Source: Halichondria panicea (lineage: Eukaryota; Porifera; Demospongiae; Suberitida; Halichondriidae). From it: a DNA stretch of 64,000 nt. The translations under genes were made by a program, and so were the position numbers. The notes beneath the pieces are model-generated. The model was given only the letters and a program-made list of their open reading frames with translations. It had not been told where the DNA came from and did no database searches. Below, piece after piece: positions 1 through 64,000 of this stretch; the first letter of the stretch is position 1, and every line of letters starts with the position of its first letter. The DNA is taken from the NCBI RefSeq assembly GCF_963675165.1, contig NC_087377.1, forward strand, positions 11,952,632 through 12,016,631, read 5' to 3'.

Positions 1-33
1 TGAAACCTTCTCACTGTCAAGAAATAATTTGAG

Positions 34-1414
34 ATGACACTAATAGAGATAAAGCTCATTACAGTTCTTCTGATTTGCTTTCTGGCTGGATTCAGCACTG
101 GTAAGACTGACCATTCAATTATAGATTTCCTTACATTGCTGCATGTTTCGTTAAGTCCAATATTCAGTGAGTGTTGAGAGACCATGTCCAATGGAAACAG
201 TCACTTTCACCTGCACTGCTCCTGGAGATTCTTTGAGATGGGTACTGTCAGATGTTACTCCCATCGATATCCTCTCCACCTCTGGTCTCAATGTACCAGT
301 AATGCAGTCAGGTTACACTGTGACACTGATTGCATTCAACGACACTACATTAACATCTACTCTGTCCAGAACAGCAGAGAATGGGATCACTGTGTCCTGT
401 GTGGACCTGCCTACAACAACTATAGGATCTTCAATGATCCGATTGGTTGGTGAGTTGCAATAAGTGCCTCGTCCGTTATCTCACAATAAGTTACATATAG
501 ATCTACCAGGATCACCTTCCACCATAAGACACTCCACTCAGAGCAGCTCAGCCAATGAATTCAGTGTATCTGTACAGTGGGACCCACCTACTGAGACTGG
601 TGGTAGAGATGACCTCACCTACACAGTGACCGTCTCACCTCCGGCCCAGCTCTCTGCTACTGTCCTCACATCTACCTCTGTCACCGTGACTGCTCAATAC
701 AATGTGGACTACACTGTCAGTGTTGTGGCTACCAATTGTGCTGGGAACAGTACAACTGCTGACTACAACTTTAGGATTGGTGAGTATTATTATTTTGACA
801 CAAATTGTCAACTCCTTCTCAGGTAAATGTCCTGTGTTGACCAACCCCATGAATGGAGCCTTTGGACCAGTCTCCAGCAGATTATCAGGATCCACAGTAA
901 CCATCCAGTGTGATGCTGGGTATGTGTCTGTTGTTGCGATAGTGACATGTGAGGGTACACTGATATGGAGTCCAGACCCTGAGGCTATTGAGTGTACATC
1001 ACTAACCACACCTACTCCCACAACTCGTTAGTTAAGCTTTTGGTATACATGAATTCTATTACACATGCAGCCCCTCCAATAAACGGCACGGCTCCACTAT
1101 CCCCACCACTTGAACCACCTACAGCTGCACCTTGTAATTGTAATTGTGCCAGCCTATCTGATGGGAGTCGATTTGATGCAGCTGTCTCCATCAGTGTGGT
1201 TGTCACAGCAATTGTATTCATGATAATAGGATTATTTGTGGGACTCTTGATAATGTATTTGTTCATGCATAAGAAGAATGTGTACTCCCCTTCAGCTAAA
1301 GAGCAAGCTAACGTAGGACCCACTGTACCAGCTGGTCCTGTTTATGAGGAGGTGTCACCCAAGGAGGAGATTGAACTAAATACTAACCAGGCGTATGGAC
1401 CAGTAGGACTGTGA
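34..1414 (+). CDS. Receptor gene 1, subfamily A (Ig-FN3-CCP-TM)
   Basis: Five exons, 34-100, 168-449, 501-779, 823-1026 and 1071-1414, give 391 codons with every junction in phase 1 and GT-AG borders (the exon 4 donor is GTTAGT). Exon 1 is a hydrophobic signal peptide (MTLIEIKLITVLLICFLAG). Exon 2 is an Ig-like domain: the TVTFTC cysteine, the RW of strand C, and a second cysteine in ITVSC. Exon 3 is an FN3 domain (VQWDPP near its start, YTVSVVATNCAG near its end). Exon 4 is a CCP domain (CPVLTNP to AIEC). Exon 5 carries a short remnant of a second CCP (PINGTAPLSPP), a Cys-rich stalk, a TM helix with GLFVG, a basic HKK stop-transfer and the conserved tail (YEEV, NQAY, GPVGL). It is probably a cell-surface recognition receptor. 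It is closest to the gene at 42068. Its 5' flank lies outside the window. The exon structure is seen; the function is inferred. Confidence 0.88.
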
Positions 1415-2330
1415 AATTTCTAGTTATTTTCATCAACAGTTAATGTACATGTATGTAAACAATTAACGCAATTAATATAGCACATACTGCAACTGTTCAT
1501 TATCAACAACTTAAGAACAATGTAAACAGAGTTGTTGGCATAAGTCATGTAGCTACGTAGCTGTTTCATTTTTCCTGGTCTGAAAGGATTGCTTCAGCTG
1601 AAAATACGCACCTCGATTAAAGGCCATGTGTATATTCATACATGTACATGTGAAAGTGTCTTTGTTAACAATAAATTATTCATAATCGATTAATGACATC
1701 TGTTAATAATGCACCGTAATTACATATATTATTATTCTATGGAGAAATTGCTGAGGTAGCAATATTATTCTGTATTTAGCTATCTAGTAACTTTACTAGT
1801 GTGTGTCCAGGGGCACATGGGCACATGAAAAGCAATGGGGAGACTGCAGAATTAACTCAATATATGCAAGGCTGGAAGAAGATGAGAAAGTTGGCAGTAA
1901 CAATCAACTCAATGTCCTACTCAAACTATAACCTCTGAACAAAAGGAAAACCTCTCTATCATATCCGTAAATATCAATAAACGATAATAATTGTAGGCAG
2001 TACAAAGGGTTTGTAAATGGTAAGCATCAGTCAATCAATAAACACAATCTGTACTAGGGTGGATAGATTTGGTAAAGGCTTCAGAATAATAAGCAACAAT
2101 CACTCAGCATGATCCAAACAGCCGGTAAAGACCCACTATACTAAAAACATTAAGTGAGACAACAATAAGGATTGAATTGCATGTGTGTGCGTGTGTGGGG
2201 AGGGGGGGGTATTTTAATCAATAAAATTAAGATTCATGTATGCCTGTGGTTGCTTACGTAGATGTTATTAGTGAATAGCTTGTATACAGTCCCACTTACT
2301 CATTACCACTAGATCTACCACATGCCATAT
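1415..2330. repeat. 3' flank and segmentally duplicated spacer
   Basis: No gene is seen. 1415-1707 is nearly identical to 43469-43759, downstream of the sister receptor gene, including an AATAAA-like site near 1671. At 1707 the match stops inside a sequence that at 43.7 kb continues into a pogo/Tigger-like element end. From about 1709 onwards the sequence instead matches 40730-41170, upstream of the same sister gene. The two matches together mark a duplicated unit of receptor gene plus spacer. Confidence 0.7.
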
Positions 2331-3545
2331 CTAATGTACTGACTGCACACTCACTAGCCTCAGGAGCTCCTCGTGATGGTCTCCCAGCTCCCTCCAGGTT
2401 GGTCGTCCAGAGCAACTCTTCATGATCCCACTGGCACACGCATAATGCTGAGACAAAACATACGGTAAAGACTACAATAAACATCAAGCGAGACAAGTGC
2501 ACTAGCTAGAGTAAATTACCAAAGATTGGCGACCACGTATAATCGATCACTGCTACCAGCGTTGTTAAGGACAACTACAGACTCTTTTGCTTATCAAAAT
2601 GTTGCTCTTTCTTAGCTCTATTTATGCTGCATGGGAGTTTGATCAGCTATAACTAACTCTATAACTAACTGTCGTCATGTTATAAGCGATAGCAGAGTGA
2701 CTACCGAATTTGATTGAAGTCACTCATGCAGTCACTAGCTACTCTATAATGAAGTACCAGAGCTCAATCAAATACAATACATACAGACAAAGGGAATGAG
2801 TGTCGTAGTGTTTCTTACCGGGAATTTGAAGTTACCGTCTAAAAGAGGTGAGTGAGACATATGAACTGATTTAAACATTGGACATTAGTAGACTAACACC
2901 CACCGTCTCTTACCATTCGTCCCACGTATAATTATAGTCTCAGACAATCCTTGTTCACCTATGTGTGTCACGTTGTGTGTGTGTGGGGGGGGGGATTGCT
3001 GAGCTGTAATGTGTAGACATGCATGCATGCATGAGCACTACTAAAAAAATCACGATACGAGACCTACAAAAATAGGGTTTAGAGGATGTGCAAGAGAGCA
3101 CTGCATGCATGCATGGCTCTGGGAGAGTCGATATGTGCATTGTGAAGATTGTGAGCAGGTATATTTCGAGGGTTATATAACTTTAATTCTCGGAGTGACC
3201 GGTTTTCGCGGATTTAATTTCCGTGCAACAGCATACATGTACAAAGAAATTCTGAACGACAAATATGATTTTACACGGGTACATGCCAGTTATCCTAGGC
3301 TTTGAGTTGTTAGCCTAGGATTGTAATTTAAGCACACCATCTATGAGGCACTCGAAGTAATGGCACATCCAGTCCAAATCTACACTTTATGTTAATGCCG
3401 GCTAAAGATTTCACTGCATGCAAAAATCCCATCACCCACTCACCACTTTGTTGATGTGCTGCTCTACCAGCTGCACTTCTCTGGTCTGTGTGACCACCCT
3501 CCACGTCTTGAGAGTAGAGCCTCATATCAGTCACATAGTACCTGA
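2330..3545 (-). pseudogene. Decayed exons of a minus-strand neighbour gene (copy A)
   Basis: Two exon-like islands read on the minus strand. Near 2335-2440 is a relic of an exon whose best copies (13.4 and 30.8 kb) start MDEELL/MDDEEL and form a leucine-rich, coiled-coil-like segment. At 3410-3545 an open segment reads YYVTDMRLYSQDVEGG followed by an AAHQQS end with a GTGAGT donor. Both islands recur elsewhere in the window beside receptor genes. I do not recognise the parent gene. The order of the two islands differs from the copy at 11.7-13.5 kb, so this copy looks rearranged as well as decayed. 2520-2960 is near-identical to 41205-41520 and has no reading frame. Confidence 0.4.
3156..3250. 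mobile_element. Truncated copy of the TATATTTCGAGGG inverted-repeat element
   Basis: The segment shares its left end and interior (tatatttcgaggg, then ttcgcggattt) with the complete element at 29437-29653 and with the copy at 41778-41936. The right terminal repeat is missing. Confidence 0.5.
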
Positions 3546-3769
3546 GGGGGAGGGAGAGATAGTGAAATACAGTGGAACAATAAACAAAGAACCTTCAGAG
3601 AAATGAGACACTGTAATAATAAGAAAATGCTTCTGTGTCTTAAATATCAATAAACAATAGACAGTACGAAATCATTCAACCAACATTCACATTTTGTGTA
3701 CTATTATATAGGGTGGGTAATTTTGGTAATAATAATAAAATAATAGGTGTCTTACATGACTGTGTAATA

Positions 3770-5590
3770 AATATATAGGTGTCGTACTAAGAGAGAGGAT
3801 ACAATAATTTATATTTATAAGAAGGATATAGGCTCAATCGATTATGCTAACATTTATTGTAGAATAATAGGGAAAAGTATTTGGGTAACAGGCCTATTAT
3901 GAGATGCATATACAGTGTGTACACTGTATGTTGATGTTGGTGTGTGTACACTGTATGGTAATGTTGGTGTGTGTACACTGTATATATGTATGGTAATGTT
4001 GGTGTGTGTACACTGTATATATGTATGGTAATGTTGGTGTGTGTACACTGTATGTTGATGTTGGTTTGCTGGGCTTAAGCAACCCAGCAAAGCAGTGTGA
4101 TCTACAGTTCTCCGCTTCCCACTCCATTTCCAAGCCACTGATAGAGTCCATCCTGCTACAAAATCCAGAATACTCCTTCGGGTGCATGGATGCCCCAGCT
4201 GTCAGCCAAATCTGCCGTCAAACAGCTGCACAGGGAACATTCCACCCTAGCAGCAGAAGAAATCAAGCAGCGTCTCACCCCTGCCAACACTAGATCGCTG
4301 GATCTCGCAAGCGAGAGGGGTGGCTCCAATTGGCTAACCTCACTACCGATCTCGGAGTTCGGCTTCAGTCTACACAAAGGTGCCTTTGTGGACGCCCTAT
4401 GTCTACGCTATGGTTGGACGCCTGGAGGTATGCCAATACACTGCGACTGTGGTGCCAACTTCTCGGTCAAGCACGTCCTCTCTTGCCCCCGTGGAGGATT
4501 TCCATCGATCCGCCACAATGAAATCAGGGATATCACTGCCGACCTACTCACAGAAATCTGTCATGATGTCTCGATGGAACCTGATCTCCAACCCCTGACT
4601 GGCGAAACCCTTGCTTACAGAACCGCCAATATATTGGATGGTGCCAGACTTGATGTCTCCATGAAAGGGTTCTGGGGAGGATGCCAAGAGAAGACATTCC
4701 TGGATGTCAGGGTGTTCAACCCACATGCTCCGTCAAACAAAAACTCTAGCATTGCAAACTGTTACAAGAAGCACAAAAATGAAAAAAAAAAGAGCTTATG
4801 AGCAACGAGTCCGAGATGTTGAACACTCAACCTTCACTCAGTCCTTTCGGCCATAGGGGGCATGGCAAAACAGTCCACAACATTCTACAAGCGACTTGCC
4901 TCTCGTCTAGCTGAAAAATGGGAGCAGACATACTGCTCGACCCTGTACTGGCTACGTGCCCGCCTGTCTTTCTCTCTATTGAGATCTGCAATACAATGTA
5001 TCAGTGGCGCCCGCTCATCTAGGGGCCACGCTGTGAAGTCCTTGCCAATTGATTTGATCAGCAGCGAGGCAAGCCCCCACTCCTATAGCTACCTGCAGGA
5101 AAACTGAATTAAAGACATATTAACATTATAACTATTTTTCTTGACTTGCTCTCATAATTATTATCATTACATGAAAAAAAATGTTGGCATGTGTACACTT
5201 ATATGGTGATGTTGGTGTGTGTACACTGTATGGTGATGTTAATTGGTGTGTACACTGTATGGTGATGTTGGTGTGTGTACACTGTAATATTGGTGTGTGT
5301 ACACTGTATGGTGATGTTGGTGTGTACACTGTATGGTGATATTGGTGTGTGTACACTGTATGGTGATGTTGGTGTGTGTACACTGTATGGTGATGTGGGT
5401 GTGTATACACTGTATGGTGATGTTGGTGTGTGTCACAACAATGAGCTGTTTAATCAAACTAGACACTTTCATGGACTGCTTTAACAGCTAATGAGACAGT
5501 AGTTGAAAAATAATAGGTTGAAACTTGCAGGCGATCTTCGAAGGCGACAAAAAACACTGTTTTCTAATCGATTTATTTACTGATTCACTC
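3770..5590. repeat. Dispersed element with internal minisatellite, interrupted by a retrotransposon fragment
   Basis: The left flank (gtcgtactaagagagaggat) and right flank (tagacactttcatggactgc, then tcttcgaaggcgac) match flanks of the minisatellites at 18.7-20.2 kb and 43.95-44.2 kb. The repeat unit is about 24-27 bp (variants of tgatgttggtgtgtgtacac). It occurs in two blocks, 3908-4065 and 5178-5435, separated by the retroelement fragment at 4061-5110, so the insertion split one minisatellite. Confidence 0.75.
4061..5110 (+). pseudogene. Non-LTR retrotransposon polyprotein, C-terminal fragment, frameshifted
   Basis: The longest open piece (4190-4801) contains LCLRYGWTPGGMP, then a CCHC-type cluster (CDCGANFSVKHVLSCPRGG), then PSIRHNEIRD, then a segment with DGARLDV and FLDVRVFNP. 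A CCHC cluster followed by a D...D/EV region is the layout of non-LTR elements with a restriction-like endonuclease, and I assign it there by inference. It is dead: the upstream part (GLLGLSNPAKQ, about 4063-4185) is in a different frame, an A-rich run near 4787 shifts the frame again before the YEQRVRDVEHS segment, and a third shift precedes the terminal part at 4862-5107 (YKRLASRLAEKWEQ to SLLRSAIQC). No 5' reverse transcriptase part is present. Confidence 0.7.
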
Positions 5591-5612
5591 CGTATCCTAG
5601 GTGATTTCCAGT

Positions 5613-5672
5613 GAATATGAGCCATATTTTACTTCCCCTAGGGAAGTATGGAATATGGCTCATATTTTTACT
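5613..5672. repeat. Inverted repeat (hairpin)
   Basis: The left arm aatatgagccatatttt...cttccccta is mirrored by tagggaagtatggaatatggctcatattt. It is a short foldback sequence with no coding content. Confidence 0.6.
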
Positions 5673-6972
5673 TCCTACAAGCACTATTCAACTTTTGAAT
5701 CATCTTGACAATTTGTACACAGTAAAATAGCAATACAGCACACAAAAGTTTTTGTAGACTACGTTTTGTGCTATTGTCATATTGACCTGAGCTAGCTAGC
5801 AGTCTAAGCTAATTACATGTTCATGAGGCCTGAAACACTACAGTTCAATTCTTGCTCTGTGTTTCTAGTCAAGGCTAGCTGTGGCTCAGAGGTAGAGGAG
5901 TACAGTACAGTGCAGTGTTGGTAGACTTGTGCAATGCAAAACGGCAGCTGCTGATATTGGTGGGCAGGTCTGGTCAAACTTGAGTTTATGGCTTCCAGTA
6001 GAATCTAGCTGCTTGTAGAATTTAGAAGTATAGCTAGCTCTTATATTTGACAGCTGTAACTGTTCTAACTGCATATTCTGAGGCACAAGTGGCTGGGAGA
6101 GCAAGCTTGACTGTCTCCATTGATGTTCAATGACTGTTTTGCTGTTTTTGCAGTAAATAAATCAGTTGTTGACTGGTTGCCTACCTCAGCCTCGGGCTAC
6201 GCCCTCGGCATTGGTTGGTTATAAGCTAGTCAACCAGTCAATAACTATAACATAATCGCGATCATTCCTCATATTGATGTTATAATAAAGTCATTACGGT
6301 AAAGTTATTGTATCCGTTTTGCCACTGTGACTCTATGAGCATCTTGTTACAGCATCTTATAACTATTGTTTATACCACACTTACGTCACCACAAATTGAT
6401 CTCATTGGTCAACAGCTGTAGGATATATAGAATATTAGCATACAGCCCCAGGCATGCACAGTTTTTCAAGTTGTTTTTTAGTTTTTTCATTTGTTCAAGA
6501 AAGTAAGCAAAGAGAAAAGAGCCATGCTTGACGGTACTAAAACTCAAAGCGACGGCAGAAACACGGAAGGTGCTCTCCAACAAGATGGCTAAGCTTCCAT
6601 TGGTCCATGGGCGCGGTTTAGATACATTTTATCCAAGAAGAGCTTGCAACTCCAGTAAGGTGACGTCGAATGGTCAACGCTTGGACCAAGGAAGCTCTTG
6701 AGCATCTGTAGGAGTCAACATGTTGCTCAACTAGCTCTCCGAGCCTCAAGTTAATGAATAAATCTACAGAGCTGATGTTTTACTTAGCTGTCTCTGTCTA
6801 CAGTATATACAGAGAGGTAGCCTCTTCTTTTTCTTTTTTCTGTTCTTTATCACAATAACGTTCAATGAGATAAAATACGGTAAATAATAAATTAATTGTC
6901 CACCCACGCGCCAACAGTAAATACCAGGCCCACTATTCAAGGGGCTGGAGTCGAGGCTAGTAGCAGCTCTAA

Positions 6973-7314
6973 GGCCACTGTTAGTTGCATACTTGTTTCA
7001 GATCAACCTCCCTCCTCCGTTTTGCTCACCTCCTCAATTAAGTCATTATTGCTGATGTCAGCCATTATTTGAGGTCAAAGTCCTTTTTTTTTGCTGACAT
7101 TGCATTATTTTACCATGTGCAAGTTGCATTGCGCACCAAAAAGCCATTGCGTAAAACTTAATGTTCAGACTTCGTCCTTTGTCAATTTTCGTCAGTTAAA
7201 AAAACAGGATATGACGTCATCAAATAATGGGATAATGGGTAATGAAGACCTCCCGACCTCATCGGGGTTGAGCTAGTAGTCTCACCTGAAACAAGTATGC
7301 AACTAATAGTGGCC
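6973..7314. mobile_element. MITE-like element, 29 bp terminal inverted repeats
   Basis: The left end ggccactgttagttgcatac continues to ...gtttcag; the right end starts ctgaaacaagtatgcaacta and finishes ...gtggcc. The two are inverted copies with a single mismatch. The interior (about 280 bp) has no transposase frame, so this is a non-autonomous element. Confidence 0.7.
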
Positions 7315-7510
7315 TAATAATTATGGTCATGCGATGGATAATAATTAAAAGGATCTTATTATATATGGACATACCTAATACCTTAATTATACACAGCATT
7401 AAATAATAGGTGGCAAAACCATGAGAAAAAATCAAGAATAGGAATTTTTAGCAAAGCCTATAAGGCCGGCAGAGTGTTGTTCATCATAATTATAATAATT
7501 ATAGTCTACG

Positions 7511-7646
7511 AAAACAGCAGGAATTTTAATTAAAAGAAGCTATGAATATAAACGAATTAAGTAAACAACAGGTTGTCTAGTCAGCAATCACATTGAAATG
7601 CTAACTGTTTCAACCTTCTCACTGTCAAAAAATAATTAATTTTGAG
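7511..7646 (+). promoter_or_regulatory. Conserved 5' flank of subfamily A, gene 2 version
   Basis: The segment runs up to the ATG and shares gaaaacagcagg, taaaagaagctatgaata, aagtaaacaa, ggttgtctagtcagcaatcac and accttctcactgtca with the 5' flanks of the genes at 21317, 42068 and 44300. The gene 2 version has lost the GGAAGTG seen in the others but keeps the forkhead-like GTAAACAA at 7561-7568. The promoter role is inferred from conservation and position. Confidence 0.45.
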
Positions 7647-9870
7647 ATGACACTAATAGAGATAAAGCTCATTAGAGTTCTCCTGATTTGCTTTCTGGCT
7701 GGCTTCAGCACTGGTAAGAGTGACTTCAATTATAGATTTCCTTACATTGCTGCATGTTTCATAAAGCACAATATTCAGTGAGTGTGGAGAGACCATGTCC
7801 AATGGAAACGGTCACTTTCACTTGCATTGCTCCTGGAGACTTCTTGAGATGGGAACCGTCAGATACAGCTCGCACGCGCACAATCACTGTCCGCTCCACC
7901 TCTGGTCTCAATATACCCGATGTTGTATCAGGTTACACTGTAACACTGATTGCATTCAACGACACTACATTAACATCTACGCTGTCAATAACAGCAGAGA
8001 ATGGGATCAATGTGTCTTGTGTGGACCCACTGCCTACTCTAACCACTATTGGATCTTCAATAATCCAATTGGTTGGTGAGTTGCAATAAGTGCCTTGTCC
8101 GTTATCTCACAATAAGTTGCATAGATCCACCAGGGCCACCGTCCACCATCAGACACTCCATTGCAAGCAGCTTAGCCAATGACGTTAATGTATCTATACA
8201 GTGGGACCCTCCTACTGATACTGGTGGTAGAGATAACCCCACCTACACAGTGACCATCTCACCTCCGGCCCAGCTCTTTGCAACTGTTCTCACATCCACC
8301 TCTGTCACTGTGACTGCTCAATACAATGTGGACTACACTGTCAGTGTTGTGGCTACCAACTGTGCTGGGAACAGTACAACAGCTGAGTACAACTTTAGTA
8401 TTGGCAAGTTTTACTTTTTTTTGGATACTGTGTAAACTTGATTCTTTTCAGGAGACTGTCCTGTGTTGACCAATCCCATGAATGGAGCCTTTGGACCACC
8501 TACCAGCAGATTGCCAGGATCTACAGTAACCATCCAGTGTGCTGTTGGATATGTGTCTGCTCTTGCGATGGTGACATGTGATGTTACACTGATGTGGAGT
8601 CCTGACCCTGAGGCTATTGAGTGTACATCACTAACCACACCTACTCCTAAAACTCGTGAGTTGAATTCTTGACTGTATACAAACACTTAATATTATTTGT
8701 TTCTCCTCACAGCTCCAATGAACTGCACAGCTTCACTATCATCACCACAGAATGGCACCATCAGTGATTATTCAGTACCAGCTCTACCCGGTACACAAGT
8801 GATCTTCCAGTGTGATGATGGACTATTCCCTGAGGGGATAATGACTGCCACCTGTCTAGCTACAGGAGAGTGGAACAAGATCCTGGGGAAGATCGTCTGC
8901 AGAAATGAGTCTAGTAAGCTATACCTACCTGGTTTATGGTTCAGTGTACCGTATAGCGGGTAATTTTCGTGGGGTAAAATATTCGTTATTTTCGTGGGCA
9001 AGCTGGCCTCCACGAAATGTTAACCTAGGCGTGGCTTACCAGAACGTAGGAATGCAAGCAGGCAACGAGACTAAACGAAATTTTTACTCACGAAACCACC
9101 GTTTCTCGAGTTGAACGAATTTTTTACCCCACGAAAATTACCCGCTATACAGTACTCAAAGTTCGAATTACTAAAATGGAAATATATAATGCCATTTTAC
9201 ATCAATCATATTCTTGTACCCAGTTTCCTGTGTCCTGCCTGTCCCTCCACTCAATGGAGCATTACTCAACACCAACTTTCAGAACACTAACCTAATTGAG
9301 GGCTCAGTCATTACCTTCCAATGTGATCCTGGGTTCTCACTAGTGGGTGCAGTGACTGCCACTTGTAACAACTCTGGTTTTTGGTATCCTGACCCGGCTC
9401 TATGGGATTGTGTATCTAGAAGTTGTACGTACACACAAGTTACTATAAGCTGATACAAGAACCTTTTACGATTATGACTAAAAATGAATAGCTACAATCA
9501 TAGTCTTATATAGTTTACTCTTGTGATGCACGCCCTCCCATACATATATTGTCTATTGGAACTCTCTATACTGATATTTTGTTAATATAGCCTCCTCCCA
9601 TGCACAGTTCAATCACCCACTCTATTTACCGGAGAGATTCTTTCTATCAGTGTGGTTGTCACGGCAGTTGCTTTCATAGTCATTGGATTCCTCGCTGGAC
9701 TCTTAGTGAAGCATTTTTGCTCTTGTAAGAAGGCAGTGTACTCCCCGGCAGCTGAAAATAAAGTTAACTTAAGACCCACTGCACCAGTTGGTCCTGTTTA
9801 TGAGGAAGTGTCACCCAAAGAGGAGATTGAACTGAACACTAACCAGGCGTATGGACCAGTAGGACTGTAA
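7647..9870 (+). CDS. Receptor gene 2, subfamily A (Ig-FN3-CCP x3-TM)
   Basis: Seven exons: 7647-7713 (signal peptide), 7779-8075 (Ig-like), 8125-8403 (FN3), 8452-8655 (CCP1), 8713-8913 (CCP2), 9224-9421 (CCP3) and 9608-9870 (TM plus tail), giving 502 codons. The FN3 exon ends at a GC donor (GCAAGT at 8404); a GT there would break the shared phase-1 frame. The last splice is ambiguous: a phase-2 pair (exon end 9428, next start 9591) is also open. CCP3 (SCVLPVPPLNGALL to WDCVSR) is absent from the other A genes. The tail is intact: KKAVYSPAAE, VYEEV, NQAYGPVGL. The TM has GFLAG. The CCP2-CCP3 intron carries an inverted-repeat element (8948-9153). The Ig loop between RW and SGYT is the longest of the A genes. 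The role as a surface recognition receptor is inferred. Confidence 0.87.
8948..9153. mobile_element. ACCGTATAGCGGG MITE-like element inside an intron
   Basis: The left end accgtatagcgggtaatttt and the right end aaaattacccgctatacagt are inverted copies; cgtggggtaaaa and ttttaccccacg extend the pairing inward. It is 206 bp with no transposase frame and sits between the CCP2 and CCP3 exons of receptor gene 2. Related copies lie at 25877, 29437, 33561, 39209, 41778, 53069, 62572 and 63584. Confidence 0.8.
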
Positions 9871-10256
9871 AACTTCTGTTAATGTGCATCAACTGCATGC
9901 TCATGTTTGTATAATTATGTAAATAGCACTGCATCTGCAGTATTACAAACAACTTAAGAGAACAATGTAAACAGCAGCATCTGCATTTTCAGTAAAAACC
10001 ACCATACATGTTTTGTACCAATTAATTTGTCAACTAAAAGAAGCTATAATATAATTATTTGTTGTACCTGCAGCCAATACAAACGATTAAATGAAAAAAA
10101 ACATGTATGTATGTGGCATAATAAACTGTAAAAGTTTCTTACGTCAGCTTTTAAGTGATCTAGCTGTCTAAGAAATTTCAACCCACGTTATCGATAGTAC
10201 AACATACATCACACTATAAAGTAACTTTATAGACTTAGAGAGCATATAGGGTCACC
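9871..10256. other. 3' flank of receptor gene 2
   Basis: No gene is seen. The stop is followed by sequence similar to the 3' flanks of the other A genes (aacttctgttaatgtgcat). The end of the region (10190-10256) matches 46770-46815 and continues on the other side of the inserted element at 10257. Confidence 0.5.
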
Positions 10257-10992
10257 TAGCCTCGATTCCAGGTTGCGAAGAGAAAGTATACCTTGTATGC
10301 GCATGCGCGAAATAGTTGACAGCAATTTCATCATACAAATTGTAACAAAGTTACAAAAAGGAAGAATACGTACGACAATGTGACCTCAATGGCAGCTTTC
10401 ATGCAGAGACACTAATCAAAGTAGAATATTATGCTGTTATAGCAGTGTTGTTTTTTCCCAGCTCTGTTTATCAAAGAGACAGTTCAAGGAAGCCTCCCAG
10501 ACAGCTAGAGCTGCCAGCTAGGAAGAGTGGTGGACTCTTTAATACATCAGTATAGATCTTGACTTCCTGAGTGTCGAGTTAAAGCTTAGTAAAAGCTTTC
10601 AGGAGTAATCATTAGCTTCTTTATCTTAATTCAGCAATGACTTCTTGTTGAACATAAAGGCAAGATTTGGTAGCAGAAGACTTACCTGGTCCATATTACC
10701 ACAGCCTCATCAGGGGACCCACAGGAACACATCATGCCTTTCCTATAACATCTGTAGCCTTACAGTGTAGTGTAGGGTGTCGTTATACAATAAAGGGCGC
10801 AAGAACTCATCGACAGTCATCTTTGCACAATACTTCTAAATCAGTTCTATATAACGGACTGTAACTTCAGATACAAATAGAATACTTATTGACAGTATCC
10901 ACAATTATCCCCTTTTTTGGGGTAATGTATACGTGCATGCGCATACAAGGTATACCAGGCCACCTTTTTCTTCGCGGCTGGAATCGAGGCTA
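10257..10992. mobile_element. 736 bp non-autonomous DNA element, TAGCCTCGATTCCAG ends
   Basis: The left end tagcctcgattccag and right end ctggaatcgaggcta are perfect 15 bp inverted repeats, and a second inner pair (tataccttgtatgcgcatgc / gcatgcgcatacaaggtata) strengthens the fold. Both sides are flanked by agggtcacc, consistent with an 8-9 bp target duplication as in hAT-like elements. The interior has no convincing transposase frame. The paralogous region at 46.8 kb lacks the element. Isolated ends of the same family occur near 6945, 27427, 28325-28363 and 32725-32778. Confidence 0.75.
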
Positions 10993-11179
10993 AGGGTCAC
11001 CATGCCTCAGAGGACGTCCGACATGCGTGCACGAATAATTACAAGTGCTAGTGTATTTTTTGGCCTGGACGTTATCCCACAATGACATCAACGCACTGAA
11101 GTTTTAGTGATTCGTGCACGCATATCGGATCTCCTCTGGGGTCATACTGAATGACATAATGAGTATCCTTTTATCACCC

Positions 11180-13500
11180 ATCTCACCAGTTTGAGCAGTG
11201 TCTCAGTGTGTTGATGTGTTGATGGTAGTGTCTGTGTTGTAGTGTCTCAGCATAGAGGGGGAGGAGGGACGACATTCGGTCACCACACCCACTCACACCA
11301 CTCAGCTCTCCAAGCAGGAGATTGAAACTGGAGGGAAGTGGGGCAAGATTAGAATTGCTATTACGTATAACTATTTACATCACAACACACAACACATTCA
11401 CAAGCTCACTTGAGGATTCTCTTGTGTACACTGGCCCACATTTATCTACCACAACATCTACAAAAGCACGTACCCTTATCACAAACACATTTGTACTAGC
11501 ATACCTTTATCCCATACCCCACGTACTACACCATAAGCTCCACACATTGTAATGGAAACACTACAACAGTACACTCAACAGTCGTCTCTCGTCAGACAAT
11601 CCTTGTATGTGTGTGCGTGATTGATAAGGATCTCAACTAACAATTTGTGCTGCAGAAATATCATGGATTTGGCTAGCTTGTCCATATTTGTGTTCCAAGC
11701 ACAAAAGCCACCACTTAAGTCTTTGTGGATGTGCTGCTCTACCAGCTGCACTCTCCTGGTCTGTGTGACCACACCCTCCAGGTCTCCTGAGAGTAGAGCC
11801 TCACACCCTCAGCCACATAGTACCTGAGGGGAAGGGAGAGATAGTGAAATAATTATAGTGGAACAATGAACAGAGGACGTACCCTACAAATTTCCTACGA
11901 AAAATAATTCCGAGCGAAGCAAGGCTCTAATCAGATTCATTTTAGTGGTGGTAGCTAGCTAGTGGACACATTCATTAGAACTATAGTGGCTTAATTTGGT
12001 TGCTGCAGACAGTACGGTTAATTTGACTTCAGTAGTTTTACAATCTGCAAGGACAATTAACCTCTCTACCGTGGTGAAAAACCTACTGTAAAGAATACAC
12101 GTAAAATGAAGTACAAATGGTACATGATATGCATCAGTCAACAAACACATTCTGTACTAGGGTGGGTGGATTTGGTAAAGACTGCAGAATGGATAAGCAA
12201 CAATCACACTGAGTCAAAACAGACAATAAAGACCCACTCTACAATAAACATTAAGAATTAAGGGTCGTAGCTTTGATGGAGGGCCTACTACCATGATTTG
12301 ATGAATATGATTATTACTGGTTGACTGGTAGCAAGTGTCACTGTGAGTATAGGTGTGGTTGCATCCCTCTGATCTGTGGACATACACAACTGGAAGGGAT
12401 TCAGAGAATAAAATGTTTCATGCTTGATAAAGGGAACTTCCAAGTATATTGGTCTATTCGAAGAAGTACGTACCAAAGTACATGTATGTTAGAATGAATG
12501 GCTTGTACACCGTCTCACTTTTAGTTTATACTCATTACCACTAACATGCCAATCACTTCTAACATATAAAAGGAAAGGGATTGGAAATGGAAGCGGTACA
12601 ATCCATGTTTCCCGGTGGTTTAATGGAGGCCGTTATTCTACATGCAGTGGCGTAGCATAGACGCTGAAGTTTATTCACTAAAAAAAGGTCATCACTTTTC
12701 CTCAGCAGTAAGCATGCGTATCAGATGGCCCTGCCCACATATCCATTACATGACATCATTCTAGTAACTATGCGCATACAGTACTGCAGAATAGATCGAC
12801 AGATTACAGTTTCAAGCTAAGTTGCAGTTGATGGAGCACAAAAGGAGGGGGGCTCTAGCCCCGTCAGCCCCCTCTGCCTACCCCACTGACATGAAGAAAA
12901 TTAATTATTAATTGCAACGGACTAGAACCAGTCACTATAGTGTCTGTGAGGGCGAGTAGCGTTGTTAGAGGTGCTGTATTGATGTTATATAGAGGACCTT
13001 TGTATGTAAGTCAGAGTAAAACCCCAAATACCAAAATAACTGTGTTTTGTGTTTTGGGTGAGATCCAGAGGGGGCAATTTTCTGCCAGCCAATCTTAATC
13101 CAGCTAAAGGAGATGTAGTGCTAATAAAACCTTCCTGATGCATTTATAACTGTTAAAAGCAGCTGTAAGACACAGCTTACCTCCCAATAACAGCTGGTAA
13201 AGAATATTTATACAATACCTGCCTGAATGCCTGAATGATCGTCTCTTATAGCAGAGTAATGCTATCGTTTCCACTAATTAAAAAGTGAAACACAGATAAG
13301 ATCAAGGGCATTCTAATCACAAGCATCAAGTCTATGTACGTTAGCACGTGATCCGCTTCTGTTTCCAATCCCTTTATAATAATCTATGCTTCTAACAGTA
13401 CTAGTGACTGCATACTCACCAGCCTCACAAATAGTCAAGAGTTTCTGAGAGATCTCATTGAGATGATCTGCCAGCTCCAGCAACTCTTCATCCATCAATC
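11180..13500 (-). pseudogene. Decayed exons of the minus-strand neighbour gene (copy B)
   Basis: Read on the minus strand: an N-terminal exon at about 13418-13497 (MMDEELLELADHLNEISQ, then KLLTICEAG and a GTGAGT donor), a second island at about 11715-11825 matching the YYVTDMRLYSQ exon at 3.5 kb but with indels, and a third at about 11180-11325 (GDRVSSLLPL-type segment, ending in LLETLLKL before a GTGAG donor in better copies). 11000-11480 is also nearly collinear with 46830-47330. Between the islands (11830-13400) is AT-rich dispersed repeat, partly shared with 1940-2160 and 40980-41170. The parent gene is not identified. Copies elsewhere argue for a once-real gene now fragmentary here. Confidence 0.4.
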
Positions 13501-13770
13501 ACTTCACAAAACAGACGGTAAAGATCCACTACACAATAAACATCAAGTGAGACAAGGGTACTAGCTCTGATAAAGGGTCATGCAATCTACAACTATTATT
13601 TGAAGTAAGGGTCACAGTAGAAAAGACATAGCTAGCTTGCAGCTAGAGTTAGTCTACTGCTTTTCACTCCAGCATGATGTTTAGTTAACACTCGTAGACT
13701 ACCAAGTTAAATCAACTTCTCTAATCTTGTATAGATCTAGTTAATTTGGTAAAGAGTATTAACTAAACAT

Positions 13771-13794
13771 ATGTCATATCATATGATATGACAT
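13771..13794. repeat. Perfect 24 bp palindrome
   Basis: atgtcatatcat is followed immediately by its reverse complement atgatatgacat, with a further aaac/gttt pairing two bases out on one side. It lies about 75-135 bp upstream of the receptor gene 3 signal-peptide exon. Its role is unknown. Confidence 0.7.
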
Positions 13795-13845
13795 GTTTAC
13801 AGTTGGAACTTAGCTTAGTTAAATCATAGAGCTAGATGTAGCTCT

Positions 13846-15918
13846 GTGATATTGTCTTGGCCTAATTTCTTATTTTTACTTTTGCTTTATAGACACACAG
13901 CTACAGGTGAGTCCAATACAGTATCTAAAATATATATACTAGATCTCCATACCATTAACTTCAACAGAGGCCTCTCTGGTGTCCAACAGCAGTGTTACAT
14001 GTCCTGGAGAGGCAGTTCTGTTCACATGCTCTGTGCCTGGTGATATGTCTAGTGTACTGAGATGGCAAGTCGATCCTCCAGCAGAGTCTGGGTTAATGAC
14101 TATGCAAAGTACACTCTTCCTTGGTTCTCTAGTCGGTCGAAGGGACACATTTGGATTTGGAGTGATCATGTTTGAGGCTGTTCTTGTGAGCAGTGACGGA
14201 GTAAACCTGACTTCTACTCTCATCAACCTCAGTGAAGTGTCTGTACTGGATGGAAGCATTGTCACCTGTACTTTAAATGGTCTTACAGTTGTTGAACTAC
14301 AGCAGACAATATTGGTTGCTGGTGAGGAGCTATCTTTACTAATCTAGCACAGTCTCTTATATTGATGTCACACACAGGTAATCCAACCTCTCCACTAAAC
14401 CCAAGATTATCCTCCACTCTAAATCAACCCAGTTCCTCTAATATCTCTCTGGACTGGGAGGCTCCCTCCTCTACTGGTGGTGTGTCTATCAGGTATGTCC
14501 TCATTATCTCCCCAACATCTCTCTCCGGGTCACCAGTCACTGTGGACACCACCTTAGCACAAATCACTGTCTCCTACAACGTTATATACAATGTGACTAT
14601 CAGAGCTGACAACTGTGCTGGAATGAATGAAACTAGAATTGTGAATCTGAGTAAGCTCATTAAACGTAATGTACATTGTATATCTATGCTCTTTCTCTTA
14701 CAGTTGTGTGCCCCACACCGTCTACTGCTGCTAGTGTGACTATCATCAACACACCTCCTGTCACTATTGGTGGATCCATGCTCACCTTCACTTGCAGTGG
14801 AGACAATGAAGTGAGAACCTCAACCTGCGGCAGTAGTGGATGGTCTCCTGACCCTGGGACCTTTGACTGCAGCAGTCCGATTACAGGTATATAATCTTAA
14901 TCATAAATTTGTACATGCTTCTTTTCATTGGTGTCCTCATTAGATCCCCCAGTCACCTGTGGCTCTCCTGATGCACCATCCAGAGGTAGTGTGGACATCA
15001 GTGGTGGGACACCACCCTTCTCACTGGGTTCAGAGGTAACCTATCGCTGTGACGAGGGACTGTTCCCCCCTAATGTGAGGACCAGCACATGCACTGATGT
15101 GGGAGGTAGGGGAGAGTGGGTGGAGAATCCTGGGAGCTTGATGTGCAGGGAGAGACCAGGTGAAATGTAGTTGATCAGAACAAAATTTTCCTGCGAAAAA
15201 ATAATTTTTGTCTGCATGATCTGTCTACAATTGTATTCAATGGCAGGTCATATAATATTGGGTGCTCATGTTGAGCTGATGAGATACAAACATCTGTCAT
15301 GTGCTATAGTCATAGTATAATCATATGATACAGATATTTTCTGACCGTCCATATCATTATAGTCAACTGCACTGTACCTGTTGAGCCCTGCACAACGGTG
15401 CTATAGTGGACCATGAGAGGTTGAACAAGACAGTGTTGGAGGGAACAGTGCTGACTTACCATATGCAGTGTGACAATCGACTTTCATTGACTGGACCCAA
15501 CACCATTACTTGCACTAATGCTGGAGTCTGGAGCACTGAGCCTGAGGCAATCATGTGTGTACTTATGCATGACTGAAGGTGATATACAATTATATATAGA
15601 TGAGCTTTGTAATTGTTCGCTATTTATATACTACCGGTATCTCATCTAACAGTTTCTACTGTCGCTTCCTTGTCCACTTCTGCAACTGTCGCTATCAGTG
15701 TGGTCATCACTTTCATTGTCACTCTAGTCATTGGGTTCCTCACTGGACTGCTGGTGATGCATCTTTTCTCTCGTAAGAAAGCAGTGTACTTCCCAGCAAC
15801 TGAAGGACAATCTAATGTACGACCTACTGCACCAAATGGTCCTGTTTATGAGGAGGTGTCACCCAAAGAGGAGATTGAACTCAACACAAACCAAGCATAC
15901 GGACCAGTAGGACTGTGA
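13846..15918 (+). CDS. Receptor gene 3, subfamily B (Ig-FN3-CCP x2-TM)
   Basis: Exons: signal peptide ending at 13906 (about 13846-13906), Ig-like 13968-14321, FN3 14378-14650, CCP1 14704-14886, CCP2 14944-15159 and TM/tail 15653-15918, all in phase 1. The hydrophobic leader (ILSWPNFLFLLLLYRH) has no in-frame ATG in its exon, so translation probably starts on a short upstream exon I could not place; 13846 is only the left edge of the visible open frame. Ig signature: VTCPGEAVLFTC, RW, then SIVTC. FN3 has SSTGGVSIRYVL. The TM has GFLTG, and the tail has RKKAVY, YEEV and NQAYGPVGL. A third CCP exon (15363-15578) is broken; skipping it keeps the frame. 3' flank homology pairs this gene with the pseudogene at 52.2-54.9 kb. 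Confidence 0.8.
15363..15578 (+). pseudogene. Broken CCP3 exon of receptor gene 3
   Basis: This is homologous to the intact exons at 50528-50731 and 59128-59331, with acceptor and donor preserved. Small insertions of +2, +6 and +4 relative to the intact copies shift the frame, and TAG appears at 15404-15406. The total length is still a multiple of three. The flanking exons are phase 1-1, so a transcript that skips this exon remains open. Confidence 0.75.
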
Positions 15919-16627
15919 AACTCATTCACTTTAGTATTCAACGAGTTATAATTAATTGCTATCATTCTGGCATTTCGTTTGTTTTACAGACTATCATGAT
16001 AGACGCTATAGTGTTTTATCCTTCGTATAATTATTATAATTATATATATAACCTATACGTAGAGATTGTCTCAATATAATAATTTATTTTGCATTCCCTA
16101 ATACAGGCAGGAGGTCATTTTTTGCTGTAAATTGTCATTATTATAACGTGGTGTTTTTGACTTCCTCAAAGAAATAGAATGAAGTGGTGTGGTTCCTTTG
16201 AAATAAGTGATCAAACTCAACAGTTTTTATAACTATGCCTCGGTGTGGTGGTAGTATGTGCATTATACTCTAGCTTTCAGTATACTATTGTTTTCCTTGC
16301 AACTTTCATTATATATTCAGCATCAGACGTTCATTGAGAACAATGTAAACAATACATGTACGTAGCACTACATCTGTTCACATATTTAGCAAAGAGTAGT
16401 AAGAAAAAACAACAAATAATTATACAACTGCATGTTACTGTTCTGTCAGACTTGTCCAGATTCCTGCAGCAAATATAAATCACAGTACATAAAGTACTCG
16501 TAAGAAAAACAATTATTAATGAGTGGTGCAAGCTGCGCAGTGATAATGCCTCTCGCCATGTTTTGCTTCTGTCACTCAAAAAGAATTATAGAGACAGAAA
16601 CTAGACATTACGCAATGCCGGACTCAC
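15919..16627. other. 3' flank of receptor gene 3
   Basis: No gene is seen. 15919-16330 matches 54943-55330 downstream of the pseudogene at 52.2 kb. Near 16105-16195 it contains a block (tgctgtaaa, ctgacttcct-like, aatagaa) that also lies directly upstream of the receptor genes at 49142 and 57653. 16525-16590 matches the 3' flank of receptor gene 4 (22995-23060). Confidence 0.5.
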
Positions 16628-17725
16628 ATTGGATTGTGTTGTTCTATTCTCCCTCTAAGGATCATTCTCCCTAGCAGCTGACAGAGTAAGGTGAGACAGT
16701 CCACTCCAGCAGACTGCACCAGGGCATTGTCACATGTACAGCTCTGTGAGGGTGGAGGGGGAGTACATGTAAATAACTGGCATTACCTATTAAACAATGG
16801 ACACAAAAGTGTTTTGGAGCAAACGTTAACCTGTGCTATTGTAAAAATAATGTCTTCTATACAGCGTTGGAGCGACATTATTGAACACACTCAAAGAAAA
16901 TGGATAACGAAACAGAAAGAGAGTATTAGAACAACATTGAACACATGCATGCACTCAAAATAAATGTAGCGTAGTCACAGTGCAACACAAATACAAGCAA
17001 TTAAATGTACTGTGGAATCCACTACTCTGTTTCAGTGAAGCACTGGTGTCTAAGAAATTTCAACCCACACACTGTCACTATAAAACAACTGGAGAGCTAG
17101 CTACTTTCATACATCTACTCATCTCACCAGTTTGAGCAGTGTCTCCAGGAGGTTGATGTGTTTAGGGTAGTATCTGTGTTGTAGTGTCTCAGCAGAGAGG
17201 GGGAGGAGGGAGGACATTCGGTCACCACACCCACTTACACTACTCAGCTCTCCAGCAGGAGAAGGAACTGGAGGGGGTGTACAATGGGTTAAAACTACCA
17301 TTATTATTATACGTACTCTACCTCAATGGATAACACACAACACATTCACAAGCTGTACACAACACTTGTGTCACTGGCTGATACAGTGACCACCACATTT
17401 ATCTACCGACTATACAGCACATCTACAAAAGTGCACCTAATCCACATGTCACATCAACATACCTTTATCCCATACCACACTCAATCTCATCTCCACACAC
17501 AACATGCATGCACACACCCTCACCCCTCATTCTCTCCCACGGCTCTCCCGGCTTTGTGATAGTGTGAGTCCACACATCCTCCCCTCCTCATTTTGGGAGC
17601 CAATGAACCACACGAGTACATCTGCTGGTCTGTATGAGTCGGGTCGTCATGGATATGCTGTACCACCCCAAATACAGACGGTCCAGATCAATACCATGCA
17701 CAGGAGCTGAGGAAGGGGGAGGATG
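16628..17725 (-). pseudogene. Exon remnants of the minus-strand neighbour gene (copy C)
   Basis: Three exon-like islands on the minus strand. At about 17510-17725 is the exon whose cleanest copy (30.4 kb) begins after a strong polypyrimidine tract and reads HYHKPGELWEKNEG near its end. At 17128-17249 the frame is open and reads SGCGDRMSSLLPLSAETLQ, ending in HINLLETLLKL at a GTGAG donor. At 16628-16743 the frame is open and reads DNALVQSAGVDCLTLLCQLL, then GRMILRGRIEQHNP, with a GTGAGT donor. The helical, leucine-rich pattern is HEAT/ARM-like. The family is not identified. 17330-17500 between islands is AT-rich, with no gene seen. Confidence 0.45.
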
Positions 17726-17768
17726 AACAATAGTAAAACAATTCAATCGTAAACACAATCATCAATAG

Positions 17769-17878
17769 CTAAGGATTGGAGTTATGCTCTCGTCGGATTT
17801 CTTGTTTCCACACTTTTTTGTGGTTCCCCTGGCCAATCCTAGCAATTTTTCACATTGCAAATGTTTTTCTAGTCGGAT
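17769..17878. mobile_element. Solo terminal repeat of a foldback element
   Basis: ggattggagttatgctctcg ... through gtttttctagtcggat matches the right terminal repeat of the element at 55352-55877 almost base for base. No left end is present nearby. Confidence 0.7.
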
Positions 17879-17957
17879 ATATATAGGGCTGGGGTTTATG
17901 GTAGTTAAACCCCACCCAGTTGCTATGATACAGACCCCAAGTGGGGTATATAAAATA

Positions 17958-18065
17958 GTTAGATACTGTTTAGGAGGTATCTATGGAAATTATAAGCCCA
18001 AAGGCCTGCTTATGAGTGCCTGCGGGCTTATAATTCCCATAGATACTGACTAAACAGTATCTAAC
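17958..18065. mobile_element. Short inverted-repeat element, about 40 bp arms
   Basis: The left arm gttagatactgtttagg...atctatgg...ttataagccc is mirrored by gggcttataa...ccatagat...ctaaacagtatctaac. It is 108 bp overall with no coding content. A second foldback (tagtctcgcgagcagac / gtctgctcgcgagacta) follows at about 18221-18287. Confidence 0.65.
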
Positions 18066-18106
18066 GAGTTTAGTTGCTAGGTTCATTTCAAAAACTAACC
18101 GAAAGA

Positions 18107-18460
18107 ATGGACGCAGACGAAGACATAGGCCTAGACAAGCTCTTTTCTGAAGAAGTACTCGGCATAATAACGACCGAGCCCAAAGACCCCGCCCTCTACG
18201 ACATAAATGTGGAGGCGGAGTAGTCTCGCGAGCAGACATGGGAGGGAGGGAAGTTCCCTCTAGAACAAGTCTGCTCGCGAGACTAGAGGCGGAGCTGGCT
18301 ACTCTTTCTACAGAACAAAGAAAGGAGGAGGAGCTGGACGAGCCAACAGAATTTCTTATTGAGTGACCTGAAATCCGAGGAACTATCCGAGAACCTGAAA
18401 TGCTTCATTTTTCAGATTCGGAAGAACGATGGCTCAGAATTTCCTGTATTAACAGCGACT
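18107..18460 (+). pseudogene. Fragment resembling a DUF3504/Crypton-type protein
   Basis: An ATG at about 18107 opens a short acidic frame (MDADEDIGLDKLFSEEVLG) that stops at 18221-18223 where the foldback begins. After it, another frame reads LKSEELSENLKCFIFQIRKN then DGSEFP. The pattern L...F....RK.DGSE(Y/F) resembles the start of the DUF3504 domain shared by Crypton-derived and QRICH1/ZMYM-type proteins; I recall this rather than prove it. The frame ends after LTATEHYN. It is probably a transposon-derived relic; 18460-18700 shows nothing further. Confidence 0.3.
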
Positions 18461-18699
18461 GAACATTATAATTTTATGTCATTACCAAAAACACTTCTCA
18501 TTGTTTTTTATAATACAATCTACAAGTTTGAAAAACAAAATGGTTGTTGTGAACATGAAAATTACAGGTTTATATGAGAATTTACAGGTTAATATGGGAA
18601 ATGTAAACCCTGTACCGACCAATCAGATTGCTGGATTCTGGGCTACTAGTAACTAAAATAATATAATAATAGGTGTCTTATAATTATATGCATGTGTAT

Positions 18700-20215
18700 A
18701 ATAGGTGTCGTACTAAGAGAGAGGATGAACAATATAAGAAGGCTATAGGCTTATAACCAATTATGATAACGCAGTAATTTTTATTCTAGAATAATGGCGA
18801 AAAATATTTGGTGCTATAATAACAGGCCTATAAGATGCATATAGTATGTACCCTGTATGGTGATGTTGGTGTGTGTACACTGTATGGTGGTGATGGTGTG
18901 TACACTGTATGGTGATGTTGGTGTGTGTACACTGTGTGGTGATGTTAGTGTGTACACTGTATGGTGATGTTGGTGTGTACACTGTATGGTGATGCTGGTG
19001 TGTGTACACTGTATGGTGATGTTGGTGTGTGTACACTGTATGGTGATGTTGGTGTGTACACAGTATGGTGATGTTGGTGTGTGTACACTGTACGGTGATG
19101 TTGGTGTATACACTGTATGGTGATGTTGGTGTGTGTACACTGTATGGTGGATGGTGTGTACACTGTATGGTGATGTTGGTGTGTGTACACTGTGTGGTGA
19201 TGTTAGTGTGTACACTGTATGGTGATGTTGGTGTGTACACTGTATGGTGATGCTGGTGTGTGTACACTGTATGGTGATGTTGGTGTGTGTACACTGTATG
19301 GTGATGTTGGTGTGTACACAGTATGGTGATGTTGGTGTGTGTACACTGTACGGTGATGTTGGTGTATACACTGTATGGTGATGTTGGTGTGTATGTATGG
19401 TGATGTTGGTGTGTATGTATGGTGATGTTGGTGTGTGTACCCTGTATGGTGATGTTGGTGTGTGTACACTGTATGGTGGTGATGGTGTGTACACTGTATG
19501 GTGATGTTGGTGTGTGTACACTGTGTGGTGATGTTAGTGTGTACACTGTATGGTGATGTTGGTGTGTACACTGTATGGTGATGCTGGTGTGTGTACACTG
19601 TATGGTGATGTTGGTGTGTGTACACTGTATGGTGATGTTGGTGTGTACACAGTATGGTGATGTTGGTGTGTGTACACTGTACGGTGATGTTGGTGTATAC
19701 ACTGTATGGTGATGTTGGTGTGTGTACACTGTATGGTGGATGGTGTGTACACTGTATGGTGATGTTGGTGTGTGTACACTGTGTGGTGATGTTAGTGTGT
19801 ACACTGTATGGTGATGTTGGTGTGTACACTGTATGGTGATGCTGGTGTGTGTACACTGTATGGTGATGTTGGTGTGTGTACACTGTATGGTGATGTTGGT
19901 GTGTACACAGTATGGTGATGTTGGTGTGTGTACACTGTACGGTGATGTTGGTGTATACACTGTATGGTGATGTTGGTGTGTATGTATGGTGATGTTGGTG
20001 TGTGTACACTGTATGGTGATGTTGGTGTGTGTACACTGTAAGGTGATGTTGGTGTGTACACTGTATGGTGATGTTGGTGTGTGTACATACATGTTTAAGC
20101 AAACTAGACACTATCATGGACTGCTTTAACTGTAATGAGACGGTGGTTGAAATAAAACTTGTAGGCGATTTTCGAAAGCGACAAAAAACACTGTTTTCTA
20201 ATCACGTTGCTTTAT
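18700..20215. repeat. Dispersed element carrying the large minisatellite
   Basis: The left flank (gtcgtactaagagagaggat, ttggtgctataataacaggc) and right flank (aaactagacactatcatgga, ttttcgaaagcgacaaaaaa) match copies at 3.77-5.59 and 43.95-44.2 kb and the right flank inside receptor gene 7 (45.40-45.56 kb). The tandem array occupies 18840-20095. The array is therefore a variable-length interior of a dispersed sequence. Confidence 0.75.
18840..20095. repeat. 24-27 bp minisatellite with 258 bp and 589 bp higher-order periods
   Basis: The basic unit is tgatgttggtgtgtgtacac plus tgtatgg, with shorter variants lacking gt pairs. A variant unit containing gatgttagtg recurs at 18941, 19199, 19530 and 19788: spacing 258, 331, 258, so a 589 bp block with an internal 258 bp repeat is duplicated. 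Unit lengths that avoid stops create long spurious frames on the minus strand (HTNITIQCT repeats), which are not genes. Confidence 0.9.
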
Positions 20216-20220
20216 AATTA

Positions 20221-21040
20221 CAGTAGACTCTCGCTATTCCGGCTCTCTGAAGACCCGGCTACCTCGATACACCGGCCATTTGGCTTGGCACGGAATGCTA
20301 GCTATATGTTTACTGCACAAAACTCACCCTGAAGTATGGCCACTCGCTATTCCGTTTACCGGCCAGTGCTGGCTGTCCCAAACAAGGTTTTCAATGTAAC
20401 TTTATACGTATATTACGGCCGGATATGACGTTTTGGGTGTGATTTAGCAAATAAAATTGGATTGAGAACAGAATGATTCATTATCCTTCATTATCCTCGA
20501 GACAAGAACCGCAAAAGTGTCATTAGATTCGAGGTAAGGTCGTTTTTAAGCCGCAGCTATTTCCTGAGCTATAGCCACCTCGCTATTCCAGCCAAGCTGC
20601 ATGGTCCCAAGGGTGACCCAGAGGAGGAATGCCAGTGTCAAAAGGTCACTAATTAAAACACCACGTGGCCTATGTTTTACATGTTTCTTTATAATCACAG
20701 CAGAAATTGGTTGAGCTATCGCGCCCCAGTTGAATCAGCTTGAGAGAGGAGATCCAGGATTTAATTGCAACCTTTGACCTTTTATTGTATTTTTCGAAAC
20801 CACAAGATATGGAAATTAGCCTTCCGTGGCTAGGGTATAAATTTTGATGTACTGGCTTGCTGCACTGGATAGATCTAGGTATAGTAAGCTTTCCAAGCAG
20901 GCATATAAAGAACAGAAGCGCTAAGCTGCTATATGCAGCAAAGGTCAAGAACCCAGAACAAATCCTTCATTAAACGTGACCCTATTGACCCTGGCGTTCC
21001 TCCTCTGAGGGTGACCGAACTAACGAGAGTCTACTGTATA
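20221..21040. mobile_element. pogo/Tigger-like element, about 820 bp
   Basis: The left end cagtagactctcgctattcc and the right end, ending ccgaactaacgagagtctactg, are inverted copies with a few mismatches. Terminal CAGTAGA.CTCGCTA.TCCGG sequences are typical of pogo/Tigger-type elements. No full transposase frame is present. It is inserted between the minisatellite unit and the promoter-proximal block of receptor gene 4. Confidence 0.65.
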
Positions 21041-21186
21041 GCTTCACGATCATTCCCCCATGTTATAATGAACGTAAAAAGTTATTGTGTCCGTTTTGCC
21101 GCTGTGCATGTGCAATGAAGCTCAATGCACGGGGTGAATGCTCTATAAGCATCTTGTTATAATTATATTATATTATTGTTACATAT

Positions 21187-21316
21187 CATATTGTCTACGA
21201 AAACTGGAAGTGTAATTAAAAGAAGCCATGAATAAATTATCATAAAGGAAGTAAACAAGGCGGTTGTGTAGTAGCAATCACATTGAAACCTTCTCACTGT
21301 CAAGAAATAATTAGAG
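21187..21316 (+). promoter_or_regulatory. Conserved 5' flank of subfamily A, gene 4 version
   Basis: It contains ACTGGAAGTG at 21194-21203 (ETS-type core) and AAAGGAAGTAAACAA at 21244-21258, where a GGAA core directly abuts a forkhead-type GTAAACAA, followed by cacattgaaaccttctcact up to the ATG. The same blocks precede the genes at 42068 and 44300. The regulatory role is inferred. Confidence 0.5.
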
Positions 21317-22900
21317 ATGACACTAATAGAGATAATAAAGCTCATTAGAGTTCTCCTGGTTTGTTTTCTGGCTGGCTTCAGCACTGGTAAGAGTGACTAT
21401 TCAATTATAGCCATTGCTGCATGTTTCGTAAAGCCCAATATTCAGTGAGTGTGGAGAGACCATGTCCAATGGAAACAGTCACTTTCACTTGCACTGTTCC
21501 TGGAGATTCTTTGAGATGGGAACTGTCAGATGTGGCTCGCATCACTGTCCGCTCCACCTCTGGTCTCAATGTAGCCAATGTTGTATCAGGTTACACTGTG
21601 ACACTGATTGCATTCAACGACACTACATTAACGTCTACTCTGTCAAGAACAACAGAGAATGAGATCACTGTGTCCTGTGTGGACCCAGTTCCTGTTCTAA
21701 CAACAATAGGATCTTCAACAATCCGATTGGCTGGTGAGTTATTGTAGTCCATTGTATTATTTTGTTTAAGGTTACATTAATATTAATTTTTATAGAACTA
21801 GCAGGACCACCGTCCATTATAAGACACTCGACTTCGAGCATCTCAGCTAAAAATGTTAGTGTATCTGTGCAGTGGGACCCTCCTACTGAGACTGGTGGTA
21901 GAGATGACCTCACCTACACAGTGACCGTCTCACCTCCGGCCCAGCTCTCTGCTACTGTCCTCACATCCACCTCTGTCACTGTGATTGCTCAATACAATGT
22001 GGACTACACTGTCAGTGTTGTGGCTACCAACTGTGCTGGGAACAGTACAACTGCTGAGTACAACTTTAGGATTGGTGAGTATTATTATTTTGACACAAAT
22101 TGTCTACTCCTTCTCAGGTAACTGTCCTGTGTTGACCAATCCCATAAATGGATCCTTTGGACCAGTCTCCAGCAGATTATCAGGATCCACGGTAATCATC
22201 CAGTGTGATGCTGGGTATGTGTCTGCTGTTACGATGGTGACATGTGAGAGTACACTAATGTGGAGTCCAGACCCTGAGGCTATTGAGTGTACATTACTAA
22301 CCACACCCACTCACACAACTCGTGAGTTAAGCTCTTGGTTGTAGGAAATAAATAAAACTGTTAATCATTATACAGCTCCTCCAATAAACTGCACAGCTTC
22401 ACTACCCTCACCAAGGAATGGCACTATCAGTGATCATTCAGTACCAGCTATTCCCGGTACACAAGTTACCCTCCAGTGTGACGATGAACTGTTCCCTGAG
22501 GGAATAACGACTGCTACCTGTCTAGCTACAGGAAAGTGGGACGAGGAGATCGTCTGCAGAGGCAAGTGTATTCATTACTTGAATACACTTGCCTGTAATA
22601 ATACTTCTCTTTACAGCTGCTCCCTGTAATTGTGCCAGCCTATCTGATGGGAGTCGATTTGATGTAGCTGTCTCCATCAGCGTTGTTGTCACGGCAGTTG
22701 CGTTCACAATCATTGGATTGTTGATGGGACTCTTGATCATGTATTTGCTCATGCGTAAGAAGGCAGTGTACTCCCCAGCAGCTAAAGGACAAACTAATGT
22801 AGGACCCACTGCACCAGCTGGTCCTGTTTATGAGGAGGTGTCACCCAAAGAGGAGATTGAACTGAACACTAACCAGGCGTATGGACCAGTAGGACTGTGA
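21317..22900 (+). CDS. Receptor gene 4, subfamily A (Ig-FN3-CCP x2-TM)
   Basis: Six exons: 21317-21386 (signal peptide MTLIEIIKLIRVLLVCFLAG), 21446-21733 (Ig-like), 21796-22074 (FN3), 22118-22321 (CCP1), 22376-22561 (CCP2) and 22617-22900 (stalk, TM, tail), giving 436 codons, all phase 1. CCP2 ends at a GC donor (GCAAGT at 22562), needed to keep the frame, and this donor lies in a perfect 14 bp stem (22561-22593). The stalk reads CASLSDGSRFD; the TM has GLLMG; the tail has RKKAVYSPAAK, YEEV and NQAYGPVGL. This looks like the most regular full-length A gene. It is preceded by the conserved ETS/forkhead-type block. Surface receptor role inferred. Confidence 0.88.
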
Positions 22901-24974
22901 AACTTCTGTTAATGTGCATGCTCATGCACAATTTACAACTGTAAACAGCAACATCTGTTCATTAAAAGCCACTACATCTTGTGTACTAGCTATTATTAAA
23001 CGAGTGGTGCAAGCTGCGCTGTGCTGATGCCTCTCGCCATGTTTTGCTTCGCTCAAAAAGTGGAGTGTTATATAGCACTCAAATACAAAGCAAAGTAATA
23101 CCTCTTTTATAATGAAAGAGGTATTAGTTTGCTTTGTATACTGTTATGTTGTTACTATGCCTCGGTGCGTATGCGCAAGCAAGGTATACGCGGTAGTGTG
23201 TGTGTATGTGTGTGTGTGTGTCTTGTGTGTAGACTGCTACAGCTGCTTAAGGATCAATTGAGTGCAGGTAAGAGTTTCTATAGGCTTCTGGTAACATTTT
23301 CTTGGATTCTGATTCGTGGTTTTGGTAATGCTTTGTTCTCGAATTATGCCTGGTTTTGCTTACGGGGAATGTCATTGCAGCCGTTTCAGAAGAGTGCGTA
23401 GCAAAACTTGTCCATGGAGTGTTGCTACTCTACTTAGTTAGCTCAAACGCTAGCTATTGGTAGCTGCAAGAGTGATAAGAGAGCTGCAAGGCTCTATACT
23501 GATGCAGCAGCCATTAATTATTTTAGACTTTGTACTTTTGACATTTTTTTAGCAACAATCATGATCCTACTCCCTGAGTCCCAGATGCAAAAATGTTCAT
23601 CATGATAATCATATCATGCATGTGTGTACGTATTAGCAATATTAGCTAGTAGCTTTATATTGACACAGCATCAGCACACGCGGTACTGTTGTAATTGTTG
23701 ACAATGAACTACACAGTCATTATAGAAGAGGAGCTTAAAGGAAACAGAAGTCTATCTGATGGCTTGGTGAACTAGAGCACTGAAGTGCTAACCCTCGGCT
23801 ATACTGACATGAATCTATACAAACCTGAAGCTTGTTGCACAATAAATGCAAAAGTATGTATGAGCATAAAAGCTGGCTAGTAAGCAGCAAGTAACAGGAG
23901 CAATAAATTTAAAGGCATGCTGAAACTTTTGAGAACTGCATTTTAGTGATGCATGAGACATGTACTGTGGACTAAAATCACATTAAGGTCAGCAAAGAAA
24001 CCTGGAGTCTTGTGGCTCCTGATATGTTTGGGAAGTTAATGGTACATTAAATGTGGTTATCATCAAGGACCCTGGTGCATGCCTAGCGCATGCGTATGAG
24101 GTACTCTAGGTAGTGCCGACTACTCGTGGCAGTAACAATTGTATAGGTAACGTACCTAGAGCCGTTCCGTCGTCCCCCTCCTCGACCCGCCCCTTAAAGG
24201 CCATGGGGGTGTGGGTTGTGATTGTTTGGGGCTGGGTTGTGTTTTTTTGTGTTTTTTTGTTTTGTGCTGTTTTTGGTTTTTGTTGTGGTTTTGTTGTTGT
24301 TATTCTCCAGTCCCCCTTCCCAGCGGAGGGGCACTGTGACAGGAGCAGCTTGGCCATCAGGTTATCGGTAAGACTCGCCCTTCGTGAGAGGACAGGAGTT
24401 TAACTAATCTTTCCCCACGGAGATCGCCAGCCCGAGTGTTGGGGTGCAGTCAGGGGGTGCGGTCAAGCGAGCTCCTGACCGCCAAACCTATGCCCTTGGG
24501 GTCTAGTTTGGTTCGGGGACGCAGAATGTTAACTGGAGCTAAAGAAGCAACAAACTACAATTCTAGCTTTCTACTTTAGGGACCCTGTTCCATTGCTCCT
24601 GATAAAGGATCACTTCAGCTGAAAATACGCATCTTCCACGTGTATATATTCATAATATATGTACACGTGCAAGTGTCTTTGTTAACATTCATAATCGATT
24701 AATGACATCTGTTAATCAATTTCATATATTTGGATGGAGTTTGGTCTCGCTCTATTCCGATTAGCGTATTAATTTTGCGTGCACCTCCCCATGCACTCTC
24801 TTTATGCAGTAAACGATAATTATTACCACCTCTTGAGACACTTCTCACACGTATAGATCATATAAACTATCTAACATGTAATGACACAATATATGATTTG
24901 ACATGGGTACATGCAGTCGTCCTAGGGATTGAGTTGTTGGCCTAAGTCATGTAGATATTATTCAAAGACTCACA
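22901..24974. other. Intergenic, repeats and a GC-rich island; no gene seen
   Basis: 22901-23060 is the 3' flank of receptor gene 4. A (TG)n tract lies at about 23197-23226. 23771-24050 and 24540-24650 are parts of a dispersed repeat also at 28.77-29.16 and 60.80-61.15 kb (gcactgaagtgc.aaccctcgg, ggatcacttcagctg). 24100-24520 is a GC-rich island unlike its surroundings. 24715-24775 matches the right part of the Tigger-like element at 37.9 kb. Confidence 0.5.
24100..24520. other. GC-rich island of foreign composition, probably transposon-derived
   Basis: This stretch contains C/G-rich segments (tcgtccccctcctcgacccg, agcggaggggcactgtgaca, cctgaccgccaaacctatgc) and a T/G-only run (about 24236-24300), in sharp contrast to the AT-rich flanks. 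It has no long frame and no terminal repeats that I can see. It resembles the untranslated region of a retroelement, but I cannot name the family. Confidence 0.35.
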
Positions 24975-27215
24975 TTGGATTGTGTTGTTTTATTCTCCCT
25001 CTGAGGATCATTCTTTCCAGCAGCTGACATAGTGAGGTGAGACTCCAGCATATTGCACCAGACATTTGTGTGTGCATGCATGTGTGTACATGTAAATAAC
25101 TGGAGTACATTATCAATGTTGAAATTGCAACAAAGTACACAAACAGAAAGTTTTTTGGAGCAAACTTGTATGATATTGTAAATAATGGCTTCTAGAGTCA
25201 TAATAACCCACCAGTCCATGAAATATGGGGAGTCCAAGAACAGCTCGAGGTATCTCTTGAACACTCTCTTACCCAGCAACTTGGTAAACACTGGAAAATG
25301 TGGACAGAGAGAGAGAGAAAGTATTAGAGCAACATCGAACACATGCACTCAAGATACCGTAGTCACAGTACAACACGAAATAATTATTTTGTAATGTTCT
25401 ATGGAATCCACTTTGAAAGTTTCTTACAGTGTCAGCTTTTGAGGACATTACTCTGTTTCAGTGAAGCACTAGTGTCTAATAAATGTCAACCCATACACTA
25501 TCACTAAAGCAACTGGAGAGCTACTTTAATATCATCACCCACACTTGGATTGGTCAGTGTGCATGAAAGATACAGGAAGTAGTCACGTTACTCTCCGCAT
25601 ACATCTGATGCACAGTATACCTACGTTCGATACTCTCTCTCTCTCTCTCTTGATTATGCTTTAATTGCCTCAATTTGCATCACACAACAAATTCACAAGT
25701 TGTACTCAACACTTGGACACTTGGATCCTTGTGTGTCACTAGTAACCACCACATTTATACCACATGCACATGTACGAAAGTATACACACATCTTTGTACA
25801 TGATCAGTACACCTAATCTACACAACATCAACATACCTTTATCCCATACCCCACTACACCCTCAATCATATAGCATACCGTATAGCGCGAAATTTTCGAG
25901 GGGCTTATAATTTTCGCGGATTTCGTGAGTTAGCCACGAACAATTTTCTTTTAATTAGAATTATCTACGCTATAACGTTGCAAACATTAAAGGCATGGCT
26001 TCCGGTAAGCAGTTCTTCCACGAACATTGTGCAACGAAATGCTTTTAGAGGCCATTCCATGAAATATAAGTGCCTCGAAAATTTCACACTACGTATATAC
26101 GGTTATAACATTGTGCTTGTTGTGTTTACCGTGTATAGAGTTGTTGTAAAGTTCCAATCTGGAGTTTTCCTACATGTCAAAAGTAAAGATTGTAACTTAA
26201 CTTTACAACTTAATTAAGTTAATAGATCTAATAATTATGGTATGCATGTGATGTGTAAAAGTTTATGGTGCAGTGGGGTATGGGATAAAGGTAGCATAGC
26301 TTGAATGTGTGGTAGATAAATAATATGGTGGTAATGTGGTGGTCATTCATAAAATCTATAATTATATACGATAGAAGAGGAAGAAGGATTGGAAACGGAA
26401 GCGATTCACGTGATGTTTTACATTGAAGTCTACAAAGTGGCTCTGGGACCATCTGTATATATGAATCACATGCCCCCTGGTATAATAGTATAGTGAAGAA
26501 AATAAGAGCGCTTCTTCATACTTGTCTATAGTACCTATAATATTTATCCCATACCCTACTACACCCTCAATCACATAGCATATTCACACACATCACACAC
26601 CCTCACCCTTCACTTTTCTCCCACGGCTCTCCTGGCTTGTGATAGTGTGAGTCCATACATCCTCGATCCCCTCATTTTGGGGTCAGTGAACCACACGAGT
26701 ACATCCGCTGGTTTGTGTGGGCCGGGTCGTCATGGATACGATACATGCACCACCCCAAATACAGCCGGTCCAGTATCAATACCAGAGGAGCTGAGGAAGG
26801 GGGAGGAAGAACAGTAGTAAACTAATTCATGTAAGTTGCTTCTTAAAACACAATATCTAAGTCAAACACAAATCTTTCAGACAGCTGTTCAGGTAGTAAC
26901 ACAGCTCAATGTTCAACATTATCAGTGGATGTAATCACTCTGTAATGGATGTAATGCCAGTAATCACTCCCTTTTTATTGCAATCAAACAGTGATAATTA
27001 TTCATCCATTACATGCACCCGTTGATTTGCATTACTCATTAGACTTCTTACTTGGCTATGGGTCAAGTGTTAGGTAAAGATCAATAGCGCAAAAAAAGTG
27101 TGGTGGCGGCACAGTGTGGCATTACATACCAAGTAAGGCAGAAATTAAAGCTGTACGCTCACACGCATGCACTTGATGATCCGCCAGCTCCAGCAACTCT
27201 TCATCCATTGGTCAA
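24975..27215 (-). pseudogene. Decayed exons of the minus-strand neighbour gene (copy D)
   Basis: Minus-strand islands in the same relative order as at 28.6-30.8 kb: the N-terminal exon (MDEELLELAD) at about 27175-27215, the HYHKPGELW-type exon at 26585-26815, the segment FTKLLGKRVFKRYLELFLDS at about 25215-25290, and a decayed DNALVQS-type exon at 24975-25060. Each carries substitutions or indels. An inverted-repeat element (25877-26103) lies between islands. The parent gene is not identified. Confidence 0.4.
25877..26103. mobile_element. ACCGTATAGCG MITE-like element
   Basis: The left end accgtatagcgcgaaatttt and right end aaaatttcac...cgtatatacggt are imperfect inverted copies. It is about 227 bp with no transposase. 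It is a relative of the element at 8948. Confidence 0.6.
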
Positions 27216-28619
27216 TATCACTTCAGTCAAGCAGCTGAGACAAAACAGACGGTAAAGACCCACTACACAATAAACATAGAGTGAGACAAGGGTACTAGTC
27301 TGATAAAGGGTCATGCAATCTATACAACCAATTTGATAGACATAAATGATCAAAATAATGATGACAGTAGAAAAAGACCAAGCTTGCAGAGTATAGTCTA
27401 CTGCTTTCAAGATCACCATCACTCCAGCTAGCCTCGATTTCAGGCAAGATATTTAGTTAACACTCTTTTATAATCAATTTATCAATTTCTAAGCATATGA
27501 AAAACAACATTGTTCACTTGAACTTAGCAATGGCAAAAACATATTCCACTCTATGCATGCACTGGTCTAGCTAACAAAGATCAATTAGCGTTACACAATA
27601 AAACACCTATACAACCAATAAATTTTTTATTAGTAGCACCCTACAAGGTAATAAATCGAGTGACAAATCTTAGAATTAGGCTGCTAATGACTATTACCAC
27701 AAGCGTAAAACCACACATGATAATTGAGTAATTTGTTAGAAAGGAGTACGAGCTACTCCCCACTAATGAAAATGCCTATAAGCATACAGCCAGAGGTTAG
27801 CTGATTATTAAAGCACTAAAGATAAACTAAGGCTATATGCAGGCCAATTTTCCTGTAATAGAACGGAAGGTCTAAGAGAATAGGCTTGCATAGATCAGAT
27901 CCAATGACCACTCTACTACTAAAGGCCATCCCAGTGTATATAAACCCTCTCCTTTTGCAAATAATGGTCGGAATGTGCTGAGGATCCTTGATGGTTTTAT
28001 GTGTTGACTGCAGTGGAACCTCCATAAAACGGACACCATGCATTGGGGACCAGCCTTTTGGCCGTTATAGAGAGGTGGTCTTCCTTGGGAGGTTTCGATT
28101 TCCAGCTATGTATTTTCTACGAGTCATTTCTTGCTGCAAATGAATCTTGGGGCTTTGCTAACTGCTTCTTTAGCTCATACAAGCTTTGAAAAGGCTGTAG
28201 AGACAAGCTACAGCCAGGTTTTCACGATTGTGCAAAAATAATGCTATCTCAGCAATAATTTTCTGCTAATTCTGGGTGTGGCTGTCCGTTCTGGGAGGTT
28301 ATTTTCCATTGCTAAAGCTAGTTGGGGACTAGCCTCCTTCTCAAGGCCTGGAATCGAGGCTAGTTGGGGACTAGAAAGCTGCTCGTTGTACTGATATTTC
28401 AAGTGAGGTGAAAAAGGTTGTAATGATTTGTTTGAAAACAATAATTATAAAAATAGCACATTCATTAATAATATCAATAAAGAAACGAGTACACATTGTT
28501 CAGTTACTGTTCTGTCAACCTATATACAGTGAAAAGGAAGTGCATCATTACATAAGAAAAATAAGCAATTGCAATGTACTTGTATAAGCTACACACATGT
28601 AGACAGTCTGCCATTACGC
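27216..28619. other. Intergenic, transposon remnants; no gene seen
   Basis: 28008-28306 has the ends of an inverted-repeat element (gtggaacctccataaaacgg ... ctgtccgttctgggaggtta). 28325-28363 and about 27427 carry ends of the TAGCCTCGATTCCAG family. The rest is AT-rich with only short unconvincing frames. Confidence 0.45.
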
Positions 28620-28767
28620 AAAGATTCACGTTGGATTGTGTTGTTACAGGGTGAGGTGAGACAGCTTGTCCATTCCAGCAGACTGCACCAGGGCATTGTC
28701 ACTGCTCTGTATAGGCACTCCTGCATGGTATAGGTGTGTGTATGTTAGGGGGAGGGGGGGAGACATG

Positions 28768-29400
28768 TAAACTAGAGCATTGAAGTGCAAACCCTCGGCT
28801 GGTAACATGATTATAAAGAAACCAGAAGAGTGGTATAATGCAGTGCATGTAGTAATGTATGTCTAGCAACTCTGGAGCAATAAAACAAACCAGACTGGCC
28901 GGAGGCATGCATGCTGAAACATTTAATAACAGAGTTTTAGTGGTACATAAGACATGCACTGTGGACTAGGTCCTAGTCTAGGATCACAGTAAAGAAGCCT
29001 GGAGTCTTAGAGAGTATGGCTGCTGGAGTAGGATCCCCATGCAGAGTCAGCTAACAGAGAATCAACAAACCAGTCACAACTCTAGCTTTCTATTGTAGTG
29101 ACCCTTTTCCACTGTTCCTGGTACAGGATCACTTCAGCTGTAAATACGTAGGGTATCTCGAATAAAGGCCGCGTGCAGTTAGCTAGCTGCAACGCGCAAG
29201 TTCAAGCTTCTCGCTTTTATTCTACAACAAAACTGTAACATCGAAAAATCTGCCACTATTAACTTGTGTGCGGAGGCTATCCATGCTGTAGACACAGTGC
29301 TATGGCATCTAGGTGAGTAGACTCATATATTACAGACAAACAGACAAAGAAACCAAAGTACTACTATACCTATGGCCGCCCACGCGCGCCTCGGGTAATA
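28768..29400. repeat. Dispersed repeat shared with 60.80-61.37 kb
   Basis: Shared landmarks in the same order: gcattgaagtgcaaaccctc, ttctattgtagtgacccttt, ggatcacttcagctgtaaat, aataaaggccgcgtg and cccacgcgcgcctcgggtaa. It is about 600 bp with no coding frame. Shorter pieces occur at 1581-1640, 23771-24050 and 24590-24650. Confidence 0.65.
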
Positions 29401-29436
29401 AGTGGAGTATGCAGATCTACAATGTACATTATCAAT

Positions 29437-29653
29437 ACCGTATAGCGGGTATATTTCGAGGGTATAAATTTTCGCGGATGTGCCTTTAGAAAGATTTTTG
29501 CGGATTTAATTTTCGTAGAATAGCGCCTTTTTTGCAGCATGCATGCATGCATGGAATATTAAATTCACGGTTATAAATGTTCGCGGTTCATGCCTAATCC
29601 GCAGCGAAAACCACGAACATTTTTATACCCTCGAAATATACCCTCTATACGGT
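29437..29653. mobile_element. ACCGTATAGCGGG MITE-like element, complete
   Basis: The left end accgtatagcgggtatattt and right end aaatataccctctatacggt are inverted copies, with inner pairs cgagggtata / tataccctcg. It is 217 bp and contains tandem tgca (gcatgcatgcatgcatgg). The copies at 3156 and 41778 share this interior. Confidence 0.75.
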
Positions 29654-31145
29654 TTGAAATAGTTGTAGGAAACAAGGACACAAAGTGTTTTGGAGCATAA
29701 TTATGGCTTCTACACATTCCTAACAACTTACCAGGATAGAGTTCAGGAATAGATCGACGTGTCTCTTGAACACTCTCTTACCCAGCAACTTGGCAAACAC
29801 TGGCAACTGTGGAGAGAGAGAGAGAGAAAGTGTTAGAGCAACATTGAACACATGCACTCAAGATACCGTATAGTCACAACACATAATACAACACAAATAC
29901 TGTACAAGCATTACATGTTCTGTGGAATGCACTTCTTACAGTGTCAACTTTTGAGGACATTAATCTGTTTTAGCGAAGAACTGGTGTCTAAGAAATTTCA
30001 ACCCATACACTATCACTAAAGAAACTGGAGAGCTACTTTCATATATCTTACTCATCTCACCAGTTTGAGCAGTGTCTCCAGGAGGTTGATGTGTTGAGGG
30101 TAGTGTCTGTGTTGTAGTGTCTCAGCACAGAGGGGGAGGAGGGAGGACACTCGGTCACCACACCCACTCACACCACTCAGCTCTCCAAGCACAATAATGA
30201 AACTGGAGAGGGGGGTACAAGATTAGTAAAACTGCCTCAATTTACATCACACAACACATTCACAACCCTTGGATCCACTAGTGACCAGTGACCACCACAT
30301 TTATACCACATGCACATGTACAAAGTACCTTATCAAACACATCTTTGTACATGATCAATACACCTAATCTACACAACATCAACATACCTTTATCCCATAC
30401 CCCACTACACCCTCAATCACATAGCATATCCACACACATCTCACACCCTCACCCCTCATTCTTCTCCCACAGCTCTCCCGGCTTGTGATAGTGTGAGTCC
30501 ATACATCCTCCCTTCCTCATTTTGGGGGCCAGTGAACCACACTGGTACATCTGCTGGTCTGGGTTGTCATGAATACGATGCACCACGCCAAATACAGCCG
30601 GTCCATGATCAATATCAGAGGAGCTGAGGAATGGGGAGGAAGAACAGTAATTGAATTGCTTCTAATCCCAAAACGTATACTGACTATAATTATACATACT
30701 CAAGATCACCAGCCTCAGGAGTTCCTTTGCCATGCAGTTGATCCTATCTTACATGGTCTGCCAGCTCCTCTAGGTTAATCAATTGGTCTTCCAGAGTAAT
30801 TAACTCTTCATCATCCATTAATAGTCAATCAAGCAAGCAAGCAGCTGCAATGAGACAAAACAGGTGGTAAAGATCCACTACACAATAAACATCAAGTGAG
30901 ACAGGGATTTAGCTCTGATAAAGGGTCATGCAATCTATAACCATTATTTGATGGACATAAATGATAAAGGTCATGCAATGTACATAATCATTACTGGTTG
31001 GCTGGTCTCTGGGAGGAACTCCCTCATAACCACAGAGGCTGACATACACAAAAAAATGATAGTGGGCTCATGTAAATTGTATCTAGAAAGTGAAAGCACT
31101 AAGAGAATGCAGTGATGTCATTGTAATGATGTAATAAAACGTCTC

Positions 31146-32085
31146 ATGCTTCACATGGAGACTAGGTATCACTGGTCAACTATGGACATGGTTCAAACAC
31201 TAATAGACAACACTTCATGGCAATTGGTAGAAGAGCTTCCTCCCCTCTACCAGTTGTATCTGGCGTTTCTCAAGGAAGCATCTTGGGGTCTATGCTTTTC
31301 TTGGTACTTAGTCTACCTTAAGGTGACATATTTTCGCGTGTATTAATTTCTGCTATTTCTGCGAATGAGAGTAAAATCGCAAAAATTAATACTCGCAAAT
31401 AATTGGCCGCCCTCTTGTTTAATGTATCCAGATCGACATTTCGTAAAATATTATACCGCAAAATGTACAAAACTGTAAAAACGCAAACAAATCTACCTGT
31501 GAAAATATGTCACCTTAAGGTATATCGTATATCAATGATCTACCAGAACAATTAACTTTGCAACTTGTTACCCTGTTTGCAGATAATGCCAAACTATTTA
31601 CCCCAATATTGTCTTGCAATGACCATACAATAATTATACTATTTTCGTTTATCTATGCATGGTCCGTCCAACGAAGGGCAAACAAGTTTATCCTAGGAGA
31701 CTACGCCAGAACTACAGACTATACAAAACTCGCCTCACTAAACTCAATAATTATGCTCCCACTATATCTATGGTTTGAGCTCCAAGACATCGTGTTCTTA
31801 GTAAAGTGTCTTAAATAACCGCCAGACAATGTACAGAGCTGAGTACACATCTATAGGTAAACTCTCAGCTGCTTCCACTGGTAAGAAGTTCAACCACAAA
31901 AGGAGCAGAACCACCAAGGCTATTGTTACAATCGTAGACTCGGCTCTATATATTGATCTAACATCGCCCCTAATACAGTGTATCAAAAGGAAACTACGAG
32001 CGTACTTATGGAACTACTTTGTGGTAACACTTGACCCTAGCTGGTGAAACTTGCTCATACCATTTAGTATGCCCCTGTGGAATAA
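31146..32085 (+). pseudogene. Non-LTR (CR1/Jockey-like) reverse transcriptase fragment, disrupted
   Basis: Reverse transcriptase motifs in order: VSGVSQGSILGSMLFLVLSL (about 31253-31315), then after an inserted element YINDLPEQLTLQLVTLFADN and AKLF (about 31521-31600; the catalytic FADD is FADN here), then WSVQRRANKFILGDYA (about 31660-31710) and LYLWFELQDIVFLVKCLK (about 31765-31815), all typical of the C-terminal half of LINE ORF2. Stops and frame changes follow (LSAASTGKKFNHKRS). The enclosed inverted-repeat element splits the motif run. This is dead, with no 5' part in the window. Confidence 0.75.
31317..31521. mobile_element. CCTTAAGGTGACATA MITE-like element inside the RT relic
   Basis: The left end ccttaaggtgacatattttc and right end gaaaatatgtcaccttaagg are perfect inverted copies. 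It is about 205 bp with no coding frame. It interrupts the LVLSL / YINDLPE junction of the retrotransposon relic, so it is younger than that insertion. Confidence 0.85.
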
Positions 32086-34710
32086 TTAGTATGTACATCT
32101 AGGTCAACAACTCCTTCAATGAATTTAGTCTGTCAGCAGTAAACTCTTCCACAATGTCATGCGAAATAACTGCATGTATCACACTGTGCATAACTGCTGT
32201 AAAGCTCAAATAATAGTAATAATCCTTCCTCAGCGAACCTGAAAAAGTTCTGTCACTTTAGTTTGCATTTGTGGTTGAAAAGGTCAGCCCAACTCACCAA
32301 ATTATCGCCGCCCCAATGAAGTGGCCATGGCTTAGAGATGGGCGCGAGTCAATGGTTGTGCACACTAACCAGTTGATTTTATGCCTTACTGCTGCCTCGA
32401 CGGAAGCATGTGTAGCCTTTAAAAGCTGCACTCGGTCAACTAAGCTGCTTAGCAAGCATGTCGACTTGTGCAGTGCCCGTGTACACAAATGGCTTGCTGC
32501 TTCGTCTTTATTCTAGTCAGGAAAGTCTACCAATGAGTCCTACAGGCTGTAATAGCTGGTTTTTGAAGTGTCCTAAATGAATATAGCTCAGAAAAACTTC
32601 AAAGCACGCGCATTCATGACACTATATATCCAATCTACCACAGAATCCAATATCAACATTGATACTTGTTGTTGTACAATTTACAACAATTTTGACCAGT
32701 AGAGGAGTAATACAGGGAACCTCTAGCCTCAACTCAGGTCTTTTGTATTGGTGTATTGCAGTCTGGAATCGAGGCTAGAGAACGTCAGTGACTGTAATAA
32801 AGAGGTGAGGCTTTGGGCTGGTCAATCTGGCTGTATGAAAATGGGGACCGTGAATAAGCTAACTTCCATGCAGAGATTCCAATCTGGACAAAGTCCACAT
32901 TATGCACAATGCATTATTGCTTTATATAGTGGTCAAGACAAAGTGTGTTTATCGTAGATAGAACTTACTGTTCTTATTATAGTTTCCTTTCTCAACTTTT
33001 CGGTTCTTAGCTCCTTATAGTTTCGTTAGCACGGTCTCTCGTAATAGTGTTTTGTTTTGTTTTCTCTATAGGTGCCTCAATTTTCCCATAAAAAGCACAG
33101 TGACAGGATCGAGCGATTACTCTTGCTTTTCCTGCTCTATATATATAACTCAATTTACTGTGCTAAAATGACCCTTTTAATTGTTGGGATTGGTTAGACA
33201 TAAATACAGTGCAGGACTTCTGCTAGTTGGCCAGCCTGCTCCTAAACTCCAATTAAGCTATTGGATACAGTGTAATTACTAGACAAAAGAAGTTCGCAGC
33301 CACAGTATTGGTTAAAAATTCATAGCAATTGAGGAACACTAAATCAACTTTACCACATGAAAGATGAAAGTCCTTGCATAAGAGTTACCCCCCTCATGGG
33401 CCAATAAATATGCTTAAGGTGTTGACAGCCAGATGCTATAATATTATTACTTTATTAGTAGAAGTGTTATTACAATTATAATATCCATAATTATCACTGA
33501 AATTAAGATAAACTACCCCGACCACTACAAACAGACAATCATCTTCCTATATAAAACTGCTGTATAGCCCGAAATTTTTTAAGGCTCTTAAGGGTTGACT
33601 ACTTATACCCTTGCATGTTATAGCAGATAATTTTAATTACGCAATTTTCGTGTATTGTTAAACCCACGAAAATAAGCCCCTTGACAATGTCACGCTATAT
33701 ACGGTATCCCAAAGAATGAAAAACAACTAGTACAAACATTTCAATACACTCGTGCACACCACCCTGACTACATATTTTAAAGATTTGGTTCGGACATCGA
33801 TCTGCAGAGCTGGCCTGCTCCTAAATTACAATCAAAATTCTGGACAGAAGAAGCTCTCAGCCAGTGTTACGTAGAAATGTGAGCTATTACTTAGAACGTT
33901 AACTTTCTCTAATGAATGCCCTTACGGTCAAATATATGGTTACTCCCCTCATGGGTAAATGAATGCACTTGAAGTGTCTACACAGCCAGAGGCTATAACA
34001 CCCATTAGAAACCATAACCGAAAGAACTGAAAGATAAATGTCTGAAGTTGAGTACTAAAATTCAATTCAGATACATGGATACACAAATGATATTCATGAT
34101 CTGATTGACGTCAAGCTTTGCTATGGAAACACCAATCAGTGAGTAGACCGTAATCACAAGGGATCCCCAGTGAATTCCAGACACACCCAATAATAAGAGG
34201 AAGTGACATAAGCAGACAGGAAATGACAGGAAATCCTCAATCAAGTGTTTCTCTACTAGCTATTATCTGATATAGGCCATATGCAAGGAATCACACAATC
34301 AATCCATGGAAACAAGCGAGAGCTAGATATCAATCCATAATTATACCAACACCATGCATGACGTAATGAATCAGATCATTCTATACATGCAAGTAGTGGA
34401 TACATGCATATCTACTGTATTATAATAACAAATATCCAGAGGACGCTTCCTATATAGAGCTACAAAATGATACAGGAGCAGATTATCGTAATTTGAGGTT
34501 TCATTAATGACTTATGGAACACACTGATCAGTGAAATCATAGATATATTATCCTCCATTATCTAATTTATTCATGATTCGACATGCACATCCTGACTATA
34601 ATGACGTATAGGCAAATCAGCACTGAAGTGTTTCTTATCAGTTTTAATAATCTAGATGCGTTATTAATCCTTGAGACTAGCTATAGGCTGATATTATATT
34701 TCATAAATCC
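32086..34710. other. Intergenic, no gene seen
   Basis: 32280-32350 matches the reverse complement of about 57195-57260 (caatgaagtggccatggctt versus its mirror), a dispersed repeat. 32725-32778 is a short pair of TAGCCTC/GAGGCTA ends. 33561-33706 is an inverted-repeat element. The remaining sequence is AT-rich with unremarkable short frames. Confidence 0.5.
33561..33706. mobile_element. Small ACCGTATA-family element
   Basis: It starts tgtatagcccgaaatttttt and ends ccccttgacaatgtcacgct then atatacggta. The inverted ends are diverged but recognisable. 146 bp. Confidence 0.5.
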
Positions 34711-36243
34711 ATGCCAATGCCAATGGTAAGAGTCCTATATGATTATATAGCATACTATAACCAACTGTCTGTATGGTTTATAGGGATCAGTGATTTGGTC
34801 AGTTCTCCTTCTAGGAGGATGTCTGATTGTAAATGTGTCTGGTCAGACAACCATTAGGTCTTCTCTGCAATCAACAAACAGAATGTATGTTTGTCCAGGA
34901 GAGATTGTTACCTATGTGTGCAGTGGAACTGGAAACACAATTAGGCTAACAGCACCACCATATGTTCCTTTGGCCAATCCTTTGTCGTATGCGCGTGGAG
35001 ACACTCTGGGATCAGGACAGCTAGGAATAGGAGGTGGCCCTATCGTATCAAATCTAATATCAACTGATTCACTTTTGATGGTAGCAGACTTGATAGTGCA
35101 AAATTCTTCATTGCCAGAGTTTTCTGTTCGTTGCACTGTTCTTTCACCTTCTGATGAAGCTGTAGCTCAGCACAAACCTTCAGGTACTAGGTATAAATTA
35201 TGATTGACTCAGTCAGTTTTTAAGTTACTCGCCATCCTCTCGGAGATGATTGATAAGTGTGGTGTACTAAGCAATTAAATAATCACGCTATCATCATTGA
35301 TTTCTTTACCATAGGTCCTCCTTTAGATGTGATTTCTCCTATGATTGGATATTTTTCCCCACCAAACGAAGGTACGGCTGGTGTGCGAGTTACCTGGACA
35401 CCTAATGATGGAAACTATGACCCTAGTCACTTCACGATCCAGGTGTTTGACAGTAACACTAACACTGCAATTAAATCCATCGCTATTTCTGCAGAAAGCA
35501 ATAGTTTTGAAGCAATACTTGCTGTACCCTTTAGTGCTCCCATGGATGTCTACGCATGTGTAACAGTGACGTCCAAGTGTAACCAGACAACCGATGGAGT
35601 TATGACGGACTCCATTTGGATCAATAAAAGTTAGTGGCTATAAAGTAGGTAACTGTGAAAAACATTCAGGAGCATACTTATAATTATAAGAAGTGTTTAG
35701 CAAGTAGACCCTGGCCAATTATAGCTCAAAAATCCAATAAAGCCCCCAATTAGGTGTACGTATACATCCCTGGAAATCAACAAGCAGATAACTTTGGCAT
35801 ATACATTGAACTGAGCGTTAATTAGCAAACAATATCTGTACTTTCACTTTTTTTTATTGCTAATTTCATTATCAAATACTCTTCAATGGCGCTGCGATGG
35901 ACTAATGGACGTATGTACAGATCTAATGTAATGTACAGATCTAATGTATGTGTATTTATAGACTCTATTTTTAGACTGTGAATCTCAGATAAGTCTGAGC
36001 CACATGTTTTGTTTTTTTGTCAGTTCTCTCAATTTATTGATTTTATATGAGAGTTCTCAACGATAGACATGCACTGAAAATATAGGCCGTTGCTAGTATA
36101 GCCTATCAGTCTATCACAGGCACATTCTCAAGCGTTTCTAAAAAATATGTGAATCATCTAATTCTATTCATGCAGGTATAAAGACAGCATACATGTTCTG
36201 GGTACTCTTTTCAGCTGCAACAATTGTCCTAACAATAATCTAG
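34711..36243 (+). CDS. Tailless Ig-FN3 surface protein, probably GPI-anchored
   Basis: Four exons: 34711-34725 (ATG CCA ATG CCA ATG), 34784-35183, 35315-35629 and 36176-36243, giving 265 codons. The first junction is phase 0, the rest phase 1. Residues 6-26 complete a signal peptide (SVIWSVLLLGGCLIVNVSG). Next comes an Ig-like domain (YVCPGEIVTYVCSG to FSVRC), then an FN3-like domain (GVRVTWTPNDG to VYACVTVTSKCNQ). The last exon encodes only SIKTAYMFWVLFSAATIVL then TII and stop, so the chain ends in a hydrophobic stretch with no basic anchor or cytoplasmic tail. That is the form of a GPI-attachment signal, although a minimal TM end is possible. There is no CCP. The domain order, intron phases and location tie it to the receptor cluster; it may be a tailless partner or decoy (inference). 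AATAAA occurs at about 36491. Confidence 0.78.
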
Positions 36244-37289
36244 GTATATATGCCTGTGAATCAAAATTTACAGGTATATACTAGTAAGACTTAGTGTATA
36301 TCTATTCCAGTATTGTACTGTCACGTAAATAATATTAGTGAGTTGAGTAGCTGATGCTTTTTATGCAGGAAATAATTTTCTGTGATGTCCAAGATTCTAA
36401 TAATTACAGCAGTAGTTTAGGACTGACTATAAGCAATTAAACTCTTATAATCGCAAAATTTATAATTACATGTTTATCTCTGTATTCTGTAATAAACATC
36501 ATTACCAAGCACGTTGTCGACAGAGTCGATTATAGCATGTATTGCAATTCTATATAATCGTTGGACAGTGCATGATAACCCTAACTATGGCAAAGATTTA
36601 GAGTGGGACATTCATGGAATTGCATGGCCTGCTCCTGAACTCAAACTATAACTTCATTACATACCATGCAGATTCTTCCAAAGAGATCCCATGCAACCAT
36701 TGTTGGTTAGAAACGTGAAAATCCATACTATACTTAGAAGTATAATAGTGAATGTCATTAAAATATTATATTATACTCCCCCTCTCACGGGCCAATAAAT
36801 ATGCTTAAAGTGTTTACAGCTTCACCCATTAGTTGCACTGTTATACTATTATTATTACTACAAACACACCCTAATAAAGGAAGGAAAACAACTATAGACA
36901 TCACATGTGCAGTGATCGAATTTCATTTACTCTGACACTGTACAAACTGCTTCCACACCAAGAAATGGTTAACCACGCAATTAAATCCACCTACGCACTA
37001 ATTAACAGTGAATATACCAGGCTCTAATACCCAAAGGCCTGGATCGGAGTCAAGCATAGGTCATCCTTTAGATGTAATAATTTACATCACACAACACATT
37101 CACAAGCTGTACTCAATGCTCAACCCTTGGACACTTGTGTATCACCAGTGACCACCACATTTATACCACATGCACATCTACAAAAGTACCCTTATCACAC
37201 ACATCTTTGTACATGATCAGCACACCTAATCTACACAACATCAACAAACCTTTATCCCATACCCACTGTACACCCTCAATCACATACAT
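36244..37289. other. 3' flank and intergenic sequence, no gene seen
   Basis: AT-rich. The 37075-37280 segment is intronic sequence of the minus-strand neighbour gene family (tttatcccatacccactgta-like tract, shared with 25.8, 30.3 and 63.3 kb). Confidence 0.45.
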
Positions 37290-37520
37290 GTAGCATACTC
37301 ACACCTTTACCCTTCACTCTTCTCCCACGGTTCTCCTGGCTTATGATAGTGTGAGTCCATACATCCTCCACTTGGGGGCCATGCAGTGATCGAACCACAC
37401 CAGTATACATCTGTTGGTCTGTGTGGGCCGGGTCGTCATGGATATGAGATGCACCACAGCTGGTGATAGGTCCAGGATCAATACCAGAGGAGCTGAGGAA
37501 GGGGGAGGATGAACAGTAGT
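37290..37520 (-). pseudogene. Isolated exon relic of the minus-strand neighbour gene (copy F1)
   Basis: Matches the 30440-30645 exon on the minus strand, with the SSSPFLSSSGIDPGP-encoding acceptor region (cttcctcag) retained. Indels move the frame after SGIDPGP, so this copy is a pseudogene. Confidence 0.45.
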
Positions 37521-37561
37521 AAAATAATTCATATAATTTGCTTCTTAAAACACAATACCGT

Positions 37562-37983
37562 GTACAGTAGAACCTCGCTAATCCGGACCCCTTTAATCCA
37601 AAACCTCGCAAATCCGGACAAAATAGCAAACTGAAAAAGAGGAGGGGCTGTCAGTAGAATAGAGTACTGCGCATGCGCAATGTAAATTGCTTAGCTGAAT
37701 CAGCAAATAATTTTATTGATAAACTGCTCAAGACAATGGCCAGTGCAAAGAAAACGAAGAGAGAGCTCACAAGACTCACTGTATTGGAGAGGAAGTTCAG
37801 ATAAAGAGACTATTCTAGCTAGCAGCTTCCCTTCTGGCCACATTAATATCATAATACATGTACAAAAGTGTCTTCGTTAATGATATTCATAATCAATTAA
37901 TGACATCTGTTAATCCGGAAATTTCATGTATTTGGATGGGGTCTGGTCCCGCTCTATTCAGATTAGTGAGGTTCTACTGTAGC
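37562..37983. mobile_element. pogo/Tigger-like element with residual transposase start
   Basis: The left end cagtagaacctcgctaatcc and the right end, ending gattagtgaggttctactg, are inverted copies. At 37736-37804 a short frame reads MASAKKTKRELTRLTVLERK then FR and stops, which resembles the N-terminal helix-turn-helix start of pogo/Tigger transposases. The rest of the transposase is deleted. The right part also recurs at 24715-24775 and 43756-43825. Confidence 0.7.
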
Positions 37984-38250
37984 GGGTGATTTTCGTGAGG
38001 TAAAAATGTCGTTCAACTCGAAAACATTGATGTTTATTAGTCATTTGACTTCACTGCTTACACTGCATTACATGCGTTCCGGTAAGCCATGCACGTAAGG
38101 GGAAAAATTTCGTGGAGGTAAGTGTATTCTTGTAGCTTATGTAGCAGCTATAGGGTTTCATAATGTTGTGTGGCCTCTATTAATCAGATTATGGGATACA
38201 CGTTAAAGTTTGGTTAAAAATTTGGTTTGAAACAACTAAAATGAAAGGTA

Positions 38251-39208
38251 CTGTATCTCTTTCCTTGGCAATCTGTTGTAGAAATTACAACAACAGTAAC
38301 GAATCGTTATGATGAATTAGATGAAGTTGTATGTGAGCTCCTCCCTGACAAACAAACTGTAGTCTAGGTAACGGCCTTATCAGTCAAGTAGGCTAAAAAT
38401 CTGTGTCCTTTGATGTAAGCTTTGATGTCTCTTTGTGCATATGTAGTTATAAAAAAATAAAAAAAAAGAAACCTTTGACTAGCTAGGAAGAGTAGCAGTA
38501 GTAGTAGTAGTAGGAAGAGTAGCAGTAGTAGTAGCAGTGCAAGCAGGACTAGACTAGATTAAAAAGTTGGTGGAAAGAATAACTGACCGTTTGGACGTCA
38601 CCTGGCTGCCAGACTTTCATCTGGACTCTTCCCCCTGAGTAGCTGGCCTTTCTCTAAGCCACAAAACTGAGCAAGAAGCTGAAGAAGCAGCTAGACAGAG
38701 ACATGTACCTAGCCTTGAGAATTGGGAGGAGTGGCTCAACTAGTTAGCCCAGCCCAGAGGAATTGTTACCGTGGGTACTGAACAACCGTAGAAGTAGGGC
38801 TACCCCTGGCTTTACTGAATTAACTAGCTGTGTCTGCTGTCTAGTTGGACCAGATTTAGCTAGATAATGGGGTAGAGAATAGTTGAGCGGTGCTGTGTGT
38901 AGCTTGAACTGTACTGGCTGGCAAGAATCTAGTAAGCACCCTATGCACTGATAACTCGTCAGAATGGAGGGTATGTTCTAGGGATCTGGACAGCTGTACA
39001 TCCAAAGGAGCCAAGGAGTGCCAATCATCTTCTCCCAGTCTCTGACACGCTAAACAAAACGAGCTAGAACTGGGAGTCCCAGCTAGAATTGCTAGCCGGA
39101 TCTAGACTAATAGAATGACATGGAGGCGTGGTGAGGCCGGATCCACACTAATTGATCGACCTAAAGACGCTCCTGTTCCAGATTTCACGAATAATGGCAA
39201 GGAAAGGG
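38251..39208. mobile_element. About 955 bp insertion, absent from the paralogous copy at 62.57 kb
   Basis: 38120-38250 and 39209-39780 are continuous in the copy at 62455-63000, so this block is an insertion here or was excised there. The ends contain ctctttccttggcaat and, inverted, atggcaaggaaaggg, a weak terminal repeat. Inside is a (GTA)n-like run at about 38491-38540. No transposase frame. Its class is unknown. Confidence 0.5.
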
Positions 39209-39381
39209 GTATAGCAGGTAATTTTCGTTGGTGCAAATTTTCATACAAACTACCATTTGTATTCGTACAGGTCGTCAGGATGGTGACGTTGAACATAAGA
39301 ATTATTATTGTGCCAGAAAAAGTTTGCAGTTTTAATTTTCGTCCACTGATACTATATACCCGCTATATACCCACTATACGA
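39209..39381. mobile_element. ACCGTATA-family element
   Basis: The left end tatagcaggtaattttcgtt and the right end tatacccgctatatacccac then tatacg are diverged inverted repeats. The same element follows the same flank at 62572-62740. Confidence 0.5.
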
Positions 39382-39809
39382 TAATCATGGCAGAAGTTAT
39401 GCTCTATGAGCATATGTAGGTGGAGTCACCAACATTTTAGTGAATTTTGAAGTACTCGTAAATAAAAAGCCATAATTATGATACTGATGGGGCTAAGGTA
39501 TTAATATGTATGCCAAGTTTCGTTAAAATCTGAGGGGGTGCTCATTTTTTGTGTTGACTTGATAAGGAATGTCCCATAAACGAAGTAAGTACTTTAAGTG
39601 ACACAAATTCACACAATGTACATGGTATAAAGTGGAAGTTTAGCCTAAGCTGAGTGCATGGGTTTGGCTGCATGTGAGTTGAGGGTGACACTGAATGACA
39701 CAATAAACATACGTGGGTACAGTAACAATCGTTTTGTATAAGGAAAGTCAGACTTAAGCCTATGTTATACCATACAGTGCTAGCATAATTATTATTACGC
39801 AAAGACTCA

Positions 39810-40560
39810 CATTAGATTATGTTGTTCTATTCACACTCTGAGGATTATTCTCCCCAGCAGCTGACATAATGAGGTGAGACAGTCCACTCCAGTAGGGTAT
39901 TGTCACTGCTTTGAGTGCTGTAGATTACTAAAATATTTTGCGGGTGAAAACCTTTGCGAATGAGCGAAAATTTGACCCTTTGCTAATGCGTTCTGGCAAG
40001 AATCATGTGTATTTACAAGTAATAATTTAGGTTTTGCGGATTTTATTGTTGCAAATTGATCTACAATCGCAAATGTTTGATGCATGCTTGCAAAACATTC
40101 TAGCATATAATACGGTAGTTAGTGGTCACCCACAACTTGATCTGTTACAGAACACAAAAGATTCGGAATTAAGGTGATACACTTCATACTAGCTAAACTG
40201 TAACAGGTTTGCAAAATACAACCACAGCCAGCTAGGTCCCATAATACAGTGCAGCTAGTATCTTTAAAGGTTTTTTAAGGGGCCTTTATACTTGTAGTGT
40301 TGTTTTCACACGGTCAGCTAGTGAAAAAAGAGCACGACTATTCTCCACATACAATGAAAAGGTAATAATGAGCTGAGCAAATTTACAATCTTGAAAACAC
40401 ACCTCAAATTATCAGCATAGTCTACAGTCTGTACAATGTCTCACCATAAGCCTTGGTGACGCTGGTGAGAGCAGCAGCTGCCCCTTGTCTAACTGAGGGT
40501 ATGTTGTCCTCAAGGTTGGCAAAGAACAGTAGGAACAGTTCATCCAGCCACGATCTGAGG
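39810..40560 (-). pseudogene. Exon relics of the minus-strand neighbour gene (copy F2), including a HEAT-like exon
   Basis: At about 40436-40560 an open exon reads SWLDELFLLFFANLEDNIPS, then VRQGAAAALTSVTKAYG, ending at a GTGAGAC donor. The pattern ...NLEDNIPSVRQGAAAAL... is a classic HEAT repeat. At 39810-39905 a decayed DNALVQS-type exon follows. Between them, 39925-40120 is AT-rich and repeat-like. This is the clearest indication that the neighbour gene encoded a HEAT-repeat protein. Confidence 0.45.
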
Positions 40561-41965
40561 AGAGTGGGGAAACACCAACAGCCAGCCAGTCAGTACTCTA
40601 TAATGAAACAGCACAATTGATCGGAGCACAAAATTATTATGCCCTCAAATAAAATTTCCTGTTACGTTTGCGTTGCAGGTTTTTCTGGCTCCAGAAAAAC
40701 GCAAACTGAACGGTAGCGTATTATTCATAAATGCACCGTAATTACGTATAATTATTATTCTATGGAGAAATTGCTGAGGTAGCAATATTATTCTGTACGT
40801 AGCTAGCTAGTAACTTTACTAGTGCGTGTCCAGGGGCACATGGGCACATGAAAAGCAATGGGGAGACTGCAGAATTAACTCAATATATGCAAGGCTGGAA
40901 GAAGATGAGAAAGTTGGCAGTAACGAATCTGCTCAATGTCCTACTCAAACTATAATTATAACCTCCGAACAAAAGGAAAATCTCTCTATCATATCCGTAA
41001 ATATCAATAAACATAATGGTAGTACAAAGGGTTTGTAAATGGTAAGCATCAGTCAACCAATAAACATAATCTGTACTAGGGTGGGTAGATTTGGTAAAGA
41101 CTTCAGAATGGATAAGCAACTATCACTCTGATCCAAAACAAACGATAAAGACCCACTACACTAAAAACATTAAGTGAGTTAACATTAATTTTAGTGAGAC
41201 AAAAATTAGCGACCACGTATAATCGATCACTGCTACCAGCGTTGTTAAGGACAACTACACACTCTTTTGCCTATCAAAATGTAGCTCTTTCTTAGCTCTA
41301 TTTATGCTGGGAGTTTGATCAGCTGACTAACTGTCGTCATGTTATAAGCGATAGTAGAGTGACTACCGAATTTCATTGAAGTCACTCAGTCACTACTCTA
41401 TAATGAAATACCAGAGCTCAATGAAATACAATACATACAAACAAAGGGAATGAGTGTCGTAGTGTTTCTTACCGGGAATTAGAAGTTACTCTCACCGTTC
41501 GTCCCATGTATACAGTCTCTGACAATCCTTGTTCACCTTATATATGTGTGTCATGTTGTGTGTGCATGTGTGTGTGGGGGGGGGGGGAGGGGGGTTGCTG
41601 AGCTGTAATGTGTAGACATGCATGCATGCATGAGCACTACTAAAAAAACAAACACGACATGAGACCTAAAAAAATAGGGTTTAGAGAATGTGCAAGCCAC
41701 TTGATCTAGAGCACTGCATGCATGGCTCTGGGAGAGTCGATACATGTATTACGTAATTATTGTGAAGATTGTGAGCAGGTATATTTCGAGGGTATAAGCT
41801 TTTGCGGAATGACCGGTTTTCGCGGATTTAATGTCCGTGGAATAGCAGCCTTTTACAGCATGCATGCATGCGATATTAAATTCGTGGGCATATATAAATG
41901 TTTGCTTAATCAGCGAGAGAATAATTATACCCTTGATTAGTCTTATGTTCTATAATCTGTCTATA
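40561..41965. repeat. Duplicated spacer upstream of receptor gene 6
   Basis: No gene is seen. 40730-41170 matches 1709-2160 and 41205-41800 matches 2520-3180, including a poly-G stretch (41576-41592) and the gcatgcatgcatgag run. It also holds a small hairpin near 40660-40712 and the inverted-repeat element copy at 41778-41936. Confidence 0.6.
41778..41936. mobile_element. TATATTTCGAGGG element copy
   Basis: Starts aggtatatttcgagggtata and ends with diverged ataattatacccttga. It shares the ttcgcggatttaat and gcatgcatgcatgc interior with 29437-29653. Confidence 0.5.
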
Positions 41966-42067
41966 TGCGAAAACAGGAAGTGTATTAATATGAATATAAA
42001 GGAAGTAAACAATTGCAAAGGAGGTTGTCTAGTCAGCATCACATTAACCTTCTCACTGTCAATAGAG
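41966..42067 (+). promoter_or_regulatory. Conserved 5' flank of subfamily A, gene 6 version
   Basis: ACAGGAAGTG at 41973-41982 is a strong ETS-type site, and AAAGGAAGTAAACAA at 41998-42012 is a GGAA core joined to a forkhead-type GTAAACAA. Then ttgtctagtcagcatcacat and accttctcactgtca lead to the ATG. The arrangement is shared with the genes at 21317 and 44300. Function inferred. Confidence 0.5.
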
Positions 42068-43468
42068 ATGACACTAATAGAGATAATAAAGCTCATTAGA
42101 GTTCTTCTGATTTGCTTTCTGGCTGGCTTCAGCACTGGTAAGACTGACTATTCAATTATTGATTTCCTTACATTGACACTGCATGTTTCATAAAGCCCAA
42201 TATTCAGTGAGTGTGGATAGACCATGTCCAATGGAAACAGTCACTTTTACCTGCACTGCTAATGGAGATATCTTGATATGGGACCTGCCTGGAAATCGTA
42301 TCACTGTTCTCACCACCTCTGATCCACTAGTAATGCAGTCAGGCTACACTGTGACACTGATTGCATTTGATAACGATACATTAACTTCTACTCTATCAAG
42401 AACAGCAGAGAATGGGATCACTGTGTCCTGTTCCGAGATTGTGTCTACTCTAACCACTATAGGATCTTCAACAATCCGTTTGGTTGGTGAGGTCTTGTCC
42501 ATTGTCCATTGTCTGTATGTGTAAAAAATGTATATATAGATCCACCAGGACCACCTTCTGCTGTAAGACATTTTATTTTGAGCAGCTCAGTCAATGAAGT
42601 CAGTGTATCTGTACAGTGGAACCCTCCTACTGAGACTGGTGGTAGAGATGACCCCACTTACACAGTGACCATCTCACCTCCGGCCCAGCTCTTTGCAACT
42701 GTCCTCACATCCACCTCTGTCACTGTGACTGCTCAATACAATGTGGACTACACTGTCAGTGTTGTGGCTACCAACTGTGCTGGGAACAGTACAACTGCTG
42801 ACTACAACTTTAGGATCGGTGAGTCGACATCGTTAAAACAGCAACTATATATATATACTGACTCCCTCTTGTGCAGGTGGCTGTCCTGCATTGACCAACC
42901 TCACGAATGGAGCATTTGGACCAGTCTTCAGCAGATTGCCTGGATCAACAGTAACCATCCAGTGTGATGCTGGGTATGTGTCTGTTGTTGCGATGGTGAC
43001 ATGTGAGGGTACACTGATGTGGAGTCCAGACCCTGAGGCTATTGAGTGTACATCACTAATCACACCTACTCCCACAACTCGTTAGTTAAGCTTTTGGTAT
43101 ACATTAATTCTATTACACATGCAGCCCCTCCAATAAACTGCACGGCTCCACTATCCCCACCACTTGAACCACCTACAGCTGCTCCTTGTAATTGTAATTG
43201 TGCCAGCCTATCTGATGGGAGTCGATTTGATGCAGCTGTCTCCATCAGTGTGGTTGTCACAGCAATTGTATTCATGATAATAGGATTATTTGTGGGACTC
43301 TTGATAATGTATTTGTTCATGCATAAGAAGAATGTGTACTCCCCGTCACCTAAAGAGCGAGCTAACGTAGGACCCACTGTACCAGCTGGTCCTGTTTATG
43401 AGGAGGTGTCACCCAAAGAGGAGATTGAACTAAATACTAACCAGGCGTATGGACCAGTAGGACTGTGA
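42068..43468 (+). CDS. Receptor gene 6, subfamily A (Ig-FN3-CCP-TM)
   Basis: Five exons: 42068-42137, 42208-42486, 42540-42818, 42877-43080 and 43125-43468, giving 391 codons in phase 1 throughout. It is a sister of receptor gene 1: the last exon, its intron and the 3' flank are nearly identical, including the truncated second CCP (PINCTAPLSPP) fused to the Cys-rich stalk. The Ig exon is clearly different: after TFTC it reads TANGDILIWDLPGNRITVLT and then TSDPLVMQSG, with codon-sized length changes. FN3 is typical (NPPTETGGRDDPTYTV). The TM has GLFVG; the tail has HKKNVYSP, YEEV and NQAYGPVGL. This pairing of identical and divergent exons is unusual. Surface receptor role inferred. Confidence 0.88.
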
Positions 43469-44197
43469 AATTTCTGGTCATTTTCATCAACAGTTAATGT
43501 ACATGCATGTAAACAATTAACACAATTAATATAGCACGTACTGCAACTGTTCATTATCAACAACTTAAGAACAATGTAAACAGAGTTGTTGGCATAAGTC
43601 ATGTAGCTACGTAGCTGTTTCATTTTTCCTGGTCTGAAAGGATTGCTTCAGCTGAAAATACGCACCTCGATTAAAGGCCATGTGTATATTCATACATGTA
43701 CATGTGAAAGTGTCTTTGTTAACAATAAATTATTCATAATCGATTAATGACATCTGTTAATCCGGAAATTTCATACATTTGGATGGAGTCTGGTCCCGCT
43801 CAATTCCGATTAGCGAGGGTCTACTGTTGTAATAATTTAAAAACAGCCTGTGCGCCTCTCCATGCACTCTCTATAATTATGCAGTAAACGATATTATATT
43901 GCCACCTCTAAAGCATTTAGATATAATAATATTAGGTGCCTTACATGTGTAATAAATATATAGGTGTCGTACTATGAGAGAGGATGAACAATATAAGAAG
44001 GCTAGGCTTGACAGACTATTTTATTTTATTTTAAGAGGAATATTTGGGTTCTATAATAACAGGTCTATAAGATGCATAATTTAAGTGTGTACACTGTATG
44101 GTGATGATAGTGTGTGTACACAACGAGCTGTTTAAACAAACTAGACACTTCCATGGACTGCTTTAACTGCTATTGAGACAGTGGTTGAAAAATAAAC
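43469..44197. repeat. 3' flank of receptor gene 6 and contracted dispersed element
   Basis: 43469-43759 duplicates 1415-1707. 43756-43825 is the right end of a pogo/Tigger-like element. 43955-44197 is the dispersed minisatellite-bearing unit, here reduced to about one repeat unit (acactgtatggtgatgatag). No gene is seen. Confidence 0.6.
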
Positions 44198-44299
44198 TTG
44201 GAAGTGTATAAAAGAAGCTATAATTATGAATAAATTATCATAAAGGAAGTAAACAATTAATCACATTGAAACCTTCTCACTGTCAAGAAATAATTCGAG
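44198..44299 (+). promoter_or_regulatory. Conserved 5' flank of subfamily A, gene 7 version
   Basis: CTTGGAAGTG near 44197-44206 and AAAGGAAGTAAACAA at 44242-44256, followed by cacattgaaaccttctcact. It abuts the end of the dispersed minisatellite-bearing unit. Function inferred from conservation. Confidence 0.5.
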
Positions 44300-46243
44300 A
44301 TGACACTAATAAAGATAATAAAGCTCATTAGAGTTCTTCTGATTTGCTTTCTGGCTGGCTTCAGCACTGGTAAGACTGACTATTCAATTATAGATTTCCT
44401 TACATTGCTGCATGTTTCATAAAGCCCAACATTCAGTGAGTGTGGAGAGACCATGTCCAATGGAAACAGTCACTTTCACCTGCACTGCTCCTGGAGATTC
44501 CATGAGATGGGTACCATCAGATGCAACTCCTATCACTATCATCTCTTCTCCCTCTGGTCTCAATGTACCCAATGTTGTATCAGGTTACACCATAACACTG
44601 GTTGCATTCAATGACACTACATTAACATCTACTCTGTCAAGAACAGCAGAGAATGGGATCACTGTGTCCTGTGTGGACCCACTGCCTACTCTAACTACTA
44701 TAGGATCTTCGACGATCCGATTGGTTGGTGAGTTGCAGTTAGCTATAGTGTATCGTCCATTGTCTGACTAAGTTACATAGATCCACCAGGACCACCTTCC
44801 ACCATCAGACACTCCATTCTAAGCAGCTCATCCAATGAAGCTAGTGTATCTGTACAGTGGGACCCTCCTACTGAAACTGGTGGTAGAGATGACCTCACCT
44901 ACACAGTGACCATCTCACTTCTGGCTCAGCTCTCTACTACTGTCCTCACATCCACCTCTGCCACTGTGACTGCTCAATACAATGTGTACTACACTGTCAG
45001 TGTTGTGGCTACCAACTGTGTTGGGAACAGTACAACAGCTGAGTACAACTTTAGGATCGGTGAGTCGACATTGTCTTTAAACAGCACACTTCACTGACCC
45101 CCTCTAGTGCAGGCAACTGTCCTGTGTTGACCGACCCCATGAATGGAGTGTTTGGACCAACCACCAACAGTTTGCCAGGATCTACAGTAACCACCCAGTG
45201 TGACACTGGGTATATGTCTGCTGTTACGATGGTGACATGTGAGGGTACACTGATGTGGAGTCCAGACCCTGAGGCTATTGAGTGTACATCACTAATTATA
45301 ACCACACCTACTCCTACAACTCGTGAGTTTAAGCTCTTGACTATATATTTACCTCGTGTGTGCATGCGCAGCGCACAGCAGAGGATAGAGTGATTGGTGT
45401 GTGTGTGTCGGTTTGTGTATGTGTGTATACACAACAATGAGCTGTTTGAGCGAACTAGACACTTTCATGGACTGCTTTAACTGCTCTACTTATATATGCA
45501 GTTTAACTTGTAGGTAATCTTCGAAGATGACAAACTAATCAATCTAATCGTTGCTTTATAGATTCATTATCATATTATATTCCCCTAATGATAAAGTTGT
45601 TACGGTAAAAATTATTATATCTGTTTTGCTGCTGTGCGATGAAGCTCAACGCACGGGGTGAATGCTCTACTGAGCATCTTGTTAAATACTTCCAACAGTA
45701 TGTTATTATTTACACAGCTGCTCCTCCAATAAACTGCAAGGCTCCACTATCCCCACCAAGGAATGGCACCATCAGTGATCATTCAGTACCAGCTTTTTCC
45801 GGTACACAAGTGAAATTCTAGTGTGATGTTGGACTGTTCCCTGAGGGCATAATGACTTCCACCTGTCTAGCTACAGGAAAGTGGGACAAAAACCCAGTGG
45901 AGACAGTCTGCAGAGGCAAGTGTATTCATTACTTAAGTAATCACCTTGAACCACTTATACAGCTGTTTCTTACAATTGCGCCAGCCTAGATGGGAGTCGA
46001 TTTGATGCAGCTGTCTCCATCAGCGTGGTTGTCACGGCAGTTCTATTCACCGTCATTGGATTGTTGATGGGACTTTTGATAATGTATTTGTTCATTCATA
46101 AAAAGAATGTGTACTCCCCGTCAGCTAAAGAGCGAGCTAACGTAAGACCCACTACACCAGCTGGTCCTGTTTATGAGGAGGTGTCACCCAAAGAGGAGAT
46201 TGAACTGAATACTAACCAGGCGTATGGACCAGTAGAACTGTGA
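44300..46243 (+). CDS. Receptor gene 7, subfamily A, with a stop-containing CCP2 exon
   Basis: Exons: 44300-44369 (signal peptide), 44437-44727 (Ig-like), 44781-45059 (FN3), 45113-45322 (CCP1) and 45963-46243 (stalk, TM, tail), giving 376 codons when the CCP2 exon (45718-45915) is skipped. That exon carries an in-frame TAG at 45819-45821, where sister genes have CAG, and ends at a GC donor (45916). All exons are phase 1-1, so skipping gives an open reading frame with one CCP, the same architecture as genes 1 and 6; including it would give a soluble truncated form. The FN3 has TISLLAQL in place of the usual TISPPAQL. The last residues are YGPVEL, not GPVGL. The intron after CCP1 contains the right flank of the dispersed minisatellite-bearing unit. 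Confidence 0.82.
45718..45915 (+). pseudogene. CCP2 exon of receptor gene 7 with premature stop
   Basis: Homologous to 22376-22561 (CCP2 of gene 4). TAG at 45819-45821 replaces the Gln codon before the Cys of the second strand. Acceptor and GC donor are otherwise retained. The downstream half stays open and similar, so the stop appears recent. Confidence 0.8.
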
Positions 46244-46384
46244 AACTTCTGGTACTTTCATCAATAGATGCATGTACATGTAACAATTACCATAATTTAT
46301 ATAGCTAGCACGTACTGCAGCTGTTCATTATCAACAACTTAGAACAATGTAAACAGAGTTGTTGGCATAAGTCATGCAGCTACG

Positions 46385-47330
46385 TATATATCAACGACTC
46401 ACATTGGATCGTGTTGTTCTATTCTCCCTCTGAGGATCATTCTCCCCAGCAGCTGATGGAGGAAGGTGAGACAGTCCACTCCAGCAGACTGTATACCAGG
46501 CATTGTCACTGCTCTGTGAGGGTGGAGGGGAGTACTTGTAATAAGTGGAGTATACAGATCTCATTATCTTGAAATAGCTTTAAATGTAGAAAACAAGGAC
46601 AGAGAAACATTGAACACTCAAAGAAGTTAGATACATGTAGTCATGCACAGTATAATTACACAAAATTAATGAAAATGTTCTGTGGAATCTACTTTGAACG
46701 TTTCTTATACAGTGTCAGGAAACTTAGGTGATCTAGCTGGCTAAGAAATTTCAACCCAACCTATCAATAGTACAACATACATCACAACAGTAACTTTATA
46801 GACTTAGAGAGCATCCGAGATCCAGAGGATGTCCGACATGCGTGCACAAATAATTAAAAGTGCTAGTGTATTCTTTGGATTACGCAATATGGCATCAATA
46901 CACAGAACTTATATAATTATACTGATTCGTGCACGCATGTCGGACCTCCTCTGGGGTCATACTGAATGACATAAAGAGTATCCTTTTATCAACCATCTCA
47001 CCAGTTTGAGCAGTATCTCCAGGAGGTTTATGTGTTGAGGGTAGTATCTATGTCTGTGTTGTAGTGTCTCAGCACAGAGGGGGAGGAGGGAGGACACTCG
47101 GTCACCACACCCACTCACACCACTCAGCTCTCCAAATAGGAGAATGAAACTGGAGGGGGGGGTACAAGATTAGATTTAGTTAAAACTGCTATTACGTATA
47201 AATATTATACTCTGCAGTGCCTCTATTTACATCACAACACACAACACATTCATAAGCTCACTTGAGGATTCTCTTGTGTACACTGGCCCACATTTATCTA
47301 CCACAACATCTACAAAACACGCACCCTTAA
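46385..47330 (-). pseudogene. Decayed exons of the minus-strand neighbour gene (copy G)
   Basis: Islands at 46990-47130 (GDRVSSLLPL-type exon, ending at a GTGAG donor) and 46385-46505 (DNALVQS-type exon with indels) read on the minus strand. 46770-47330 is collinear with 10190-11480 but lacks the 736 bp element found there, so it serves as an empty-site comparison. Confidence 0.45.
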
Positions 47331-47716
47331 GGTATTCAATAGCATCTGGTTTTCACTCTGTTCTTTTGATTGTAGATCTATATGTTTTCTTTCACTTTGT
47401 TCTTTTCATTGTATAATCAGGCTCAGCATGCAGTCAGCACTAATCAACCACAAAATTCATTTAAGAAATATGATTCTTATACCAATCATTCTTGTGTGGT
47501 ATAGCTATATAAACTGGAATGGATCCATCTAACAGTATACTGTTTTGTTTTCAAGGGATGTATTTAATTTTCAGTCTCAGTCTCTAGTAAGTTCAGAATC
47601 TACTGAGTAATGTATGCTATATAGATCTATGCAGATATGGTGTGTTTAGCTATTGAACAAAGAGGGAAATTAGGCAAGTTTTTTATCACACATGCCGTTA
47701 TGGTTTATTTTTGCAG

Positions 47717-48894
47717 CCATTCAGTTGACATCCAGCAGTGGTGATGGTGCGGTATGTCCAAATGACCCTGTTGTCTTCACCTGCTCCGTTAGTGGAACTG
47801 TTCTACAATGGATAGCTGATCCTCCACCTGGGTATATCGTATCTGGGTAGGTGACACAACTTTTATTCTCTATTTCTGGTACTCTACTGCCTGCTGGAGT
47901 TGAAGGATTCATGTTTCAAGCTGCTGTAACGAATACAAGTAATGGTACTCTTACCTCCACTCTCACTACCATCACTGAGGTGTCCATGCTGAATGGCAGT
48001 GTTGTCACATGTTCCAGCGGTGGAACAATGGAGTCACGATCAATCACAGTGGCCGGTCAGTGAGCCAAACATATAACACTGTATATATTATTGCATCTCA
48101 AACAGAGCCTCCATTGTCTCCATCAACTCCAATATTGGCTTCACAACATAATGTAGTCAGTTCCTCTATTATCACTCTGGACTGGGACTCCCCCTCTTCT
48201 ACTGGTGGTGTGTCTGTCACTCAACTATGTCCTCATTATCTCCCCAAACCTTTCTCCGGGTCACCAGTCACCGTGGAGACCACCTCAGCACAGATAACTG
48301 TCTCCTACAACACACTCTACAATGTGACCATCAGAGCTGTTAATTGTGTTGGAATGAGTGATGCCTCAATGTTGGTTACTATACCGTCCATAGGTTAGTA
48401 TAAGTGCTAAATTAATGTTAGTTTACTTCTATTTTCATGCAGTTGCCTGTCCCTCTTCCCTCTCTGCTGCTAGTGGGGTGGTAAACAATTACATCCAGAT
48501 ACCCCGTGTATACTACTGTGCATGGGCTCCACACTTACCTTCACTTGTTCTGAAGATAATCAGATGAGAACCTCCATCTGTGGCAGTGATGGAAGGTGGA
48601 ATCCTGACCCAAAGGAGTTTTTGTGTCCAACAATGTGATATATTTTTTGATTGTTCTCTTACAGAACCCCCAGTGACCTGTCCAGTTCACGGAGCTCCCT
48701 CTATGGGTAGTGTGAACACTAGTGGTCAGTCTTACACAGAGGGGTGACAGGAGGTCACATATCAGTGCAATGATGAACTGTTCCCCATAGGTATTCTGAT
48801 TGCCACTTGCGCAAGAGACGAACAAAATGTAGTGTGGGAGCCTACCCCAGTACGGTGGTGTGCAGGACAGTTCCAGACCAGTATAGGACTGTGA
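47717..48894 (+). pseudogene. Receptor gene 8, subfamily B pseudogene, tail deleted
   Basis: Exon-like blocks: Ig-like 47717-48055, FN3 48106-48393, CCP1 48443-48634 and CCP2 from 48665. Disablements: TAG at 47848-47850 in the Ig exon, a frameshift in CCP1, and TGA at 48745-48747 in CCP2. The FN3 exon shows compensating indels (a +4 at the SYVLTI position and a -1 shortly after) that leave it open but replace about ten residues with TQLCPHYLPKPF. At about 48873-48876 the CCP2 end (GTTCCA) is joined directly to GACCAGTA..GGACTGTGA, the last codons of the family tail, so CCP3, TM and nearly all the tail are deleted. A signal exon could not be placed. Only about 250 bp separate it from gene 9. 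Confidence 0.82.
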
Positions 48895-48989
48895 AACTGG
48901 CATTCAATTAATAGACATGCATGGACTACGTATACTATAGATACATTTTTAATTATACTTTTGTATGGTTGACTTATTATATATAAAAT

Positions 48990-49141
48990 GTATTATTTGG
49001 CTGTAAAACCTATTGTCACATTCTGATGTGGTTTTTCTGACTTCCTCATGATCAATAGAAAGAGGTGTGTTTCATCATAATAATTATAGGTAATCAATAT
49101 TAAGGTATCTACCAGCTATAATAATATATATAGCTCCTGCA
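48990..49141 (+). promoter_or_regulatory. Conserved 5' flank of subfamily B (gene 9)
   Basis: Shared with 57552-57652 before gene 11: attctgatgtggtttttctg, acttcctca, and gctcctgcaatgcaa at the start codon. GACTTCCTCA contains a reverse ETS-type core. Related blocks without a following gene lie at 16105-16195 and 55080-55170. Function inferred. Confidence 0.4.
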
Positions 49142-51067
49142 ATGCAAATACAGGCAGTTATTATCAGCATCCAGCTGTTTTATCTTGCTTCAGGTAAGTT
49201 ACATAGATCATCTATACTAGCATGTGTTCACTGGAACACACAATTTGTTTCAGCCACACTGACATCCACCCCCCCTGTGGCTTGTCCTGATGACACTGTC
49301 ACCTTCACCTGCTCTCTGCCTAGTGATGTTGATGGGACCATTCGCTGGACAGTAACTCCACCGCCAGGGTTGAATACAGTCAGTGTAAATGGAGTAGTGA
49401 ATAACATTGGTAGAACATTAACGCTTGGTACTGATGAGATGTTCATGTTCCGAGCTGCTTACTCTGGACTGGATGGAGGCATGGTCACATCCACTCTCAC
49501 CACCCTCTCTATGGTGACAGTGCTGGATGGAGCTATGGTACAGTGTGAAGACTTGGGAGGAGCAGGAGGAGGTCTAATACCCATCCGTGTGGCTGGTATA
49601 AGTCTATATAATGATGTTGATCTGAGTATTTTAATAACAATAATTGAACAGATATACCCTCTCCTCCACTGAACCCAGCACTGTTCTTCAATCAAAACCA
49701 ACCCAGTTCTTCCATTATCACTCTGGACTGGGACTCCCCCTCCTCTACTAGTGGTGTGTCTATCAGCTATGTCCTCACCATCTCCCCAACACCCCTCTCC
49801 GGGTCACCAGTCACCGTGGAGACCACCTCGACAGAGATCACTGTCTCCTACAACACACCCTACAATGTGACCATCAGAGCTGTCAACTGTGCTGGAATGA
49901 GCAATGCCTCAATATTGGCGATACTCTCAATAGGTTACTTAAAAATCTCAATAGGTTACTACAATTTGTTTGATGTAAATGAATCACACTTAATTCTCTC
50001 CCCACGTGCATGCAGTTACCTGTTCCTCTTCCCCCTCTACTGCCAGTGGAGTCGTGAATGTTCAAATACCCAGTGTGCCTACTGTCGGCTCAAAATTAAA
50101 CTTTGGTTGCTCTGGAGAAAATCAGATGAGAACCCCTACCTGTGGTAGTGATGGACGATGGAATCCTGACACTGAGGATTTCATGTGTCCAACAGTGGGT
50201 GAGTTGATGTGCGCTATACGCATGCAGCTGTCGCTTACAACTTTATGTTTATAACATCACCGTATAGAACCTCCAGTGACATGTCCAGTTCCCGGGGTCC
50301 CCTCCATGGGTAGTGTGAGTACTGTTGGTCAATCTTACACAGAGGGGTCACAGATCACATATCAGTGCAACGAGGGACTGTTCCCCATGGGTGTCCTGAC
50401 TTCCACTTGCACAAGAAACGGACAAAATGGAGTGTGGGAGCCTAACCCCAGTACGGTGGTGTGCAGGACAGTTCCAGGTAATTTAATTCAGTTTCTTCTG
50501 TTTATTAACTTTTGTGGGTCGACACAGTCAACTGTACTCTTCCTACCGAGCCATCCAACGGTGCTATAGTGGACTATAAGAGGTTGAACGAGACAGTGTT
50601 GGAGGGAACAGTGCTGACTTACCAGTGTGACAATGGACTCTCACTGACAGGACCTAACAACGTCATTTGCACCAATGCTGGAGTCTGGAGCACTGAGCCT
50701 AAGGCAATCATGTGTGTGTCACCAACTGAAGGTGAAGGCCATCATGTGTGTACTTGAATGTGAATTATGGTTCGTAATCCCATAATACATCGATTTCACA
50801 GGTCCTACTGCCACCTCCCTATCCATTGGTGCAGTTGCTGCTATCAGCGTAATTATTACTTTCTTTGTGGCTGCCATTCTTGGATTCCTCACTGGACTCC
50901 TAGTGATGCATCTTTCCTCTCGTAAGAAGGCAGTATACTCTCTAGCAACTGAAGGACAAGCTAACGTAGGACCCACACCACCAGCTGGTCCGGTTTATGA
51001 AGAGGTGTCACCTAAAGAGGAGATTGAACTGAACACTAACCAGACGTATGGACCAGTAGGACTGTGA
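49142..51067 (+). CDS. Receptor gene 9, subfamily B (Ig-FN3-CCP x3-TM), complete
   Basis: Seven exons: 49142-49193 (signal peptide MQIQAVIISIQLFYLAS), 49254-49595 (Ig-like), 49652-49933 (FN3), 50016-50198 (CCP1), 50268-50477 (CCP2), 50528-50731 (CCP3) and 50802-51067 (TM/tail), giving 512 codons, all phase 1, all GT-AG. Ig signature: PVACPDDTVTFTC, IRW, then MVQC. The FN3 has SISYVLTISPTPLSGSP. Each CCP has four cysteines and a Trp before the last. The TM carries GFLTG; the tail has RKKAVYSLATEGQ, YEEV and NQTYGPVGL (Thr replaces Ala before the last Tyr). This is the cleanest B gene and the best template for judging its damaged relatives. Surface recognition receptor by inference. Confidence 0.9.
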
Positions 51068-51379
51068 ACCGTGCATTTTGTTTTCCACCCAACGCATACA
51101 TTGTCAAAATATATGTATAATATCTATAGCTATAACTATACCTTATAAGATTGTAAATTTGAGTACTGTATAGATTACGTATTAATAGCACAAATATTAT
51201 AAGAGAAGTCAAACTTGTCCAAAGGAAGTGCATCACAGCACATATATAAATATTGGTACTGAAACAGCATAATTATCATGAAGTTAGGATAATAAGTGAC
51301 TGCATGTATATACAGTGAAACCTCCAGGTTTCAATATAGTCATCTACATGTAGATATGCTTTATGAGTCAAGTTTTAAC
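51068..51379. other. 3' flank of receptor gene 9
   Basis: No gene is seen. AT-rich sequence that runs into the relic exon at 51380. Confidence 0.5.
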
Positions 51380-51514
51380 AACATCACCAATTATACACCT
51401 CCTGTCACAATTCGTGGATCCATGCTCACCATTAGTCACTTGCCATGGAGACAGGAATGAAGAACCTTGGCAGTAGCGAGCAGGTGGTCCCTTACCACTG
51501 GAACTTTTGATTCG
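51380..51514 (+). pseudogene. Relic CCP1 exon of a lost receptor copy
   Basis: acacctcctgtcacaattcg, ggatccatgctcacc, then a decayed ggagacaggaatgaagaacc and accactggaacttttga track the CCP1 exons at 14704-14886 and 58477-58659. Indels and missing cysteines make it non-functional. No other exon of this copy is visible nearby. Confidence 0.7.
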
Positions 51515-52230
51515 CTGCTACATGATCATCTATTCAGCTCTAGGTGGCAGTGCTGCTGCATTTGGACAGCCTATAGTTGGAGGTGTGTGCATGGTGGTAC
51601 TGATTGTTGTAGAGCTCATAGTTGTTTGTTAATCACCAAGAACTTGAAAAGTGGAGCTTATGGAAGGATGCATGTGGAAATCATTCAATTTCAATTTTGT
51701 TTATGACAAGTGAGACAATGGAGATTTTGTAATGACTAACTTGCTCTGGAGGCCACATTGAGTTGCAGTCGAATCAGGCTTATATTTCAAATAATTATAA
51801 TTATGCTACTTGATCTTGATTGCGAACTGTTTGTTTACTTATCAATAATGGTCATGATTGCATTCATCTTTATTGTCAACAGAACAGTATCCTTTATGAT
51901 CACAACAGCTGGCTAAACAAACACTAACAGGTTACTCAGCCCACAGCTATTTACTGAAGTCAGCAATTTAGCAAATGTTTCATTAACGATCTTTACTTTT
52001 TAAAAACTTCTTCAGGACAACTCTACAGATATAGCAGATATAAGGCTCTGGATATAGGGTATGCATGGTAAACACAAGGTTAATATTAGATCTCAATTAA
52101 ACTTTTTTCGTATACCCACACTGACAATAAACCCACTGTCTCATGACTGGAGAAGTATGATCTAATCTAGGCAATAGGTAAAGATGTCACATTTTGCTTT
52201 TGCACTTTATTAAATTTGCCCTGTTAAATA
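51515..52230. other. Intergenic, no gene seen
   Basis: AT-rich sequence with one short open frame at 51467-51706 that overlaps the relic exon and has no family signature. Confidence 0.45.
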
Positions 52231-54942
52231 ATGGTGAACTTGTTGGTGATCAAGCATCTTCTGTTAGCAGTGATGATTGGCTCTCAGATAGGAGGTATGA
52301 ATGCAAAACAAGATTGTGCTTCATGTGTGATTGAAGCTGTTCCATTTCAACAGAGGCCTCATTAGTGTCCAACACCAGTGTGGCGTGTCCTGGAGAGGCA
52401 GTTCTGTTCACATGCTTTAAGCCTGCCGCTGTATTGAGATGGCAAGTGGACCCTCCAGCGAAGTCTGGATTGATGCCAGTTTAAAGTACACTCTTTATTG
52501 GTTCTCAAGTTGGTCGAAGGGACACATTTGGATCTGGAGTGATCATGTTTGAGGCTGTTCTTGTAAGCAATGATGGTGGAACTCTGACATCCACCCTAAT
52601 CAACCTCAGTGAAGTGTCTGTACTGGAAGGAACCAATATTACCTGTATACTACTACCAATTCAAATGGTATTACAGTTGCAATACAGCAGACAATCTCTG
52701 TTGCTGGTGAGTAGCTATTTAATCTTAACACACATGCAGTTAAACTTATAGACTTTTATTGCACATGCATATAGGTAATTCAACTTCTCCATTAAACCCA
52801 AGAATATCCTCCACTCAAAACCAGCTCAGCTCCTCTCTTGTTATTCTGGACTGGGACTCCCCCTCCTCTACTGGTGGTGTGTCTGTCAGCTATATCCTCG
52901 TCATTTCCCCAACACCTCTCTCCAAGTCACCAGTTACCGTGGAGACTACCTTGGCACAGTTCAATATCTCTTACAACATTCCCTACAACGTGACCATCAG
53001 AGCAGTTAACTGTGTTGGCAGTAGCCGTGACAACATGGTGATGATCCCTTCTATTGGTTAGTTCATATACCGTATAGCCGGTAATTTTCGGGGGACAAAA
53101 TATTTGTAGTTTTCGTGGTTGAAGCTCTGACCATGAATATTTTCCCCACGAATGAAGCGACCTTTAACTGCAGTGCAATCAGCAACCACGAAAATAATAT
53201 CCACGAAATGTCTAAACCACGAATATTTTGTCCCCCAAAAATTACCCGCTATACGGTATCATTGTCTTAGCTGCGCTCGTTACTACCGTACTACTCTATC
53301 GAGATTACTCCCACGCCCGAAATTACGACCCACTGCTTCTTTTGAGTGAAAGTTCCTGTATAGGCTATTTGCATTAAGAATACGCCCACAAGGAAGTGAT
53401 GCAAACTTGTCAGCGAGCAGTTTATAGTTGTCAAGAAGGTTTAGCAGTTTCTTGTGTAAGCTGGTTGCTGAAGAGATAGCTACATAGATAGTTAGATCCA
53501 ATGATTATCACTCCTATTTGCAAGTATAAGAGACAAGGACAATCTTCTCTGAATCTCTGTTGACAGACTTTTATTCAGCTACTTACCCATGCATTACCAT
53601 CGTTGTATAATTATTGCAAGCACTGGCATGCCCCAGAAAATACTAAGTTTCTTCATGAGTAGGCGTAATTTCGAGACAAAACTACCATTATCGAAATTAC
53701 TGTGTAGCATGCAATTAGGGTGGGCGTAGAGTACGGTAATAATTATTTTTGCTTCTCTAATGCAGTTACCTGTCCCTCCAACCCATCACCTGCGAATAGA
53801 GTGACCATCGTTGGTGCTCCACCACTGCCTCCAGTAGTAGGATCAATCCTGAGCTTCAATTGCAATGGACAGACAGTAACAGCAACCTATGAGAGTGTTA
53901 GACGATGGTCACTTGATCCCACCACTTACGTCTGTATCTCAGGTATAAGGTTATTGCTTTCACTCTATACTGTTATTAGGCCTTCTCTCAGAGCTCACAG
54001 GTGGCTCTCTTGTTGCACCGTCTAGAGGCAGTGTGGACGTCAGTGGTGGGACACCACCCTTCTCACTGGGTTCACAGGTCATCTATCGCTGTGATGAGGG
54101 ACTGTTCCCCCTTGATGTGAGGACCAGTACATGCACTGATGTGGAGGGTAGTGGAGAGTGGGTGGATAATCCTGAGAGTTTGGTGTGCAGGGAGAGGCCA
54201 GGTGAAATGTATGATTATATAGCTGTTGTTGAGCCTGTGCATTTTGTGAATGTATGCATGTGCATTTAGGAAATACACCTTTTGACGGACTTCTTGTATG
54301 TACAATTCTTAATTATCATAGCATGGATTATCAATTTTGTTTTAGCAAACATACTCATGCAATTGAATCACTGTTTAACCGTCCCTATAATTATTATTAT
54401 AGTCAACTGCACTGTACCTGCATGCTGAGCTGTGCAACGGTGCTATAGTGAACTATATGAGAGGTTGAATGAGACGGTGTTGGAGGGAACAGTGCTGACT
54501 TACCAGTGTGACAATGGACTCTCACTGACTAGACCCAACACCATCACTTGCACTAATGCTGGAGTGTGGAGCACAGAGCCTGAGGAAATCAAGTGTGTAC
54601 TTGTGACTGAAGGTGATGAGCTTTGTAATTGTTTGCTATCTACTATCTAATCTTGCAGTTTCTACTGTCGCTCCTTTGTTCTCCATTTCTGCAACTGTCG
54701 CTATCAGTGTGGTCATCACTTTCATTGTCACTCTAGTCATTGGGTTCTTCAATGAACTGCTGGTGATGCATAATTATTTTCTCTCGAAAGAAAGCAGTGT
54801 ACTCCCCGGCAACTGAAGGACAAGCTAACGTAGGACCCACTGCACCAGCTGTTCCTGTTTATGAAGAGGTGTCACCCAAAGAGGAGATTGAACTTAACAC
54901 TAACCAGGCGTATGGACCATTAGGACTCTGTGAAACTCGTTT
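52231..54942 (+). pseudogene. Receptor gene 10, subfamily B pseudogene
   Basis: Blocks: signal peptide 52231-52294, Ig-like 52354-52706, FN3 52775-53056 (intact), CCP1 53766-53942, CCP2 53980-54201, CCP3 54403-54612 and TM/tail 54659-54942. Defects: TAA at 52482-52484 and a later frameshift in the Ig exon, a missing cysteine in CCP1, loss of the first CCP2 cysteine (ACAGGT for ACCTGT), a frameshift with TGA at 54426-54428 in CCP3, a +4 indel just after the TM (cataattatttt) leading to TGA at 54814-54816, and an altered end (GGACTCTGTGA). The TM also loses the second Gly of GxxxG (GFFNE). It pairs with receptor gene 3 by exon and 3' flank homology. An inverted-repeat element sits in the FN3-CCP1 intron. 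Confidence 0.85.
53069..53257. mobile_element. ACCGTATAGC MITE-like element in the gene 10 intron
   Basis: The left end accgtatagccggtaatttt and the right end aaaattacccgctatacggt are inverted copies, with inner cgggggacaaaatatt / aatattttgtccccc. 189 bp, no transposase. Confidence 0.8.
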
Positions 54943-55351
54943 ATTTTAATATTCAATACATTCAACAAGTTAATTGTAATTATAGACTTGCTAGTGTTTC
55001 ACTTTATTGATAGCGTATAACCTACATGCATGTATAGATTAATGGTCTCAAATTACATTTATATCCCTATATAATTTATACAGGTTATTTTTTGCTGTAA
55101 AACCTGTCATTATTATGTACATGTAGTTTTTCTGACTTCCTCAATCAGAAATAGAATAAAGTGGTGTATTCTTTATGAACCAAGTGATCAAACTCGACAG
55201 TTATTATAACTACGCCTCGGTGTGTGGTAGTATGCGCATTATATACCTAGTATAATCTGTTGTTTTCCTTGCAGCTTTCATTATTCAGTATGCATGAGGT
55301 ACGTAATGTTGACAATGTAAACAATATAGCACTGCATCTGTTCATATAATT
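54943..55351. repeat. 3' flank duplicated from receptor gene 3
   Basis: 54950-55330 matches 15919-16330, including the block at 55080-55170 that resembles the 5' flanks of genes 9 and 11. No gene is seen. Confidence 0.55.
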
Positions 55352-55877
55352 ATCCGACTAGAAAAACATTTGCAATGTGAAAAATTGCTAGGATTGGCCA
55401 GGGGAACCACAAAAAAGTGTGGAAACAAGAAATCAGACGAGAGCATAACTCCAATCCGTTACAACGTCAATCACATGTACTGGTAGTTTTCCATGTTTTC
55501 CCGGCCAATTTTTACTGGTGGGGTGATGACCAATCCCTATATATTTATTATACATCCGTTTTGGAATGTGCGGGCATATTAATCGCGATGATTTGTGATG
55601 AATTGATGTTCCTAATACATGCAGTGTTGAGCACAGGTACACACAGTCCATCCATGCGTAATAACATGCACGGACCATACTGCATGGAATGATGTGGTGG
55701 ATGGAAGCTGGTAGATGGATCTGGAACACAGTCTATATACTATGTATTGTACATGTTCATGACGTTGTAACGGATTGGAGTTATGCTCTCGTCTGATTTC
55801 TTGTTTCCACACTTTTTTGTGGTTCCTCTGGCCAATCCTAGCAATTTTTCACATTGCAAATGTTTTTCTAGTCGGAT
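55352..55877. mobile_element. Foldback element with about 129 bp terminal inverted repeats
   Basis: The left arm (55352-55480) starts atccgactagaaaaacattt and runs through gaaccacaaaaaagtgtgg to acaacgtca. The right arm (55749-55877) is its reverse complement with few mismatches. The 270 bp interior has no transposase. The mirrored short frames starting MWKQEIRREHNSNPLQR on both strands are simply the two arms. A solo arm occurs at 17769-17878. Confidence 0.85.
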
Positions 55878-57551
55878 TCCCTTTCTTTTTCAGTACAGAA
55901 GTATAACATGACATGCATAAGTGGAACGTCAAGAGGCAGTACAGAAGTTTAAGAAGAGAAGACAGGACTAATCAGATATCTTCTCGAATATCTCTGGACT
56001 AATAATGAGTAATATTGCTTGATATGTTGAATTTGTGAATCAGTATTAAATGACAGCCATTTTAAGAGCATGATATCTAGCCAGTGCATGGCTGTCAGAG
56101 AAAGGGAGCTAGAGCTGAACAGTGTGAAGAAAAGTAACACCTCACTCAGGCTCTGGAAAAGCACAGCACTGATCGTTTTAGGAAAGCGACTAAATACAGG
56201 AATATGTCCAATGTCCACCTTTGAACCTTGCATATAAAACACACGTTTTAATGGTAAAAAACCGTTAATATTCAAACTGTCAAATCACCATTTTCTTCAG
56301 AGCTTGAGAGATGAGAGCTAGCTAGCTAGCTAGTTAGGGTCTGGGGCTAGAGGGAACAGACTGCAGTCATTGCTAGCCTCCTTGTGGTGAACCATGTACC
56401 CTCTACTATCTATGGCACAAGTAAGATAAAATTAGGAAGACTCTAGTCTATAAAATTATAATTATATCATCTCAGTGCAGTACATGCAGTATACACAATA
56501 GCTAGCTGGTACATGGTATGGTATAGATACATGTCTGATGTAGATCTAGTATTAGTAACGCTTGTTTGTAAAGACAGACCCTTCGCACCACCTTCACTCT
56601 TGTTTCTTCTTTTCCGCTATATGTCCATTTACTCCACTTTAGTTTCATACTATCTCACTTGTAATTGTTGTTTCACCATTTCCCAGGCCGTACTGTACAA
56701 GTGAAAGCAATCCTTGAGATCTGCAACGTCTTGGTCTACAAAGAGTCTGTCGTTCACTTCCCATTTCTGGATTCTTTACCCATGTTCCTGTGCATCATTA
56801 CTGTGTGGCTTGTGCTACACTGAGTATACATATTCAAATTTTGAGTGGAGTTCTACTGGGGGTATTGTAGCATTGGGACCGAGGCTATAGGACAAATCAG
56901 ACTGCTCTGCCTCATAAGTGAAGAGGCGAACACAAATGGCAGAATGTTCTTTCACAATAATGATTGTTTTTTGTGCAATAAAACAATGTTTGCTGTATTA
57001 ATTTCAATAGTCTTACAACATGTTGAGCACATTAATTTTAATATCCTGTATGGATCTGCACTAGATCTAGTATTAAATGAAGATTTAAAGTTTCATGTGG
57101 TTCTTGTGCACAATCCTCTGGAGCCGCCCCCACATCACATAATTATAAGGTCAAAGTTCATGGACATATTCCTGTCTTTAGGCTCTCGTTCGGGCACACG
57201 CCCATCTCTACAAGCCATAGCCACTTCATTGGGGGCGGCGATAACATCAAGCTAATTTGGTGGGTTGGGCTCAGATGCAAACTAAAGTGATGCAAACTAA
57301 AGTGATGCAAACTAAAGTAATGGAACTGTTCCAGGTTCCAGATTGTGTGCGGCTGACCTGTAAAGGGATATATATGCCGGATAATCGATAAGCAGGTATG
57401 TCTCCATGGTAACAGCTGTAACGCGCATGCGCATTTTAGGGACACGCCCATTTTCTAATCGAAAACTGCCAAGCTGGATTATCGAGGTTCTGGATAATGG
57501 AGGGCCGGATAATCGAGGTTCTACTGTATCCTTGTAACAAGGATATACTCA
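55878..57551. other. Intergenic, no gene supported
   Basis: A 136-codon frame at 56845-57255 has no recognisable domain, and its 3' part overlaps a dispersed repeat matching 32280-32350 in reverse. 57276-57325 has three copies of a 16 bp unit (atgcaaactaaagt plus two bases). About 57355-57537 ends as a pogo/Tigger-like terminus (ggataatcgaggttctactg). Confidence 0.5.
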
Positions 57552-57652
57552 ACATTCTGATGTGGTTTTTCTGACTTCCTCAATAGATCTAGAGGGTGTG
57601 TTCATAGGTTATCAATAAAATTGTTGTACCAGCTAGTTACACAGCTCCTGCA
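57552..57652 (+). promoter_or_regulatory. Conserved 5' flank of subfamily B (gene 11)
   Basis: Shares attctgatgtggtttttctg, acttcctcaat and cagctcctgcaatgcaa with the segment upstream of gene 9. Function inferred. Confidence 0.4.
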
Positions 57653-60600
57653 ATGCAAGTACTGGCAGTTATTATCAACATCCAGCTGTTTTCTCTTGCT
57701 GCAGGTAAGTTATAATACGTAATTATAGATCTGTACATACATGCATGTGTTCACTGGAACACACAATTTGTTTCAGCCACACTGATATCCACTCCCCCTG
57801 TGGCCTGTCCTGATGACACTGTCACCTTCACCTGCACTCTGCCTGGTATCTTCATACGATGGGATGTCATTTCTCGAAATATAAATATGATCAGCATATC
57901 ATTGAGTACCAGCAACACTGATGTCACACTAGGTACATTTCGTGGTGTTCTCACTAACTCCAGTGGAGGAATGCTCACTGCCACTCTTGCCTCACTGTCT
58001 GAGGCCTCAACTGTGGAGGGTACTATGGTGGAGTGTGTGGGAGTGAGCTCACGAGAGGGTCCTCTCACTATCACTGTGGCTGGTAAGTTTTTTGTTTGTA
58101 ACATAAAATCGTGGAACAAGTATCACTGATTATAATACACCCATAGATCTACCCTCTCCTCCACTCAACGCAAGAGTATCCTCCACTTTAAATCAACCCA
58201 GTTCCTCTAATATCACTCTGGGCTGGGACCCTCCCTCTTCTACTGGTGGTGTGTCTGTCAGCTATGTCCTCACCATCACCCCAACACCTCTCTCTGGGTC
58301 ACCAGTCACCGTGGAGACCACCTTGACACAGGTCACTCTCTCTTACAACACACCCTACAATGTAACCATCAGAGCTGTCAACTGTGCTGGAATAAATGAA
58401 ACTATAATTGCAAAACTGAGTAAGCCATTTCATGATCATACAATAATCGATCATGTACACTTTCTCTGTAATGCAGTTGTGTGCCCCACACCGTCTACTG
58501 CTGCTGGGGTGACCATCACCAACACACCTCCTGTCACTATTGGTGGATCCATGCTCACCTTCACTTGCAGTGGAGACAATGAAGTGAGAACCTCAACCTG
58601 TGGTAGTAGTGGGTGGTCTCCTGACCTGGGCACCTTTGACTGCAGCAGTCCAGTTACAGGTATACTATACAAGTACATGTATAGCTGATTAATGCATACA
58701 TGCATGCTTAATTTCCTTCCATCGGTGACCTCATTACAAATCCCCCAGTCAGCTGTGGTTCTCCTGATGCACCATCTAGAGGTAGTGTGGACATCAGTGG
58801 TGGAACACCACCCTTCTCACTGGGTTCAGAGGTCACCTATCGCTGTGATGAGGGACTATTCCCCCCTGATGTGAGGACCAGCACATGCACTGATGTGGGG
58901 GATAGGGGAGAGTGGGTGGAGAATCCTGGGAGCTTGGTGTGCAGGGAGACACAAAGTATAGTCTACATTAATTTTCTGTTCATTATAGCTATTATATATA
59001 GTGAATGTACTGCACTGTACCTACTGTTAGTGCTGATCCAATACTACTATAGTACCAAGTGTGTCACAACGGCCGGTGCTATACATAGCTACAGTATAAT
59101 TTTAGTATACCCTACATTTCACCACAGTCAACTGCTCTCTACCTGAGGAGCCCTCCAATGGAACTATATTGGACTATGAGAGGTTGAATGAGACAGTGTT
59201 TGAGGGAACAGTGCTGACTTACCAGTGTGACAATGGATTCTCATTGACTGGACCCAACATCATCACTTGCACTAATGCTGGAGTGTGGAACCCTGAGCCT
59301 GAGGCAATAATGTGTGTGTCACCAACTGAAGGTGAGGGTTATTAACCTCTGGCACATAGGCAACCATGGGAGTTATGGTAATTCCTAGGTTTGTTTGTCT
59401 GTGTTTTTAAGTCTGCTCACCTGGTTGCCATAGCGCCTTCGTTTACAGTACGGATAGCCTCAACGTAACAAGTTATAATTAGTGGAATGCCTGTTGTGAC
59501 CTTGATTGAAAGCAAGCAAAAATAGCTAAGAAGGTATACAATATGTAGCTAAACGTGACTTTAATTTGAGGCACGCCATTACACAAGTCGTACATGATTG
59601 TGTATACGCAGTCATGCAGCCATGTGGAGCCTTATTTTTCACAGGAAGAATTCTTTGCTGGCTCTATACTGTGAGCCTATACTCCGGTCCCACTGGATGT
59701 CAGGTGTCCTATATATACATGTACTTGTAACACTCCTGGCCTCGATTTTTACTGGCTGTGATCCTAACGGTCCGGGACTCCCATTCATTTTCAGGGTTTA
59801 TTTCAGTGTGCTAGTCTTAGCGGGTGACATTTCACCTGCTTAAAATGTTCTGTCACCCATTTGGAGCATTTAAATTGTGTACCTATAAATCATCCCTCAA
59901 TTGCAATTAAATTTCCTACTTAGTAACTTGTAACAACAATGTGCATTATCCCTAACAATGTGTTTGCTTAGACAATCAGTAACCACAATGATTTCACATC
60001 ATGTAGCTGGTACATTGTATATATCCGAGTAATCATTGTGAATTTCTCCTTTGGCGGCCACTCATGAGTCAGGGGGCTAATGCCCCCGGCCCATGTTTTG
60101 TCCCTGAAATTTGGCTGGGGAAGTTGGCACCTATGCAAATGGCTCATCTGCCAAATATTTATTCTAGTTAAACGTTAATTATTTGTATAATTATTTTATA
60201 CGAGCGAGGATCAATAATTATAAAAAACTCAAACCCTAATTAGATCTAGTACTGATAATTATCCTTGATAGAACACAATAGTTAGATCGCAAGAGGTCAA
60301 TTTTTCTTCTGATTTGGTTCACCCCAAAATATTCTAGTCACAGTACAACACAGTGTATACTCTAGGTGTGATATACAACTGCCTCATGCAGGCTTCTATA
60401 TATCCATTCCAATCCTCCACAGCTCCGACTGTTACAGCTGCTGCCACCCTATCAACTGGTGCAACTCTTGCCATCAGTGTTACTACTACTTTCGTTGCGT
60501 CTACTATCCTTGGATTTCTCGCTGGACTCCTAGTGATGTATTCGTTTACGCGTAAGAAGGCAGTGTACTACACAAGAAAAACAGCATTATCTGTTGTACA

Positions 60601-60697
60601 ACCCACTAAACCAGTTAGTCCTGTTTATGAGGAGGTGTCACCCAAAGAGGAGATTGAATTGAACACTAACCAGGCGTATGGACCATTAGGACTGTGA
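57653..60697 (+). CDS. Receptor gene 11, subfamily B (Ig-FN3-CCP x3-TM)
   Basis: Seven exons: 57653-57704 (signal peptide MQVLAVIINIQLFSLAA), 57777-58082 (Ig-like), 58147-58419 (FN3), 58477-58659 (CCP1), 58749-58955 (CCP2), 59128-59331 (CCP3) and 60423-60697 (TM/tail), giving 499 codons, phase 1 throughout. At CCP2 the ancestral acceptor (ATTAG) is mutated to ATTAC; the next AG (CCCCCAG, ending 58748) restores the frame with three fewer residues. The last intron is about 1.1 kb, long for this cluster, and shows no exon. The TM carries GFLAG. The membrane-proximal tail is diverged (RKKAVYYTRKTALSVVQPTK), yet the last 30 residues keep YEEV, KEEIEL and NQAYGPLGL, which suggests selection on that C-terminal part. 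Surface receptor role inferred. Confidence 0.88.
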
Positions 60698-63054
60698 AAC
60701 TTCATGCTACTAACTTTTGCACTAACTATCATCATACATACAATTTAAGTTTTCTAGCCAGTATTATAAGTGTTTCACCTACTATAATTATACTAGAGCA
60801 CTGAAGTGCAAACCCTCGGCTGGTGACATGATTATAAAGAAACCAGAAGATGTAGTGGTGTATGACTGAACTGTCTAGCACAGCAACTCAGCAGGAGCAA
60901 TAAAACTAAACCAGACTAGAGGCATGCAGTGAGAACAGAGTTTTAGTGGTAATGAGCATGCCCAGTGGACTAGGATCACAGCAGAGAAGTACATGTATGA
61001 TATGACTCCTGGGATCCTGGAGTCAGCTAACAGAGCAACAAACAAGTCACAATTCTAACTTTCTATTGTAGTGACCCTTTTCCACTGTTTTTGGTACGGG
61101 ATCACTTCAGCTGTAAATACGGAGAATACCTCGAATAAAGGCCGCGTGTAGTTAGCTAGCTAGCTAGCTAATCTCCCTTTTATTCAACAACCAAGCTCTA
61201 ACATCGAAATCTACTATTGTTAAAACTAATAACTTATTGTGTGAAGGCTATCCATGCTATAAACGCAGTGCTGTGGCAGCCAGGTGAGCAGATCCTGAAA
61301 TTACAAACAAACAGACAAACCAAACGACTATTATACCCATGGCTGCCCACGCGCGCCTCGGGTAATAAACCGCTAACCATTATTAATTATCTTTGTTAAT
61401 AAAAAAATGTATACATGCATGCATGCACAACATTGAGAGAAGCTACAGTTACTGTTCTGTCAAACCTGTTCAGATACCTGCAGTTAATAATAAAGGACAT
61501 CTGCCATAATTATTATGAAGTTAGAAAAGTAAGCAATTGTGTAAATTTTTATGGTTTGTTATAAGAGACATTCCATGTCAAGTCACCACAAACAAAATAA
61601 TGTGCACCCTCAAGAAACTTGGCATATACACACCTTTCAATAATTATATTAGTCGCATGAATCAGCCACACCCCTCAGAGAGGAACGTCTGAGTACTCTC
61701 TACGTAATGATGTCACAATGGAATGTATTACAATGTACACTGTACAAGCTGACAAAACCATAAAACTATGATTATTATAACAGTGCCACATCCGTTATCT
61801 GTTTAGCCACAACATTTACTTGCTGCTCAACCGCATGTAAAGTTTCATTATTTACTGCCTCCTATTCAAGTCACCTGATACTTAATGTCACGTTGGAATT
61901 CCATCGTGGCCCATGAACTCATGCATGTAAGAGTGCTCAGACAGTCTCCTTTAGGAAGGGCGACTGATTCATGAGACAAATGTTGTATAACCCCATAATA
62001 ATGTCATAATTATGGCTTCTTATAGCCTTTAAATTCACCTTTGGTGACGACCTGGTTCGGTTCATAAAGCATTAACTTCTGCCATATTGATAGGACTGTA
62101 CCACCATACTCTTTATGATATAATATGATCTTTCAGGTGACATGTTTAAAGGGGGGCACTCGTTAAAGGGTCAAAGTTCATTATTGTAAACCTTTAATTA
62201 CTCAAAAATGGCGTCTTTAGTTACTATTGTCCGCCTTTTATAACTTAATTTCGTGATGGGATCAGAAGATATGGACATTGCAATATAAAGTGAACTGCAG
62301 TTATTGACATGACTGTGGGTCATTCCATAGGAATTGCCTATAACTAAAGGGTGACCTTTCAGAATTCTCCGAAGCATCACGTATAGTAGAGCTAATAATT
62401 AACACACATAAGAGTTTAAGAGAAACAACTTATGATCAGAGTGTTTCCAGAGTGTATTCTTGTAGCTTATGTAACAACTAGGGTTTCACAATATATGTTG
62501 TGTGGCCAGATTATGGGATACGTTAAAATTTGGTTAAACATTTGGTTTGAAACAACTACTAAATGAAAGGTATACTGTATAGCAAATAATTTTTGTTGGT
62601 GGACATTTTCATACAAACTACCCATTTGTATTCGTACAGGTCAAGATGGTGACGTTGAATGAAACATTTTTTAGTTTTAATTTTTGTAGCCACTGATACG
62701 AAAATAACCACCATACTAATAAATAACCCACTATAAGGTAATTGGCAGAAATTATGCTCTATAGCATATAGGTAGTCGGGTCACCAACATTTTAGTGAAT
62801 TTTGAAGGACTCGTAAATAAGAAGCCATAATTATGATACATGGGGCTAAATTGGGTGTGGTATGTATGTTTAGTTGGGGGTGCTCATTTTTTTGTGTTGA
62901 CTAAATTGAGGAATGTCCCATGAACGAAGTAAGTACTTTAAGTGACACAAATTCACACAATGTACATGGTTGGAAAGTTGGACTTGAGCCTATGTCATGC
63001 CATACAGTGCTATCATTATACATAGACAGAAGCTAGACATTACATACGCAAAGA
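60698..63054. other. Intergenic, duplicated repeats; no gene seen
   Basis: 60795-61370 duplicates 28768-29400. A (TAGC)n run lies near 61150-61172. 61400-62440 is AT-rich with no supported exon. 62455-63000 duplicates 38120-38250 joined to 39209-39780, i.e. the version lacking the 955 bp insertion. Confidence 0.55.
62572..62740. mobile_element. ACCGTATA-family element, diverged copy
   Basis: Orthologous in position and flank to the element at 39209-39381; the ends are tactgtatagcaaataattt and aataacccactataaggta. Both ends are eroded. Confidence 0.4.
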
Positions 63055-63560
63055 CTCACGTTGGATTATGTTGTTCTATTCTCCCTAGCAGCTCAGAGTG
63101 AAGTGAGACAGACCACTCCAGCAGACTACACCAGGGCATTATCACTGCTCTGTGAGGGGGTAAATGTAGTATCTCTACATTATCAATAATAGGAAACAAG
63201 GACACATTTAATTTATACCACATACATGTACAAAATACCCTTATCACACACATCTTTGTACATGATCAGTACACCTAATCTACACAACATACCTTTATCC
63301 CATACCCCACTACACCCTCAATCACATAGCATACCCACACACATCTCATACCCTCACACACAATTCTTCTCCCACAGCTCTCCCGGCTTGTGATAGTGTG
63401 AGTCCATATATCCTCCCCTCCTCATTTTGGGGGCCAGTAAACCACACGAGTACATCTGCTGATCTGTGCGGGCCATGTCGTCATAGATACGAGGCACCAC
63501 CCCAATACAGCCAGTCCAAGATCAATACCAGAGGAACTGAGGAAGGGGGAGGAAGAACTG
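63055..63560 (-). pseudogene. Decayed exons of the minus-strand neighbour gene (copy H)
   Basis: Read on the minus strand: 63340-63560 matches the HYHKPGELW-type exon (acceptor cttcctcag retained, SSSPFLSSSGIDLG region visible, later indels), and 63055-63150 matches the DNALVQS-type exon with a deletion. The intact parent, if any, may lie outside this window. Confidence 0.4.
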
Positions 63561-63583
63561 TAGTAAAATAATATGCTTCTTAT

Positions 63584-63800
63584 ACCGTACAGTGGGAAAT
63601 TTTTGTGAGGTGCGTTTTGAGGGAACGGACAGAATACGGGAAAATTAAACCTGGGATAAACTCCCAGCACTGGTATTCACATGCAAAGCTATGTGAGTGT
63701 GGTTTACTGGAATTGAAATGCGATTATTAGAACTCACGAACATTTATGCTGAGGGCTCTGGAGCTAAATAGCGAACATTTCCCGTTATTATTATACGGTA
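63584..63800. mobile_element. ACCGTATA-family element
   Basis: Starts accgtacagtgggaaatttt and ends aacatttcccgttattatta then tacggt, diverged inverted ends. It lies just upstream, on the minus strand, of the copy H relic. 63801-64000 shows no gene. Confidence 0.5.
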
Positions 63801-64000
63801 GCTTAAAACACGATCAGCATTAACATTAAAGCACATCCGCACACAATCTTTCAGACAGCTGTTCAGGTAGTAACACAGTGGAAAGTAAAGCTTAATGCAC
63901 AACAATATTGATTGCCAAGCAGCAGCTTACAAAGTTAAAGAAAGAGATAGAGAACTTTATATACAAGAATGTAGTGGTCACCCACACTACATTCTTTGTT

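Follow-up and report, generated by a model that had tools for sequence, protein, structure and literature searches.

A multi-megabase array of Ig–FN3–CCP receptor genes with a common two-tyrosine tail in the sponge Halichondria panicea

Results

A One-Strand Cluster of Related Receptor Genes

Self-BLAST of the window, the 64-kb stretch of Halichondria panicea DNA analyzed here, revealed paralogous units repeated along the + strand, while the minus strand contained no domain match above 20 bits. The + strand harbors 10 related receptor genes, of which five are intact, three blemished and two pseudogenes, along with an additional candidate, G5 (Table 1). Gene models and domain matches give one shared domain order, with a signal peptide, one Ig domain, one FN3 domain, one to three CCP domains, one transmembrane (TM) segment and a short tail. 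Each modelled internal exon is a multiple of three in length and is bordered by phase-1 introns, the exceptions being the CCP2 exon of G11, the 3′ border of which was guessed, and the FN3 exon of G7, the end of which was set separately. Thus, the one-strand tandem arrangement, shared domain order, phase-1 introns and varying CCP number of the original prediction are all borne out, as are its two pseudogenes, G8 and G10, which are broken copies.

The eight usable receptor genes of that prediction divide into two sets. G1, G2, G4, G6 and G9 are strictly intact. G3 contains a frameshift in CCP3, and a search for its signal exon identified none; G7 contains a TAG within the CCP2 exon; and G11 has lost its usual CCP2 donor, for which a weak alternative remains. 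G7 and G11 are nonetheless open when the affected CCP exon is skipped, as is G3 from its Ig exon onward. G5, originally described as a tailless relative, scores 16.5 bits against an Ig HMM built from the window and E = 0.13 against Pfam fn3, with no Pfam Ig match; its assignment as a diverged, tailless Ig–FN3-like relative is doubtful. Neither a 218-aa ORF at 4145–4798 nor an ORF at 18074–18220 has a Pfam match.

Table 1. Receptor genes and conserved tails in the 64-kb window (SP, signal peptide exon)
Gene	Status	Span	Strand	Exons	Conserved tail	Basis
G1	intact	34–1414	+	SP 34–100; Ig 168–449; FN3 501–779; CCP 823–1026; TM+tail 1071–1414	1331–1411 (GPVYEEVSPKEEIELNTNQAYGPVGL)	gene model, domain matches
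G2	intact, 3 CCP	7647–9870	+	SP 7647–7713; Ig 7779–8075; FN3 8125–8403 (GC donor); CCP 8452–8655, 8713–8913, 9224–9424; TM+tail 9608–9870	9787–9867	gene model, domain matches, Pfam
G3	no signal exon identified	13968–15918	+	Ig 13968–14321; FN3 14378–14650; CCP 14704–14886, 14944–15159; CCP3 15363–15578 (frameshift); TM+tail 15653–15918	15835–15915	gene model, domain matches
G4	intact	21317–22900	+	SP 21317–21386; Ig 21446–21733; FN3 21796–22074; CCP 22118–22321, 22376–22561 (GC donor); TM+tail 22617–22900	22817–22897	gene model, domain matches
G5	doubtful diverged tailless Ig–FN3-like relative	34784–35631	+			own Ig HMM, Pfam
G6	intact	42068–43468	+	SP 42068–42137; Ig 42208–42486; FN3 42540–42818; CCP 42877–43080; TM+tail 43125–43468	43385–43465	gene model, domain matches
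G7	TAG in CCP2	44300–46243	+	SP 44300–44369; Ig 44437–44727; FN3 from 44781; CCP1 45113–45322; CCP2 45718–45915 (TAG); TM+tail 45963–46243	46160–46240, end VEL	gene model, domain matches
G8	pseudogene	47674–48891	+	broken Ig, FN3, CCP fragments	no tail match	domain matches
G9	intact, 3 CCP	49142–51067	+	SP 49142–49193; Ig 49254–49595; FN3 49652–49933; CCP 50016–50198, 50268–50477, 50528–50731; TM+tail 50802–51067	50984–51064, NQTYGPVGL	gene model, domain matches, Pfam
G10	pseudogene	52335–54946	+	Ig stop; TM-exon frame break	54854–54928, PVYEEV...GPLGL, overruns usual end	domain matches
G11	CCP2 donor lost	57653–60697	+	SP 57653–57704; Ig 57777–58082; FN3 58147–58419; CCP 58477–58659; CCP2 from 58749 (donor lost); CCP3 59128–59331; TM+tail 60423–60697	60614–60694, SPVYEEV...GPLGL	gene model, domain matches

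The Ectodomain Contains a Predicted V-Set–Like Ig Domain

The Ig, FN3 and CCP assignments fared differently in profile searches. In all three full-length proteins, Sushi/CCP exceeds its Pfam cutoff of 20.7 (23.4, 74.6 and 55.6 bits), while FN3 falls just under its cutoff of 25 (22.9, 23.5 and 23.8 bits, E 5e-5 to 1e-4) at the right position, and is probably a divergent FN3 domain. Pfam called no Ig domain above cutoff in these proteins or in two single Ig exons, the best scores for one exon being 13.5 bits for Ig_3 (cutoff 30) and 12.7 bits for Ig_2 (cutoff 27). However, C20, W32 and C98 (G9 numbering), corresponding to the B-strand and F-strand cysteines and the C-strand tryptophan, are invariant in all eight window Ig exons. 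AlphaFold models of two Ig domains (pLDDT 82.1 and 69.6) both aligned best by VIA, a re-alignment of Foldseek's own matches on which the fold claim rests, with T cell receptor (TCR) V domains. The first model gave Z 11.8, rmsd 2.6 and 101 residues aligned; the second gave Z 9.6, rmsd 2.4 and 90 aligned. The Foldseek PDB search itself returned nothing at E ≤ 0.001 for the first model; antibody, nanobody and TCR chains make up most of its list, the top two rows of which are doublecortin and CAT4 transporter entries. Collectively, the Cys/Trp spacing and predicted fold make a V-set–like Ig domain a well-supported assignment.

The Window Is a Slice of a 3.7-Mb Array

The ∼60-kb extent first given to the cluster proved too small, as the window is a 64-kb slice of a ∼3.7-Mb tandem, segmentally duplicated array of about two hundred copies of a type I membrane receptor. 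Merging three tail listings of the source genome yielded at least 190 distinct tail places on contig C1 between 11.249 and 14.928 Mb, at least three of which are of the divergent L003 type. The best 150 of 308 tail candidates all lie within this interval, as do the best 150 of 290 from a second tail search. A tail DNA pattern had 274 matches genome-wide (177 + 97) vs. 2 (1 + 1) for the reversed control; positions were listed for the first 100 of the 274, and one of these (C1, 10.0 Mb), being outside the array, was excluded from the merged count. In two nonrandom samples of array pieces, HMMs built from the window found full Ig–FN3–CCP–TM chains in 10 of 14 pieces taken at tail positions, and 20 further pieces of high tail score, from the upper part of the tail list and the + strand only, all contained the TM–tail exon, 19 with an Ig match and at least six with a frameshift or stop interrupting a domain exon. 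The CCP HMM has 18 rows, among them a wrong-frame G3 CCP3 row with X at stops and a G7 CCP2 row with X at its stop. Only TM and one CCP were found by these HMMs in L008 (within 7 kb), L011 and L012. L011 and L012 have the tail and CCP, and their upstream ORFs appear Ig/FN3-like by eye; two of the L011 ORFs matched neither Ig nor FN3 by Pfam.

Duplication within the array is uneven. Block repeats of 98.5% identity lie ∼234 kb apart, and near-identical copies (99.95% over 1,944 bp) ∼718 kb apart; one five-piece group is 95–97% identical except for its single near-identical pair. Identical-scoring tails are offset by about 234, 718 and 1,427 kb, with copies on both strands. Gene-region matches within the window are mostly 75–91% identical (self-BLAST).

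In other searches of the genome, the COX1 family search returned no mitochondrial contig, only a COX1-like nuclear fragment with two TGA codons, which reads with TGA as Trp, appears non-bilaterian in character and has no tRNA within it. A silicatein active-site DNA pattern had 0 genome matches, a result compatible with a sponge and with a divergent silicatein.

One Conserved Tail Contains Two Tyrosines

The original prediction described near-identical C-terminal 30 residues. Among the nine tail exons in the window, the last 25 residues are identical in five and slightly different in four. Two tyrosines, in YEEV and NQAYGPV/L, are conserved, and so is the acidic stretch between them. The canonical ITAM is YxxL/I-x(6–12)-YxxL/I, the ITIM [ILVS]xYxx[ILV] and the hemITAM [DE]GYxx[LI]. 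None of 49 core tails, chosen for P[VL]YEE[VI] plus ELNTNQ and including near-duplicates and pseudogene G10, fits any of the three, while all 49 fit a relaxed ITAM in which V is allowed and the spacing may reach 13. YEEV is similar to the Src-family SH2 consensus, and the genome contains 25 SH2 matches at E ≤ 1e-11, four with internal stops. Elsewhere on C1, a related two-tyrosine tail lies on the same strand and 3′ of IgGFc_binding exons (183.5 and 176.1 bits), an association based on exon order only.

The Tail and the Ig Domain Differ in Constraint

Pooled over 36 genes, pN/pS is 0.13 for the 25-residue tail (0.08–0.19, bootstrap over genes) and 0.69 for Ig (0.63–0.74), 0.62 for FN3, 0.61 for the first CCP and 0.68 for the TM-juxtamembrane part. 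These are the 38 genes with a near-complete Ig match minus two that the filter scored as missing an FN3, TM or CCP match; genes with a split Ig match and the diverged L011 and L012 are excluded, and the near-identical copies L005/L006 and L020/L021 are all retained. For every whole domain pN/pS is below 1. In the tail, pN is ∼7.6-fold below pS, vs. ∼1.5-fold in the TM-juxtamembrane part that adjoins it within the exon. That the tail, unlike the other parts, is kept by strong purifying selection is well supported. Tail pS is 0.21 vs. 0.31–0.42 in the other parts, so gene conversion may contribute to tail conservation.

The predicted Ig sequence variation was also found, and is concentrated in particular segments: across 28 A-type Ig exons, mean column entropy is 0.22 in the A–B framework, 1.42 in C–C′–C″–D and 1.68 in F–G. 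Under circular shift of the segments, only 1 of 96 shifts was as good, the unshifted one, a descriptive result only, as the segments were chosen after a sliding-window table. In these variable segments pN roughly matches pS, which is itself raised; sequence exchange or relaxed constraint fits this as well as diversifying selection does.

Discussion

The array of at least 190 tails, the purifying selection confined to the tail and the segment-variable, V-set–like Ig domain together make it fairly probable that the locus is a recognition-receptor complex in which diverse ectodomains feed one tyrosine-phosphorylation output. To this extent the original prediction holds, with allorecognition as one possible role. 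In such a complex the Ig domain would bind varied ligands, and receptor clustering would lead a Src-family kinase to phosphorylate the tail. The resulting pYEEV and NxApY sites could then bring the same SH2/PTB adaptors to every receptor, giving many specificities a single common output. As no core tail carries a canonical ITAM, ITIM or hemITAM, this signalling step is proposed by motif analogy. Duplication, exon loss (made possible by symmetric phase-1 exons) and sequence exchange may keep the repertoire in flux.

The ligands would be conspecific individuals, microbes or both. That the array encodes receptors for microbes or symbionts, with its diversity following microbial ligands, and is not an allorecognition complex, is a serious possibility, if short of a probable one. 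Large, uneven, recently duplicated arrays would fit microbial receptors too, the IgGFc-binding receptors elsewhere on C1 have a related tail, and sponge Ig, Sushi and FnIII genes shift expression on exposure to microbial patterns (PMC6208332). However, the present data favor microbes no more than conspecifics, and Botryllus allorecognition employs Ig-plus-Sushi receptors (PMC12065747).

The tail could alternatively be an endocytic or sorting signal and the proteins scavenger or adhesion receptors that do not signal. YxxPhi and NxxY are endocytic/sorting motifs, and YEEV and YGPV/L match the former and NQAY the latter. This reading is unlikely: conservation extends through the acidic stretch between the tyrosines, beyond what sorting signals need, and YEEV resembles the Src-family SH2 consensus in a genome that contains SH2 domains, though sorting is compatible with both observations. 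It is very improbable that recent duplication and gene conversion alone explain tail conservation in a largely relic array. The low tail pS, the 99.95% identical copies and the frequency of broken copies would agree with this, but neither the far stronger depression of pN in the tail than in the adjoining part of its exon nor five intact genes per 64 kb does. An array inflated by misassembly, with haplotypes placed end to end, is the least probable reading, as the unequal tail offsets, copies on both strands, 95–97% identity within the five-piece group and greater divergence within the window argue against it, even if allelic divergence could resemble that of the 98.5% and 99.95% repeats.

The recognition-receptor reading places the array beside several known systems. 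In vertebrates, the KIR/LILR, NITR and CHIR families are tandemly arranged IgSF receptors with tyrosine tails, marked by unequal crossing-over and pseudogenes, and they divide into activating and inhibitory receptors that use ITAM partners or ITIMs; the sponge tails, in contrast, have neither ITAM nor ITIM. Self/non-self recognition in Hydractinia is under clustered Ig receptors, and the Alr genes are likewise clustered single-pass IgSF receptors with pseudogenes in one large interval. The Ig–FN3–CCP order and common YEEV/NQAYGPV tail set the sponge genes apart, as do several times more copies. In Botryllus schlosseri, where clustered Ig/Sushi receptors also underlie such recognition, the fester/FcoR genes of the fuhc locus form a membrane Ig plus Sushi/CCP multigene locus, with V-type Ig in the FcoRs and a possible core Y-x-x-I/L/V motif in FcoR tails (PMC12065747). 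In the available part of the same source, however, each FcoR contains two C2 Ig domains and possible ITIM/hemITAM motifs, festers have three TM segments, copy numbers are over 37 and 53 loci (vs. at least 190 located tails here), and FN3 goes unmentioned. By description, then, the window gene models, with one Ig, one FN3, one to three CCP and one TM, do not have the FcoR or fester architecture, and the nearly invariant single tail is a further contrast.

Among sponges, SRCR and NLR expansions provide large recognition repertoires (PMC6208332, PMC10855680, PMC12909245), and the Geodia receptor tyrosine kinase is an Ig-bearing receptor (PMC12018476). These have other domains or a kinase tail, and the available parts of these sources describe no multi-megabase Ig–FN3–CCP array. 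Nor does the searchable open literature, for the most part titles and listings, describe a comparable sponge receptor locus or such a cluster.

A broader proposal, which we advance tentatively and consider rather doubtful in its entirety, is that in the array an early-branching, non-bilaterian animal possesses a histocompatibility-like supergene. It would combine a multi-megabase V-domain receptor repertoire, CDR-like variable segments and one tyrosine output with a related two-tyrosine tail module that also occurs in a second receptor class, unrelated in structure, elsewhere on the chromosome. If true, the genetic basis long sought for self/non-self recognition in sponges would lie in this supergene, and a V-domain repertoire would exist independently outside bilaterians. 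With a V-like domain, a near-invariant non-ITAM tail and an array of this size found together, the question of recognition in sponges becomes directly testable.

Receptor Genes of the Window

All of the receptor genes lie on the plus strand of the window, the minus strand being without a domain match above 20 bits, and self-BLAST shows that the gene regions recur along its length, mostly at 75–91% identity. Gene models built from reading frames and splice sites give the exon order signal peptide, Ig-like, FN3-like, one to three CCP (Sushi) exons and a last exon encoding the transmembrane segment (TM) and tail. The modelled internal exons have lengths divisible by three and phase-1 borders (the CCP2 border in G11 is a guess), such that a CCP exon can be removed or skipped without a frameshift. 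The models thus bear out the original prediction of tandem related genes on one strand with a common domain order and phase-1 introns. Of the eight genes thought usable, five (G1, G2, G4, G6, and G9) are clean end to end and three are damaged: G3 has no identifiable signal exon and its CCP3 is frameshifted, a stop interrupts CCP2 of G7, and in G11 the CCP2 exon is missing its usual donor. When the damaged CCP exon is skipped, G7 and G11 are open, as is G3 from its Ig exon onward. G8 and G10 are indeed broken pseudogenes, and profile searches leave the supposed tailless gene, G5, as a doubtful relative.

Pfam searches with the predicted proteins supported the proposed domains in part. In all three full-length proteins tested, Sushi exceeds the cut-off and fn3 falls slightly below it; the Ig exon was not called by Pfam, and plain Foldseek with the Ig model returned zero matches at E ≤ 0.001. 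Two cysteines and one tryptophan at Ig-like spacing are present in all eight aligned window Ig exons. Modelled with AlphaFold, the Ig exon of G9 (pLDDT 82.1) can be aligned with V domains of TCRs and antibodies (top alignment Z 11.8, rmsd 2.6, 101 residues), and a weaker model, of the G4 exon (pLDDT 69.6), gave Z 9.6 and rmsd 2.4 over 90 residues. From these models, we read the Ig exon as a putative, divergent V-set-like domain.

Extent and Architecture of the Array

The source genome comprises 131.5 Mb in 39 contigs, the window being C1:11952632-12016631. A 77-residue TM-tail query listed 150 matches of 308 candidates and a diverged-tail query 150 of 290; all of those listed lie on contig C1 between 11.25 and 14.93 Mb. 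Together with the C1 places (99/100) listed for a tail DNA pattern, these searches give at least 190 distinct tail places, at least three of which bear the divergent tail type of L003, a piece fetched from the array. The pattern, CCNGTNTAYGARGARRTN, has 274 matches genome-wide, some of them related tails and the first 100 with known positions, versus 2 for the reversed control. The pieces adjoining both array ends (L039 and L040) contain no strong domain match.

With HMMs built from window genes, a full Ig-FN3-CCP-TM chain is recognised at least once in 10 of the 14 pieces fetched at tail positions; in L003, Ig-FN3-CCP comes with a different tail, and L008, L011, and L012 have only TM and one CCP. 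Among 20 further pieces picked for high tail score, all have the TM-tail exon, 19 have an Ig match, and at least six have a split domain exon. The 36 complete genes contain one (8 genes), two (19), or three (9) CCPs.

Copies within the array can be nearly identical: fetched pieces L005 and L006, ∼234 kb apart, share 98.5% identity across 9.9 kb, and L020 and L021, ∼718 kb apart, share 99.95% across 1.9 kb. The latter pair forms one group with L017, L022, and L032, with 95–97% identity among the other comparisons. Among the matches listed, tails of identical score repeat ∼1427 kb apart, also inverted. A simple doubled haplotype is an unlikely source of the array, as the several different offsets and the five-member group speak against it.

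A Conserved Two-Tyrosine Tail

The tail has the consensus GPVYEEVSPKEEIELNTNQAYGPVGL. The 49 core tails, from the window and fetched pieces, were chosen for the strings P[VL]YEE[VI] and ELNTNQ, so that all contain the first tyrosine; the second is also present in 49/49. None of the 49 fits a canonical ITAM, ITIM, hemITAM, or NPxY motif. A related tail, GPVYEEV followed by NEAYGQV or NKAYGQV, gave 50 rows, 29 at E ≤ 0.001, the weaker ones including C1 9.9–10.0 Mb and some core tails. At two C1 loci (L036 and L037), IgGFc_binding (183.5 and 176.1 bits, respectively), an EGF-like stretch under the cut-off, and CCP precede this tail on the same strand; judging from exon order, these exons would form one gene. 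Two or more unrelated kinds of ectodomain would thus carry the two-tyrosine signature. The genome has 25 SH2 matches at E ≤ 1e-11, 4 with internal stops, and these domains could read the tail tyrosines. Two Death-domain frames within the array are possible candidate signalling partners.

Features of the window and the source genome
Feature	Location	Description
Open frame	window 4145-4798, +	218 aa; no Pfam match; presumably retroelement-like
Minisatellite	window 18847-20087	27-bp unit, ∼48 copies; smaller similar-unit patches include 3911-4065 and 5181-5433
Short elements	window 17773-17885, 55345-55480, 55749-55877	∼97–98% identical, two mutually inverted; possibly a mobile element
Related tail	C1 11.3, 12.9, 14.6-14.75, 16.5-16.6, 17.66 Mb; C6	tail search
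L035	C1 10.00 Mb	open frame, TM-like stretch, end GPVYEEI...NLAYGYV; no Pfam match in neighbouring frame
L036	C1 16.51 Mb	IgGFc-binding/EGF-like/CCP exons, then related two-tyrosine tail
L037	C1 17.66 Mb	as L036
L038	C6 1.16 Mb	similar two-tyrosine tail; no ectodomain assigned
Two Death-domain open frames	L012:6198-6533 and 5408-5752, minus strand (C1 ∼14.43 Mb)	24.8 and 29.6 bits (cut-off 22.6); frame containing GPVYSEV nearby
Other dense CCP clusters (best 150 of 4112)	C4 0.2-3.5, C9 5.62-5.68, C2 6.45-6.48, C15 3.860-3.870 Mb	repeat spacing ∼1.1 kb in C15 cluster
Nuclear mitochondrial COX1 fragment	C1:5280527-5280718	TGA read as Trp; COX1 search of the source genome found no mitochondrial contig

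Selection and Variability

Pooled over the 36 complete genes (8 window genes plus 28 others), pN/pS comes to 0.69 in Ig, 0.62 in FN3, 0.61 in the first CCP, 0.68 in the TM-juxtamembrane part, and 0.13 in the 25-residue tail; gene resampling gives 0.08–0.19 for the tail and 0.55–0.75 for the other parts. In 284 closer pairs, the values are 0.64 (Ig), 0.49 (FN3), and 0.15 (tail). The pS of the tail lies below that of the other parts, and homogenisation may therefore contribute to tail conservation.

Mean column entropy over 28 A-type Ig exons, with strand borders taken from the weaker (G4) model, stays at 0.22 across the initial 17 residues and at 0.35 across the E-F turn plus F strand, and rises to 1.42 in C-C'-C''-D and 1.68 in F-G. 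In the variable segments pN is close to pS, both being high. This variation resembles that of CDRs; sequence exchange or relaxed constraint would give the same look, and the pN/pS and entropy of the Ig exon do not establish positive selection.

Discussion

As described in excerpts of the respective papers, the Botryllus festers and FcoRs (PMC12065747) and the Hydractinia Alr genes (PMC11067881) share with the array clustering, Ig domains, and tyrosine motifs. What distinguishes the array receptors from both, as the excerpts present them, is the order of their domains, the size of the family, and a single near-invariant tail that lacks ITAM and ITIM. Searches of openly licensed papers brought up no description of an array of this kind, and the main text of a sponge graft transcriptome paper (PMC5450542) contains zero occurrences of immunoglobulin, sushi, fibronectin, or receptor. 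We do not file the array family under either known system, from which the described features set it apart. The Ig-like, FN3-like, CCP, Death, and SH2 domains mark the source as an animal, plausibly a sponge; the silicatein pattern has no match in its genome, and the nuclear COX1 fragment would be of non-bilaterian type.

The working we propose starts from a variable V-like ectodomain and a constrained tail in a very large clustered family. The Ig domain would bind ligand, Src-type kinases would phosphorylate the tail tyrosines (we take YEEV to be similar to the SH2 consensus of these kinases), and one adaptor common to all receptors would read the phosphorylated tail. The predicted receptor complex is real and very large, and its function is likely to be recognition; a role in allorecognition is possible.
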